A stretch of 64,000 nt of DNA from Antedon mediterranea (lineage: Eukaryota > Echinodermata > Crinoidea > Comatulida > Antedonidae). The notes below the pieces were generated by a model, which searched no databases, was not told the DNA's origin, and worked only from the letters and a program-made list of their open reading frames with translations. This document shows, piece by piece, positions 1-64,000 of the stretch. Within the stretch, counting starts at the first letter, position 1; every line of letters starts with the position of its first letter. Where the stretch lies: the NCBI RefSeq assembly GCF_964355755.1, contig NC_092675.1, positions 27,072,412 to 27,136,411 of the forward strand, in the 5' to 3' direction. Position numbers and translations under genes: made by a program.

Positions 1-331
1 ATAGTGATAAACAAGGAACTCATATAAAAGGAAAGTACACTTTTTATTACAGAACCCATTGTTAGATCCAAGTGATTTAGACCTTCAACGCCTAGGCCCA
101 CGGATAGAAAAAAAGTTGTACCATACGATCTATACAGGGTTAGTTTGGCCCTTTTCATTGCTGGGACCTCAAACGATCGTACCGCGTCTTTTCTGCCTTC
201 TAATCGGCCAATCAGTGCGAGGCGTCGTTGTGCTAGGCAACAGTACTTTCTATTGTCTTCTTTTGTCCATTGAAATCGTACAAATACCACTGCATAGCGA
301 AATCGCTAATGCAACAATGCAACACATAGCA

Positions 332-2143
332 ATGGCTGACAAACTAATTAAATCTAAGAAAACTAAAAAGAAAAAGGTTTATGCTGTTGCTGTCGGGAAA
401 CAACCAGGTATCTATTTATCCTGGCTGGAATGCCAAGCAAATACTGATGGCTATCACGGAGCTTTATTCCAATCATTTTTAGTGTTGAAAAAGCCGAAAA
501 ATATCTCCGCGAAAATGGGGTGTGCAATGACTTAGAATGTACTGATGCAACTAAAGTCAATGATGCTGAAGTGGAACTACCTTTAGTAAATACAGCTATT
601 GAAAGTAACAAAATAGATACTGAATGTAATGATACATTACATGACCTGGTTACCACTGATGTAAATGACCTTCAAAACATCCATTCCGCTTGCACTCAAT
701 CACATTTTGATCACTCATTAGCTTCTCCAAATCTATCTGATTTGCTAAAAGAAAACTTCGAACTCAAAATTAAAATGTCTGAAAATGAAAATAGAGTCCT
801 GAAAGATAAATTACTAGCTAAAAACAATGATTGTGCTATTTTGGTTGAAGCTGTAAAAGATATTCGATGTGAGCTTAATGAATTTAAAAAAGAGGTTAAA
901 TCCCTACAAGAAAATAGAAAATTCAAACAGAATATGAATATTAAATTCGAAGCTCTTAAGTCCGATGTAACACAATTGCAGCATACTTTACAACTTTTGC
1001 AGCAAAAAGATAAGGAAGTGACAAAACTACACGATCTACTTATCTCCGCTCATAAAGATGCTGCTAAAGCCAAAGATGAAGCATACGATGCGAAAATAAC
1101 CTAAGTTGCTATTGACACATCTGACTTTATTACTGTGAAGGGGCATAGTGTTACACAACATAAAACCTGTCCCAAACTTGGTCTGCACGATAGATGTTCC
1201 TCTCCTCAAGAACAGTCTATACATCTGACCTCATTGGACCTCCCGAAACAAAATCGGTCTAATGCAGAACCAAATTGTGACAGTAAAGCTATCGATGATT
1301 CTCGGACTTATTCTGAGCAGCTAATTGACACTCTATATAACGCATTGGACACTCTATATAACGCATTGGACACGACTAGCCCTACTAATGATGTAACGAA
1401 GAGTACTGGAAAAGTTGATTCTTATCAACTACAGCTTCATCAATACCGTAATATAAACAAAGTACTAAGCGACACACAAACAATTTCTGATAAAACTGCT
1501 AGTACTCAAGATTACACAATTCCAGCTGACGTTCTGATTATTGGTGATGCAATGATTAAACATCTTCGTCCCCAACGATTAAGTAATTCTACTGAAAAAA
1601 GGGTGATATGCCACACTATGCGTGGTGCAAAAATAGAAGACCTCGCGCATTGTGCCAAGCGTCTTGCAGTAAAACATGGTGTTGAAAGAGTGATTGTTCA
1701 TGTGGGAACTAACAATAGAAATGACAGTTCAGACACTTTGACCTAAAAAACGACATCTCTGTGTGAAACCTTGAAGCCAATAAAGTGCACAGTTTCCTCC
1801 ATCATACACCGACGCAACCAGATGCGATGATGTAGAGAGAGCAAATCACCATATGAAACTCATATGCAAAGAGAATGGCTGGGGATTTATTGATAATACA
1901 AATATTCCATTCATGAAACTATCTTCTGATGGAGTTCATCTTAGCCCACGAGGAACAAGTACTCTGGCGAAGAACATTATTGATCACATAAGTAGTGAGT
2001 CGGCGATGAGTCCACCTCCGTCATCTTTTCTGCTCTCAAATCAGTACCAACCAATTCGTCAGAGAGAATGCGTCAATCATCAACAGGGGACTATAAAAAT
2101 CGGTGCAAGAAAAGATCCACGAAAACCTACCCACAAAAATTAA
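332..2143 (+). pseudogene. LINE ORF1, broken: hybrid-binding domain, coiled coil, SGNH esterase
   Basis: The likely start is the ATG at 332 (MADKLIKSKK). Residues following KKKKVYAVAVG match the RNase H1 hybrid-binding (caulimovirus viroplasmin-like) fold: a YAVAVGKQPGIY strand, a W-x-E-C helix, DGYHGALFQSF and then, after a one-base shift near 475, EKAEKYL. A charged coiled coil spans about 740-1100 and ends at a stop at 1102. A second open part (1135-1746) holds an SGNH-hydrolase core with GDAMIKHL, where the usual nucleophile serine (GDS) is alanine, and HVGTNN. A further break near 1744 is followed by the DGVHLSPRG block, which would supply the Asp/His pair, ending at 2143. The reading frame is dead, but domain order is clear. 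SGNH domains are known from CR1-type ORF1 proteins; the N-terminal domain is less usual. Confidence 0.75.
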
Positions 2144-5019
2144 ATTCAAATTCTGCAAATTCGTCACTTATATTTTGTTTGCTAAATGCTCGTTCATTGC
2201 GTAACAAAAGTGATGAATTCACAGACTTTGTTGTTAGTAATGACATTGATATCGTGTCTGTGTCTGAAACATGGCTTCGACCTGATGACAACCTCTCCAT
2301 TGGAAACATAACTCCACTAGGATATTGTTTCAAACATGTTCCTAGATTGGATAAAATCGGTAGAGGGGTTGGAATTTTATTTAAATCTAGTCTAAGTGTT
2401 AATATGAAAAATGATGTTAATGCTTATTCTTCATTTGAATCAATACATTTACAGTTTACATTAAGTTCAAACACAATTTATATTGTATGCATCTTTAGAC
2501 CACCGAGTTTGTCTGTCACCGACTTTCTTAATAAATTTGAAAATATGATTTTTGATTATCTCATTATTCCATCAGAAGTAATTTTTTGTGGTGATTTTAA
2601 TATCCACATTGATAAAAATGAGAATATCGCTGCAAATAAATTTAATCGTCTATTGCAGTCTTTCAATCTTATACAGCATGTAAATGAACCTACGCATGAT
2701 GGTGGTCATTGTCTTGATCTTATTATTACTAGAGATGTTTCTCTGATCTCGGGGATCACTGTAAAACCGGGTATCTCTGATAATTTTCTATTCTTTGTAG
2801 TCTCAACTTCAAGAAACCACCTCTTCCTAAATCGAAAATTAAAATCCGAAATATAAACAGTATTGATACAACAATATTTTCAAATGACATACAAGCTCGG
2901 TTGTCTGATATGCATGATGGTACTTTGCAAGAAAATATTGAAAGATACTGTTCTTTAAGAGAAGTTATGGATAAACATGCACCTTTAAAAACAAAATGTA
3001 TCAAACTAAATTCTTCAAAACCGTGGTATACTGATGAAATTAGATCTGCGAGAAAACTCCGTCGCGTATTTGAGAGAAGATGGATGAAATCAAAAAATAC
3101 CTTAGATAGACAGAAATATTGTCATCAGCGGTGTATTGTTAATGCTTGTTGAAAGTGCTAAGAAACGATATTATTCTGATCTGGTCGAAGATTGCTCAGG
3201 TGATCAGAAGAAGCTGTTTAAAGTTGTAAACAATCTTTTTCACCGTTCTAAATCGTCGGTGCTTCCATTTTCTCACTCAGATGAGTTGCTTGCAGAAAGA
3301 TTTTCCGTATTTTTTAAAAATAAAATTGTTAATATTCGTAAACTTCTTGTTAAAGATAGTGCTGGAAGTTTGTCTCATTACTTTAATAACGACGTATGCT
3401 GTGAAAAGTATAATTGTCCCTCCCTTTGTAAATTTGAACCTGCAAGTGAAAAAGAAATTTCTGAAATTGTCAAAAACTCGCCTGCTAAATTTGGCAGTCT
3501 TGATCCAGTTCCTACTCTGTTAATTAAGAGAAATGCTGTTGTTTTTGTTCCACTAATTACACGTGTCGTTAATCTGTCTTTGGAAACTGAGGTTTTCCCA
3601 GATTTTTGTAAAATCTCGCACATACGTCCTCAATTAAAGAAATCGGGTCTTGATCCTGAAAAGCTATCCAATTACATACAGACCAGTATCAAATCTGTGT
3701 TTTCTTGGAAAAGTAATTGAAAAAGTGGTATCTAAACGTATACTATCACATGTAAAGGATAATTCTTTACTTGATCCGTTTCAATCAGCGTATAAAGCAC
3801 ATCACAGTACTGAAACTGCACTGCTGCGCGTTAGCAATGATATACTTCGTGCGATGGATGTTGGAAAAGTAACTGCTTTAATTTTACTTGATTTGAGTGC
3901 TGCGTTTGATACGGTAGATCATAGTATTCTGATTGAGAGGTTGCATGCTTCTATTGGTGTTGAGGGATGTGTACTAAGATGGTGTAAATCATACTTGGCG
4001 GACAGACCTCAACAGATTTGTATTAGAGAGGTAATCTCTCAACCTACCACTTTTAATTTCTCTGTTCCGCAAGGATCTGTGTTAGGTCCGCAATTGTTTA
4101 CAATGTATATCCTATTCGGGATATCATTAAGAAATATAATCTTAGCTATCATGTTTACGCTGATGACACTCAGATATATATATCGTTTAAACCTACCATG
4201 ACACAGAGTGAATTATCAATTGATTTGCTTGAAAAATGTATCTCTGAAATTCGTGTCTGTATGGCCAAAAACTTTTTAAAACTTAATGATGATAAGATGA
4301 ATACATTCTATTTGGTTCGCAACAACAATTAGAGAAAATTGCATCTAGGAGGGTTTCCATTGGTAATTTTTGTACTAAAAATACTACACAAGTTAGAAAT
4401 CTTGGTGTAATTCTGGATTCTAATATGACAATGACGGCTTATATTTCTAAAATTACGTCTGCATCGTCATATCATTTAAGAAATATTCGAGGCATCAGAA
4501 AATACTTAAATCGTGCAGCTGCTGAGCAACTTGTACATGCATTTGTTAGTTCGCGTCTCGATATGTGTAACTCCTTGTTATTTGGTCTCCCACAAAAACA
4601 ACTCCACAGGCTTCAGCTGATTCAAAATACAGCGGCACGAGTTGTTAAAAAAACTACCAAGATATGCACACATATCAAATACCTTGGAAACGTTGCATTG
4701 GCTTCCTGTTGGTACCGCATTGTTTTAAAAATATTACTTTAAGTTTTTAAGTCTATTAATGGCATGGCTCCTGAATATATTTCTGACATGCTTAGGCTGT
4801 ATGTTCCCAGACGGAATCTGCGTTCTAGTGATACGCTGCTTCTACATCAACCTAAGTCTCACCACTCATGGGGAGACAGAGCTTTCACCGTTACTGCTCC
4901 TCGTCTATGGAATGCTCTACCGAGCTCTATCAGATTTTGCAAAACTGTTAGAGCTCGGTAAAAAATTATTAAAAACACATTTATTCATTAAGGCATATGG
5001 AAATAATGAGGTTTCTTAA
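2068..5019 (+). pseudogene. LINE ORF2, broken: endonuclease and reverse transcriptase
   Basis: ORF2 appears to start at the ATG at 2068, overlapping the end of ORF1 in another frame. An APE-type endonuclease is recognisable by NARSL, SETWL, FRPPS, CGDFNIH and GHCLDLI; the terminal SDH motif reads SDN, so a catalytic His is lost. A break follows near 2800. The RT region (about 3136-4330) shows RPVSNL, LDLSAAFDTVDH, SVPQGSVLGP and, in a shifted frame at about 4150, YADDTQIY. Frameshifts occur near 3140, 3675 (a 4-base insertion beside TTACATACAG) and 4118. The C-terminal part (4425-5019, again broken near 4740) has the SRLDMCNSLL, INGMAPEY, APRLWNALP and KTHLF blocks usual for CR1/L2 elements. 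At least five lesions mean it cannot encode an active protein. Confidence 0.85.
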
Positions 5020-5332
5020 AGTTCTAGAATTTTATAGTATACTTTTTCCTGACCAGCATTATCTTTGGGGTGCCTCTGTCTTGGTTGTTGTCTCTGAACA
5101 CCCAGTCGTCTGTGGCAAGGCAAATGTGTATCCTGCTCCTTTGTTTGGTCACCTAGGTAGGGGTCCGGGACCGCGACAGAACGAGAACGGAGGGGGACCC
5201 TCCAAAGAAATTGCATTTTATTTGTCAGGCATTTGTATGATTTGTTTTTATTTTTTTTTTTATGCGCCTTGAGCACTCTTGAGTGGTATGTGCGCTATAA
5301 AAATCCTGTTATTATTATTATTATTATTATTA

Positions 5333-6470
5333 AACATTAGCAGCGGGTATTCAAAATATAATCTTAAATCACTGGTCAATCTTTGTAACATTTGTTTGTA
5401 AATTACTGACGTCGGATTCATATGTATGGCAGGCATTCAATATGTAATCGTAGACAATCTTATTTAAAATGTTGCCAAATCATATAATATATAGGCTTAA
5501 CATAAAATTATTAATGACCGGTTTGTTTTGTAATTTGTGTTATTCATTGCTTCGAATAGTGTGTAGTTACTGTAAATACTGGTTGTAACAATTGTTTTTT
5601 CGCGCCGCGGCTCTAGCCAGCTATGTCCCAGGAGGACACATTCATTAATAAGCTGTTTCATAGCGGTAGCTTTAGTATCTAAGGCTGACAGTTTTGTGAA
5701 TTTGGAAACTCGACTATAATTTATAGGTAGCTGCTGGACCCAAAAAACGTCTGGGAGAAGAGAGTCTATATGAAAGCCTTTGCTGATAATACAGTATTAT
5801 TGAGATGTAGACGAAAATCTGTAAAATCTTGATCAATAAATAATAACTTCGTTTTTGCTGTCAACCAGGGCGGTATTATAATAAGTCACTGTCAAATAAT
5901 CATTCGATAATGGTCAAAACTTTATTTTGGCTCTGTCAACATAAAGAGAGGTATTTACAATGACTTTCTTTGACTTTCAATCTAGGCCAATGTTATAATA
6001 ATACGCCGTCAGATATTAAATCATTGAAACAGTCCTCGTAAATTTTTTGTTGGTTATCAGATGCCGTGGGGGGTCCAATCAATTATCGTCAGAAGGTGAA
6101 CAATCAGTCTACAGAAGATTATTAGGAACGCCTGCTCCATTAATTAATCCAGAAAAAGGTTTGAACATTATCTATTTGTTTATTAGCCTTCTCCTAACAC
6201 AATTATATTTTCTTTAAAAAAAAGGTTTTATAAGTGGTTTCAACATTTAGTAATGTCACAGTTCTGTGTCTGGACGCAAGTTCATAGACCTACTAGTTAT
6301 AATTATTCATTTTAACTGATACTTACTCTTCATTTACCGTAAAGTTCAGTTTTAATGAAATATATAATATAAATTGGCTTCGTAACAATTAATTAGTTTT
6401 GAAAAGGTTAGTTTTTTGGTGATAGGTGAAAATGACATGTAACTTCGTAATCAATTTATTTTTTTTGTAT
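5333..6470. other. AT-rich intergenic DNA, no gene seen
   Basis: This lies between the LINE 3' tail and a foldback MITE. I see no exon-like reading frame with good splice sites on either strand and no recognisable repeat apart from short AT runs. Confidence 0.5.
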
Positions 6471-6836
6471 AAAGGCCCAATTACACTATGACGATAACGA
6501 CAGACGATAAATATATATATAGCATGCATTTTTTTTACATAAACCAAAAGAAATTAGAAAGGTTTTCGTTCTAGACCTATAGGATAATCATTTATGCTGT
6601 CTTTGATAAAAATAATGTTTTTCAAATTCCAATCAAATGACGTCATGATAAATAAAAACAATAAAATCGCTGTATTGTCACGATATTATTGGTCTTACTA
6701 ATCATGACGTCATTTGATTGGACGTGTGAAAATATAATTTTCATCAAAGGAATTGTTTATATGTCTTTTGGTTTATGTATTAAAAATGCACATTAATTTG
6801 TCTATTTATCGTCGATCGTTATCGTCCTGGGCCTTA
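6471..6836. repeat. Foldback MITE with long imperfect terminal inverted repeats
   Basis: The ends read AAAGGCCCA on the left and its inverse GGGCCTTA on the right. The two halves pair over much of their length, with blocks such as GACGATAACGA, GACGATAAATA and ACATAAACCAAAAGA matching inverted partners. At the centre, 6628-6649 and 6701-6722 form a perfect 22-bp inverted repeat containing ATGACGTCAT. A TA dinucleotide flanks both ends, which would fit a TA target duplication. No coding capacity is seen. Superfamily not determined. Confidence 0.7.
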
Positions 6837-6860
6837 TGCTGTAAATGTTCAATTAATTGA

Positions 6861-7012
6861 TCATTCCGATTTTATTAGTTTGACTCTTGCACAGTTGCTG
6901 TCTAATCGTTGTTGTGTAATATCATTTCGAACCATATTAAAATCATAAAGAGATTCATATTCCTTAACATGTGGCTGTGCATGGAAGTCTGGTCTACAAC
7001 TCGGCCCCGGGC
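6861..7012 (-). CDS. Candidate terminal exon, unassigned (possible 3' end of gene H)
   Basis: Reading minus from an acceptor (CACTTTCAG) at 7013-7014, an open stretch of 49 codons ends at TGA (6861-6863). It includes CRPDFHAQPHVKEYESLYDF and finishes with ARVKLIKSE. The acceptor is phase 1, matching the tail exons of the receptor cluster, and the EYESLY segment has tyrosines in a YxxLY arrangement. However, the sequence does not resemble the other tails, and no transmembrane exon was found between it and gene H's CTLD exon. The open frame also runs upstream to about 7115 through a hydrophobic stretch (FISMPVVFIYIILSIIM), so it could instead be a TM-plus-tail exon in another phase, or belong to an unrelated gene. 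It is weakly supported. Confidence 0.25.
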
Positions 7013-7274
7013 CTGAAAGTGTTGGTGAATTCATAATTATACTTAATATTATATATATAAACACAACAGGCATAGAAATAAATTCCAAACCGCCCGGTGA
7101 TACACTGAAAATTATTTAATTAATTTTTGAAACGATAAAGATGAGGAAATCTGGGAGTGTTGAAACATTTCAATATTCATTTAAAAAAGTACATTAATTA
7201 TGGTATTGATCAGTGCCTATAGAGGCGTAAAAACCCTCGGTCAATATCATGTAAAATGCACTGTGGAAGGGTCA

Positions 7275-8190
7275 TTATTAAGACTGCAAAATTGGGCTTA
7301 TCAACAAATAAATACTTTCGTTCAAAATGTAAAATCAAGGCTGAAAAATTGGGCTTATCAACAACAAAATATTTTATTATTAGACGCGATAACATCAAGG
7401 ATAATCAGTATAATTATTAATATAGCCACTGTTACTAGTTTTATTCTACATGCTAAAGTAAATAAAAATCCACTAGAAAACAAGCAAGTCTGAATGTTAT
7501 GCTTATTAGCCATGTTATGTTTGTTACTGTAGGCCTATGATTGTTTGCAATGTCCACATATTATTTCCGTGGGCATATCCATAGTGTATCACTCACAAAA
7601 AAGACGTGTGAGGTTCTTTCTTTAGATTTTGAAGAATGATTTGTGTTACAAGAGTCAAATGCTCAAGATATCGGCTAACGCCATGGGACCCTTGGCTTAT
7701 CAATGAATAATAAATACAGTACTACTTTCGTTCAATTGAAATCGGAATCTGACCGTTTCATTAAATTGGGTGTGATTAGGCCTAAACATATAATAATTTA
7801 TTAAAAAGGTACAATAAAAACAAATGCATCAGAGGCGTAAAGAACCCACGGTCAATATCATGTAAAATGTATATGGTATAAGCACTGTGGAAGGGGTCAT
7901 TATTATTAAACTGGAAAATTCGGCTTATCAACAAATAAATACTTTCGTTTAAAATGTAAAATAAGACTGCAAAATTGGGCTTATCAACAAATAAATACTT
8001 TCGTTCAAAATGTAAAATAAGACTGCACAGTTGGGCTTATCAACAAATAAAATACTTTTTTTCAAAATGTAAAATTAAGACTGGAAAATTGGGCTTATAA
8101 ACAAATAAATACTTTTTTTCAAAATGTAAAATTAAGACTGGAAAATTGGGCTTATAAACAAATAAATACTTCCGTTCAAAATGTAAGAAA
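7275..8190. repeat. Minisatellite of about 57-bp units in two blocks
   Basis: Units containing TTGGGCTTATCAACAAATAA and CAAAATGTAAAAT recur about twice at 7275-7375 and about five times at 7895-8190. The segment between the blocks also repeats flanking material (AGAGGCGTAAA, CGGTCAATATCATGTAAAAT), so the block appears to have been duplicated as a larger unit of about 620 bp. No coding role is apparent. Confidence 0.8.
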
Positions 8191-8211
8191 ACATTTTTTA
8201 AATATAATCCT

Positions 8212-8371
8212 TAAGCTCTGTCTATACTACCAAACTAAATAAAATATGATGTGCCCATATTATATAGACATGACGATGTCATATCACTACGATAATCGGG
8301 CATATCACTACCATATTTGGGCACATCACACTTTTTTTGTTAAACTAGTTGGGACAGTGTAGACACAGAAC
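8212..8371. repeat. MITE copy 1, AAGCTCTGTCTACA terminal inverted repeats
   Basis: The left end reads TAAGCTCTGTCTATACTACC; the right end carries the inverted form ACAGTGTAGACACAGA. Internally it shares GATGTGCCCATAT and TTGGGCACATCACACTTTTT with copies at about 16219-16349 and 62603-62765. It is short, non-coding and has inverted ends, so it is a MITE; the mobilising family is unknown. Confidence 0.75.
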
Positions 8372-8971
8372 TATGTGATCGAAACATAAGTCGGAATTGG
8401 ACTGACGCGATTGATTTAATTGGGTATTTTTATTAATGTAATGATTCATTAAAAACTATAATACCGATACGCGTTTGGTATTGATCAATGGTGCAAAAAA
8501 CCCTGAGAAATAATGTTATAACGCGATTTGGTGATAGCTTAGCAATAATACAACCCATATACTATTATTATAAATACCTATTACAAATCCATTCATATAA
8601 CTTTTCATCGCGAACCGAAAATGTATAAATGTTATTCTACAGACAGTAATTATATATTCAAAAGCCATATTATTATTATTATCAATACCTAAATGCGATA
8701 GTAATAACCACATACATTATTCCCAATACAAATTTGTGCGTTTAATTCTAGAAAGAAACGACTGTGCTGACAGGCCAATGACATAAATCACAAGTAAAGT
8801 CCCAATTGTTCACTTGCGTTTTGATTGGCCGACCTATTATATTAGATTAATGAAGACTGTTCTTACAACTGTCCAGTCAAAAAGTTACGCGGCGTTTTTT
8901 GTAAGAAATATTTCTTGTTTTATCTTTTGAATGTTTTACTTAAATCTATGTCAAAACGTTGTCATACTCAC

Positions 8972-11900
8972 CAGTAGATTCACATATAATGGTGTTTATC
9001 TCCACAGCGTGTGAGCAGTCTATGTTTTCTTTTTTTGCATTATTCCAGATATATCCATTAGCCACATTGATTAGTATGCATTTTTTCTGGCGTAGGCCGT
9101 TGTCATGATGGGCATTAAATTTACTTTTAGTCCCTACGCTAAGAACATGCTCAACGTTATTTGTTAATTGATCGTATTCAGCTTTACTATTTACAACAGT
9201 GATGTTCCCACCAATCACTTCACATTCCCGTTGAGCATCAATACACGATTTTCGGTTCGTGCTCACTGTTATAAATTTATAGCAGTGATTCAACAATGAT
9301 ACCTTTGCACCTGCAAAGTATAAAGAAATTGTACAAATGAGTATATAGTGAATGTAAACATTTGAAAGAAATATCATCTGTAATGTATCACTGTTACATG
9401 ACTAATTTAAAAACTGTGTAATAATAAATATATTATGGACAATTTTGTGTTTAAATGTTTACTTTTTGTATAAGATCCTAGATAGTATTATTCAAAGTCT
9501 GATTACTATCGCTATTTTTTGCCCATTATTGTATCATTTTAAAATTTGTTTGTCTATATAAAAGTATAAAAATTAATGTGATAAGTGATTTGTTTATTTA
9601 TAACACATTTATCTAATCTTATTTTTATTTTTATTATAAAATATTTGTATCTTTTAATTGGCAATAAATTAATAAACTAGTTACTATTGTAATTATTAAT
9701 TTTACTACAACATTAATTCTACTATAAAATTGTTTTTTTTTTTTATAAAAAGCAATTTGATTTTATAATTTAAAAAAAAAACATTGTAGAATAAAATTAA
9801 TACTTAGGGATTTGGCCTACTAGTATAATTAATACTAATATCAGTTTATTCATTTATTTCTGTAATTCCATAAATAATAAAATATAATTACGGCTTGATA
9901 TGCAGATGTCTTAACCATTAGACCACTGTGGCTTTCATATTTGTAAACATTGCATTATTAGGCCTACATTCCTGACTGTTTTTATTAATAACCTTATTGC
10001 TCTTAATCAGTATCATCAATAATGGAACAAATATGTTAATGAGTATAATAAAGATGATATAAAAAAAACATTAAAAAAAAAATTATATATATAGGCCCTA
10101 TAATAATTTTGTTTATGTTTTTTGTATATCATCTGTATTATGCTAATATTAACATATTTTAAAAAGTCACACTATAATCCTATATTGTGGTGACACAATG
10201 TTTCAACCTGTATCATGCGTTTCTCCTTCCGGATCTTGGTATTTCCACTCTCCATTTTCAGGGTATATCAGGTAGCAATTTTCCACACCTGAACAATCAA
10301 AACCACTATAACACAAACGTATAACATTGTTAGTCTAGCAGCGGTAGACATGTGATGCAGTTTCAACCAATCACGTTCACGCATTTACATAGGCTATGTA
10401 ATACCTAATAATAAAATACAGATTTTAAAACGTGATCGTGATCGTATAAATAAAGCTACTATTCTCTGTTCCATTCCCGGAAACGGAAGACGGCGCCGTG
10501 AAACGAAAAACATGGTTGCTCGCTAATAATGTCCTCAGTCCTTTTCTATTATATATAACTAACATACACATGTAGTAAACTATTATTAAATATTAATAAT
10601 TACGCAAATATTTGATTTGATTTTACTTTATTCAGCTATCAGAGTTACATATATAAAACAAGCGATAATTAAGTTAAAGATAAAAGAATTTAAATTACAA
10701 TACGACATTATGTATTGTAATTTAAATTTGATTGGTTGAATTTAACATGCAATTAGACAAAAATACAATATATAAAGCGTCGTAACCAATTATTTAAAAA
10801 AAGTGAAAATAAAAACAAAGTAACGTGTAGCACAATTAAAACTAGCAAGCAAGAATTAGCCCTTAGTGTCAAAGAAACGTATTTCCATTTGGATCCTGAA
10901 TCATGCCCAACACTATTTTATAATATTGCGTTCCTGCTTAGTTGCGTTTTATTTATGTTGTTTCCGTTTTTTATTTTTTTTACTACTAATATTTCATTAA
11001 ATCTTCAAGTATGAGAGCTACTTACTTACATAATACATACAGATATAGTATAGTAATTTGCATTGGATTTTAAGTAAGGTTTTTTAATTACATCGGCTAC
11101 TATCTATTATAGGCCTATTTTAATGAAAATCTAAAAAGTCACAGAAATTATCAAATGGCGACCTTTATGAGTTAAATCAAGTTTGCTTTAAACTAACTAA
11201 CTTTGGTAGGTTTTGTAGATCACCAAATTACGTAAATAACTAGTTAAAATGTAAGCCAATTATCAAAATGGTTATGAACGAGTTAAAAAGGTTTTATGAA
11301 ACAGAAAAATTTATTTATCATCAGAATTTTGAGGACAGTATTTTTAATAGAAAATGGATAAAATTAGAAGAATTTATAAATCAAATATGAAATGGTTAGA
11401 GAGTAGAATAATTTTTATGAACCTTTATTTAATTTGTTAGATGGATATCTTTGTTGTTTTTGTTTGTTGCTTTTAATTTTAATTTTTTATTTGATTATGT
11501 TTTTCCTTTGTAATGTATTATATGATGAAATAAAAAAAAAATTAAAAAAAAATAAAAAATTACGTAATAACTAGCGTGAAAAGCCTGGCCCCTATAGAGG
11601 GCGTAAATAAAATTAATGTGTAGGCCTAAATAATAATAATACATAATCTGTACATTGTATAGATGATTATTATTTATAATTTAATAAAAATATATGTATA
11701 AGTGCATGGGATTATGTGCGGAAAATGAGTGCGACCATGAATCCATCACTACTAATAATAGTTTCTTTCCAGGATCTATTAGAGCCTTAAATATGATGTA
11801 GACTTTTTTTTGTAATGTTCTTGTTTTTTGAGTTCGTGTTGTGTCCGTTGGATATTGTGCTCCGCCAACAGAGCAAACAGAATTTCTATGTTTTTCCTAA

Positions 11901-12731
11901 AACATATGATAATAAATGATACTTTACTTTACTTTACTGTAAAGCGTGAGATCAAACTTAATGTAGACCTAATATATTGTTCTGTTATTTCGGTAAATAA
12001 TCCGTGCTGTGAATTTAACAGATTGGGCATATGAATGTCTTTTGAATTGAAGTGAATTGAACACATTTTTGAACATTTGTTTTATTTAGATATTTAAATA
12101 ATATTTATATTTATTATGGTATCAAATAATTCGATTATGTCTGATCACCATCGCTATTTACTAGGTCAGTACTTTTTTAAACATTTGTCTATTAAATTAT
12201 ACCAATTAATATTTTACTAATAACACTGTCCCAAACATTATCATAATTTTATTATAATTAATATATGAAACAATATTTTGATAATAGAATAAGATTAATA
12301 ATAAACTAAAACATTTAATATAACCATTAATAGTAATATATTTAATAATTAAAAAGATAAAAATATGTTATACGTTCCTCACTGTTTTTTTACTGATGCG
12401 CTTAATAATTATTAAGATCAATGATGGAACAATAATTATGTTAAAATAATAATAATTATAATTATAAGATCAATGTTCTACATGTCTATTGGTGCTACCA
12501 CAACAGTAAATTCCGGTGTATTTGAAGTATATAGTTAGAGGTTATAGGCCTAGGCCTATGTGATATAAAACAATAGTAGTGGTGCATACCTGTAGGCCTA
12601 AGGAATCACATAATAAAGTGTTACTTTACTTACTTTGGACATGATGGTGCAGCCTCTGTCATTTTCCATTTTAACATGCATAGGCCTATTACTATTGAAA
12701 CACATTTTAGCCATTGTATAACCCTATGCAT
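8972..12731 (-). CDS. Receptor gene H: CTLD-family, 5' exons only recognised
   Basis: Three exons are recognised on the minus strand. The signal exon is 12634-12731, starting MHRVIQWLKC with a hydrophobic core and ending SCP at a phase-2 donor GTAAGT. The small Cys exon is 10208-10305 (GFDCSG..NCYLIYPENGEW), but its donor, GTTGAA, is weak. The CTLD exon is 8972-9310 (NHCYKF, SCIDAQRECE, IGGNITVVNS, ending TIICEST). Phases run 2, 1, 1 as in the paralogs. No stalk, transmembrane or tail exon was recognised between 8971 and the LINE at 5332, apart from the doubtful exon at 6861-7012. Gene H may be 3'-truncated, may encode a secreted product, or may have diverged terminal exons. Its CTLD lacks the EPN/QPD and WND sugar-binding motifs. 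Confidence 0.6.
9378..10207. other. Gene H intron 2, AT-rich
   Basis: The intron is mostly A/T runs. At about 9890-9935 the minus strand carries a tRNA-head-like stretch (GTGGTCTAATGGTTAAGAC) that could be a SINE fragment, but neither a body nor a target duplication is visible. Nothing else is seen. Confidence 0.4.
10306..12633. other. Gene H intron 1, with short inverted repeat
   Basis: This is a long AT-rich intron. An inverted repeat at about 10688-10728 pairs TTTAAATTACAATAC with its exact inverse 3' of a short loop; it may be a decayed MITE. No further exon was recognised on either strand. Confidence 0.4.
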
Positions 12732-13961
12732 AGTGACGTTGCATTCACGTTCGATAGGTGTATGGAACAACACGGAAATTACTGCTTATACCACCAACTC
12801 GAAGCTTTGAAATTATATATAATTATATTTCCGGGGTTTAAGTTCATTTCAGCCCGGGAAGGAGAGAAGTTTAATATTATTGTTGGCTGTTTTTCTGGTG
12901 GTTAGTTCAGGATGTTGTCATATATTTTTGGTAGTTACTGTCTGGATCTGGATACGCCGTTGATATAAATAATGTTGGAACGTACTTGTATCCACTTCTT
13001 ATAATATATTCAACATCTTTATAATATAAATACTAGTTATTAAAAATTCACTACGAAAGCGCCCTCGTTATAATTAGAAACTACAGTTAAGTAACGGTAC
13101 TAACATGGTCAATTGACGATTCCGCACGATTCTATACGAACAAGACTGTGAGACTCAAATCAAACAGGGGAGGAAAACACGCGAATTGTGCATCAGTATT
13201 TGCTGATTATGCGGCACACGTTTTAACTACTGAAGAGTATTTACAAATAGTAATTAAAAAATTCAACCAAGTCGTTTATTGTTTGGCCTCAAAGTAAACA
13301 AAGAAAACTCGTTTTTTCATGTAACGAGAGGTATTAAGAGGGCGTCCCCCCCCCCCCCCGCAAGATTCACGCAGAGTAGAAAGGGAACATTTACGATGGG
13401 TTGAGATTAAATTTTTATATCATACGAAGATGCTCTGTAATAGAGATTTGACTACACGGAATCAAGCTTTACGGACCTTTATCTATTTGTAGTAAAATAC
13501 TATCTATATCTAGTAGCTACACACATAGTATATCGACAGATACAATGCAAACTATCCTGCTTTTATTGTTTTATACAAATAATTGCTTTCATGTTTAAAA
13601 GGACATAATGTCATCGCCACACTTTATTCATAGTAATATAAGTAGTATAAGAAACACAATTTCTGAAATTGAAACACTTCTTTTTTAAAGAATGTTTCGT
13701 AGTTCATTTCTAAGAATGTTTTTAAATCACTATAAAGTTAGTTTAGGCCTAATTGATTAATTATAATTTAGCTTATATACTTTTTTCTAAAAAGCATTAT
13801 ACTTAAAATTACGCAAGACAAAAACAATAGCATAAAGAATATACATCATCAATCTGATTAATAATCAAATGAGCGGCCTATAATATTGATGTTTTTTAAC
13901 AATTACAGATATTTTCTTTAATTTGTTCTTCTTCCGAATAAGTAACTCATTCAGAGGCTTA
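12732..13961. other. Intergenic region between genes G and H
   Basis: No gene seen. It contains a poly-C run at about 13348-13360 and AT-rich DNA. It would include the gene H promoter and the gene G 3' UTR, but no clear signal stands out. Confidence 0.5.
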
Positions 13962-16900
13962 TTATTTGTTACGTTGAAGGCAGTCATAGGTAGAATCTTC
14001 TGGTGACGACATTGTGCTATTTATCGGTATGTCTACGTAAGTGTACATGTTGTCTGTTTGCGATGGAGTATCTGTCTTCAACTTTCCATATTCGTTTTTC
14101 TGAGCTTCTTCATTGGCTGTACTATAAACGTCATCATGTTTTTCATCAATATGTGTACCTATTGTCGACTGCATGTTGGTAGAATCATCATTAGTTCCTG
14201 TTGTGTTTTCATATGGTACGTCTTGGATATGCCCCTCCTTATCCGATTTCACTTCAGCAGCATTTATACAGTTGTAGAGTTCATCACCATTCGAAAGGCC
14301 TTCTGTATTTGCATACGATACGTCACCAATATCTGTTTTGGTACCAGGCGTCATATCCGAGGCATTTAGTGTATCGTAGGTGTCACTGAAATCTTGGTCA
14401 ATACGTTTCTTTTTATTTGGTAAGGCATACAAACCTACCGCCACGTTGTTTGGTTTTGCTGCTGGGGATGACGGTGACATGGCTGCGTCATTTGAAAGTT
14501 CTTCTGTATTTACATACGATACGTCACCAGTAACGTCTGTTTTGGTATCAGGCGTCATATCCGAGGCATTTAGTGTATCGTAGGTGTCACTGAAATCTTG
14601 GTCAATGCGTTCCTTTTTATTTGGTAAGGCATACAAACCTACCGCCACGTTGTTTGCTTTTGCTGCTGATGATGACGGTGACATAGCTGCGTACTTGCAA
14701 GGTGTTTGGGGGTTTGTTGTGTCTGTGTATCGAACAGGATCACTCAGTGTCTCTGCTGGTGCAGCTATCTCTGCATAATCATCAGAGTGTGCCGGAACGT
14801 ATATGTCATTAGAATGTGAATTGCCTATATTAATACAAGGATTGAAATATTCGACAAAAAATTAAAATCTTAGATGATCATATCTTCGTGACATAAAAAT
14901 TTGGCAAAGGAATTTGGAATAGGATTAAAATCAAATAATTGACCATTATATATGTTGAAATGAAAAAGGCATAATGCATTCGAAGGTTCGAAAGGGTTCC
15001 ATCGATTTACGGCAAGTAGCTATTTTTAGTATTAATCTCTACGTACCTTTACCAATACCATGTTTAGTGTCTGAACTCATTCGCCGCTTTTTCTTTTTAC
15101 GTCGAAAGAAAAATAAAACAATGAGTAAAATCATGATTATAACAACCAACGGTACACAAATCACAGCAACTACACCAGCACTTGACTTGTTTTCAGATAT
15201 ATTCGGTTTGGTATCAGATATATTTGGTTTGGTAGTTTGTAACGGCGCCGAGCATATTTCAGTTTTATCTATAGAGAAATTTCTAACATTTATAAAATAA
15301 TTTATAATATATTTTGGTAGGTGTACCCAAGTAATGTGTCAACATGTTTATACTCACCAGTAGATTCACAGATAATGGCGTTTACCATGTCAGTTGTTGA
15401 ACAGTCCTTGTTTTCGCTTGTTATGATATTATTGTTTTCTTCTCCATCATACACATCAACTATTACGCACCCTGTCACGAGGTTCTTCTTCTGTATGTCT
15501 GATTCTACATGAACATTAAATCTACTACTAGACCCTTGTTCAAGAAAACGTAATGCGATGTATGTTAATTGGTTGTATTCCTTAACGCTATTTATGACTT
15601 TAATATTTCCACCAACCATTTCTTCACATTCCCGTTGAGCATCAATACACGATCTGTTTTCATTGCTCACTTGTATATATGCATAGCAGTTAGGGTCGCT
15701 GTATAATGTGTATTCTGCAAACAAAAAGAACAGATAGTAGGCCTTTGGCAACAGTGAATAATAACAATATAATATTTATAACGTGAAGAATTAATTTATG
15801 AACATCCTTAGATCAAGTATTTATTTCTTATGATTTATTAAGATAAACATTTATATTTGTTACACTTTTAATTGAAATACTATTATATTTTGCAAATTTT
15901 AAATTGTTATGCTTTTTTTCTATGTTTCCACTCCCATCTGGATTTGTGTACATCCATCGTCCATTTTCAACGTAATTATATAACAATTGATTAGCTTATT
16001 TTGACATAATACTCTACATACTTGTTGTTACATGCTTGTTTTTATTCGGCACTTTATATGTCCAATTTCCATCTTCAGGGTAAAACAAGTAACATCCTGC
16101 ACCCGAACAACCAAAACCACTATAAAACACAAAATAGAGAATAAAATGATTTATGGATTAATGTATGACTCACTTATGATTACCACTGTTGTTGTTTCAC
16201 TTTCCACAGTAGGCCTATACGTCTACACTACCAAACTTTAAAAACAAAAAACAATGTGATGTGCCCATATATGCGCATGATGACGTCATATCATTACCGT
16301 ATTTGGGCACATCACACTTTTTTGTCAAACTAGTTTGATAGTGTACAGTATAGCTTTAGAATATAAAGTGAAATTAATCAAATCTTCGTTTGGTCTGTTA
16401 TGGTCTATTAGGAGGGACAACAATGTTTTCATTCATGTACGATTTCACATTATGTATCACATCACAACAATCATCAATACTGTTTATCTACAAATTAGAC
16501 AATTAGACGCATATATTTTTTAGTCAAATGAAACAGGATATTAACGATTATTCTCAGAATTGTATTGATACATTCACAGTCGGATTGCAGTGTTTTACTA
16601 CTTGACATATAATTTACAATTGTCTGTCCATATTAATAATAATAATAATAATAACAATAATAACACTAATAATAATAATAATAAGATTTTTATAGCGCAC
16701 ATACCCCTCCAGAGTGCTCAAGGCGCATATTCCCAGAATTTTATTTTTACATTCATTCATAGGCCTTCAATATTCTCAAGCTCTGTCAAAATATGCATCT
16801 ATCGCCATCACGATGTTTACTTACATTGGCAGGTGGACATAGTAGGATTGAACTAAAACTGTTATCGTAAGAGTCTAATCCTCGGAGAACAACCTTTTCA

Positions 16901-17722
16901 GGAAGTCCATGTTTCTAATGCAATCTGTAGTTTGATCGAATTGATCGTTGCATTGCCTATGTCTTGCACACAGACGTATTAACAGTTTTGGCCGACATGA
17001 ATAAAGACTTTACATATTTAGATCAAACGTTAACAGAGTTAACCCGAGTGTAAACAAAGTTTAATTACGAATGTGCGTTTTTGTTTAGTACATTAATTGA
17101 TGGCTTTTTACCATTTTTAATTTTCTTACCCATGATACCAAAAGCAATAATTTAAATTGAAGAATTCTATAATTCTTTGAAATGTAAATTGATCTTATCT
17201 GAATAATAATATTACATTACAATGTACGTAAACATTTCCTAACTTTGTTATAGGTCCACATCATCTTTTTAAATTATTACGTATACAATACATACATTTT
17301 TTGTTATGTCCAATAAAATATATACATTTTTGCAAAACAAAATACTATTAAAATATACATTTGATTATAATAAAATAGCCATATTGACCAAATAACAAGA
17401 GGATTTTTACGAAGCGAGATCTACGAAATGAACTTGTGTATTCTCATTATCTTTGATGCTGTATGTTTCCACCTCTTACGGTTTTCGTAACAATACAAAT
17501 CAATGTACGTGAATACATTCAGTTTTCTACCCTGACTATGCTTATCTTAGAAGTATAGAACAACCAGTTACAGAAAAGGCAAGTAACAATTTATTAAAAT
17601 ACTTACTCAGGACACGGTACAGTCCCTGTCGATTCCTTTAACAGGCATATTACTAAAATAAGAGACTTGTAACTCCCCACTATAAGTGAGGCATATTTCA
17701 GCCATTGTATAGGCCTGTACAT
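13962..17722 (-). CDS. Receptor gene G: CTLD type I receptor with long tyrosine-rich tail
   Basis: Five exons give an open frame of 551 residues: signal 17607-17722 (MYRPIQWLKY, ends PCP), Cys exon 16022-16119 (GFGCSGAGCYLFYPEDGNW), CTLD 15358-15714 (DPNCYAY, SCIDAQRECEE, GGNIKVINS, AIICEST), stalk/TM 15047-15268 and tail 13962-14824. All junctions keep phases 2, 1, 1, 1. The stalk is short, with two KPNIS repeats; the TM helix (VVAVICVPLVVIIMILLIVL) is followed by basic FFFRRKKKKRR, fitting a type I stop-transfer. The tail of about 287 residues has many tyrosines in motifs such as LYAL, TYDTL, SYANT, PYENT, EYGKL and MYTYV. A 68-residue unit in it is tandemly duplicated. The role is inferred as surface recognition with tyrosine-phosphorylation signalling. 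Confidence 0.75.
14280..14684 (-). repeat. Tandem 204-bp coding duplication in gene G tail
   Basis: Two adjacent units, about 14481-14684 and 14280-14480, each start MSPSS and contain NNVAVGLYALPNKK, RIDQDFSDTYDTLNASDM and a SYxNTE motif. Nucleotide similarity between them is very high. The second unit is one codon shorter, so the frame is kept. The duplication doubles the YDTL and YxN motif sets. Confidence 0.85.
15905..15990 (-). pseudogene. Degenerate second Cys-exon in gene G intron 2
   Basis: Reading minus, the stretch keeps ENGRWMYTNPDGSGN, clearly related to the ENGxWKYxDPEG end of the small Cys exon. Its 5' part is frameshifted (an NCYLIYP equivalent is split) and no good donor follows. 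It sits just downstream of the intact exon at 16022-16119, so this gene once had, or partly duplicated, a second copy of the module. Confidence 0.6.
16219..16349. repeat. MITE copy 2, GTCTACACTACCAAAC ends
   Basis: This shares GATGTGCCCATATATG, a central TGACGTCA segment and TTGGGCACATCACACTTTTT with the copies at 8212 and 62603. The right end GTTTGATAGTGTA is the inverse of the left. It lies in intron 1 of gene G. Confidence 0.75.
16632..16740 (-). mobile_element. 5'-truncated LINE tail
   Basis: On the minus strand it reads GCGCCTTGAGCACTC, GTATGTGCGCTATAAAAATC and then an interrupted TTA repeat. This matches the last ~70 bp of the LINE at 1-5332. It is a short 5'-truncated insertion of the same or a sister family within intron 1 of gene G. 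Confidence 0.8.
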
Positions 17723-19051
17723 AATAGCAGCTTTCACGAATCTTGTCGAATCATAAGTGAAATGTAAACGACACGGAAATTATATCCAAACATGAAAGAT
17801 TGAAACTTTTTTATATTGATGTATAGGACCTCTCTGTATATCCGGGTTAAGTGGTTTTAAGTTTCACTTTTCTATTCATAGTATTTTTTTAAAATCCAAC
17901 ACGATCACCTTTATATCTAAAGGTAGCCTAAACAACATGCATCATACTGTATAAACTAAACATTAATATGCATTGTTATTGTCTAATGCAATTATAACGT
18001 TTCCGTATATTCTCCTTTTTTTAATCAAAGTCCTCCATTTGTTTATCCCTGTTTAGATTTTAAACGAATACATCGGCCGTTACCCTTTATAAGTGTACAC
18101 AGAAATGGTTCTTAAAAATTGTAAACAGCTAAACTTGTTTTTATAGAAAAATTGCGATTCAGTTAAAATAGAATATTTTTAGTGTCAAAAGTGGTATAGA
18201 ATCGGGTCTGCATTGAAAGAACCGGCAAAAGTAAAAACATAAATAACTAAATAAAATCTGAATAGCCACAGCCGGGTAAAGATTTTACTGATTCTTAAAG
18301 AAAATGTGGTGTACAGCTAGTTGTTTTTTTTTACAACCGTACAAGTTGTATCATTTTATTTAAAACATTCATTATAGTTAGTAAAAATTTCGATTACATA
18401 CTTGTTATAAATAAAATGTATTAATACATTATTCAGTAGTTATTTTAAATATAGTAAGGAATAATATCATAAAGAATAAGCATAAGGTGTATTCACAAAA
18501 GGTTTACTCATTTCAGAGTGACTTGTTGTGAACTAAATTGTATTAGAATTTTACTGAAACACTACCAACCTTTTACTAACAATGCTGTTTGTAAAACAAT
18601 GAATATCGTATAGCCTATATGAGGGTTGGAATAAAGCAGTATGATAATATCCTAAATAGGCCTATTACCAAGAATGATGGTTCAAAGACTATATAATATT
18701 TTATTAAGAACATATTTAAGGCATTGTATGATCAAGGAATATAATAATATTATTTCTCAATACATAGTAGTAATTCATCAAGTTAAACATTTAAACGTAT
18801 CAACCGATTCTGCTACTCTATATAGCACCCTCTATAATACTCTATAATATAATAATAATAATAAAATATTGCTGATAGTTATACAGATACATACCTATTG
18901 ACAGTATCAGAATCGGGTGAACGTATGAATAGTTTGCCTTATAAGCTAACATTTAGATTACACTAGTAACTGTACTGGAACACTTGCTGATCGGATGAAA
19001 ACTTTTTCCCATCTACTTATTCTATTATATCGATTATAATTATATACAAAA
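17723..19051. other. Intergenic region between genes F and G
   Basis: This is AT-rich DNA upstream of gene G's signal exon and downstream of gene F's stop. No exon, RNA gene or clear repeat was recognised, only short TAA runs near 18845. Confidence 0.5.
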
Positions 19052-22000
19052 CTAATGTTCCACATTGCGCTGAAGTTTGTCATAGGCATTTTCTTCCACA
19101 AGATTCAATGGAAGAGCTGTGTCTACGTAAGCGTACATTCCCTCAGATGGTACCTTCTCTTGCGTATTCAGCTTTCCATACTCGTTTTGTTCGCATACTG
19201 CGATATCTCCTTTCTTGTCACCATTATTCTTTTCACTATGATTGTTTATAGTTGAGTATGGCAATTCATATTCACCATCAGATTTTCCATTGTTACCACC
19301 AGGTTCTACGTTCATGTCTTCGTCATTCAGGGTATCGTAAACGTCGCAATCATCTTTAAAACCTTCTGTGTTTGCGTAAAGTGTGTCGTCAAATCCATTT
19401 TGGAAGTCGCCTGTATTTTTCACCTGTGCTTTTTGTTGCATGTCAGTTGTATTTAGAATATCGTAAACGTCGCCCCCATCTTGTGTGAAAACCGTTGTGT
19501 TTTCATGTGGTGTTCCATCGAAACCTTTGTTGGACTGTAGATGTTGAATGTCCGCGACATTAAGGGCAGTATAGAGAGAATGTGATTCTAAGCTTAAATA
19601 TTTACTTTCAAACCCATCTTCGATTTCTTCATTATGATTGTTCCTACTTGCACTTTGTTTTGCTGATTGCAAATTGTCATCATCTTGTCTCATTTCTCGC
19701 TCCTCTCTTGGTTTTAGTGCATCTTGCACATCACTTGTTGTTGATTGTAGTTGTGTTGTATTCCTGTGTCGTATAGAATATTTTCAACTTCGCATGGATG
19801 TTGATTATCAGATGTAGAATGCTCGTGAATTGTTGCACCATTCGAGTACGAGACATTTTCTGATAAGGATAAAATAATTACTTATTAAATTTTAAATTAA
19901 TAATATAATCAAATATAATAAAAAATATGTTGTACTTGATCTTACTGTGAATAATTAAACGTGGGTGACCAGTCATGTTGGTCACATGAAAAAGATACGT
20001 AATGGATAAAGATAATACCTTTGATTAAAGTAGCTCTACCAAAGTTATAGCTTATTTTAAATATCAGGTAAAGGAAACTGAAATCATAAAGCACTAACGC
20101 CAAATTGGCCTGCCATTCGTTGGCATCAAATAGTAAATTGTGTTTGTTAATATACCAAACTGACAGAAACACATTGATCTATTAATAGAATGAAGTACAT
20201 TAAACACTAAGGAGTTGGATAGCCGAGTGGTTAAGACACTTGACTGTCATACAGATAGACCCAGTCCACTCAGCTGTAAATGAGTACCTGGTTGAAAATA
20301 CTAGGGAGAAAAAAGGCGACGTGGAAAGGAACTGGCCACCCTACCACATAATGCCGAGGCTTAGTATTATGAGCTCCTAACAGCTCATTCCCCTACGTTC
20401 AGAGAACACGGGACTCACCCTTTACATTAAACACTATAAATTATAGTAAAATAATCAATTCAAAGCTATATAGCAATTGTCCTCAAATTAGAGTTTCTGA
20501 CAGAGATGTGAAAAGTATTTTAACTTGGTTTTTATTATCATATCCAACGTTTAGCCTGGCGTCCTGAATTTAGCTCAACTCATAAATTCCACGAAAGTTT
20601 GCTTTAGAATTCTTCTCCTATCACGAACTCATTGTACATGAATTAAAAAATTCACATACCTTGTATGTCTTGATGTTTACTTCTTCTGTATCGGATGCAA
20701 CACGTGAACGTCACAATGACTCCAACAGCAAACACGAGTACAGGAATTCCGACAGTAACAAGTAAATCAGGATCGGTATTAAGATTTTGGTTATCTCCAT
20801 CTGGATACGTAACCTCCGAATAATCAGTAGTCGGTCCAGTGACGCCAATTGGATAGATATTAGATGTTTTAGAAGGTACTTCTGACGTCGGTATCGGGTC
20901 TGATGGTGTAGTAGACATCGACAATGACATCGATGCTGACGTCATGTCTGATGAGGTAGTAGTCATCAACGATGTCAACTGCGTATTCGTTGTATCAGTT
21001 GTTGACACAGTACATATTCCAAGATCTAAATCTGCATTCATTAAAATAGAAAAGAAGTTACGCTTTGTGACGCCATGCATACATTATTCACTGGCATAGC
21101 CATAAACAATTGGAACATTAAGGTACTTTAAGTATTTGTTGAATTTTAAGATGTTAATATACCGGCCACTTTTTCTATTTCTAAAATCTAATAATCAAAT
21201 ATAATTATGTATCAAGGTACAGGTAACAGGTATCATAATTTAAAAAGATCACCTAAAAAGTATAAACATCAACCAAGTATCAAGCAAGCAAATGTAATGT
21301 CTTCTTACCAGATGACTCACAGACCATGGTGTTTATTTCTTCTGTGAAGCAACCCTTGTTTCTAATGTATATATCATTTTGAACCCCCATTCTGTTTTCC
21401 ACTACAACGTTTGCACACCCAGCATATAAGTTCTTTTCCGGATATTCTTTATCGGCATAAACATTGAAGATACTTGTTGATGGATGTCTCAGACGTTTCA
21501 GAATACGGAGAACATTATCTGTCAGCTGATCATACTCGTCTTTGCTATTTATAACAGTGATGTTGCCTCCAACTTGTTCACATTCATGTTGTGTATCAAT
21601 ACATGATTCGTTTCTGTTTGTACTTCTTATGAACATGTAACAGTTAGGATTATCATACACATCCATGTCTAAAGAAAACATATTGATATAGCTATAGTAT
21701 TTAGATAGATACAGTAGATACATAGGTGCCTGGAATACGAAAATTAGATTTGAAGGTATTGTACACAATGAGCGGGAAAGTGTGGATAGCCAATGTTTAT
21801 GAATGGTTTATCTGTTGTTGCCACCGAACAACTCACAATATGTATAGCATCAATTGTTACTTTTGCATACCTCCATTCCGTTCTCGTCCACCTGGTTCTT
21901 TGTACATCCACCTATTATGTTCAGGGTATATCAGGTAGCAATTATTACCTGAACACTCAAAACCTCTATAAAACAACAAAGGGTATTTCTTTTTACTGCT

Positions 22001-22924
22001 GCAGCAATAAGAAGAACTGTTTATTTGATGCAAAAAAACCAACAACAAATATCAGTATATAATTTAAGAATGAATCTGGGTGACTCCCATTAAGAGTAGG
22101 CCTAAGTAATTGCCGCAAACTGCAGTTTTTATTATTATTATATTTTAGATAAATGATTACATAAAAAATAAATAAACACATATGCCTAATAAATAAATAA
22201 AATTTTAGTCTCGGACGGAAAGCATATTAATATATAAGTAACTATTTAAAGCAAAAGATTTTCAACAGGTTATCCACAAATAATGTTTTCCCGCGGAGAA
22301 CTAACCCCTTGTAATGTTACTACTGGTTGACTATCCCCTAAAAAAACTTCTCATTTGGGTCAACCACACCGTACGACAATTACAAGCTAAGATAATTACC
22401 CACACGGCAACTAAATAAGTTAAATTTGATCAAGATCTGCTTAAGATGTTTGTCATGAAGTTGGTTGTCAAAAAAACTTAATTAAAAAAACTAAATTATA
22501 GGGGCGAGTGTGACTCTCTCACATTTGCACACGTCCCTAAATTGATGAAAAATTAAAGATACCGTATTGTTGCAAATATACTATTGGTTAATAGTTTCGG
22601 AGAGGGCCCTACTTACGAAACTATATGGTTTGCCCAAAATGTGTTTAGATTAGGCCTATGAATTAATTTATGTAACCGAAAATGTCATCATCATCGTTAA
22701 CTCCCGTGATTATTATAATTCATTCATTATCTTTTAGGCCTACCATTAAATAAGCCTATTAGTAGACATGCAGAGATATAAAAATACTGCAGTCTCGTCA
22801 TTAAATTTACCTACTAAATATACAGTATTATGAAATATAGACTGACTTACCGAGGACACTGTGCCCCAATGATAAGAAACTGACAAGCTAGGGCTAATAT
22901 AAACACCTTTATTTTGTAGGCCAT
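19052..22924 (-). pseudogene. Receptor gene F: CTLD type I receptor with frameshifted tail
   Basis: The five exons match the family: signal 22851-22924 (MAYKIKVFILALACQFLIIG, ends CP), Cys exon 21871-21965, CTLD 21309-21668, stalk/TM 20660-21031 and tail 19052-19859. The stalk is Ser/Thr-rich and mucin-like (TTTSSDM, SMSTTPSD); the helix LLVTVGIPVLVFAVGVIVTF is followed by CCIRYRRSK. All junctions are in phase, but inside the tail exon a net gain of 8 bases relative to gene E, near 19742-19765 just after ENILYDTGIQ, shifts the frame to an early stop. A further 225 codons remain open downstream, with DVYDIL, TLYANTEG, LPYSTI and EYGKL motifs. It may be a recent pseudogene, a short-tailed allele, an assembly error, or spliced differently from my model. 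Confidence 0.7.
20210..20422 (+). mobile_element. tRNA-derived SINE with 14-bp target duplication
   Basis: The head GGATAGCCGAGTGGTTAAG carries a good pol III A box (TAGCCGAGTGG); the B box is degenerate. The body contains CTCAGCTGTAAATGAGTACC. The 14-base sequence TACATTAAACACTA lies directly on both sides (20196-20209 and 20423-20436), a perfect target-site duplication. It sits in the intron between the TM and tail exons of gene F, opposite to the gene's direction. Confidence 0.85.
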
Positions 22925-23978
22925 ACTTTATTCCGTCCAAGTAGATCACTTACACACACCTTGAACCCGGAAATGTTGTGTAACCTTTTTGAGAAGGCCT
23001 AAATAAACATTGTATTTTCTATGTATTACTTCCACTTTTAATGTTAGAAATAAAGTGTCTTGAATAAATTATAATCAATTAATTTATACTATGTTTTAAA
23101 TTCATTTTTACATCCTATTTGTCTGCTAATCTTGATACAGACCAACGTTTCGCGATATTATATTTATAGGCAGGCCTATAATTATTAGGAAGGAACATTT
23201 TGTGTTACAACAATGCCTTTAAGCTGTTCTTGCGCAAATCCCAGTTGTAGCTCTGGCATTGTGTTTAGTTAACAATTATATTTTATAATAATAATAATAG
23301 AGAGTCATGACGCTCGCAAATGCATGGTTTTATTAGCGGATTAGTACGCATGCCCGGGTTTACAAAACTCTTGTTAAGTAACATTTAAGGTGTTCGATAT
23401 TCACTCAGCTAATTTGTAAGATGTAATTTATATTGTTTATGTAGGCATTGTTATTCTATTTATTTCATTAAGTATCTTTTATAGAGTCTGTGCATTTTAA
23501 TTTGATAATGATATCCGAAAAATAAAGAAATGAATGAAATAATTTATTCCGATGATCTTTAATTATACTATATGATTGTTGCCTTTAAGGAAGTTAATTT
23601 GTATCTCCAGTGAGATCTATCCAGTGATATAATATTATAACTTCGCCATTTTGCATTTGGATTTATATTATCTTAAGAATAAAGAACATATATTTCATCT
23701 AATACAAAAAAACTATCAGTGAAGAAACGAAAGAATCAGGAAAACATTTTTTATTGTTTCTTTTCGCCATTATCTTTTTCATTAAATATTCTATAATATG
23801 TTCTGCAAATCAAAGACATTTGAAAAAAAGAAAGATTTGTATGCTTGTATTTATTTATGTTAGAAAGGAAAAACGTAAATCTATTTTATATTACACAGTG
23901 TGCTGAACTTTCAAAGCAAAGTTAACACCCTTCCCCAACTATTGTTTATCTATTGAGGATTGTTTTTATAATAAATAT
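22925..23978. other. Intergenic region between genes E and F
   Basis: No gene seen. A stretch at about 23590-23690 (TTGTATCTCCAGTGAGATC) resembles flanks upstream of genes C and D (39140 and 33955), consistent with duplicated intergenic DNA. The rest is AT-rich. Confidence 0.45.
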
Positions 23979-26900
23979 CTAAAGTGCCATATTGCGCTGA
24001 AGCTTGTCATAGGCATTTTCTTCCACAAGATTCAATGGAAGATCTGTGTCTACGTAAGCGTACATTCCCTCTGATGGTACCTTCTCAGGCGTATTCAGCT
24101 TTCCATACTCGTTTTGTTCGCATACTGCGATATCTCCTTTCCTATCACCATTATTCTTTTCACTATGATTGTTTATAGTTGAGTACGGCAAGTCATATTC
24201 ACCATCAGATTTTCCATTGTTCCCATCAGGCTCTAAGTTCATGTTTTCGGCATTCAGGGTATCGTAAACGTCGCAATCATCTTTAAAACCTTCTGTGTTT
24301 GCGTAAAGTGTTTCGTCAAATCCATTTGGAAAGTCGCCTGCGTTTTTCTCCTGTGCTTCTTGTTGCATGTCTGTGACATTTAGAATATCGTATACTTCGC
24401 CTCCATCTTGGGTGAAAACTGGTGTGTTTACTTGTGATGTTTCAATATCTCTATTCGATTGTAAATGTTGAACGTCCCCGACATCAATGGCATTGTAGAG
24501 TTCGCATTCAACGGAAACTGAACTTCCAAAGTCATCTTCGATATCTTCATTACGATTGTGCCTACTACTTCCACTTTGTGTTGCTGATTGCAAATTGTCT
24601 GAATTATGTTTCATTTCTCGCTCGTCCCTTCGTTTTAATATATCTTTTTGTACATCACTTGTTGCTTGTAGTTGAATTCCAGTATCGTATAGAATATTTT
24701 CAACTACGCATGAATGCTGATTATCTGAATGCTCATGAATTATTGCACCATTAGAGTACGAGACACTTCCTATTGTAAAGATAAAATACTAATTTTAAAA
24801 TAAAATGTTTAATATATTGATAGATACTTTAATATTAGCACTATAACTCAAAAATAAGCCTAAACCACACGACCGGGGATACTCGCGTCATTTGAACTGG
24901 ACTGGCTTTAAATTCGGCTATGTTAGGACAACGACAACTTGTCGCGACAAAAAGAGCTCTTTAGAGACCAATTTCATTATGATGGCCAAATGTGGCGTAA
25001 TTCATGGCTATATTCTGTACAAAAAATCAGGTCGCGGGGGTATCATCATGAATTCACTAATTAGATGATGTCTGTCCAGCAGCATGGTACGGGTAAACCA
25101 ATAGTGTACTATGAAAGCAATACTTAACAACCAGCTTATTTAATAATAAACAAAGTAATTTGATAAAACATTTTTTAACAATAAATTGTGTTATAAGGTA
25201 CCACGTTGGTAGGAATACAGTATCATCTATTTGAAGTGTCTTACATAGAATATGTGATGTTCAATCTGATCAAAGTGGGATTAGTTTAAAATAAAATATG
25301 TAAAAACCCTTAATCATAAATTGCTGTAATAAATTGTCTTTAGAATAGGCAACTCGTTTGGAAATTCGATGGACTTTTGGTGTTTAAAAAATAGATAAAT
25401 TACCAGAATTCACATACCTTCATGTTTACTAAGTTGTTTGTTTTTTCTGTATCGGATGAAACAGCACATGAACGTCACAATGACTACAAAAACTACACAA
25501 AAAAGTAAAGGAATTCCGACTGGAACCAGCAAATTAGGATTAGTATTTTGATTATCACCATCTATATACGTAACCTGCGAATGATCTAAAGTAGTCTGTC
25601 GTGTGACATCAATTGGATAGGTAATATATGCTTTAGAAGGTACTTTTGACGTCGACATCGGGTCTGATGAAGAAGTAGACATCAATGATATCATCGATAC
25701 AGACGTCACTATCAGGTCTGATGGAGTAGTAGTTACCAACGATGCCAACTGCGAATTCGATGTATCAGTTGTTGACACTAGACAAATCCCACGATCTACA
25801 ACTGCATTCATTAAAATAAAAAAACGAGGTGTCCTGTCATTAAGTTCACCTCACAAAAATCTAGGACATGTTCCATAACAGTGGATAACGAAAGATCACG
25901 GCTATCATGATATTTTGTATTTTTCTCCATCTGTTTAAAATTATGGGTGAGATAATTTTGTGTCTAGAAGTATCCAGAACCATGTATGGTTCACAATACA
26001 ATGTTTTAAGACATATTAGGCCTCTTATTCAAACCCAAGAGATATGATTAAAATCAAATTAGAACACTTACGATGCAGATGGTGACAACGAAAACAATAA
26101 TGATACAAAAAGGTACGGTTTTTGTTTTTTTTTGTTTACTTTAGTATTTATAACATTGATATTTTAAAATGGCGGTTATAATCAAAAGCAATAACTTACC
26201 AGAAGACTCGCAAACAATGGTATCTACATTTTCTTCTGTGAAGCATTCCTTGTTTTCAATGTATATATCGTTCCAATTCAAAATTCCGTCATCGACTACA
26301 ATCTTTGCACATCCAACATCTACGTTATTCTTTGGAGAAACCTCGACATAGACGTTGAAAGTACTTTTTGATCCAAATGTTAGAATATGGAGAACGTTGT
26401 TTACCAGATGCTTGTACTCATCTTCGCTATTTATTACAGTCAAGTTGCCACCAATCTGTTCACATTCATCTTTGGTATCAACACACGATTCTTCTCTTTG
26501 TGTAGTTCTTATAAATGTATAGCAGCTGGAATTGCTGTACGCATTTTCATCTACAATTTAAAAAAACTCCGGTGTTGAACAAATGTGAGTAAATTTTATT
26601 AGATAGGAGGAGATGGCGGATGATAGAGATATAGATATTTATTTTTCTCCGTGTTATATTGACACTGTTGATTCGTCTATTTGTTTTTTAATATTTTTAT
26701 ATAGTTTATTTTATATCATTGTTGTTACTTTGGGAGTACGGAACCTGAACTCTTGTTATAGTGATTAGGTTCACTTTTAGGTTCCTGCCTACTCCCTTAG
26801 TTTCTGTGTTTTGTTTGTTTGTAACTGGTTTTTGGCAATAAATAATAATAATAATAATAATAAGCTATCTCTAGGCAATCACACTGTTTTGTTTATTTAA

Positions 26901-28440
26901 TTAATTTTTCAAGTTTTAATCTAGTTTTTGACTGGAACATTTAATCTGTATATGGTTTACTACTGTTTTGTCATATATCTCATTTCCTTCCTTAATAATA
27001 TGACTCGTGGCTGTTTGCACTTCGTATATATTTATTAAAAAAACATGTAATATTGACTTTAATTTACCTGCATCGTGCGTGTCTTCTTCTGGATCTTGGT
27101 ATTTCCAATCTCCATCTTCTGGGTATATCAGGTAGCAATCGGAACCCACACAACCAAATCCACTACAAAACATTAAGACATAATAATAATATTTTGTTGT
27201 AAAAGAACGTCACCTTATTTTAGTTTATATCACAATCCCATGGAGAAATTACTCTGTACGTATAAAACAAATATATGTTTAATACAATATATAAAAATAA
27301 ATAAAACATAAATTGATAGGCATATCAATCACGAATCGGATGTCTAGAAAAGTTCATCAAAATTATCAGACTCCTCCATGATGATATAACAGTTTCAGTC
27401 TTGGTAAATGGTGAATCATTTGAAAACTTCGAAATTAAGAAAGAAGGAAACAAGGATGTGCTCCAGCCTCTTTTCAAATTTTTTTCAGCGGTACTCCTTC
27501 TTGTTAACCAGATGCTATAGAATTCATTGACAACTCTTCTACCTAGGCCCTGAATGCCATGAAGAAGATGACCACCTTAACAGTAAAAGAGCTACAACAT
27601 GCAGATGATAGTCGGGAATACTGAAGACCAACAGCTGCAGGGCAATGAATTATTTCAACTAACATACTCTGATTTTGGACTGAAGCTCAACACCAACAAA
27701 CCGAGATCAAGTGTCAACGGAAACCTGGATTGGATCCAGATGAACACCAACATGCCAGCATCACAATTGATGGACAAACCTTGAATAATGCTGAACATTT
27801 CACGTATCTTGGCAGCTGCCTCTCATCTAAACAGACATGGATGATAAAATACAGAAACGACTGAATGCCGCAACCTGGCATTTTAGGATTCGTTGACATT
27901 CCCACTAGATGATTGGTCAAATCACTTACGTTGCGTTACGTCCTTGCGTTGCGTCGCTAGTGGGAACCAAGCTTTAGTGGTTAGGCCTAATGAAGTTTGT
28001 TACGTCAATTAAACTGTTACATTAGTGGTAGATTTTTGTTATATTAGTGGTTAATGTTACATTAGTGGTTGATTTTTGTTACGTTAGTGGTTAATGTTAC
28101 ATTAGTGGTTGATTGTTACGTTAGTAGGTGATACAGGGCCTCAGGCCTCTGCGTTACGTACGTCACTGGCCAAGGACAAAAGAGTCTTGAAAACAGGGTG
28201 TATGAGATTGTGACGAAGTTTGAACAAAATAGAACGGAACATCGAGATGATTTACAAGAGAAGCCTCGTCAAAACTCAAGCACAACTGAGAGCAAACAGA
28301 TGAATACCTTGCCCTATATCCGTACATGATCATAAAGCATAACCAGCTAAATATACTACACCAACATACGGAGGACATTCTGCCCCTGTGATGATAAGAA
28401 TATGAAATCCTAGGGTTAATATACTGAACACCTCCTGCAT
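23979..28440 (-). CDS. Receptor gene E: CTLD type I receptor with long tyrosine-rich tail
   Basis: The five exons give 563 residues: signal 28370-28440 (MQEVFSILTLGFHILIITG, ends CP), Cys exon 27068-27162 (GFGCVGSDCYLIYPEDGDW), CTLD 26200-26550 (SSCYTFI, CVDTKDECEQ, IGGNLTVINS, TIVCESSG), stalk/TM 25418-25801 and tail 23979-24769. Phases 2, 1, 1, 1 fit throughout. The stalk is Thr/Ser-rich and probably O-glycosylated; the helix LLVPVGIPLLFCVVFVVIVT is followed by CCFIRYRKNK. The tail of about 263 residues has VYDIL, TLYANTEG, VYDTL, LPYSTI (the best ITIM-like match), EYGKL and AYDKL. It is the closest paralog of gene F and preserves the frame that F has lost. Ligand and signalling partners are unknown. 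Confidence 0.78.
26590..26865 (+). repeat. Possible retroelement 3' end with ATA-repeat tail
   Basis: The stretch ends in GGCAATAAATAATAATAATA, which looks like a 3' microsatellite tail of a LINE or SINE on the + strand. The upstream sequence (GGGAGTACGGAACCTG and inverse-like GTTCCTGCCTACTCCC) is unlike the neighbouring intron. No coding part is recognised, so the assignment is tentative. Confidence 0.35.
27330..27890 (+). pseudogene. Decayed reverse transcriptase fragment of a second LINE type
   Basis: With frameshifts allowed, the translation shows RT blocks: KIIRLLHDD, VLVNGESFENFEIKK, FKFFSAVLL, ELQHADD, YSDFGLKLNTNK and AEHFTYLG. These differ from the RT at 3136-4330, so it comes from another non-LTR family. 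It is short, heavily mutated and sits in intron 1 of gene E. Clade not assigned. Confidence 0.7.
27897..28140. repeat. GC-rich MITE arm and short tandem repeat
   Basis: About 27897-27971 carries CACTTACGTTGCGTTACGTC and GTCGCTAGTGGGAACC, one half of the MITE family seen at 38471, 55619 and 61535. It is followed (about 27976-28140) by a tandem array of GTTACATTAGTGGTTGAT-like units. It lies in intron 1 of gene E. Confidence 0.65.
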
Positions 28441-29328
28441 TGCTTTTGCCTACTTCATTCTTCTTTACCGACATCTAATGAACCCGGAAATTGTAAGTGA
28501 TGACGTGGTATATCCATGGTAATAAATAACCTTTAGACTCCCCAAACAAAAATGTACGAAATTATATTCTTTACTCCCGTGTAATACAATTCTATATTTA
28601 TTCTGTGACTATACACACCGACGCAGATCCGACATGTCCCCACTATCCACACCCCCCCCCCCCCCCCCACCCCACCCCACATATTTTTAGTGGGAGATTT
28701 CGCCCCCCCCCCCTCACCTTTTAACAGCAAAATCATTGTTGAATCAGTGTTGAATACAGTATCTAAGAAGAATAGATTTTGCGTGTGAATATAACCAGTG
28801 GCGCGCTCACAAAGTGTTTCAATTTGTATACCTCCCCCAACCCCTATTAAAAACGGATCTGCACCGTTGACTATACAAACAAATATCAAGTTACTGCTGT
28901 AAGTATTACTGGTAGTCAAATACTCCTTTGTTCCATTATTACGATAAATCATTTACTTTTTTTATAATATTCGAAGTACAATCTTTAAATCTCAGAATAA
29001 TCTCCTTCCAGGTTCGTTACCAATTAGTTCGTTTATACTTTGTTCGGCGTATTTTTCTAATATAGCCTACCACTAATTTAATTACCTAGTATATTTAATT
29101 TTAAGCCTTATCGTTTATAATACAGTTAAAACTGATTTGTGAACATACAGAAACAAAAATTAATATTAAGGATAAATAGCTAGATATCTTGATTAAATAC
29201 AACAAGCGTGCGTGCATCCAATTTGACAATTTTTGAAAATGTATAGGCCTATCACCAGGGAAGGAATTATTAACATTTTTGATCATCTATAACATTCTTC
29301 CAGTAAGACATAAATATACATTTTGAAA
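28441..29328. other. Intergenic region between genes D and E, with poly-C tracts
   Basis: No gene seen. Poly-C tracts lie at about 28652-28680 and 28703-28713. The poly-Gly reading frames across them are low-complexity artefacts. Confidence 0.5.
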
Positions 29329-32300
29329 TTAGATGACGTCCGTGTAGTAGCTACTTGTATTTTTAGAACCCTGCTGAACGTTTGCCGGTACGACAGTATC
29401 ATCGTACAATTGAACGGCAGTTGGCCTACCACGGTGACTAAGCTGGTACAATTCATTCCGATGTGTATCTTCGACGATTAGTTGACTATCCGTCTGAGAA
29501 TCTGCGAAGATGATCAGAATTGTTCTTAATAAAAAAAAACACAAATTAACTATATTTTGGATAAGGTCTTTCGAATTATATAGATACGTAGGTCACAGGT
29601 GTATAAATAGGAATGAGGTTTTGCAAATGAATTCTAATTTCAAAATAAACAGTTATTATTAAGGAAGTAATATTTCTTACCTCTATTATTCATAATTTTC
29701 GGCTGATTCATCTTATGTCGAACGAAAAAAACACCAATGATTATGATAATGATTATAACAGCAGACGACACACTCATAGCAACCACTAAATTTGATTGTG
29801 ATTTCATAACTAGCGGTTGTGTTGATGACATCATTGTTGTTGATAGTCTGGTGTGAGCTGTTAGAGACACTGGACATATTCCAGGATTTAAATCTAAACA
29901 GAATTAAACATTCTATAAATTTAGAACTCACAGAATAATTCATCTGATTAATTATAAAAACATAACAAATGATAGTTAGAAAAATGTTTTAAACATTAAA
30001 ATACAAAAATGATCTTCTCACTATGTTGACAGTTCATTTTGAAGCATTCGGCAAAATTTGGCATATTGACACAAGAATACCTTTTCACAAAACGCATACA
30101 AAAGTGTGTCTATCGGAATAGAGCACGTATTTTGTTTTTAGTTGGAAGGTATTTTTTTTATTAATTTTATTTATAGGCCTAGGTATTTTAAATGTTTAGA
30201 TACCAATATGAGTAAATAATAAATGATAAGAAACAGGTAATTCCAAAATAATATAAAATAAAACATACATAGAAGGTTATTGAATCTTGGTCTAATTTAG
30301 TATTTCAAGAATCTAATCAAGATTTTAAAAATATTCATAACATATAGAAAATGTCCAATGCATTTAGTACTTTTATTGGTGCCACCTTTTGTTAATTTTC
30401 AGAAATAATTCAATAAAATTAATGATGAATTATTATTTTCGGGGCAAAACAGAACTATTCTATTATCCACGTGAAAATATTAATAATTAGTAAAAGACTG
30501 TGATCGACTTACAGGTAGATTCGCACATAATAGTGTCTACCAAACGAGTTGTTGAACAATTGACATTCTGAATTGATGAACTATCAAATATCAGAGTTCC
30601 ATCGTGAACACCGAGTATTGCGCACCCCTCGTTGATATCCTTCAGTAGATTTGATTGTGCGTGAACATGGAATGTTCTTCTTGTCCCAACGCTAGTAATA
30701 TGTACAATATTGTTTACTAATTGATCGTATTCATCATTGGTATTTATAGTAGTGATGTTGCCGCCAGTCTTTTCACATTCAAGTTGTGCGTCGGTACATG
30801 ACATTTGTTCACTCTCTTGCAGTTCCATAAATTGGTAGCAGTTGGGGGCGTTGTATACGTTGAACCCTACAAAGAAGGTAGGCCTTGATAAATGTTTTAA
30901 TCCTATTTTATACAATCTTTGCGGGATAATTAATCTACATAAGGCAGTGTATGCGTTTGACCATCTCCATGCATTGATCTATAAATTACTGTTTTACCCA
31001 TGTTATTTGTTTGAAGTTGGTTTTTTTTCCGTGCATTCATTATTAGGTTATATGCATGATATGCATATAACCTCTTGATTCTGTCAAAATCTTTATTTAT
31101 TTATTTATTTATTAGGTTATATGCATGATATGCATATAACCTCTTGATTCTGTCAAAATCTTTATTTATTTATTTATTTTTTATTTATTTATTTATTTAT
31201 TCTTTCCTTAGCACTATTTTGTCCGTGCATTATCTTGGCATCAGTTTAATCTAGCTAAGTCAAGTTTTCAGAGTATATTCCTCATGGCCAGGAATCGATG
31301 TGGTTATATTTTCATGATGCGTAATCAAAAATTACGCGGTCTACGCGCGATTTTACGAAATCACGTTTGTAATCATATCTTCACAAGCATGAATCACAAT
31401 TAAACAAAATTTGGTACTCATAAATTTCAGGTCATATTTCATCATATGGCAATAAAATTACGTGCGTAGCGCATATAACGCTTTCGTACGCGCGCTTAAA
31501 ATGTTCAAAATTGTCAAAATTTATTTTCGATGAAATTAGAGTACGTTTCAGGCAATTTTAAGCGTTTAAAAAATTGCCATGAGTGCGCAGATTTTTGCAC
31601 GCGCACTGCGCGTTAAACGTTAATGCGCACTCTTTTTGCCCGATTTCTGTTTTACAATCTTTCTTTAATAATATCATCATATTTGATTCAGGTTTCAACT
31701 CGAAATTGCGTTATACGAGCACGTCAAAAGTGACTGGCTACGCACGTATAAGTTAACAAAATGGTAAAAATATGCTAAATTTTAAAATTAATATATATCG
31801 TCAGAATGCAGGGGAACACCTATTTTTTATTTCATTTTCTTGAAGTGTATGTATTATATGTATGATTTATTATCAAATAAAGAGAACAAAAGTTGATTAA
31901 GTCATCATTAATAGCATATTACATTTAAAAAAAATAATTTCGACAATCCAACAAATTATGACATTTTCTTAGGCCAAAATAACAAACTTATCATTAACTT
32001 TCTTCCTTCAAAAATTCATATATTAAAGTTAAAAGTATGTAGTTTGACAGTGCATCATTTGTATACATTTTAAAGATGTCATCATAGTAAAAAATTATAA
32101 TTCATTTCGGTATGTAATAATCTATTTGCATCAAAGTGGTTACTGCATAGTAAATACACGGAGGAATTTTTCTACAACTTTTAGTCAGTTGTGGTCTGTG
32201 CTCGTGTCTATGGCTTTCAAGGTACCGAGATCGAGTCTCACCTTGGGAAACGAAATAAGATTTTTTTTTTATTATCCGTATTGTTTGTTCAAATTTATTT

Positions 32301-33777
32301 CTTAGTGTATAGATTATACACATGATTTATAATGAAATCTAGATAAAAATTAACTTATGTCTTTATTATTATGTAACAACAAATGTGGTTTATGACATTA
32401 TACGCATATGGATCTTTGATCGGATTGTGATACCGGCTATGGTGTTCGCGTTAGCAAGGTCCTATCATATATTATAAATAATTAAAGATTCTGAGAAAAT
32501 CAATCAATTAATATATCTTTTAAAAATCAATTATCTTTATTTAAATCAATGCATATAACCTATAATTCGTCATAGTGACGAATTAAATCTAGTTTCATTT
32601 GAAAATATAATTATCGTAAAATGCTCTTGTAAAATAATTATTAAATTACATTATGATTATTACTTAATTATATGTATATATTTATTATGATTAGGCCTAT
32701 TGTTTTTATTCATATACCGTACACACTATATTAGAAGAATGGAATTCACACTCTTTTCAACATTACTGCCTTTTTTTTGCACTGTCATGGACATATATAA
32801 ACATTTAATCTCATACCTGTTCTATCAATTTTTCCATCTGATTTTTTGTATTTCCAATTTCCATTTTCTGGGTATATCAGGTAGCAATTCGGACCTGAAC
32901 ACTCAAAACCACTAATAAAATCAAAAGATTAACACTATGTAATGCTAGCTTGTTTCGGGACTTTCGATACCACGTATGCTTTCCTGCGGCAGTTTAATAA
33001 TACATGACAAAATCCCCTAAACAATTCCCGAAATTATTTTATGTAGTTTAAGTTTGGTTTGTTATAAGATTACTGAAAAATAAAATCAACATGAATACTA
33101 TTTATTTTGTTATATTCATACTATATTTCAAAAGTTTAAGTTATTTTATATTTGTTTCCCTTTTTACATAATATCTAGGCCTACAGTATAATAAGAGTTT
33201 GTGCGTTTGTTCCTTATATTAGACATTGGATATCAAAATGACTGGAATTGTACTGGGAAGGTTTAAACTACGCCATCTTAGATCCAATATGGTGGCCAAA
33301 AAAGCATCTGAAATCACCTCCAAATATTGTTTTCCCGGTTTCGGATCGTATATTATTTGAGTAAAAGACAACGCGATTCTCGGTGGTGTATTTAGATTTC
33401 CCCAGTATCAAAACATTCCATAATAATTACAGCATCACATGTGTTTCACATGTATCACCTCGTAGACCATAACCTAAGATATGATACACATGCTAAATTA
33501 CTGAAAACTATTTTCGTATGTAAAGATGACATCACCGAGAATTGAGTGAAAAGCCTGCTTTACGATACACATTCCAACCGTTGCCAACGGTATCCTTCCA
33601 ACAACCAGCAAAACGTTTTTGTTTCTTAGATGATTTACTTTACGAAAATTCAGTACCCCACCAGTACCCACTAAAAACAAATAATAGAAAAATGTCTACT
33701 TACGGAGGACACTGTGCTCCAATTAACACAAGTTGGTAAGAAAAAGCTAAGACAATGTTAATCGACTGCATTATCAT
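29329..33777 (-). CDS. Receptor gene D: CTLD type I receptor with short tail
   Basis: Five exons give 302 residues: signal 33704-33777 (MIMQSINIVLAFSYQLVLIG, ends AQCP), Cys exon 32817-32911 (GFECSGPNCYLIYPENGNW), CTLD 30513-30866 (APNCYQF, SCTDAQLECE, TGGNITTINT, TIMCEST), stalk/TM 29681-29893 and tail 29329-29501. Phases 2, 1, 1, 1 hold. The stalk is short; the TM (VVAMSVSSAVIIIIIIIGVF) is followed by FVRHKMNQ. The tail of about 57 residues carries RNELYQL, QLYDDTVVP and a final SYYTDVI. It is the short-tail class shared with B and C, while its signal exon is of the same type as E and F. Intron 2 holds a 1.5-kb TIR element. Confidence 0.75.
31046..32560. mobile_element. Candidate 1.5-kb TIR element, no ORF
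   Basis: The left end GGTTATATGCAT is repeated exactly inverted (ATGCATATAACC) at 32549-32560, and TA flanks both ends. The left end is itself a palindrome (12-bp arms around GAT, 31046-31072), and a 69-bp unit containing it is tandemly duplicated (second palindrome 31115-31141), separated by TTTA repeats. The interior is unusually rich in CG-containing motifs (ACGCGCG, TGCGCGT) for this window and has no reading frame. It could be a non-autonomous DNA transposon, and lies in intron 2 of gene D. Confidence 0.5.
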
Positions 33778-34870
33778 ATTTATCGATCTTGTATAAGATC
33801 CTCTAAAAGAGGAAGCGTGTCTATGTCACGTTTGTCGCTAATTGTAGTTTCCGACACCGTTTGAATGTTGTTTTCATGTAGTCGATGATAGGCTATATAT
33901 AAATAAATCTGAATCGTTCGTTCTGATTTAGGTTTCTGCTTATTTTATTTTGTATCTCCATTGAGATCCAGCCACTTTTACCCACAGCATTGTCATTTTT
34001 CAGTAATTTGCCTTGGATTAATAAAATATAAAATAAATACATAAATTAATTGTATTCTTAAATTTTTTTAATTCTATAATTGCTTTCACATTTTTTTAAT
34101 CTATATTGTGTTTTTAGCTCTTGCGTTCAGTTTGGTCGATTCTGTTTTGTCAAGATGTCTGTTCGTCTGATTATCTATTTTTTATTTTTTTTTTAATGCA
34201 TTCTGAATCGATGGAATTACATTTTATTTTGTAAATATTCTATAAAATATAAAAAATAACATTATCTGTTGAAGTTCAAATTTTATTCAAAATTTAAAGT
34301 TCTAAAAAGACATCCTCATTGCTATTAGTACATTATTAGTTATTGTATTCTTATCTGATATTATCTGATATTATCAGAAAGAAAAATATCAAGAATGAAT
34401 TTAAACAAATTTTCGAAACATGATATAAAAGTATGGCATTAATGATTTACTGAAAGGAAAGAATTATAGATTGAATATTTTAGATTAAATGTAACTAATG
34501 GTAAAGCTATGGTAATATTGTTAAATATGTTGATTATTCAGTGTCACAATCTTGCAATATTAAAAATCTGTGGTTACCTTTCATTCTGTGCACAAAGAAA
34601 TCCCCCCCCCCTCCCCCCAGAAAGAGAAACAATCTTGTTTTCAAAACTAAATTTAGCTACATTCAAACCAGCATCACATTTATTTTAAGCTTTAACAAAT
34701 AAATGTATTCACAAAAGAGATGGCCATTATTCCATCCTATTTCACAATATCATTAGATCAGAAAGAGTATTATAAAAAAAATCTTTTTGGTCGGCGTCAG
34801 CAAAAATGTTATAGCGTCAAGACTATTCATGATGACTTACTGTACTAGAAAATAATGTTTAATAATAATT
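33778..34870. other. Intergenic region between genes C and D, duplicated flank
   Basis: No gene seen. 33900-34390 resembles 39085-39660 upstream of gene C (TCGTTCTGATTTAG, ATCTCCATTGAGATCCA, TTTTTCAGTAATTTGCCTT). 34390-34860 resembles 43370-43590 plus 45215-45445. These are relics of tandem segmental duplication. A poly-C tract lies at about 34603-34618. Confidence 0.6.
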
Positions 34871-37800
34871 TTAATTATTAATGAGTTCAATGTATGAAAT
34901 ATTTGGATCATCAACACATTGCTCAGATTTTGCCGGAACGATAATGTCATGGTACAATGTACTCTGGTCAGTTGATGGAACAGCAGCACCATGCTTCTGC
35001 GAAATTAGCTGGTATAATTCATTCTGGTGTGTATCTTGGTTAAGGGATTTACTGTCAGTCTTCTTAGAGTTTACCGAAGGAACGACAGTATCATGGTACA
35101 ATGTACTCTGGTCAATTGATGGAACAGCAGCACCATGCTTCTGCGAAATTAGCTGGTATAATTCATTCTGGTGTGTATCTTGGTTAAGGGATTTACTGTC
35201 AACCTCAGAATCTACAAAGATAAATCAACATGTGGCCAATTCGGACCACCTTTGTGCGATTAGCTTACATATCGCTGTATCTAGATTTCTCATCATTATG
35301 AATATTCGGTGATACAGCATCACATGTGTTTCACATGTATTGCCTATATTATCCTCCTATCAACCTAATTTTAAATGATCAGACACCACGTCAGTAAGCA
35401 TGCTGTATTACGGTACCAGATATTCCTATGATACTGGGCAAAGAGTGTCGTATGTGGAGATACAGCACTGGTTATCGGGTAATAATTGTGGATTGGACGT
35501 TAAGCTGAAGGTCAATGTGTTAAACATACACTTCAATTCATGTCTTTCAAAACAAAATGGGGAAGACAGCTGGATTGCAGAAAAGCGTTGACATAACCTA
35601 TTCAAAAAGAGGCAATAGTGTCAGTGTCAACAGACAACTAGGCCACTACAAGTGCTGTATTTTGTCTCTAAACGTTACGTACCTCTACTATGATTTCTTC
35701 CTGATGTTTTCAACTTGTTTCGTAGAAAGATTAAGGAACACATAACCACAATAGTAATTATAACAGCAGACGACACAGTTATGATATCAACCACTAGACC
35801 ATGACATTTGTCAAGTTCATACCAGGGAGTTGTTTCAAGCAAATTGTTTGGTGTATTCGTAAATGAATTCGCGTTGCTAACAGTGGCACTAGAAGTCGTT
35901 GTTAGATCCAATCGTGACGTTGTCGTTTCTGTCGTTAATTGGCATATTCCAGGAGTTAACTCTATAATAAAGTTTCGATATTTCAATAATGAGTGATAAG
36001 TAAACATCCAATGTATAAGGTAATAATCTGACAATAGTAAGAAATTGATAATAATCATATGCATTACTAACAAGTTATGATTTATAGGCCAGAGTATGAT
36101 ATTCTCATCAAACGCCATCAATATGTTTTATTTTAATCAATATTGGTATGTTAAATTTAATAGACAGTATGCCTACATACATTGTTTCCTTTTATATATT
36201 ATTTTCATTGACGTAATAATAGCAGCAACAATCCATATTGAGCCTACTCGGTAAATATAATGGATACATTAGCTATTTTCACTTGGTCATAAAAAGTTAA
36301 AGTTATTAGTTTGGTATGCACGTTGTCATACTCACCAGTAGATTCACAGATAATATTGTTTATCCTATCAGTTGTTGAGCAGTTCATGTTTTCACTATTT
36401 ACGGTGTTCGACAAAGTTCCATCATCCACATCGATTATTGCGCATCCCTTCTTTAGCTTTTTCTGGCGTAGTTCTGATTCTACATGGACATTAAACTTAC
36501 TACGAGACCTGACACTAAGAACTTGTAAAATGTTCTCTTTTAATTGATTGTATTCCTCAACGCTATTTATGACAGTGATGTTTCCGCCAACCATTTCACA
36601 TTCACGTTGGGCATCAATACACGATCTTCGTTTATTGCTCACTTTTATAAATGTATAGCAGTTGGGGTGGCTGTATACATGGTCATCTACCAAAGAAAAA
36701 GAGATACTTTATTGTCTGCCAAAAAATTACACTTACAATTAGGCCTACCTAATTAAATAACATTTAAAAGACGTAGCTATTTAATAATACAATTATAATT
36801 GTAATTATTTTAACCGATGTATTAATATTTAAACATCTCAGATGTTTCGGAAGCTTTACATATTGTTAACGGATTTGGCGAATTTTTACGGATTCGACAC
36901 ATTTTTACGGATTTGACGCATTTTTACGGATTTGACGCATTTTGTATTTTCATCACCACGAGATGCATGGTCATCTTTGTTCTGTGACATTTTTTTCAAT
37001 ATTATGTTATTGTTTTCTTTTCATGTAGTGTGTTTGTAATTCAAATTATTCTTCAAAATAGTTTATTTTAGCAATTAGAGTACATTAATTATTTTATAAA
37101 TGAAAACCAATGCGGAACAATAGTTTACAATGACAGTAATAATTATAATAAAGCTTAATATGATGACTGCAAATATAGCACCTGCATCATGCGTATTTCC
37201 GTTTGGATCTTGGTATTTCCATCTTCCATTTTCAGGATAAATCAGGTAGCAATTATTCACACCTGAACAATCAAAACTACTATAAAACAAAAATAAATAA
37301 ATTAAAAAGATTTAATTTAGAACTTCGAGAATGGCCAGTTGTTTCATTTACCTTTGTAAATACAAACACATAGGTCTATAATTATAAATCTGTCTGACGT
37401 AGTTTGTTTATATTATTAGAAGGAACTTGACCAATTGGATACTGTACGTTCATAAACTTTAAAAAACAGAATCATATCAATTAAGTGCTAACAAATTGTT
37501 GCTTTCAATGATTTCTGTTTATAGATTCGTGTTCGTGTGTAGATTCTCGACACTAACTTTTTTTAAATTAGGTTCAACAATCCAAAGTTATCTTATATCA
37601 AGTGTTGTCCATGCTCGGATTCTTTTACCAAACACCGAACGGGCCTAAAATAAAGTTCTTGCAGTAGTAACTTGGTTGTAGCGTCTCTTTTCCATTATTA
37701 TTCTGTTTTCAGTTTTACTTTTATGCTATGATTTGGTATCGATAGCTGTGTTTCGTTTATCCGGTCAATTTCAGTTTTTTAATATATTTTTGAAGATATG

Positions 37801-38278
37801 TCATACACGTTGACCTTTATATTCTTTACATAGGTATACAAATTGTATCGATACACAAACGTAATCATAAAAATGTCAGAAAGAAAATCAACCATTCATT
37901 TTACATTTGAGAATATTAAATGATAGTATGAAGACTTGTTGTTGTCGTACAGAATGTAGACCTATTTACATACATAATACTGTCAATAATGTGCCCTGAT
38001 AGAAAGCTCAATAAACAACGGTGATGTGTTCGTTCCATCGTGTCAACTAGTAGACCTAGACAATACCTATACACATAACTTTTTATTTTTTATTCGAGGG
38101 TTATTCCAAACGAATATTATCTTTTCTAAAATCAACACTATTTCGATCCGCCCATTTGTGTGGGCAAAAGCGTAGCTAATGGCATGATTGATAATACTTA
38201 CGGAGGACATGTTGCACCACTACATCTTGTTAGCATGCATATTACTGAGACACATTTCAGCCATTGTAAGCTATGCAT
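34871..38278 (-). CDS. Receptor gene C: CTLD type I receptor with short duplicated tail
   Basis: Five exons give 381 residues: signal 38202-38278 (MHSLQWLKCVSVICML, ends ATCP), Cys exon 37182-37279 (SFDCSGVNNCYLIYPENGRW), CTLD 36336-36686 (HPNCYTFIKVSN, SCIDAQRECEM, VGGNITVINS, NIICEST), stalk/TM 35683-35961 and tail 34871-35211. All phases fit. The stalk includes TTTSRLDLTT; the helix IITVSSAVIITIVVMCSLIF is followed by LRNKLKTSGRNH. The tail of about 113 residues contains two near-identical 48-residue units, each with HQNELYQLIS and STLYHD, and ends SYIELINN. The conserved sequon GGNITV may be glycosylated. Gene A is a close relative through a segmental duplication. This is one of the best-supported models in the cluster. 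Confidence 0.8.
34913..35200 (-). repeat. Tandem 144-bp coding duplication in gene C tail
   Basis: Two units of 144 bp (35057-35200 and 34913-35056) each encode DSKSLNQDTHQNELYQLISQ and DQSTLYHD. They are almost identical over most of their length, so the duplication is recent; it adds a second set of tyrosine motifs. The homologous tail exons of B and D have a single unit. Confidence 0.88.
36865..36950. repeat. 19-bp minisatellite in gene C intron 2
   Basis: About four units of CGGATTTGACGCATTTTTA type. The same position in gene A (53870-54015) holds a longer array of a related 19-bp unit. Confidence 0.8.
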
Positions 38279-38470
38279 GTTGCTGCTCCCACAACTGTTG
38301 TTATTGATAGAATAACACGGAAATACAACTGTACTTATTATCATAGCACAAACTGAAAGTATTTTCATTTCCTGCGTACGACACTACAACTTTAAACTGA
38401 TACATTTTTTAACAGCCAGTATAACTTATTTTTCTAAAGTCCTTTACGATTTCTTTTTGGTATTTCCTTA

Positions 38471-38880
38471 AGCTTGATTCCCACTAGAGACGCAACGCAA
38501 GGACGTATGCGAAACGCAAGCAAGTTGACCAATGACAACGACAGTTCGAATACTCCATCGGCGGTGATTTGTCAAACCATTTACGTTGCGTTTACGTCCT
38601 TGCGTTGCGCGTCCTAGTAAAAGCTTGGTTCCAACTAGGACGTAACGCAAGAACGTAAACGCAACGCAAGAGTGTTGACCAATGACAAGCGATAGTTCGA
38701 ATACTCCATCGGTGGTGATGTGTCAATCGAAGTTATAGACAGTTAGCAATCACAAGCGAATAAGCCATCGCTTGTGATTGGTCAATTCACTTGCGTTGCG
38801 TTACGTCCTTGCGTTGCGTCGCTAGTGGGAACCACGATTTTAACGTTGCGTTTACGTCCTTGCGTCGCGCGTCCTAGTAA
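38471..38880. repeat. Nested copies of a GC-rich MITE (CGCAACGCAAGGACGT family)
   Basis: Segments GACGCAACGCAAGGACGT, TTGACCAATGACAA and ATACTCCATCGG alternate with inverse segments TTACGTCCTTGCGTTGCG and GTCGCTAGTGGGAACC. At least two and a half copies are joined head to tail or nested. Each unit has inverted ends, so it is a MITE. It sits about 190 bp upstream of gene C's start codon; a related copy lies just upstream of gene A (55619-55755). Confidence 0.75.
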
Positions 38881-39780
38881 ACCAATAAGCATTTATTTCT
38901 AACATTTATGTGTGTTTTCGTACCGTACAAATCCATTGTCTTCTTTAAATCTTAGTTTGAGTTACAAACATTGGTATAAGCCTGTATTCAAATATATTCA
39001 CATTCTATCATTACAAATACCAATATAGCCTATATAATATACATATTAACACAATTTTAATATAATTTTATATTAAAAAATACATATATATAAATCTTTA
39101 TCGTTCTGATTTAGATTTGTGCTTTAAAAAATGTGTATCTCCATTGAGATCCAACCACTACATACCCACAGCATTGTAATTTTTCAGTAATTTGCCTTTG
39201 GAATAACAAGTATAAAATAATATACATGAATTGTTTTTTTTAGTTCCTTTTTTAGATTCTATAATTGCTTTCGTCTTTAAATTATTAAAATCTATATTTT
39301 GAATGTTATAAAGCTCTCATATTCAGTTCTAGCTACAATAATATGATCATGGTGATAATTCTGCTTTGTCAGTATGTTTGTCTGTCGGTTGGTCAGTTGT
39401 CTATTTCTTTATTTTAATGCATTATGAATCGCAAGCAGGCATGTATCGGATTCAATAGTATTTTGTAAGTCGACTGTTATTTTGTTTGATGATTGATCTG
39501 AAAATGCATTTTGTAAAATTATCGGTAACGTTATCGCTTCAAGTTAAACTTTTATTAAAAACAAAACATTAAAAAAAGACATCCTTATTCCTATTGTAAA
39601 TATTGTTAGTTATTATCAGTAGATATCGGTCTACCTAAATATCTAATAATATCAGAAAAAAAAATCTACAATAAATACAAGCAAATTTTTTCGATTACAA
39701 TTTTTGTAATACAGTACAGAGGGAAAATTGTAAATAAAAAAAGCATGTAAAAGAAAAATAAAGCATTATACAACTATGAA

Positions 39781-39786
39781 TTTATT
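39781..39786 (-). promoter_or_regulatory. Possible poly(A) signal of gene B
   Basis: AATAAA on the minus strand, 76 bases beyond the gene B stop codon. Position and sequence fit, but no cleavage data are available. Confidence 0.4.
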
Positions 39787-39861
39787 CCAACCATTGATGG
39801 TTTCCTAGCCCTACTACTCCTCATACGATGATAACACATATACGATTCTAAAGTGTAGTTT

Positions 39862-42622
39862 TTAATCAATGACATCCAGGTAGTAACTATTTTGATCAAC
39901 GGGACGTAGCTCCGAGTTTTGGTACAATTGAACGGCGGCAGTGTCGTTGTACAATTGAACAGCGGCAGTATCTGGTTGTGGACATACCTGGTACAATTCG
40001 TTCTGGTATGCGTCTGTCTTTATTGATTTAGGCCTATTGTCAGCCTCAAAATCTACAAAGACAAAATATTAGTAATTATACTACTACCATTATTTACTGG
40101 TAAGTGTTATATTAATACTACTATATTCAGCAACATAACGTACCTCTACCATGCTTTCTTCCTGATGTTTTAAACTTCTTTCGTAGAAAGAGTAAGACAA
40201 CTATAATTACAACAGTAATTATAACAGATGCAGACGAAATTATAATGTAACCCCGTACATCAGTTTGCAACGAATTGGTTGGTGTATCCGTAAATAAATC
40301 AACAACACCAGTAGTGACACCAAGATTGGTTGTTGTAGTTGGTTGTGTTGTTGTTGGTTGTGTTGATGTTGGTGGCTGTGTTGTTGTTGTTGGTGGTGGT
40401 TGTGTTGTTGTTGGTGGTGGTGGTTGTGTTGGTGGTGGTGGTGGTTGTGTTGGTGGTGGTGGTGGTGGTTGTGTTGGTGGTGGTGGTGGTTGCTTTGTTG
40501 CTGGTCGTGGTTTTGGTTCCTTCGGTACCGTCTCCCGGTCTGGCGATGATGGATCTGGAATAAATAAATAAAATATTTAACGCGTAACATATAAAATCAT
40601 CAATGATAAAAGACATTATTATTATTGATCATTCAATAGTTTAATACTTACAATAATCTATCTCAAAATTATTTTATGAAAAAAAATGCAAACAACAATT
40701 GTTTAGTGGGCCTACATACCTTCATGCCCTCCAGGAATACATGGTGCAGCCCTATAAAAACAAAATATAATTAAAATGACAATTTAAAGTGATACATTTA
40801 AATATGCATAACAAGGTGGTGGTATTTGTTGAGTTGTTTAATATTGTGTTATGTGGTCAAAAGACATATTTGTGTAACCACCATGGCATAATAACGTATT
40901 TACCAATCAATATATGCTTCGGTTTCTGATAGGCTGGTCCTCAATATCATCCGATTTGTTTTAAAATCATTCTATTGGACAATACGTTTGTCAGATTAGT
41001 TTCGATTTTAGCAAGCGATTTCTAGAAATATATACGTTGTGGCTTATTCTGTTCGTTGGTTGGTTGGCTATCAATCAGTCCTCAGTCCCAAAAATCCTGT
41101 TTTTTAATTTGTTGTCGATCCTTCATGGAAAACTGAAATTATTTAGAAGCTGTGGAATAACTGCCTGCTATTTTTATAAAGGCAGAAATAGCAAATTCGA
41201 TCAATTATTATACTGTATTTTGAAATTGTAAAAGCAACAATTAATCATTAGGCCTATATGTAATTTTTTTTTTTATATTTAAAATATTGTTAATTTTTTG
41301 TCTGTCAAATATCTATTGAACCCCGTTGAAAACAAGCTGATTTATTTCTATTAGGTGAAATTATTTTGTTTTAAGTAAGATGCTTTGTTTTGATTTGATT
41401 GTTACTCGTGGTACCCGAGTCTAGGACTCTCTCATCTTCTCCTCCACCTGGACACTATTGAGCCAACTTTTCAAGTCCTACTAGTTCTTTACGCGTCGTC
41501 TGACGGCTCTGAAACATGGCATGCATATAGGGCCTACTAGGGTAATAGATGAACAAAGCTAAAGAGAGAAAATGTTCGTACTTCAACCGGATGCAGAATT
41601 ATGACTTCATAAACATGGTACCAATCGAAAAAAAGTGCGATTTATAAAGGACTACTCCTCCCTTATTCGTTGTAGTATTAAGCTGGCATGAATATAGGCC
41701 CACTACAGGGCCATGTCCTCAAACCTATAGAGCCGGATTTTTAAATTTCAAACCGGATGCAGCCATATGACGTCTCGAAGATGGTACCTTGGTACCAAAC
41801 GATTTTCGTCGTAATATAGCCGTTTGGTGTCATTTCAAATGTATTGACTTGAAGAATAAGAATATATACAGTAAAGCCTATTTATGATATTGTGACGTCA
41901 CTTCTGCTCCCGGAAATAGCAAAACAAAAACGTATTTTGGTAGCGAGGTTGTTGATGTGTATGTGACGTTACATCCGGTCTTATGACGTCATTACAACTT
42001 CTTTTGCTGTACCCCGAGTATCGCACATTCGTGTTTTTATTTTCCAATGGCCTCTTCCTATATTTTTATTATTCAATTAAGCTCAATAGAGGTAGGCTTT
42101 TTATTATTATTCAGTTATTGTTTCCTTCTCTCTAGACTACAGGAAAAAATACTAAATGGAATAAGTGCATGCATAATTTGGGCTTTAGCCTTCTTACTCT
42201 CTGATTATTGCTCATTGGAAAGTAAGTCTATTATGATTAATAACCATAAATACGTCTTCTTATTTATTATTGCACTGATCATTCTGTCTATTATTAATTG
42301 TTTGTCAAAATGGACTCAAGTCTTCATAACACTAAATAAAAACTGAATAAAAATGTTACTTAACAAAACATATACAGTACACAATCTATATGCTGTGAAC
42401 GAGGCAGTAATTCATTTCATAATGGAATTACATAAAAGTCTCAGATTAAATTTATTTGATACTGAGACAATAACAGAAATAATACAACAACAAATGATTT
42501 TATTTTAAATGTAGTTGTACTTACCCTAAGCATGGTGGTCTCTGTGTCCTAATTAACGCAAATTGGCAAACAATGATTAGGAAAAATAAAATCAACCGAG
42601 GTACAATTGTTAAGAATTTCAT
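39862..42622 (-). CDS. Receptor gene B: family member without CTLD, Pro-rich stalk
   Basis: Four exons give 243 residues: signal 42525-42622 (MKFLTIVPRLILFFLIIVCQ), a 32-base exon 40720-40751 (AAPCIPGGHE), stalk/TM 40144-40554 and tail 39862-40052. Phases 2, 1, 1 fit, so the tiny exon takes the place of the Cys exon and no CTLD exon intervenes. In the phase-consistent frame the stalk is runs of 2-6 prolines separated by TQ or TTTQ, then VTTGVVDLFTDTPTNSLQ, a helix (YIIISSASVIITVVIIVVLL) and FLRKKFKTSGRKHG, which matches gene C. The other two frames would give His/Asn- or Thr/Asn-rich peptides and do not continue into the helix. The tail has YQNELYQV, QLYNDT and QLYQNS, of the short class. It could be a mucin-like receptor that lost its lectin domain. 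Confidence 0.65.
40330..40500. repeat. GGT/TGT-rich minisatellite encoding gene B stalk
   Basis: The + strand reads repeated GGTGGTGGTTGTGTT units of varying length. On the minus strand in the gene B frame these encode Pro runs spaced by Thr-Gln. Such arrays are prone to length change, so the stalk length is probably polymorphic. Confidence 0.8.
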
Positions 42623-45600
42623 TGCAGCAACTACAAGAAATCACAAGCTGATCACAATGTCAGCCCACAGAATCTGTTAGCTACCTTGTTTGGCTCCATC
42701 AGTCTGATTTGCATAATATCAAAAGGAAAATGTTTCCTTCTTCCGCAAAATTATCTAAAATATTATATTTTTTCACGAACAATTGAATTTACAGGAAACA
42801 GCTTTACGTTAATTTTCTGCATTGTGTTTTGTATAAATGGAAATTAATTTAAAAAAAAGTTCAATCAGAATTTCTTTAAAGAATCACAGTATTTACGGTA
42901 TTTGACAGTTTTTTACCTTGGACCATGGTATTAAGTCGGACCTAAATAATGTTTTTAAAAACACCTAATAATTAAGAAAATAACACTATTGTATGGCCTA
43001 CAATGTATCATAAAAATACATTTATGTAAAAATGTGTATTCTTTCACATCAATATGCATATAACACACAACAAGTTTATGTGACATAATTTCAAAGTACA
43101 GCGCTTTTGATAATGGTTTCATAGAGCGCTGTATCAAATGTGTAATGTAATTGTAATTTGTAACACACAATTGTATTTAACCTAAAACCAAATTAGAAGT
43201 ACTTAATGATATAGGATGGTGCAATATGTTGTTTCTTGATACTGTTTTTATTTTATAACTTAATTATATAAGTGATCTACGTAAACACCTTATATGGGCG
43301 ATTTCCGTTCAATGTTCTACATTGTTAAAAAATAGTTAATAATATTATTTGTAAGAATAAAATATGTTCATTGACTAATGATTATATCAAGTTATTCGAA
43401 TTCTGATACAGCATATAGAAGTATGGCGTTAATGATCTAAATCGGAAATAATTTATATGAAAAGAGATTAATGTTAAAAGGAGATTTATGTTTAGATTAC
43501 ATGAATTGATTTTAGGACCATTGGTAATATTTGTTAAATGTTCACACACAGTGTCACAATCTTTGCGATATTTAAAATCGTTAGTTCTTCCTTAGTCTGG
43601 GATCCAGACGGAGTTTTTTCTTAATATTAGTAAAAATATAAATATTTTTGCACATATGGCGTTTCATACGTGTATTACTTGAGTTTGGATACTCCGTCTG
43701 GGGAAACACGCAAAAGTCACGTGGTTTGACACCAAGAATTCTTGGTGCATAGATTATCCGGTTGACTAGTTTCAGCTGCATGCGATTGGCTACTCACTCG
43801 TACACTGTTTTAATATTCATGTTTCAGAATTTCAAAGACTCAACAACTAAGAAGGTACGCATGCGCTATGTTACGTTTAGACAATGTGTACTTGGGTACA
43901 TTAATGAAAGTTTCTGAAGGCTAGAAATGATTTTATAACATTTGATGGGATTTTTCCCAAGAAAACTCGTCTTGCTTCTCCGCAAATCAAACATTGAATG
44001 GATCATTTAATATTACGCGGAGATAATTTGATTTAATTCCCACCCAGACCCTGTCCTGTTCTGTGTAGTGGTGTACAACTCCCTGGACTGGTGTAGCCCT
44101 GTCTGTTGTGTGTGAATCCTGTTGTGTGCCGGTGGTGGTATGTAGGCCTACCTTATTGGTGTTTTATTTGGCAGGTCATACGTGCGAGTTGAGTAGGACC
44201 TACGAAGGAGGCCTAGGCTAAGGACTAAACAATTTATAAACAAAACAACTTGGCAACACGATTTCATATTTCAACAGTCTCGATCGTACATTCAGCACTG
44301 TACGTACTCGATCTTTTTCATTTTGAAACAAAATGATCATTGGTTGATTTGAAATCCATATTTACATACCGCCCGCCCCATATAGCCAAATGCGGTATGA
44401 TAACCTACGTCATTCTTATTGGATGTTTGCGGTCTGCAAATCGATTTCTATACGTGTTTCACAAGTCTGTATTTTCAGACAAAAATCGCGGTCGAAATAA
44501 AAACAAATAAATAAAAATAAAAAACAATACAGACTTGGAGCAAGTCTAGTTCTTCCTGTGTAAAAAGAAATTAAAAACATTCCAATATAGTGTTCCAGTT
44601 ATTTTTGTGTATTTCATTGAAACAGGAATTTAATCGGTTACCACCTTTTTAGTCGCGTGCAATGCGACTCTACAGCTGACTATGTCGGTCGGTCGGTCAG
44701 TCGGTCGGTCGGTTTGTCAGGTTTGTCGGTAAACACTAACTCAAATTTTAGCACGCGACTGAAGCCAACTATAATGGCCTTGTTAAGGAAGCCTAGCACT
44801 TTTTACTTTCTTGTGACCACGTGTCTTTCGCTTTACCCTTTTTGTTTAGAAGTTATATTAAACGAGGTATCAAAAACTAAAAAGTACAATTTTTGTTAAA
44901 TCACAATTTATTTAACATCGTTAATTATTATGGTATCTTTCTTATAATCTGAATTGTGTACAATAGGCTTAGCATTACACTCATAATACAGTTGTTATTT
45001 TTCTTTCAAATTTATTTAACCAAAAACTCCATAATAACATATTTATTTTTAAAATACATCATTTTTAGTTTGTGTTTTCAGAAAGGCTATTTTACTTATA
45101 TGCGTAATATTTTAGAAATAGAAGCCAGCGATTTAAGCAGTAATAATTAAAATGTATCTATATTATTAATTGTAAAACAAGAATTTTACTAAAATAATAT
45201 ATATATATAATATATACAGTATCATAATCCTTTTTTTCAATTTAAACTTTTTGAAAACAAAATTTAGCTACATTAAAAACAGCATCACATTTATATTAAG
45301 CTTAGTAACAAATAATTCACAAAAAGAGATGCTATCCTATTTCACATGATTAGATCAGAAAGAGCATATAAAAAGAAATTCGATCGTTTCGATTTTTTTT
45401 GTCGCCTTCAGAAAAAATCCTATAGCGTCAAGACTACTCATGAAAAATGGCGGTAAAATACATGATTAAAATCTTTCTTGTTAAACTATCTTATTTTTGT
45501 TCTTATTTGTGTTCGAGTAGAGAGGCTATAAACTCAGGGGAGGAAATATCCTCCAATTTCACCAAGAAAAAAAGGATGAAATGAAAAAGATGAATGCGAA

Positions 45601-45984
45601 GTTTGAAATTTAGATATTTAGAATGATAGCAAGAAATGATATATTTAATGAAAACCGTAAGGTTAGAGTCCATACACTGTGCAAGTCCAAGATGCGATTT
45701 TGGGCTCTGTCCGTATGTGAGACGCTTCATACCTGATGTTATCGTAGTACAACTACTACTTACAATTTGTATTTATAGTATAAAATATTGCAAATATAGA
45801 AAAATATATTGAACAAATACAAATACATACAGATTACATTGAAATATTTACGATATAAAATATTGAAAATATAGAAAAATATATATATTGAACAAATAAC
45901 AATACAGATTATATTGGCATTCCATCAATTATATTGCATCACCAAACACATTAAATGATTCATGAAGCGGGATCTCATATACAC
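42623..45984. other. Region between gene B and the LTR element, split duplicated flank
   Basis: No gene seen. 43370-43590 and 45215-45445 are homologous to adjacent parts of 34390-34860 (gene C 3' flank); GCATCACATTTAT and TATAGCGTCAAGACTA are shared. About 1.6 kb between the two parts is absent from the gene C copy and is therefore probably inserted. It contains a CGGT tandem run near 44682-44712 but no recognisable coding sequence. Confidence 0.55.
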
Positions 45985-46432
45985 TGTCACGAACTCCTCT
46001 TACGTATGTTTCCGAGCGGTTGAAAATACTTTAGGAACTCCCTTGTGACATAAAAGTATACACACAAAATCCACAAAGTTGTAAAATAACTCAAAAACAA
46101 AGCTTTAATTTCAATCAACTTCAACTTTTAACAATCCAGTAAGCACTTTAAACAACAGCTTCACAATGACTTTACAATATAACATCCAACCTCTAATCCA
46201 ACAACCTTACAATAGTTTACATCCCTTTATATACAAGATGCTCCCATCCTTCTAGATCATTCTTTATACTTCTCATTATTACATGATTACAGTTTCTATT
46301 AATAGCACTTCTGGAATGTTCTTGATTGTTCTTATTAATTATACATGGTTTATTAAATCAAAACATCTTATTCTAGAATGTTCATGTAAATACTATGTTA
46401 CTCTATATGTTAGGGAATGGTAATTTATTACA
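45985..46432 (-). repeat. 3' LTR of Gmr1-like element
   Basis: 448 bp, almost identical to the copy at 51566-52013, with substitutions in the CTCCCATCC/CTCCTATCC and AATACTATG/AATATTATG contexts. In the element's orientation it starts TGTAATAAATTACC. Confidence 0.93.
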
Positions 46433-46446
46433 CTCCCCCCTCTTTC
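46433..46446 (-). promoter_or_regulatory. Polypurine tract of Gmr1-like element
   Basis: On the minus strand the bases AAAGAGGGGGGAG directly precede the 3' LTR, the expected site for plus-strand priming. Confidence 0.8.
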
Positions 46447-46659
46447 TGAGCTCAAAACTCTTTCTTGGAGTTTTGAGGGGCAAGTATACACGGACGTGGC
46501 AAAATATAACATTTTCGTCCTATAAACCTGTTTAATATATGTATATAAATTCAAACTACATTACGTGAAAACCAAATTCTCATTACAAACAAAATGTAAG
46601 AAACAAGTAACTTATAAACATTAAAACCTATTTTGTCTATTTGTAAAGTAACCCTTGCT

Positions 46660-49600
46660 TTAAGTTAATGGTTTTCGTGACAATCCGTCAGCATTACCAT
46701 TAGAAATACCCCTTCTATGTACAACAGTAAAGCAATAAGGTTGTAAATCAAGACTCCATCTAGTTAGTCTTTTGTTTGTCTCTTTCATTTCAACCAACCA
46801 TTTGAGTGGTTGATGGTCAGTAACTATCTTAAATTTTCTGCCTAGTAGATAATATCGCAGACTTTCGACAGCCCATTTTATAGCTAAACACTCTTTCTCT
46901 ATAGTTGCATAATTCTGTTCTCTTGGGAACATCTTACGACTAAGATACAATACTGGATGGTCAGTACCATCAGGACCTAGTTGACTAAGTACTGCACCTA
47001 ACCCTCGATCTGACGCATCTGTTTGCAGTATAAACTCTGCATTAAAATCTGGGTTTCGTAACACAGGGTCTGAACATAACGCCTGTTTTAACTTTACAAG
47101 TGCATCTTCGCACTCAGGCGTCCATTTGATTTTATCTGGATGTTTTTTCCCCGTCAGATCAGTTAGAGGTGCTGCAATGTCAGCATAATTAGGAATAAAC
47201 TTTCGGTAGTATCCTGTCAGGCCAAGAAAAGATTTAACATCCTTCTTAGTTTTAGGGTTTTCCCATTGTACTACCGCTTCTACCTTAGTCTTTTGAGGAC
47301 GTATCATTCCCTCTCCAACTACATACCCTAAATAATGCACTTTACTATGTGCGAAACTACATTTTGCAGGTTTGACTGTCAGATTAGCTTGCTTGAGGGT
47401 CTGAAAAATGTCCCTAAGATGATGGATATGGCTTTCCCAGTCTGGACTAAATATTACCAGATCATCCATATAAGCTGCTGCATAAGATTCTTTCTTGCGC
47501 AACAGTTGATCCATCATTCTTTGAAACGTTGCAGGAGCCCCATGCAAGCCAAATGGTAAATACTTAAATTGGTACAAACCCATTGGTGTTGAAAAAGCTG
47601 TATATGGTTTTGACCGTTCAGTTAATGGAACCTGCCAGTAACCTTTACATAAATCTAACTTCGTTATAAATTTAGCAGGACCAACCCTGCCTATTATTTC
47701 ATCTATTCGAGGCATTGGATATGCATCAAACTTGCTCAAGCTATTCACTTTTTTGTAATTTACGCAAAAGCGAGCTGTACCGTCCGGCTTTGGTACCATG
47801 ATATAAGGAGAGGACCAGGGACTGTGAGACTCTTCTATTACCCCAAGTTCCAACATAGATTCTATCTCTTCTTTTACTTTGCCTAACTTAGCCTGAGGAA
47901 TTGGATAAGCTCTTAATCTAACTGGGTGTACCCCTAGGTTCATTTCAATATCATGCTTTATTACAGTAGTTTTCCCTGGCTTGTCCTGTAACACTGAGTC
48001 AAATTCAGAAAACACCTCCGCTAAATCTGAAAGCTGAGATTCATCTAGTCCTTCACCAGAATCTAAGGTTAAATTGGAACTAGAAATATTTGACCAAGAA
48101 ATGTCCTTATCCTGACCCTCGTCTTGTCCAGTTACATCATTTATAGCCAGCATAACCTCAATAGTTCTACGATGAAATTGTTTTAAAAGATTTATGTGGT
48201 AGACTTTTGACTTTTTCCGTTTATCATTAGTTTCCACCTCATAGTTTACTGGACCTAGTTTCCTTAAAACCTTGTAAGGACCTTGCCATTTTGCCTCTAA
48301 TGCATCGTTACTAGATGGTAAGAGTAATAGGACTTCATCACCTGGACTAAATTCTCTACAAACAGATTTCTGATCATATTTTTGTTTTTGCCTTGTTTGG
48401 GATAGTTCAATGTTTTCCTGGACTAGATCTTTCATTGAAGTTAATCTATCTCTCATTTTAACAACGTGTGAAACCACACTTTGAGGACCTGTCACCGTGC
48501 CTGTCCACATTTCTTTCATTATATCAAGTGGACCTCGTACCTTCCAACCATACAATAATTCAAATGGAGAGAACCCAGTTGACTCCTGCGGTACCTCCCT
48601 ATAAGCAAATAATAGGTACGGAAGCAATTTATCCCATTCTCGGGGATCATCCTGAACAAATTTTCTAATCATAGCCTTGAGGGTGCCATTAAATCTTTCC
48701 ACTAATCCATCGGTTTGTGGATGGTAGGGAGAAGTAGTCAAGCCCTTAATTGAAAGTAACTTATAAATTTGACTCAACAACTTAGAGGTAAAGTTAGAGC
48801 CTTGATCGGTTAAAATTTCTGTTGGTACCCCTACCCTGGAAAATAATTTAATCAACTCATCCGCTATCTTTGGAGCTTCAATACTTCTCAGTGGGATAGC
48901 CTCCGGATATCGAGTTGCATAATCACATATAACCAAGACATATTTATTTCCTGTCTTACTCCGTGCTAGTGGACCAACAATGTCCATAGCGATTCGGCGG
49001 AATGGTTCACTGATTATTGGCATAGGAATCATCGGGGCCTTCAATTTAGTTTTATACTTTGAAGTTTTCTGACAATTTTCACAAGTGTTGCAATATTCGG
49101 TCACATCCTTTCTAATACCAGGCCAAAAGAATCTCTGCTTTATCCTATCTAATGTCTTTTTCCTACCTAAATGACCTGCCAAAGGAATATCATGTGAGAC
49201 TTTCAATACACTATTACGGCAAGGGTATGGAACTACTAATTGCTCTATTGGTTCTGTCTGGTGTTTAGTGAAAACCTGCCTAAATAAAATTCCATCCTTA
49301 CAGACTATCTTTATAGTGTCATCATCCTTCTGTACTAACATCTGTTCTCGAAGTGAAATTAAAGTTCTATCCTTAACCTGATAATCCTTAATTTTATCTC
49401 TGCCAATATCTAAAATGTCTAATTCACTATCTTGGCTAGATTGAGCTTCCTTTGTTTTTGCAAACTCTTTCCTAACTTTTCGTTTCTCACTTCTGGTTTT
49501 ATGAACTTTTTCCTTGGGAGGGTTGTTACTGAGTAGTTGGCCATCTAAATGTCCAAATTCTTCTTGAAAATTAATCACATCATCTAACTGATGTGAAATA

Positions 49601-51234
49601 ACCCCAGAAGCTTTTTCCGACTTTAATTCGTTTTCCTCTCTTAGTTTTTCTTTTCTAGCATGATCTCTAGTGGCAACAAAACTATGCCTATCATGATTCT
49701 TATCCCTCTTCCCTAATAAGTCTCCAAATTTAGGAAAGTCCCTACCAAGAATTACATCTCTTGGTAAATCGCTGCAAACGCCAACCAACAAATTATGGTC
49801 TTCGTTATTAATCTTAATATTGACGAATGCAGTAGGATAGGCTTGGACATGGTCATGGACGCACCTGCATGTAATTTTAGCTTGCTCCGCGCGATTAATT
49901 TTCTTAGCCGCTACTAAATCAGAATGAACAAGTGTCATATCACATCCAGAGTCTATCAAAATTTCACAATCACACCCTTCAACTAGGCCTCTACAAATGT
50001 AAGGTGTACATGGTTTTGAAACAGTATCTGTCTTTGTCGACAAAAAGCCATCCTTACTTCGACAAAATCGTTCTATGTGGCCTACTTTTTTGCACCGTCT
50101 ACAAACGAGAGGTTGTCTAGCGTCAGATTGTGATTTATGAAAGTTATCAGGGGGATTATTATTACCCTTACTGTCAACTTCAGGAGTGCCTTTCACTGTT
50201 TTCTCCTGGTTGTTTCTATTTTCGTGTTTTCTATTTTGAAACTTTTTCTCAAAATCGATACCTTTTCTAGCTTGAAAATAATTATCTGCTAATTCTGCAG
50301 CATTTAATCCAGAATCTGGTTTATGTTCTTTAACCCAAATTTGTACCCCTGTGGGCATAATATCTATTAATTGCTCTAAAATAACAATTTCAGCTAAATC
50401 ATCTTTGCTTTTATCAGCAGGTCTAGCCCACTTAGTAAATAAATCTTTTAACCTAACATACATTTCTCTATAACTTTCTTCACTTTTCTTTTTAATTGAC
50501 CTAAACCTTTGCCTATATGTCTCTTCAGTTATGTCATACCTTTGTAATATTGCTTTCTTCACTATGTCGTACTGGTTACTTTCTGTCACTGGTAGTGATG
50601 CATAGGCTGCTCTTGCTTTGCCTGTCAAATGAGGTATTAGTTTTACTACCCAGTGTTCTTTTCGCCACTCATAGGTGTTAGCAATTCGTTCAAACGTAGT
50701 GAGATAATTTTCAATATCATCACTATCAGAAAGTTTTGCAATCTGAACTTCCTTCAATCTCATCATGTCTTTTAATCGTTTCTCCTCACTGTCCTTTTGC
50801 TTATCCATTAACGCCATTACTAACGCTTGCTGTTTCTCCATATCTTCCCTACGTAAACGTTCTTGTCTTTCCATATCTTCTTTGCGTAAACGTTCTTGTG
50901 TTTCCATATCTTCTTTGCGTAAACGTTCTTGTTTTTCCATATCTTCTTTGCGTAAACGTTCTTGTTGTTCCATCATCTGCTGCATCATAAGATTCTGTTG
51001 TTGCATTTGCTGCTGCATTTGCTGCTGCATTTGCTGCTGCATTTGCTGCTGCATCAACAACAAAACATCTTTTGAAGATGAGTCAGCCCCTGTAGGGTTA
51101 TGTCCACTGGTTGGTCCAGACTCTTCTGCCTGTTGTTCAGGTTGTACTGATTGAACTGATTCTACATCCGAATCAGTTTCATCGCCACCGCTGTATTCTC
51201 TACCGGATCTTGTTGTTGATTGTTTATCAGCCAT
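46660..51234 (-). CDS. gag-pol: Gag-Pol polyprotein of Gmr1-like retrotransposon
   Basis: This is a single frame of 1524 residues. The N-terminus has a QQM repeat (about 61-82) and decapeptide repeats RLRKEDMExQ (about 92-133). Residues about 180-325 form a capsid domain resembling the SCAN domain (HLTGKARAAYASL, ILEQLIDIMP, WVKEHKPDSG). A CCHC knuckle lies at 378-391 and the protease active site ILIDSG at 425-430. Integrase follows: HHCC at 681-721, then D751, D810 and E846 with 35-residue D-E spacing, and a GPY/F-type module (KWQGPYKVL) near 983. Reverse transcriptase comes after integrase, with YMDD at 1255-1258, then RNase H with TDASD (1405-1409) and VTDHQPLKWL. The frame has no stops or shifts. 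It begins at the ATG at 51232-51234, about 330 bases after the 5' LTR. Confidence 0.95.
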   Translation of the reverse strand: MADKQSTTRSGREYSGGDETDSDVESVQSVQPEQQAEESGPTSGHNPTGADSSSKDVLLLMQQQMQQQMQQQMQQQMQQQNLMMQQMMEQQERLRKEDMEKQERLRKEDMETQERLRKEDMERQERLRREDMEKQQALVMALMDKQKDSEEKRLKDMMRLKEVQIAKLSDSDDIENYLTTFERIANTYEWRKEHWVVKLIPHLTGKARAAYASLPVTESNQYDIVKKAILQRYDITEETYRQRFRSIKKKSEESYREMYVRLKDLFTKWARPADKSKDDLAEIVILEQLIDIMPTGVQIWVKEHKPDSGLNAAELADNYFQARKGIDFEKKFQNRKHENRNNQEKTVKGTPEVDSKGNNNPPDNFHKSQSDARQPLVCRRCKKVGHIERFCRSKDGFLSTKTDTVSKPCTPYICRGLVEGCDCEILIDSGCDMTLVHSDLVAAKKINRAEQAKITCRCVHDHVQAYPTAFVNIKINNEDHNLLVGVCSDLPRDVILGRDFPKFGDLLGKRDKNHDRHSFVATRDHARKEKLREENELKSEKASGVISHQLDDVINFQEEFGHLDGQLLSNNPPKEKVHKTRSEKRKVRKEFAKTKEAQSSQDSELDILDIGRDKIKDYQVKDRTLISLREQMLVQKDDDTIKIVCKDGILFRQVFTKHQTEPIEQLVVPYPCRNSVLKVSHDIPLAGHLGRKKTLDRIKQRFFWPGIRKDVTEYCNTCENCQKTSKYKTKLKAPMIPMPIISEPFRRIAMDIVGPLARSKTGNKYVLVICDYATRYPEAIPLRSIEAPKIADELIKLFSRVGVPTEILTDQGSNFTSKLLSQIYKLLSIKGLTTSPYHPQTDGLVERFNGTLKAMIRKFVQDDPREWDKLLPYLLFAYREVPQESTGFSPFELLYGWKVRGPLDIMKEMWTGTVTGPQSVVSHVVKMRDRLTSMKDLVQENIELSQTRQKQKYDQKSVCREFSPGDEVLLLLPSSNDALEAKWQGPYKVLRKLGPVNYEVETNDKRKKSKVYHINLLKQFHRRTIEVMLAINDVTGQDEGQDKDISWSNISSSNLTLDSGEGLDESQLSDLAEVFSEFDSVLQDKPGKTTVIKHDIEMNLGVHPVRLRAYPIPQAKLGKVKEEIESMLELGVIEESHSPWSSPYIMVPKPDGTARFCVNYKKVNSLSKFDAYPMPRIDEIIGRVGPAKFITKLDLCKGYWQVPLTERSKPYTAFSTPMGLYQFKYLPFGLHGAPATFQRMMDQLLRKKESYAAAYMDDLVIFSPDWESHIHHLRDIFQTLKQANLTVKPAKCSFAHSKVHYLGYVVGEGMIRPQKTKVEAVVQWENPKTKKDVKSFLGLTGYYRKFIPNYADIAAPLTDLTGKKHPDKIKWTPECEDALVKLKQALCSDPVLRNPDFNAEFILQTDASDRGLGAVLSQLGPDGTDHPVLYLSRKMFPREQNYATIEKECLAIKWAVESLRYYLLGRKFKIVTDHQPLKWLVEMKETNKRLTRWSLDLQPYCFTVVHRRGISNGNADGLSRKPLT

Positions 51235-51551
51235 ATTTTAAATCTGGATGAGGGTCTTGTTACTAGTTAATCGTAGTTACCGAGACGTTCACAAGTCTAC
51301 TGTTCCAAATAAATAATGTACTGTTCTTAAAACAATGTTTGTGTACTTACGATTAAACAAAACGTAGCACTGCGGCTTCCGTAAAATATCACAGTATCGT
51401 AAGTACCGCTTTCACAAAATATCAATAAAGTACAGTTGATCCTAAACAGCCACCAATCTATGGCAAAATACAGTAGATCAAACTGCTACCACAAAATATC
51501 ACAACCGTAGATAAATACACAGTTAAGTCGAACAGTAGATCGAAATAACCG

Positions 51552-51563
51552 CTGCCACCAAAT
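51552..51563 (-). promoter_or_regulatory. Primer binding site of Gmr1-like element
   Basis: Two bases inside the 5' LTR edge the minus strand reads TTTGGTGGCAGC, starting with the TGG expected to pair with a tRNA 3' CCA end. The tRNA species was not identified. Confidence 0.6.
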
Positions 51564-51565
51564 TA

Positions 51566-52013
51566 TGTCACGAACTCCTCTTACGTATGTTTCCGAGCGG
51601 TTGAAAATACTTTAGGAACTCCCTTGTGACATAAAAGTATACACACAAAATCCACAAAGTTGTAAAATAACTCAAAAACAAAGCTTTAATTTCAATCAAC
51701 TTCAACTTTTAACAATCCAGTAAGCACTTTAAACAACAGCTTCACAATGACTTTACAATATAACATCCAACCTCTAATCCAACAACCTTACAATAGTTTA
51801 CATCCCTTTATATACAAGATGCTCCTATCCTTCTAGATCATTCTTTATACTTCTCATTATTACATGATTACAGTTTCTATTAATAGCACTTCTGGAATGT
51901 TCTTGATTGTTCTTATTAATTATACATGGTTTATTAAATCAAAACATCTTATTCTAGAATGTTCATGTAAATATTATGTTACTCTATATGTTAGGGAATG
52001 GTAATTTATTACA
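51566..52013 (-). repeat. 5' LTR of Gmr1-like element
   Basis: 448-bp copy at the transcriptional start side of the element. See the partner at 45985-46432; the two ends are TGT and ACA. Confidence 0.93.
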
Positions 52014-52721
52014 ACACATACATTTGAATAATTGTCATCTTAAAAGGTATAACTGATGCCTAAAAACAGAGTTTACGTTAATATACAGGATTTGTGTCCA
52101 TTATGATAAGGTAAGAAAATAAAAAGGAATCAATAAAATAATTAAATTATTACCATCAAGTCTTTTGATAGTTTTAATAGTTTATCTTTTAAATCATTCG
52201 TCCATTTCTTCTGAGCCTTATGTAAATTATGCATAAATTCGTTTGTTAATAAATGCTTTAATTCATAGCAAAATAGTCTCCAAATTATTTTTTATTCCTG
52301 ATTTTGTTTCTTTTCTTTTCTTATTACTAAACACGATTTATAAATGCAAAAAGTAAATATTGAAGTAAGTTCATTTACTGTTTTCGTTTCCGATCCTTTA
52401 ACAATATTACGCCATGTTATATCAAACTTTTTCTACAAAACAGTTCGAGATCAAAAACTTAAATACAATCCATATGGGTTTAATCTCATTACATGAAAAT
52501 AACAAATATTTTTCATTTTTAATTTCATTACATCTTTCACATATGTCATATATAGAAAGATTCCAAATTTGTAGCTTACTTTTACACGCAAGAATGTGCG
52601 ATGTAGTAGTTTGAAATTGAATTGCGCAACTTTTGTGATATGTTGCATAGAAAACACCTTGTTCAAAAAGTGTAATTTTGAAATTCTATCTCCCATTTTC
52701 TTTGTGCTATAGGAGTTGATA
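52014..52721. other. Region between the LTR element and gene A
   Basis: AT-rich, no gene seen. It has no match with the gene C locus, so it is probably part of the rearranged segment that replaced the TM/tail exons. Confidence 0.45.
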
Positions 52722-55545
52722 TTACATTTTCCACAAATAAATTATAAAGTAGTTTTGCATTAAGTAAAAGCAAAGCAAATTGTTTGGTGAATTCGTAAAT
52801 GAATTCGCGTTGCTAACAGTGGTACTAACATGTGTTGTTAGATCTAATCGTGCCGTTGTTAGATCCAATCGTGGCGTTGTTAGATCCAATCGTGACGTTG
52901 TTAGATCCAATCGTGACGTTGTCATTTCTGTCGTCAATTGGCATATTCCAGGAGTTAACTCTATAATAAAGTTTAGATATTTCAATAATGAGTGATAAGT
53001 CATTCACTTCTTGCTTGGTCGGACAAGTAAACATTTAATGTAAGGTAATAATCTGACAATAGTTGGAAATTGATAATAATCATATGCATTACTACCCAAA
53101 CAAGTTAAGATTTTATAAGCCAGAGTATGATATTCTCATTAAACGCCATCAATATGTTTTATTTTAATCAATCGTGGTATGTTCAGTTTTTTTTAATAGA
53201 CAGTAGGCCTACATATATTGTTTCCTTTTCTATATTATTTTCATGGACGTAATAATAGCAGCAACAATCCATATTAAGCCTACTCGTTCAATATAATAGA
53301 TGCATTAGCTATTTTCACTTGGTCAGAAAAAGTTAACGTTGTTAGTTGGGTATGCATGTAATAATATTGTAAACACGTTGTTAATACTCACCAGTAGATT
53401 CACAGATAATGGTGTTTATCTTATCAGTTGCTGAACAGTCCATGTTTTCACTATTTACGGTATTTGAAAATGTTCCATCATACACATTGATTATTGCGCA
53501 TCCCTTGTTGAGATTTTTCTGGGGTAGTTCTGATTCTACATGGACATTAATTATACTACGAGAATAGATATGAAGAACATCTAAAACGTTATCTATTAAT
53601 TGATCGTATTCATCAACACTATTTATAACAGTAATGTTCCCGCCAATCATTTCGCATTCCCGTTGAACATCAATACACGATCTTTGTTGATTGCTCACTC
53701 TTTTAAATGTATAGCAGTTAGGGTTGCTGTATACGGTTCTAACTGCAAACAAACACAACATTACACTGACAATTAGGCCTACCGAAACATCAAAATGCAA
53801 TAAGTATCGTTAATAATTAATTTAACCGCTATTTAAACTGTTGTCTTATATTCTCAGACTCATGCCCTTAACAATTTTGGCTATTTGACTCGTTTTAACG
53901 GATTTGACTCGTTTTAACTGATTTGACTCGTTTTAATTGATTTGACTCGTTTTAACTGATTTAACTCGTGTTAACTGATTTGACTCGTGTTAACTGATTT
54001 GACTCGTTTATTCTAATTGTATTATCATCACGTATTACATGTTTGTTTCTGTAACTTTCTCTTTTGTATTGTTTCCCTTTTATGTACTGTGTTTTTAGCA
54101 ATTAAAGTACATTAGTTAATCAATAAATAAAGCTTATCACTGTAGCACCTGTATCTTGCGTTCGTCCTTCTGGATCTTGGATTTTCCATCCTCCATTTTC
54201 AGGGTATATCAGGGAGCAATTATTCACATCTGAACAATCAAAACCACTGTAAAACACAAATAAATAAAATTAATGAATAAGAGATTTAATTTCGAACTTT
54301 GCGAATGGCCCGTTGTTTCGTTTATCTTTATAAATACAAATACATAGGTCTATATAAAATCATGTTGTATCTGTTTTAGAAGAAACTCGACCAATAGAAA
54401 CATTCATAAACTTAAAAAAACAGAATCATATATCATATCAATTAATATTAAGTGCTAACTTTCAGTATTTCGTGTTTAAGTTTCAACAATCCAAAGTTAG
54501 CTTGGTCAAGACAGTGGAAATCGGCAAAGGTTCAGGCCACACTTGCTCCATGGTTCTGGTAGTAGATCAAGATCTCGGATATGGTCCAGTGTACACAAAA
54601 TGCTCACGTGCACTTTAAAGTACCTATATCTTTCGAGACGAGTATAGACCCCCTTTTATGGTTCAAACAGCCATTACTTTAAAAGTAGGCCTTCTTGTAA
54701 TCCGTAATAATCAATTTCTTGATTGAACTTACGACGATGAAGATAAATAACTAATATTACGGAAGTTATTGCAGTAACTTAGTTTTAGCGTTTTTTCCAT
54801 TATTATTATGTTTTCTTTATCTTTAAGAATTACTATTACTGTTATTATGAAAAAATGTCAACGAAGAATTCAACCATTCATTTTATGTTTGAGAATATTA
54901 AATGTTAGTATGAAGACTTGTTGTCGTACAGAATGTAGATCTAGATTTACATACATAATACTGTCAATAATGTGCCCTGATGGAAAGCTCAATAAACACG
55001 GTGATGTTCCATCATGTTAACTAGTAGGTCTATACACACCTACAAACACAATTATATATATGTTTTTATTCGACGGTTATTCTAAACGAATATTATCGTT
55101 TGTAAAATCAACACTATTTCGATCCATCTAGGCCTGTTTGTGTGCGTAAAAGAATAGCCAATGGCCAATGGCCAATGTAAATAGGTTGGGTAATCATCAG
55201 GAATAGTCCTGAACAGGGAGATGAGCGCCCCTGCCCACCGATGAGTTTCGGGATCCCTTTGACCCGGAGGGAGGGTCCCTACCAAGGGTTACAGGTCCCA
55301 GGTTTTTAGTTGTTTTTAAAATTAATTAGTGTTCCATGACCTTCTCATCAAAATTAACGTCTCTCATTGTTGTGCTATGTCAACATAATGTCAATGACGG
55401 CGAAATGTCTCCAATAATGGGTATAGCATGCAAACAAGTAATAAGTAAGTAAGTTTGATAATACTTACGGAGGACATGTTGCACCACTCCATGTTATTAA
55501 CATGCATATTACCGAGACACATTTCAGCCATTGTGAGCTGTGCAT
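52722..55545 (-). CDS. Receptor gene A: CTLD gene truncated in the stalk exon
   Basis: Four exons: signal 55469-55545 (MHSSQWLKCVSVICML, ends ATCP), Cys exon 54149-54246 (GFDCSDVNNCSLIYPENGGW, donor GTGCTA as in gene C), CTLD 53392-53742 (NPNCYTFKRVSN, SCIDVQRECEM, IGGNITVINS, TIICEST) and stalk 52960 to a stop at 52722. Total 254 residues with all phases consistent. The stalk has four SRLDLTT-type heptad repeats. Similarity to gene C stops abruptly at about 52773, in the middle of that exon; beyond it the frame reads a hydrophobic CFYLMQNYFIIYLW and stops. TM and tail exons are missing, although the gene C 3' flank reappears at 45215-45445. It may be a pseudogene, or encode a secreted or lipid-anchored decoy. 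It is a segmental duplicate of gene C. Confidence 0.6.
52840..52925 (-). repeat. 21-bp coding repeat in gene A stalk
   Basis: Four tandem units of TTGGATCTAACAACGTCACG type, encoding RLDLTT(S/P/A). Gene C has a single copy at the homologous site, so the array expanded after the two genes separated. Confidence 0.85.
53870..54015. repeat. 19-bp minisatellite in gene A intron 2
   Basis: About seven units of GGATTTGACTCGTTTTAAC type. It is orthologous in position to the shorter array in gene C (36865-36950). Confidence 0.85.
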
Positions 55546-56455
55546 GTTGCTGCTTCCACAACTATCGTTTTTTATAGAATAACACGGAAATTACTACTGT
55601 ACCGTACTTATTATTATAGAGCAAGGACGTATGCGCAATCCAAGCAAGTTGATCAATGGCAACCGACAGTTTGAATACTCCATCGGTGGTGATTTGTCAA
55701 ATAATATACGTTGCGTTTACATCCTTGCGTTGCGCGTCCTGTGGGAACCACGTTTAAGGAAATAACAAAAAACGTCGTAAAGGAAAAAAATGTTATACTG
55801 CAATATACACTACCCTGGCAAATATAACCGAAGTATGCTTGTTTTACATACATGTTCACGGCTTGTTTTTATCTATTTCTTAATTCTCAGTCAATGTATT
55901 TTATTAACCAATAAGCTTTTATTCGATACATTTATGTTTTTTTTCCCATCGTACTAATTCATTGTCTTTTTAAAATCTTGGTTTGAGCTACAAACATGCT
56001 TATTAGTATAACTCTGTGTTCAATTAATAATATTATAATTCTATTATTACACATATCAATATAGCCTACATAATACATATTAACACAATTAAAATAATTT
56101 TTTTTAATAAAAAAAAAATGTATAAACTAATATTTTCCCATTCCCATTTTTGTTAGCCTTTCTCTCTGTCCTATATTACATATCACATTTTTTTCTTAAT
56201 AGAATGTCATGTTTGAAAAGTTTTTGTTAACTGGCAGTTATTTGTAAAACCTACAAATATCTATTTTTTGGTACAAAATAAAAGAAAATATCACAATATT
56301 ATGCTCTTCATCCTTTACTGTAACTCTATATATATATATTCTTTTTTGCAATAAATGTACGTGTTTTGTTGCAAAGAGTTTATTCTCTGTATACCTAGGC
56401 CTATGCATAAGGATATGGCATACAACGAGTAGACCATATTCATAAAAAGTACAGA
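55546..56455. other. Intergenic region between gene A and the cytokine receptor
   Basis: No gene seen. It holds a GC-rich MITE at 55619-55755 (GCAAGGACGTATGCGC through TGCGTTGCGCGTCC), then DNA related to 38880-39060 upstream of gene C, then AT-rich DNA. Confidence 0.5.
56379..56384 (-). promoter_or_regulatory. Possible poly(A) signal of cytokine receptor gene
   Basis: AATAAA on the minus strand, about 72 bases after the stop codon. It is plausible by position only. Confidence 0.4.
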
Positions 56456-59400
56456 TTACAGTTCTTTCACTATGGCGTATGTAGAAATCACATTGCTTTG
56501 TTTACAGTCGCTTTCTTCTCCTTGTTCCAGTAGTACATGTGATTCACTGTGCCCCGCCGGTTTCTTGACTTTTAACTCATCAAATATTTCTTTTTCGCAT
56601 AAAGGTTTAAATGTTGGCTGGTTATCAGGTATTTCCAACTTAAATGAAAAACATGTACACAAATTTAATAACATATTGTAGGACTACTTGCCGTGGAAAC
56701 AAGGCGTGTAGTTGCAAAAGACTGAGTGGCTTAAGGCCAGGTGGCACATTGACCGGGTGGCACAAGAACAAACATGGGTTCTTCGAGTCGCAGGTCACTC
56801 TCGTACATTAGGCCTACCATCGTAAGTGTAGGCCTTATAAATGAAAGTAAGTTTGTCAACTAATTACCTTAAAGAAATGTGGTTCTGGAAGTGGTTCCAT
56901 GTGACTTTTAAACTTTTTTATCTTCACCCAGCAAACACAGCTTAGTAAGAACACCACTGTGACACAGGCCAGTGTTATAGCATACACATACAACGATACT
57001 GAAAAAGTAAAAGCGTATTGAAATTTAAGGCACTTTCAAAACATCAATGCAAAGAAACAAGATTAGAATTATCGTTTTTAAAAAAGTTGTTATGATAACA
57101 TAACAAATATAGAAAAGAAAATAACTGAAAATATACAAGATTATAACTATCGTTAAAAAATAACCCATCGTTAGATTTGAATTTCACCGAAAAAAAAAAT
57201 TAAGGAACATTATTTGATTGTGATTGTACTATATACCATTGAAATTTAGTAGATTAAAAACACCTTCTTAAAATAATTTGCTTATAGTTGATAAGATAAA
57301 ATCCATTGTTTTTAGAGATGTTTTTCCTTTTATGATGCATTACGTTACTCCTCTTTTTACTAAGTTATCAATATTAACCAACAGGAATGTATTTATTTGG
57401 TTATATAATATTAATGACCGTATAATTGTTGCTAAATTATGGGTTTCAAATACAACGACACACGCTGTATATCATGTTCTCACCTGATTGTGCAATATCT
57501 TCTGATGTTGGAATGACAACAATTGAAGGTTCTGTACTACCAATAGCATTATAGGCTGATATATACGCTGTATAGTTAATGTTTCTTTTTAATCCTGTGT
57601 AAATTACATTTCAAATGATAAGTTTCTCTTAACTCTTTCTCTCTCTCTTTTATACACCATAATAGATATGCTAACATATATTAATAATCATGTGTGGCAA
57701 AGTTTTAGGAGTATTAAGTCGAAATGTATTCTAGATCCTTCTCTACATCATCATTAGCATCAACATTATCATAATAAGAGCTGCTGGGAGCAGGAAGGCT
57801 AGTATACCACCAAACTCACCGTTTTTATTTCACTATCATTCGGGAAATTACCCCATGACGTCCAGTAATTATGAAACTAAATTATACTATATATATATTT
57901 TTTTGTTAGCTCCTTGAATTTTAGAATTACATCTATAACTAACCAGGTATTAGTAATGACGTTTGATTGGCTGGAACCTGGAATTGCTGGGATGCTTCCA
58001 CCGACTCCAGTTGTATGTTATAACCAAGGAGAATTCCTCGACGATTATTCAATGGAAGTTCCTAAGTAAAAACAATCAAAATTATGTTTCATTGAATTGA
58101 TAATTTTTTTTGTTAGCACCCATGTCTCGGTACTGTATCTAGATATGTCCATAATCGGGAAAATTCCGTAATACAGTAGTCTTGTGTTTTCCAATGACAA
58201 TGGACAACGTATGTTGAGATACGGCAGTGGGATAGAAAATCCTGCATGTATATGCGAAACATTGTATTATAGCTGCATTGTTGAATACCTGATGCATCCC
58301 TGTGGATGACCTGCAGCAGTATTCACATACAGTAGTAGTACACATCTGTTATAATACATGTAGGAAACGTAATACATTACGGTAGAGAATATATAGAGAA
58401 TGAATAAGAAGAAAAAAAAAGAAGCTAACCATCCATGAAATAAGTACATCTCTCAATGTGTTTTTATTGTATTCAAGCTTCGGTAGCACTGGTACCAAAC
58501 CAGACGGGTCTACAAGAAAAGTACCAAGACACAAGCTATTAAGTGAGTGCATGCGAGTTGAGGCATATCCACCCAACAAAAGAATTGCAAAGGCAACAGT
58601 AACATGAAATGATAATTGCTGGTTTGTTTGCATAGCCTGCACATTATCACCCTCCATCCCCACCAATCCCCTTCCCCCATTTATTTTGTTTAAGTTTTAA
58701 AGAATACGTTATCATCTAACTGTGGTTTGTGGTCACGTATGAAATGGTGAGGAAATAGATAAGAGGAGGTTAGGCATAATATATAAAAGGGGAGTTACTC
58801 TAGGCCTATAGGCCTAATCAAACATAATAATACAGCAAATTCAGGTTTCGCCGCTGTGGGGTTTTAAATTTTCATCAACATTTCGAGGAAATATAGAAAC
58901 TATTATCTTTGTAATGCTTCTGATATTAAAAATATGCTTACTTCCTTCTTTGGTTTTCACAAGAACAGGGCTTGTCCAATTTCCGTAAACACCATCATTT
59001 GCATGATACCTAGCCCGTAATTGAACTTCATAAAGTGTGAACGGAATTAGGCCTTCTATCTCGTAATAATGCGTTTCTTCTTCTGGCGTCTGAAAAGGAC
59101 AAATGTAAACCAGATAAATAAAAAGCAAGTAATATATGTCTGTCAAGCATTTTGCCAAGTAACAACAGCCTCAAATAATACTATATTAAATGTGATAGCA
59201 TATACAATGATGCACTTGAAACTAGTTGTCCAATAGAACATACACACAGTCATTAAAGGTCAGGTGAAAAAAAAAAATAATATTGATCACATTCCAATAA
59301 TTATCAATCTATAGTTTTCCCTGCTTAATAACTTTTGGGATTTTATTTGTGTTACACAAGCTTGTTGAAAATAACAACTTTCTGATCAGTGGGGGATAGT

Positions 59401-61917
59401 TCAAATTACACACCAAAAATCCCTATTCTTTGTTACACAAATGTTGTAAATAGAGGGGCATTTAAAAAAAACTATGACAAATAAACTGTGGGGTAAAAAA
59501 TGTTATCAGATGACTAAATATATGTAATGTAACTTGGATTTTACATTTTGGTATTTTTTATTAAACTTCAGAGTTTTATTTTCATGCTATAGCAAAAATT
59601 ATCCACCGTATATCCACCATCTTGTTAGGTTAAACTACCTAACAACTTAAAAAAAAAGTCTTCCTGGTTTTTATTGCAGAATTTTGCCAAACTTTGTATT
59701 TGACCATTTTAAGGGAAATTTATGTTTTTATTAACCAGATATTACCTGAGCTTTAAAATTGTTTTGTAAATTGTTTCATGAGGGTCATAAACGTTATATT
59801 TACGTTACTTATTTCCTTAACTTTTTAAAGCAGTACAGATCTTGTCTTTCCTTCTGAAACTATTTAATGAACACAAATGTTAAAGATATAATACAGTAAA
59901 TTTTTGCAAAGATGAGGGCGTACAATTACTGGTTACAAATAATTATCTGGTTCGTCGAGTTTCTGTTTTTTTTTCTACTTGGACATCCCAGCTATTATAT
60001 TGAACAGACACTACGACACCAAACACTAAGCATTGTAAAATGTGTTTGGAATTCTCAATATGGAAATATATTTAAGTTAACATATTGTTGACAATGACGA
60101 CTACGATGATGATGATGAATTGAATTGTTTTAATACATATCCATACAAAACAAATATAGTTTAAACAATAAAAATATATATGCTTACAGAACTCCAGTAT
60201 TGTGAGTCATTCTGTCGATATCGTAGTATAAAGTTAAGTTGATTATTGAGTATGAAACCTGGTGAGTCGATCCATTCAGCATCTAGTGTCTCTGCTGTTG
60301 AAACTATTGACAGATTTCGTGGTGGTAATGGAATAACTAAAAAATAATTTAATGATAAATTAATATTTTGTTGTTAATTATTGTTTGGTATACACGTGGG
60401 TATGGAAAAGGTAAACAAAATAATATAAATATAAAATGAAAAAAATGCAAAAACAAATTGCATACAAAACACAGGCATCCACCACTCATAAAAAACGTCC
60501 TTATGCCAAAATCTCAGAATATATTACTGTATACCTGTACTCATAATAACCAACTATACGTCACGACCCCAATGTTATTAGTAACAATGTCTCCGTTAAT
60601 TTTGAAGGTTTTTTTTTTTAAATTTTATCCTTTCTCAGTTCAGCCCCTTCATTTTAATTATGTTTTATTTGAAATTTGAAGAAAAAAGAAAAGAAAAATA
60701 AACATTACAATGAATTAACCTCATTTCAATGTAAATTCGCAAGCAGACAATCATAAACAAACGTAACACGCACGTACTACGGTGCGGATTAAGCCGGATG
60801 CAATGAATTGAATAAATACAGAAATAATTGTATGAAAAGCAACAATGATCGTTTCCTGTTAGTTGCTTTCAACATGGACCTAGGTCGATCCATGCTTTTA
60901 ACAAGGTATCGCAAGTTATATCTAATATCGGCCTATATTGTTGGCGTTGCAATCTTGTTTATTTAACCATTGACAAATAAAATGTAACGGAGCATAATGG
61001 TGAAGTATGCAACGCCGTTTTGAACACGTACACTGCTGAGAAAATAATGATGAAATAACTATTAATATTATTGTAGGCCGGTAAAGATAAATTAATTTTT
61101 AGAATTCAAATACCTCTTCTACAAGTTGTTTACAAACTATGTATATTCACTCTGATCGTGACACAAACAATACCTTTGTTTATAGTATAGTACAATTCGC
61201 GTTCTAATATTTTGTTTAAATTCTATAGACTTTGTAGGCACTGTTGTTACGTGGTTTGTGTAAAATTATTTACGATTGAATTGATATTATAAACACATAT
61301 CTTACTGTTGTCGAAGTCAAGCCGTATTTCAACTATTGAATTAGTGGTCCCTACATACGCTTTAGGCTGCACAGCAACTATACGATAATTAATAATTTCA
61401 CCGTAAAATTCACATGCATTAGAAGTATTGTGTCTGCAATTATGCCAGAAATTCCAGTTTTGTTCGTCTCTGCAAATAATAAAATAAACGTATGTGAATA
61501 TTGTATTCATTTTTTAGACCATGCAAAAGCCTTTGTTGATGCATCGTCCTTGCGTTGCGTCCGTAGTTGAATCAAACTTTTAGTTCACACTACTAACTGT
61601 AGGACGCAACGCGATGACGTAAGCGCATTGGAAGTCAGGTAATTCATCGCGTCGTGATTGGTTTTAAAAATAACATGCGTCGCGCTTTAACGTTCTTGCG
61701 TCTAAGGAGTTTGTACAAAGCTTAATCTATGATAATTGATAACTACAGAGCAAAATGTACGGGCCAAACGTTGTGTGCAATATGTTGGTTAACAAATTCG
61801 GACTAACTAACCTCCATCTGGCTACGTATTCAATAGTTATATCACCAGGAACCCATGTGCATACATAATGTTCGCAGTTATAGCCAAAACAGGTAAGATT
61901 GTTGGCACTCGGTATCA
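56456..61917 (-). CDS. gp130-like class I cytokine receptor
   Basis: Nine exons with consistent phases: 61812-61917, 61306-61469, 60188-60336, 58942-59089, 58430-58509, 57944-58061, 57484-57594, 56868-56998 and 56456-56638. The first two form the N-terminal half of a cytokine-binding module (NLTCFGYNCEHYVCTW, later HNCRHNTSNACEF). The next two form an FN3 domain beginning IPLPPRNLSIVS and ending YGNWTSPV, which occupies the WSXWS position. Three more exons form a second FN3 domain (GLVPVLPKLEY to NAIGSTEPSIVV). Exon 56868-56998 encodes the TM helix (LYVYAITLACVTVVFLLSCV), basic residues and a Pro-rich EPLPEPHFF resembling Box 1, the JAK-binding site. The tail ends TYAIVKEL. This order is that of gp130/IL-6 receptor family chains acting through JAK-STAT at the plasma membrane. 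The WSXWS match is partial. The 5' end beyond 61917 is unresolved. Confidence 0.82.
61535..61705. repeat. GC-rich MITE copy in cytokine receptor intron
   Basis: It contains TCGTCCTTGCGTTGCGTCCG and inverted GGACGCAACGCGATGACGTA, plus TTCTTGCGTC. It is related to the family at 38471, 55619 and 27897 but more diverged. Confidence 0.65.
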
Positions 61918-62394
61918 CTTTAAAAGAATTCATAATGTAAGAAGCATACAGGTGCAGTAGGCCTAATTGTGAGGCTATGTTCTAACATTTTATAAACGTT
62001 GGATTGTTCATTTGCTCTTAATTCATTAAGCACAATTGCCCAATATGGCTTTCAAAATGACGTATACCATTTAAATTAACATATTAATAGTTATACCATT
62101 GCACATTATACTATTGTACGCATTCCATTGTACCGTCATTATTCCGTGCATTCCAATTTGAAATTGACAATACACACCCGAACTAAAACTACATACATTT
62201 TACACAAGCATTGAAGAGTGGTTCTGATCATGTAATGCTATTAACCAGGAAAGAGAATGCTCTTAACCACAGACGAGCTGATATTTTTTGTCGCATGATA
62301 AGTATTTCATTATAAGTATTACACATTTAAATGCCTTACGGTTTTGTGTTTCTAATAATATGACGTGATCCAGTAAATTAATCAATAAAGCCAC

Positions 62395-62446
62395 GCCAAA
62401 TGGTTTGTTCCAGTTCATAACAGTTCATTCCACAACTTGCCACTCT
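62395..62446 (-). CDS. Possible extra 5' exon of cytokine receptor, weak
   Basis: Reading minus after AGAG, one frame gives ASCGMNCYELEQTIW, with a Cys-x3-Cys pattern and a Trp like the neighbouring receptor exon. The possible donor, GTGGCT, is poor. The phase would suit the exon at 61917 but not the candidate signal exon. It is recorded only as a possibility. Confidence 0.2.
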
Positions 62447-62602
62447 AAAATACAATAAAATATGATTATTATTAAAATATTATTTGTTTGCACTGCGAAT
62501 TATCAAATTAGTGCCTTGATGATCGACTAACATTTGATTGTGGCGCAAAATGTGACGACATATAGCAGTCAGGCTTCAACAGTTGTGTAATTATTTATCT
62601 TA

Positions 62603-62765
62603 AAAGCTCTGTCTACATTATCAAACTTGATGTGACAAACACATGTGATGTGCCCATATATGGAAAGGATGATGTCATACTACTATATTTGGGCATATCA
62701 CTGCCATATTTAGGCACATCACACTTTTTTGGCACATATAGAATTGATAGTGTAGACAGAGCTTT
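62603..62765. repeat. MITE copy 3, AAGCTCTGTCTACA terminal inverted repeats
   Basis: This is the best-preserved copy: AAAGCTCTGTCTACATTATC at the left and its near-inverse GATAGTGTAGACAGAGCTTT at the right. GATGTGCCCATATATG and GGCACATCACACTTTTTTGG lie inside. Confidence 0.85.
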
Positions 62766-62995
62766 ACAATTAAAGTTTGATGCAGCAGACACACCTTTTT
62801 TTTTATAGTTTGAATAATGTTCTTATAATAATCAATCTTCGTCAAGTCGCATGCAACTAACTTGAGCACGCGACTGCAGCCATGTATATGACCTTGTTTA
62901 TTTAGATCTAAATCGCCAAAATATTGGAAAGGGTAGGTGATTTCTGTTCAATGTAAATTTATGGACGTTCAATATTTCCATTCTCCACAACTAAC

Positions 62996-63069
62996 CAGTC
63001 TATGTTATGCGGAAGTAGACGTAAGGCTATACTTAATAAAGAACCAACTACAAGCATGCCAATGTACAT
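62996..63069 (-). CDS. Candidate signal-peptide exon of cytokine receptor
   Basis: The ATG at 63069 opens MYIGMLVVGSLLSIALRLLP, a plausible signal peptide, and a GTTAGT donor follows after 74 bases (phase 2). GTTAGT is also the donor of three other exons in this gene. Phase 2 does not join directly to the phase-1 acceptor at 61917, so at least one exon would be missing between them, or this exon is wrong. Confidence 0.4.
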
Positions 63070-64000
63070 CTTGACATCTGAATAATAAATAAATTACATA
63101 ACAAAAAACAACCATGTATGTCTTTCTTCTGATTGTAATGTATAATTAACTTAACGTTATAAAGTTAAAAACATACTTACCTGTATACTATCTGAGAGGT
63201 AACAGCCCACCGTCAACTACTATTGAAACACAGTGATCCTTGTAAATAAATTGCTTTGTATCACCATCATAATCGAACTACTGAACCGAGTCTCTTCTTT
63301 TTAAAACTTTATGTATAATCACGTTGAATTTTGTCTCTAAAGATACATACTGGTTTATCAATAACCATATTGTGTGAAATTCTATTCAAAACAAGTCATA
63401 CGTACATGGCAACTTGGGTTAGTGAAAGCATTCACATATTGCCTATCGCGATCATTCAACGTTCAAAGTCCTTTTATTCAACAAAGTTTTATCTGACAAA
63501 AGATAACTAAGGGTTACTAATACAACCATAACAATAAACAGCATTTGATAACCATATAGGTAATAAACGCAATATATAGTAGGCCTACACAATATATACG
63601 GTACCCCGGTGAACTGGTTTACAAAATAGCCCCTGTATCAGGGGGATTACCACCTATCTGATAGGACAGTGATTAATGTACTATTGGTAATCATGGCCAC
63701 ATTGCCTAAAGACTTAAAATAAAATAAAAATTATATAATATCTATTTATAATACGCTTATGTTCAGAATTATAATGCGTTGGCGAAGTTTGATTATTTTA
63801 AGAACATTATAGGTTTTAATGGCAAAAGTATAGATTCCTTTTCGTTCAAGATTCAATTATTATGCAATAATAATACTATATATGGTCATGGCGTTAGTAT
63901 AATTTTATAGTAACCATGCATCGTTTTTTTTTAATTACTGTACTACAGGAAATGCCAGTTTAGAAATTAACTTATTATGCAATCATATTAATATTATATG
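63070..64000. other. Window end, no gene seen
   Basis: AT-rich DNA, presumably containing the cytokine receptor promoter. Neither a clear promoter motif nor an exon was recognised. Confidence 0.4.

Follow-up and report, generated by a model that had tools for sequence, protein, structure and literature searches.

What kind of protein is encoded by a row of look-alike genes in the feather star Antedon mediterranea, a crinoid, and do the parts of these genes share one history? The window (the whole stretch of 64,000 nucleotides that was analysed) had been described in an earlier note as holding a tandem minus-strand cluster of eight CTLD receptor genes. We confirmed the tandem row of receptor-like genes and its extent, 8972-55545, whose two ends coincide with the donor of the last CTLD exon and the start codon of the first gene. 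The count did not hold, as a profile scan at maximum sensitivity recovered seven CTLD copies; the eighth gene, g40, is a related sibling without a detectable CTLD exon. Four of the seven are complete in the window (g15, g26, g30 and g36), one runs past it (g9), one has a frameshifted tail (g21) and one is cut short (g53). The copies follow the exon plan signal, Cys, CTLD, stalk/TM and tail. By sequence, the protein begins with a signal peptide, encoded by a hydrophobic start exon, which is followed by a short three-Cys module, a single divergent domain of CTLD-like type, a usually Thr/Ser-rich stalk, a single TM segment (from hydropathy) and a tail that is either long (class A) or short. The intact models with signal, TM and tyrosine-bearing tail, and relatives built alike in another crinoid, support the type I receptor architecture proposed earlier. 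The intron phases are 2-1-1-1 wherever a copy has its five exons inside the window, which applies to g15, g21, g26, g30 and g36 (the last once its stalk acceptor is set at 35961); the exons present in g9, with phases 2-1, and in g53, with 2-1-1, are consistent with this. The CTLD-exon profile recovered its seven source exons at E 2.5e-48 or better, as it must by construction, the next best match in six frames being at E 0.47; in profile-free tblastn, single CTLD exons matched one another at E 9e-20 to 2e-57. NCBI models agree with three of our eight gene models: the first 178 aa of P0002 are identical to the g9 model, P0001 equals g26 except that its stalk acceptor lies 6 nt further upstream, and P0005 is g36, N-truncated.

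All exons lie on the minus strand and are given here in the order signal, Cys, CTLD, stalk/TM and tail. The complete copies are g15 (17607-17722, 16022-16119, 15358-15714, 15047-15268, and at 13962-14824 a class A tail that contains an internal repeat), g26 (28370-28440, 27068-27162, 26200-26550, 25418-25801, and a long class A tail at 23979-24769; the stalk/TM exon starts at 25801 in P0001 and at 25795 in our model), g30 (33704-33777, 32817-32911, 30513-30866, 29681-29893, and a short tail at 29329-29501) and g36 (38202-38278, 37182-37276, 36336-36686, 35683-35961, and a short tail at 34871-35211 with a 123-bp internal duplication, 96.7% identical). In g9 (12634-12731, 10208-10305, 8972-9310), the Cys exon has a weak donor, GTTGAA, which is the same in P0002, and the TM and tail exons lie about 1.0 and 5.5 kb outside the window (G000:C6:27071133-27071408 and 27066728-27066871).

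The earlier note gave all copies one exon plan with intact splice sites, but not every copy is intact: g21 and g53 are damaged, and so is L022, a further copy. In g21 (22851-22924, 21871-21965, 21309-21668, 20660-21031 with the acceptor at 21031 or 21025), an 8-nt length difference from g26 shifts the tail frame; the tail exon runs from 19859 to an early stop at 19714, and beyond it sequence that reads like a tail extends, in a different frame, to about 19055. The g53 copy (55469-55545, 54149-54246, 53392-53742, and a stalk exon at 52773-52960) is a near duplicate of g36 whose likeness ends at 52773, and no TM exon was found downstream of that position. The sequence that follows looks like the end of a LINE, which Pfam did not confirm. 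Gmr1/SCAN and TAGGCCTA were noticed in passing; the idea that TAGGCCTA is an echinoderm trait found no backing in a literature search.

The CTLD-less g40 (39862-42622) has a signal exon (42525-42622), a short second exon (40720-40751, AAPCIPGGHE) with the phases of the Cys exons, a Pro/Thr-rich stalk and TM exon (40144-40554) and a short tail exon (39862-40052); its phases match those of the CTLD copies and its tail is related to theirs. The profile scan detected no hidden CTLD exon in six frames, and g40 is in frame without one. Its TM and tail exons are not supported as the missing 3' end of g53, because g40 has its own in-frame signal exon, because g53 breaks at 52773 as a near duplicate of g36, and because the stretch 45249-45443, across an LTR element from that break, resembles the one downstream of the g36 tail (75% over 212 bp).

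Genome-wide, the cluster spans about 91 kb with 11 CTLD genes. A genome search returned 14 close copies at E about 1e-26 or better, 11 of which sit in the cluster with g40. Two protein searches, one giving 10 matches and the other 17 at E<=10 among 5760 scored candidates, pooled to 18 proteins, 7 from Antedon and 11 from Anneissia, all named uncharacterised. Relatives were thus returned from two crinoids only, and those of the second share the layout. Crinoids are usually regarded as sister to the remaining extant echinoderms. A homologue search with the g36 CTLD exon alone gave no match, and the literature searches listed no paper on this receptor family. The distant genome relatives L023-L027 did not serve as a bridge to ordinary CTLDs: in a Pfam test that covered four of the five (all except L026), only L023 gave a weak Lectin_C match, E 0.02, below the cut-off.

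Is the head a CTLD, as the earlier note had stated? In profile searches of the PDB, 35 of the 37 matches of profile A7 at E<=1 were CTLD proteins by name (best E 3.8e-4, 8a59), nearly all inside positions 3-60, with two Ly49C chains extending to 86. Profile A1 matched CTLD proteins in 16 of 19 cases and the full-length 12-row A4 profile in 6 of 14 at E<=1, the remainder hitting stalk, TM or tail. The spacing of C, GGN and ICE in the heads also follows the CTLD order. The PDB matches support descent from a CTLD, chiefly where the first half of the domain is concerned. The claim fared less well with Pfam, since none of the seven CTLD exons in the window reached the Lectin_C cut-off of 22.6 bits (best 16.4); in the same genome 154 Lectin_C matches were counted, with none in the window among the matches listed. 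A search with the Cys exons, also proposed earlier, gave no PDB match below E 1.3. As for sugar binding, EPN and QPD were absent from all 20 CTLDs checked, as claimed, and WND was not, being present literally in g26 (1/20); the classical pattern (EPN or QPD plus WND) was found in none of the 20. The WIGL-type core motif W[IL]G occurred in 0/20 and is, to our knowledge, not universal among CTLDs. An AlphaFold model of full P0002 with 9 rows was poor (mean pLDDT 40.4) and was not used for a fold search; its low-confidence order is strand-helix-strand-helix-strands. Pfam matches to TMEM154 (8/12 members, best 1.1e-7) and to other TM-type models were treated as TM-segment noise.

We then counted tyrosine motifs in 20 tails against 500 shuffles, which overstate independence because the tails are related. 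The commonest enriched motif was YxxL/I/V (79 vs 30.3 expected, reached by 0/500 shuffles), and YxxP (20 vs 7.8, 0/500) was clearly enriched too, whereas strict ITIM exceeded expectation only about twofold (14 vs 7.0, 9/500); ITAM was counted 3 times vs 0.4 expected (4/500). ITIM-type signalling is not specifically supported by these counts. LPYSTI, put forward as an ITIM match, is real in g26, lies beyond the frameshift in g21 and is missing from the seven further class A tails that were checked. Built from four class A tails of Antedon, a model scored the four Anneissia tails at 43-90 bits, with shuffles at 7.4 or less; as judged from these scores, class A is one homologous class common to both species. 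For the short tails, defined as everything outside class A, the scores gave no support for one class across the two species, a model of the six Antedon tails scoring the six Anneissia tails at 1.5-10.9 bits and shuffles at up to 9.0.

Within Antedon, neighbouring genes have diverged to different degrees in their heads, their membrane exons and their tails. The neighbours L012 and L014 are identical at 290/345 nt of the CTLD exon (84%) vs 275/276 of the TM exon (99.6%), and at 913/947 of intron plus tail. For L013 and g9, the tails are identical at 142/144 (98.6%) vs 236/312 for the CTLDs (76%), and the TM exon of L013 is about 92% identical to those of L012 and L014. P0003 and P0012 are 68% identical in the CTLD and 92% in the TM, and their tail classes differ. 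For g21 and g26, dS is 0.73 in the CTLD and 0.65 in the Cys exon vs 0.31 in the TM and 0.26 in the tail; the TM-to-tail intron fails to align and both flanking exons align. The CTLDs of class-A-tailed genes were rejected as one clade (dlnL 61.7, p-AU 8e-6), a result for which the tail grouping was chosen after seeing the tree and which could also stem from tails having been replaced within the separate lineages while no heads were exchanged. Resolution of the CTLD tree is weak (3/20 inner branches starred), and heads cluster by species. Read from these divergences, each of the three parts (head, membrane segment, tail) has its own history within Antedon, and gene copies seem to have traded heads and tails. 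Related ectodomains with different tails, as in paired receptors, are found in P0003/P0012 and in L013, whose TM is L012/L014-like and whose tail is g9-like. Both the CTLD exon and the stalk/TM exon have phase 1 at either end and so are symmetric (1-1); therefore, swapping or dropping one preserves the frame. The dN/dS comparison proposed in the earlier note made no case for positive selection: of 21 CTLD pairs, 17 gave a defined value, with a range of 0.16-1.11 and 1/17 above 1, and the Cys exon exceeded 1 in 8/21 pairs with only about 18 synonymous sites.

Our best explanation, which we regard as probable, is that these genes belong to a multigene family of crinoids that encodes type I membrane receptors and evolves through tandem duplication and the exchange of exons. 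There is good support for the receptor family and for its modular mode of evolution; an immune role comes slightly short of an even prospect, and the NK-type or allorecognition function suggested for the cluster is an inference. Tandem copies could swap or drop symmetric exons through ectopic recombination or gene conversion. The CTLD-like head would bind its ligand, most probably a protein or a surface ligand, without a canonical Ca/sugar site. Upon clustering, Src-type kinases might phosphorylate tail tyrosines, which could then recruit SH2 proteins; expected partners are of the Crk/Nck type for YxxP, the Grb2 type for YxN and the SHP/Syk type for YxxL/I/V. The most likely use would be recognition by coelomocytes or other surface cells, with diversified heads joined to either tail. 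More tentatively, the genes could be crinoid-built paired receptors, in which fast-diverging CTLD-like heads from one pool, joined by recombination at phase-1 introns to a long multi-docking tyrosine tail or a short tail, feed related specificities into different signals, and g40-like CTLD-less siblings act as decoys or co-receptors.

Other explanations fit part of these data. That the copies are ordinary tandem duplicates of uniform divergence, their mosaic being noise or assembly error, is very improbable: estimates from short exons are noisy, repeats in tandem are difficult to assemble and g21, g53 and L022 are damaged, but the large contrasts adjoin in the DNA, as with the 84% CTLD beside the 99.6% TM, and L013 combines the TM of one neighbour with the tail of another. 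It is also quite improbable that the head is an unrelated Cys-rich fold resembling the first half of a CTLD by chance. The Pfam scores, the concentration of PDB matches in positions 3-60, the missing W[IL]G and the unusable AlphaFold model would suit such a fold, yet nearly all A7 matches are CTLD proteins, and both the C, GGN and ICE spacing and the order of elements in the low-confidence model speak against it.

The tails raise a different alternative, namely endocytic or trafficking receptors whose YxxL/I/V motifs are clathrin-adaptor sorting signals (YxxPhi) for ligand uptake, like CD302 or mannose-receptor types, rather than for signalling. The prevalence of that motif, the short Antedon tails bearing mainly NELYQL and LYHDTVV, and the CD302 and mannose-receptor-type chains among the PDB matches agree with it. 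We nevertheless find it unlikely, given 12-18 tyrosines in each long tail, the YxxP enrichment that an AP-2 signal leaves unexplained, and tyrosine as the best-conserved residue of the class A alignments (mean 0.79 over 16 columns; next 0.66). That a rapidly evolving family confined to one lineage serves non-immune recognition (in gametes, settlement of larvae, regeneration or cell adhesion) is rather doubtful: lineage restriction and species-wise clustering of heads suit reproductive or adhesive families equally, but related heads with different tails are more typical of immune-type receptor families. The paired-receptor reading, if true, would make the cluster an echinoderm counterpart of vertebrate NK-receptor clusters, independently reached. 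A lineage-specific clustered family with independently moving heads and tails would show in what way paired recognition can arise outside vertebrates, and the cluster offers a concrete locus for testing crinoid immune or self-recognition.

Among known systems, vertebrate CD302 (DCL-1) is likewise type I, with one non-classical CTLD near the N-terminus, a TM and a tail, and was matched by the profile (2nan, E 0.022); unlike the Antedon genes, it has no known three-Cys module or multi-tyrosine long tail and is not known to form a cluster of exchanging copies. The type I CD93/thrombomodulin group gave the best PDB match, 8a59, over the first half of the CTLD, but carries extra EGF and sushi-like domains, none of which was seen in the Antedon exons. 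Vertebrate NK-type receptors (Ly49, CD69, NKG2) share a CTLD without Ca/sugar site, gene clusters and tyrosine motifs, with Ly49C and CD69 among the weak PDB matches (E 0.1-0.4); these group V proteins are, however, type II with a C-terminal CTLD, whereas in Antedon a signal exon and an N-terminal CTLD precede the TM. The CD94 type found in tunicates is also type II. Tail exchange is not described for it in the parts of the source drawn on here (PMC5465252). Like the Antedon genes, the CD94-like receptors of Botryllus and Ciona are invertebrate CTLD receptors, carried on blood cells and in one case devoid of sugar-binding capability, according to the same parts of that source (PMC5465252).

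Seven minus-strand genes of the cluster, named after the position of their CTLD exon in kb (g53, g36, g30, g26, g21, g15 and g9), combine a signal exon with a short Cys exon and a CTLD-like exon. The signal exon of every one of them ends in ...CP, its donor being phase 2, and phase 1 donors close the Cys, CTLD and stalk/TM exons. The complete set of five exons lies inside the window for g15, g21, g26, g30 and g36. For g9, the TM exon (C6:27071133-27071408) and the tail (C6:27066728-27066871) were found beyond the window, both being also part of the NCBI model P0002. The CTLD-to-TM intron of this gene is roughly 10 kb long and contains a LINE-type non-LTR retrotransposon (448-4742, plus strand) whose ORFs, split over several frames, carry endonuclease and reverse transcriptase matches. 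The stretch 5596-8920 (~3.3 kb) is 98% identical to C6:27067410-27070706 just beyond the window, pointing to a recent segmental duplication that flanks the retrotransposon. g53 is nearly a duplicate of g36, and most blocks that align, those in introns as well, are 80-90% identical; the similarity ends within the g53 stalk exon, at 52773. Compared to g26, the g21 tail exon shows an 8-nt length difference and an early stop; since the rest of this tail is stop-free in its own frame, with a dN/dS of 0.57 against g26, the break seems recent. Three of the eight genes (g26, g9 and part of g36) have matching NCBI models, the other five having no model among the returned proteins. Over 178 aa, the spliced g9 model is letter for letter the same as an NCBI Antedon mediterranea protein, and the g26 model equals its NCBI protein apart from one splice site, where two residues are added. 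We also noticed a partial second Cys-exon-like stretch (15831-15995, E 2.6e-4) beside the Cys exon of g15.

In the eighth gene, g40, the signal exon is followed by a second exon of 32 nt, a stalk/TM exon rich in Pro and Thr, and a short tail; together they form a single open frame of 243 aa with phases 2-1-1. A profile scan in six frames detected no CTLD exon in g40. At the TM end, g40 and g36 share 83% identity over 106 bp, and g40 has a related tail (E 4e-7). With its symmetric phases (1-1), the CTLD exon can be missing from a gene without loss of frame.

With Pfam Lectin_C, the heads gave sub-threshold matches in one of the seven window exons (16.4 bits vs a cut-off of 22.6), in two of 12 family members (best E 0.057) and in one of five relatives tested from the genome (E 0.02). 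By comparing a profile of 20 family CTLDs with PDB sequences, we obtained 37 matches at E<=1, 35 of them to CTLD proteins by name. The best were CD93 (3.8e-4 and 1.1e-3), PLA2R (1.1e-3) and BDCA-2 (6.4e-3), and nearly all matches were confined to the first half of the domain. CTLD proteins made up 16 of the 19 matches of a seven-row CTLD profile, but only six of the 14 matches of a full-length 12-row profile, the others being stalk, TM or tail matches. Variability is higher in the second half of the CTLD (mean entropy 1.69 vs 1.22 bits), and the AlphaFold model is of low confidence (pLDDT 40) and no evidence of the fold. The EPN, QPD and W[IL]G motifs are absent in all 20 family CTLDs, among which WND occurs once. 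The profile matches support CTLD kinship of the head, which we call CTLD-like, a CTLD fold being putative.

In the genome of Antedon mediterranea, a crinoid echinoderm (354 Mb, 18 contigs), the 64-kb window corresponds to C6:27072412-27136411. The g36 CTLD exon matches at least 19 places in this genome, genome copy counts being lower bounds. At least 14 are close copies (E about 1e-26 or better): seven in the window, four immediately past its left edge and oriented alike, and three elsewhere, at C6:26.85 Mb (with a frame break), C6:28.57 Mb and C1:30.09 Mb. The cluster extends from about C6:27,036,952 to 27,127,956. Five distant CTLD-exon relatives (L023-L027, 27-35% identity) were seen elsewhere on C6, and a weak Lectin_C match was the best Pfam result for the four tested. 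Since none of the matches listed among the 154 for Pfam Lectin_C in this genome falls in the window, the family appears to stand apart from the ordinary C-type lectins of Antedon. Two profile searches of 5.8 billion proteins, one giving 10 proteins and the other 17 at E<=10 (the latter set without P0001, the counterpart of g26), returned 18 different proteins, seven from Antedon and 11 from Anneissia japonica, all named uncharacterised. No relative in animals other than these two crinoids was returned by these searches; as their hits depend on shared short words, restriction to crinoids describes what was searched in this way and is not proof. A protein search with the single g36 CTLD exon gave no match. 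Our literature searches on the family or the organism found no publication on this receptor family. CD94-like CTLD receptors have been described on ascidian blood cells, one of them as being without sugar binding (PMC5465252); these tunicate receptors are analogues of the crinoid family, not members.

We examined 20 tails, leaving out g21, g53, P0015-P0017 (proteins from the profile searches) and duplicates of window genes. Eight are long (class A) and twelve are short, the short set being everything that is not class A. Class A tails occur in both Antedon and Anneissia and are homologous between the two species: a model of the four Antedon class A tails scores the four Anneissia ones at 43-90 bits, with shuffles at most 7.4. 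The class A ending reads NEYxKL...MYxYVxx...YDxLQRN, except in the proteins P0009 (NDSGKL) and P0012 (MYSFV), and conservation in class A alignments is highest for Tyr (0.79 over 16 columns), followed by Asn (0.66). The Antedon short tails are akin to one another. Scored with their model, Anneissia short tails get 1.5-10.9 bits, where shuffles reach 9.0; conversely, the Anneissia short-tail model clearly raises only g40 (15.3 bits; shuffles up to 7.8). Since the Anneissia scores overlap the shuffles and only g40 is clearly lifted, a short class shared by the two species is not demonstrated by these cross-species models.

Motif counts over the 20 tails were compared with 500 shuffles per tail, the tails being related and the counts thus not independent. 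YxxL/I/V (79 observed vs 30.3 expected) and YxxP (20 vs 7.8) reach numbers seen in none of the 500 shuffles, and the counts of YxN (26 vs 16.7), strict ITIM (14 vs 7.0) and ITAM (3 vs 0.4) are reached in 8, 9 and 4 of them, respectively. NPxY is absent from the 20 tails (0.6 expected) and PxxP is not enriched (5 vs 5.3). Internal duplications of tail units were observed in g36 (34935-35201, 123 bp, 96.7%) and g15 (about 14369-14707), and tails appear to grow by repetition of tyrosine-bearing segments. A weak class A match (L030, C6:27051777-27051938, E 0.016) immediately precedes the short tail of the CTLD copy L013; it may be chance, a fossil of exchange or an alternative tail exon.

Heads, membrane exons and tails seem to have separate histories. 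In a tree of 23 CTLDs, without duplicates and one fragment, only 3 of 20 inner branches are well supported. The two species require two changes on this tree vs 7.9 expected on shuffles, and forcing the Antedon CTLDs together was not rejected (p 0.475). Forcing together the eight CTLDs with class A tails (including g21), a group defined from tails but chosen after the CTLD tree was inspected, was rejected (dlnL 61.7, p-AU 8e-6). By itself, this rejection could also reflect tail replacement in each lineage. The Antedon DNA argues more strongly for separate module histories than does this test. Between the copies L012 and L014, identity is 84% for the CTLD exon, 275/276 nt for the TM exon and 96% for the intron plus tail, and the L013 TM exon is ~92% identical to both of theirs. 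L013 and g9 have tails identical at 142/144 positions, but CTLDs at only 236/312. Among proteins, P0003 and P0012 are 92% identical in the TM part, yet belong to different tail classes, and P0003 and g9 are 95% identical in the tail and 54% in the CTLD. Between g21 and g26, dS is 0.73 (CTLD) and 0.65 (Cys) vs 0.31 (TM) and 0.26 (tail). Because their TM-to-tail introns gave no alignment with each other, a simple conversion tract would be insufficient for the whole pattern. We favour, with somewhat better than even confidence, a crinoid type I receptor family shaped by tandem duplication and exon exchange.

CTLD dN/dS (NG86) ranges from 0.16 to 1.11, with a median of 0.47 (defined in 17 of 21 pairs), and for the Cys exon values above 1 occur in 8 of 21 pairs, but with about 18 synonymous sites. 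These estimates show rapid evolution under weak constraint and make no case for positive selection. By sequence, the receptor has a CTLD-like head on a stalk, a single membrane segment with basic residues behind it, and a tail with many tyrosine motifs. In the likeliest working, the extracellular head would bind a ligand without a canonical Ca/sugar site, binding would cluster the receptors, and clustering would lead to phosphorylation of tail tyrosines and recruitment of SH2 proteins. Class A would act as a multi-docking tail and short tails would give a simpler output, which could equally well serve endocytosis. Paired receptors would be expected to show just such a pattern, with related heads on different tails; opposite outputs of the tails here are putative, and the cells that bear the receptors may be immune cells.

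The gene next upstream (58841-61981, minus strand) has an fn3-like exon (E 0.013, under the cut-off) with a GNWTSP stretch and another exon with CxW spacing; it may be a gene of the class I cytokine-receptor type. In the whole window, the palindrome TAGGCCTA occurs 32 times vs 0.37 expected from shuffles. Of these copies, 30 lie outside cluster exons, and the two mobile-element stretches, 1-5300 and 45985-52013, contain none. The latter is an LTR retrotransposon with LTRs of 448 bp that are 99.55% identical, suggesting a young element. The flanking sequence points to a 4-bp target-site copy (ACAC), and one ORF encodes protease, integrase, then RT/RNase H. Its gag part matches the Pfam SCAN domain (E 4.5e-23). 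One account places the origin of SCAN in the Gag of Gmr1-like gypsy elements and describes the SCAN gene family as vertebrate-specific (PMC3424704), beside which so strong a match in a crinoid element is noteworthy.
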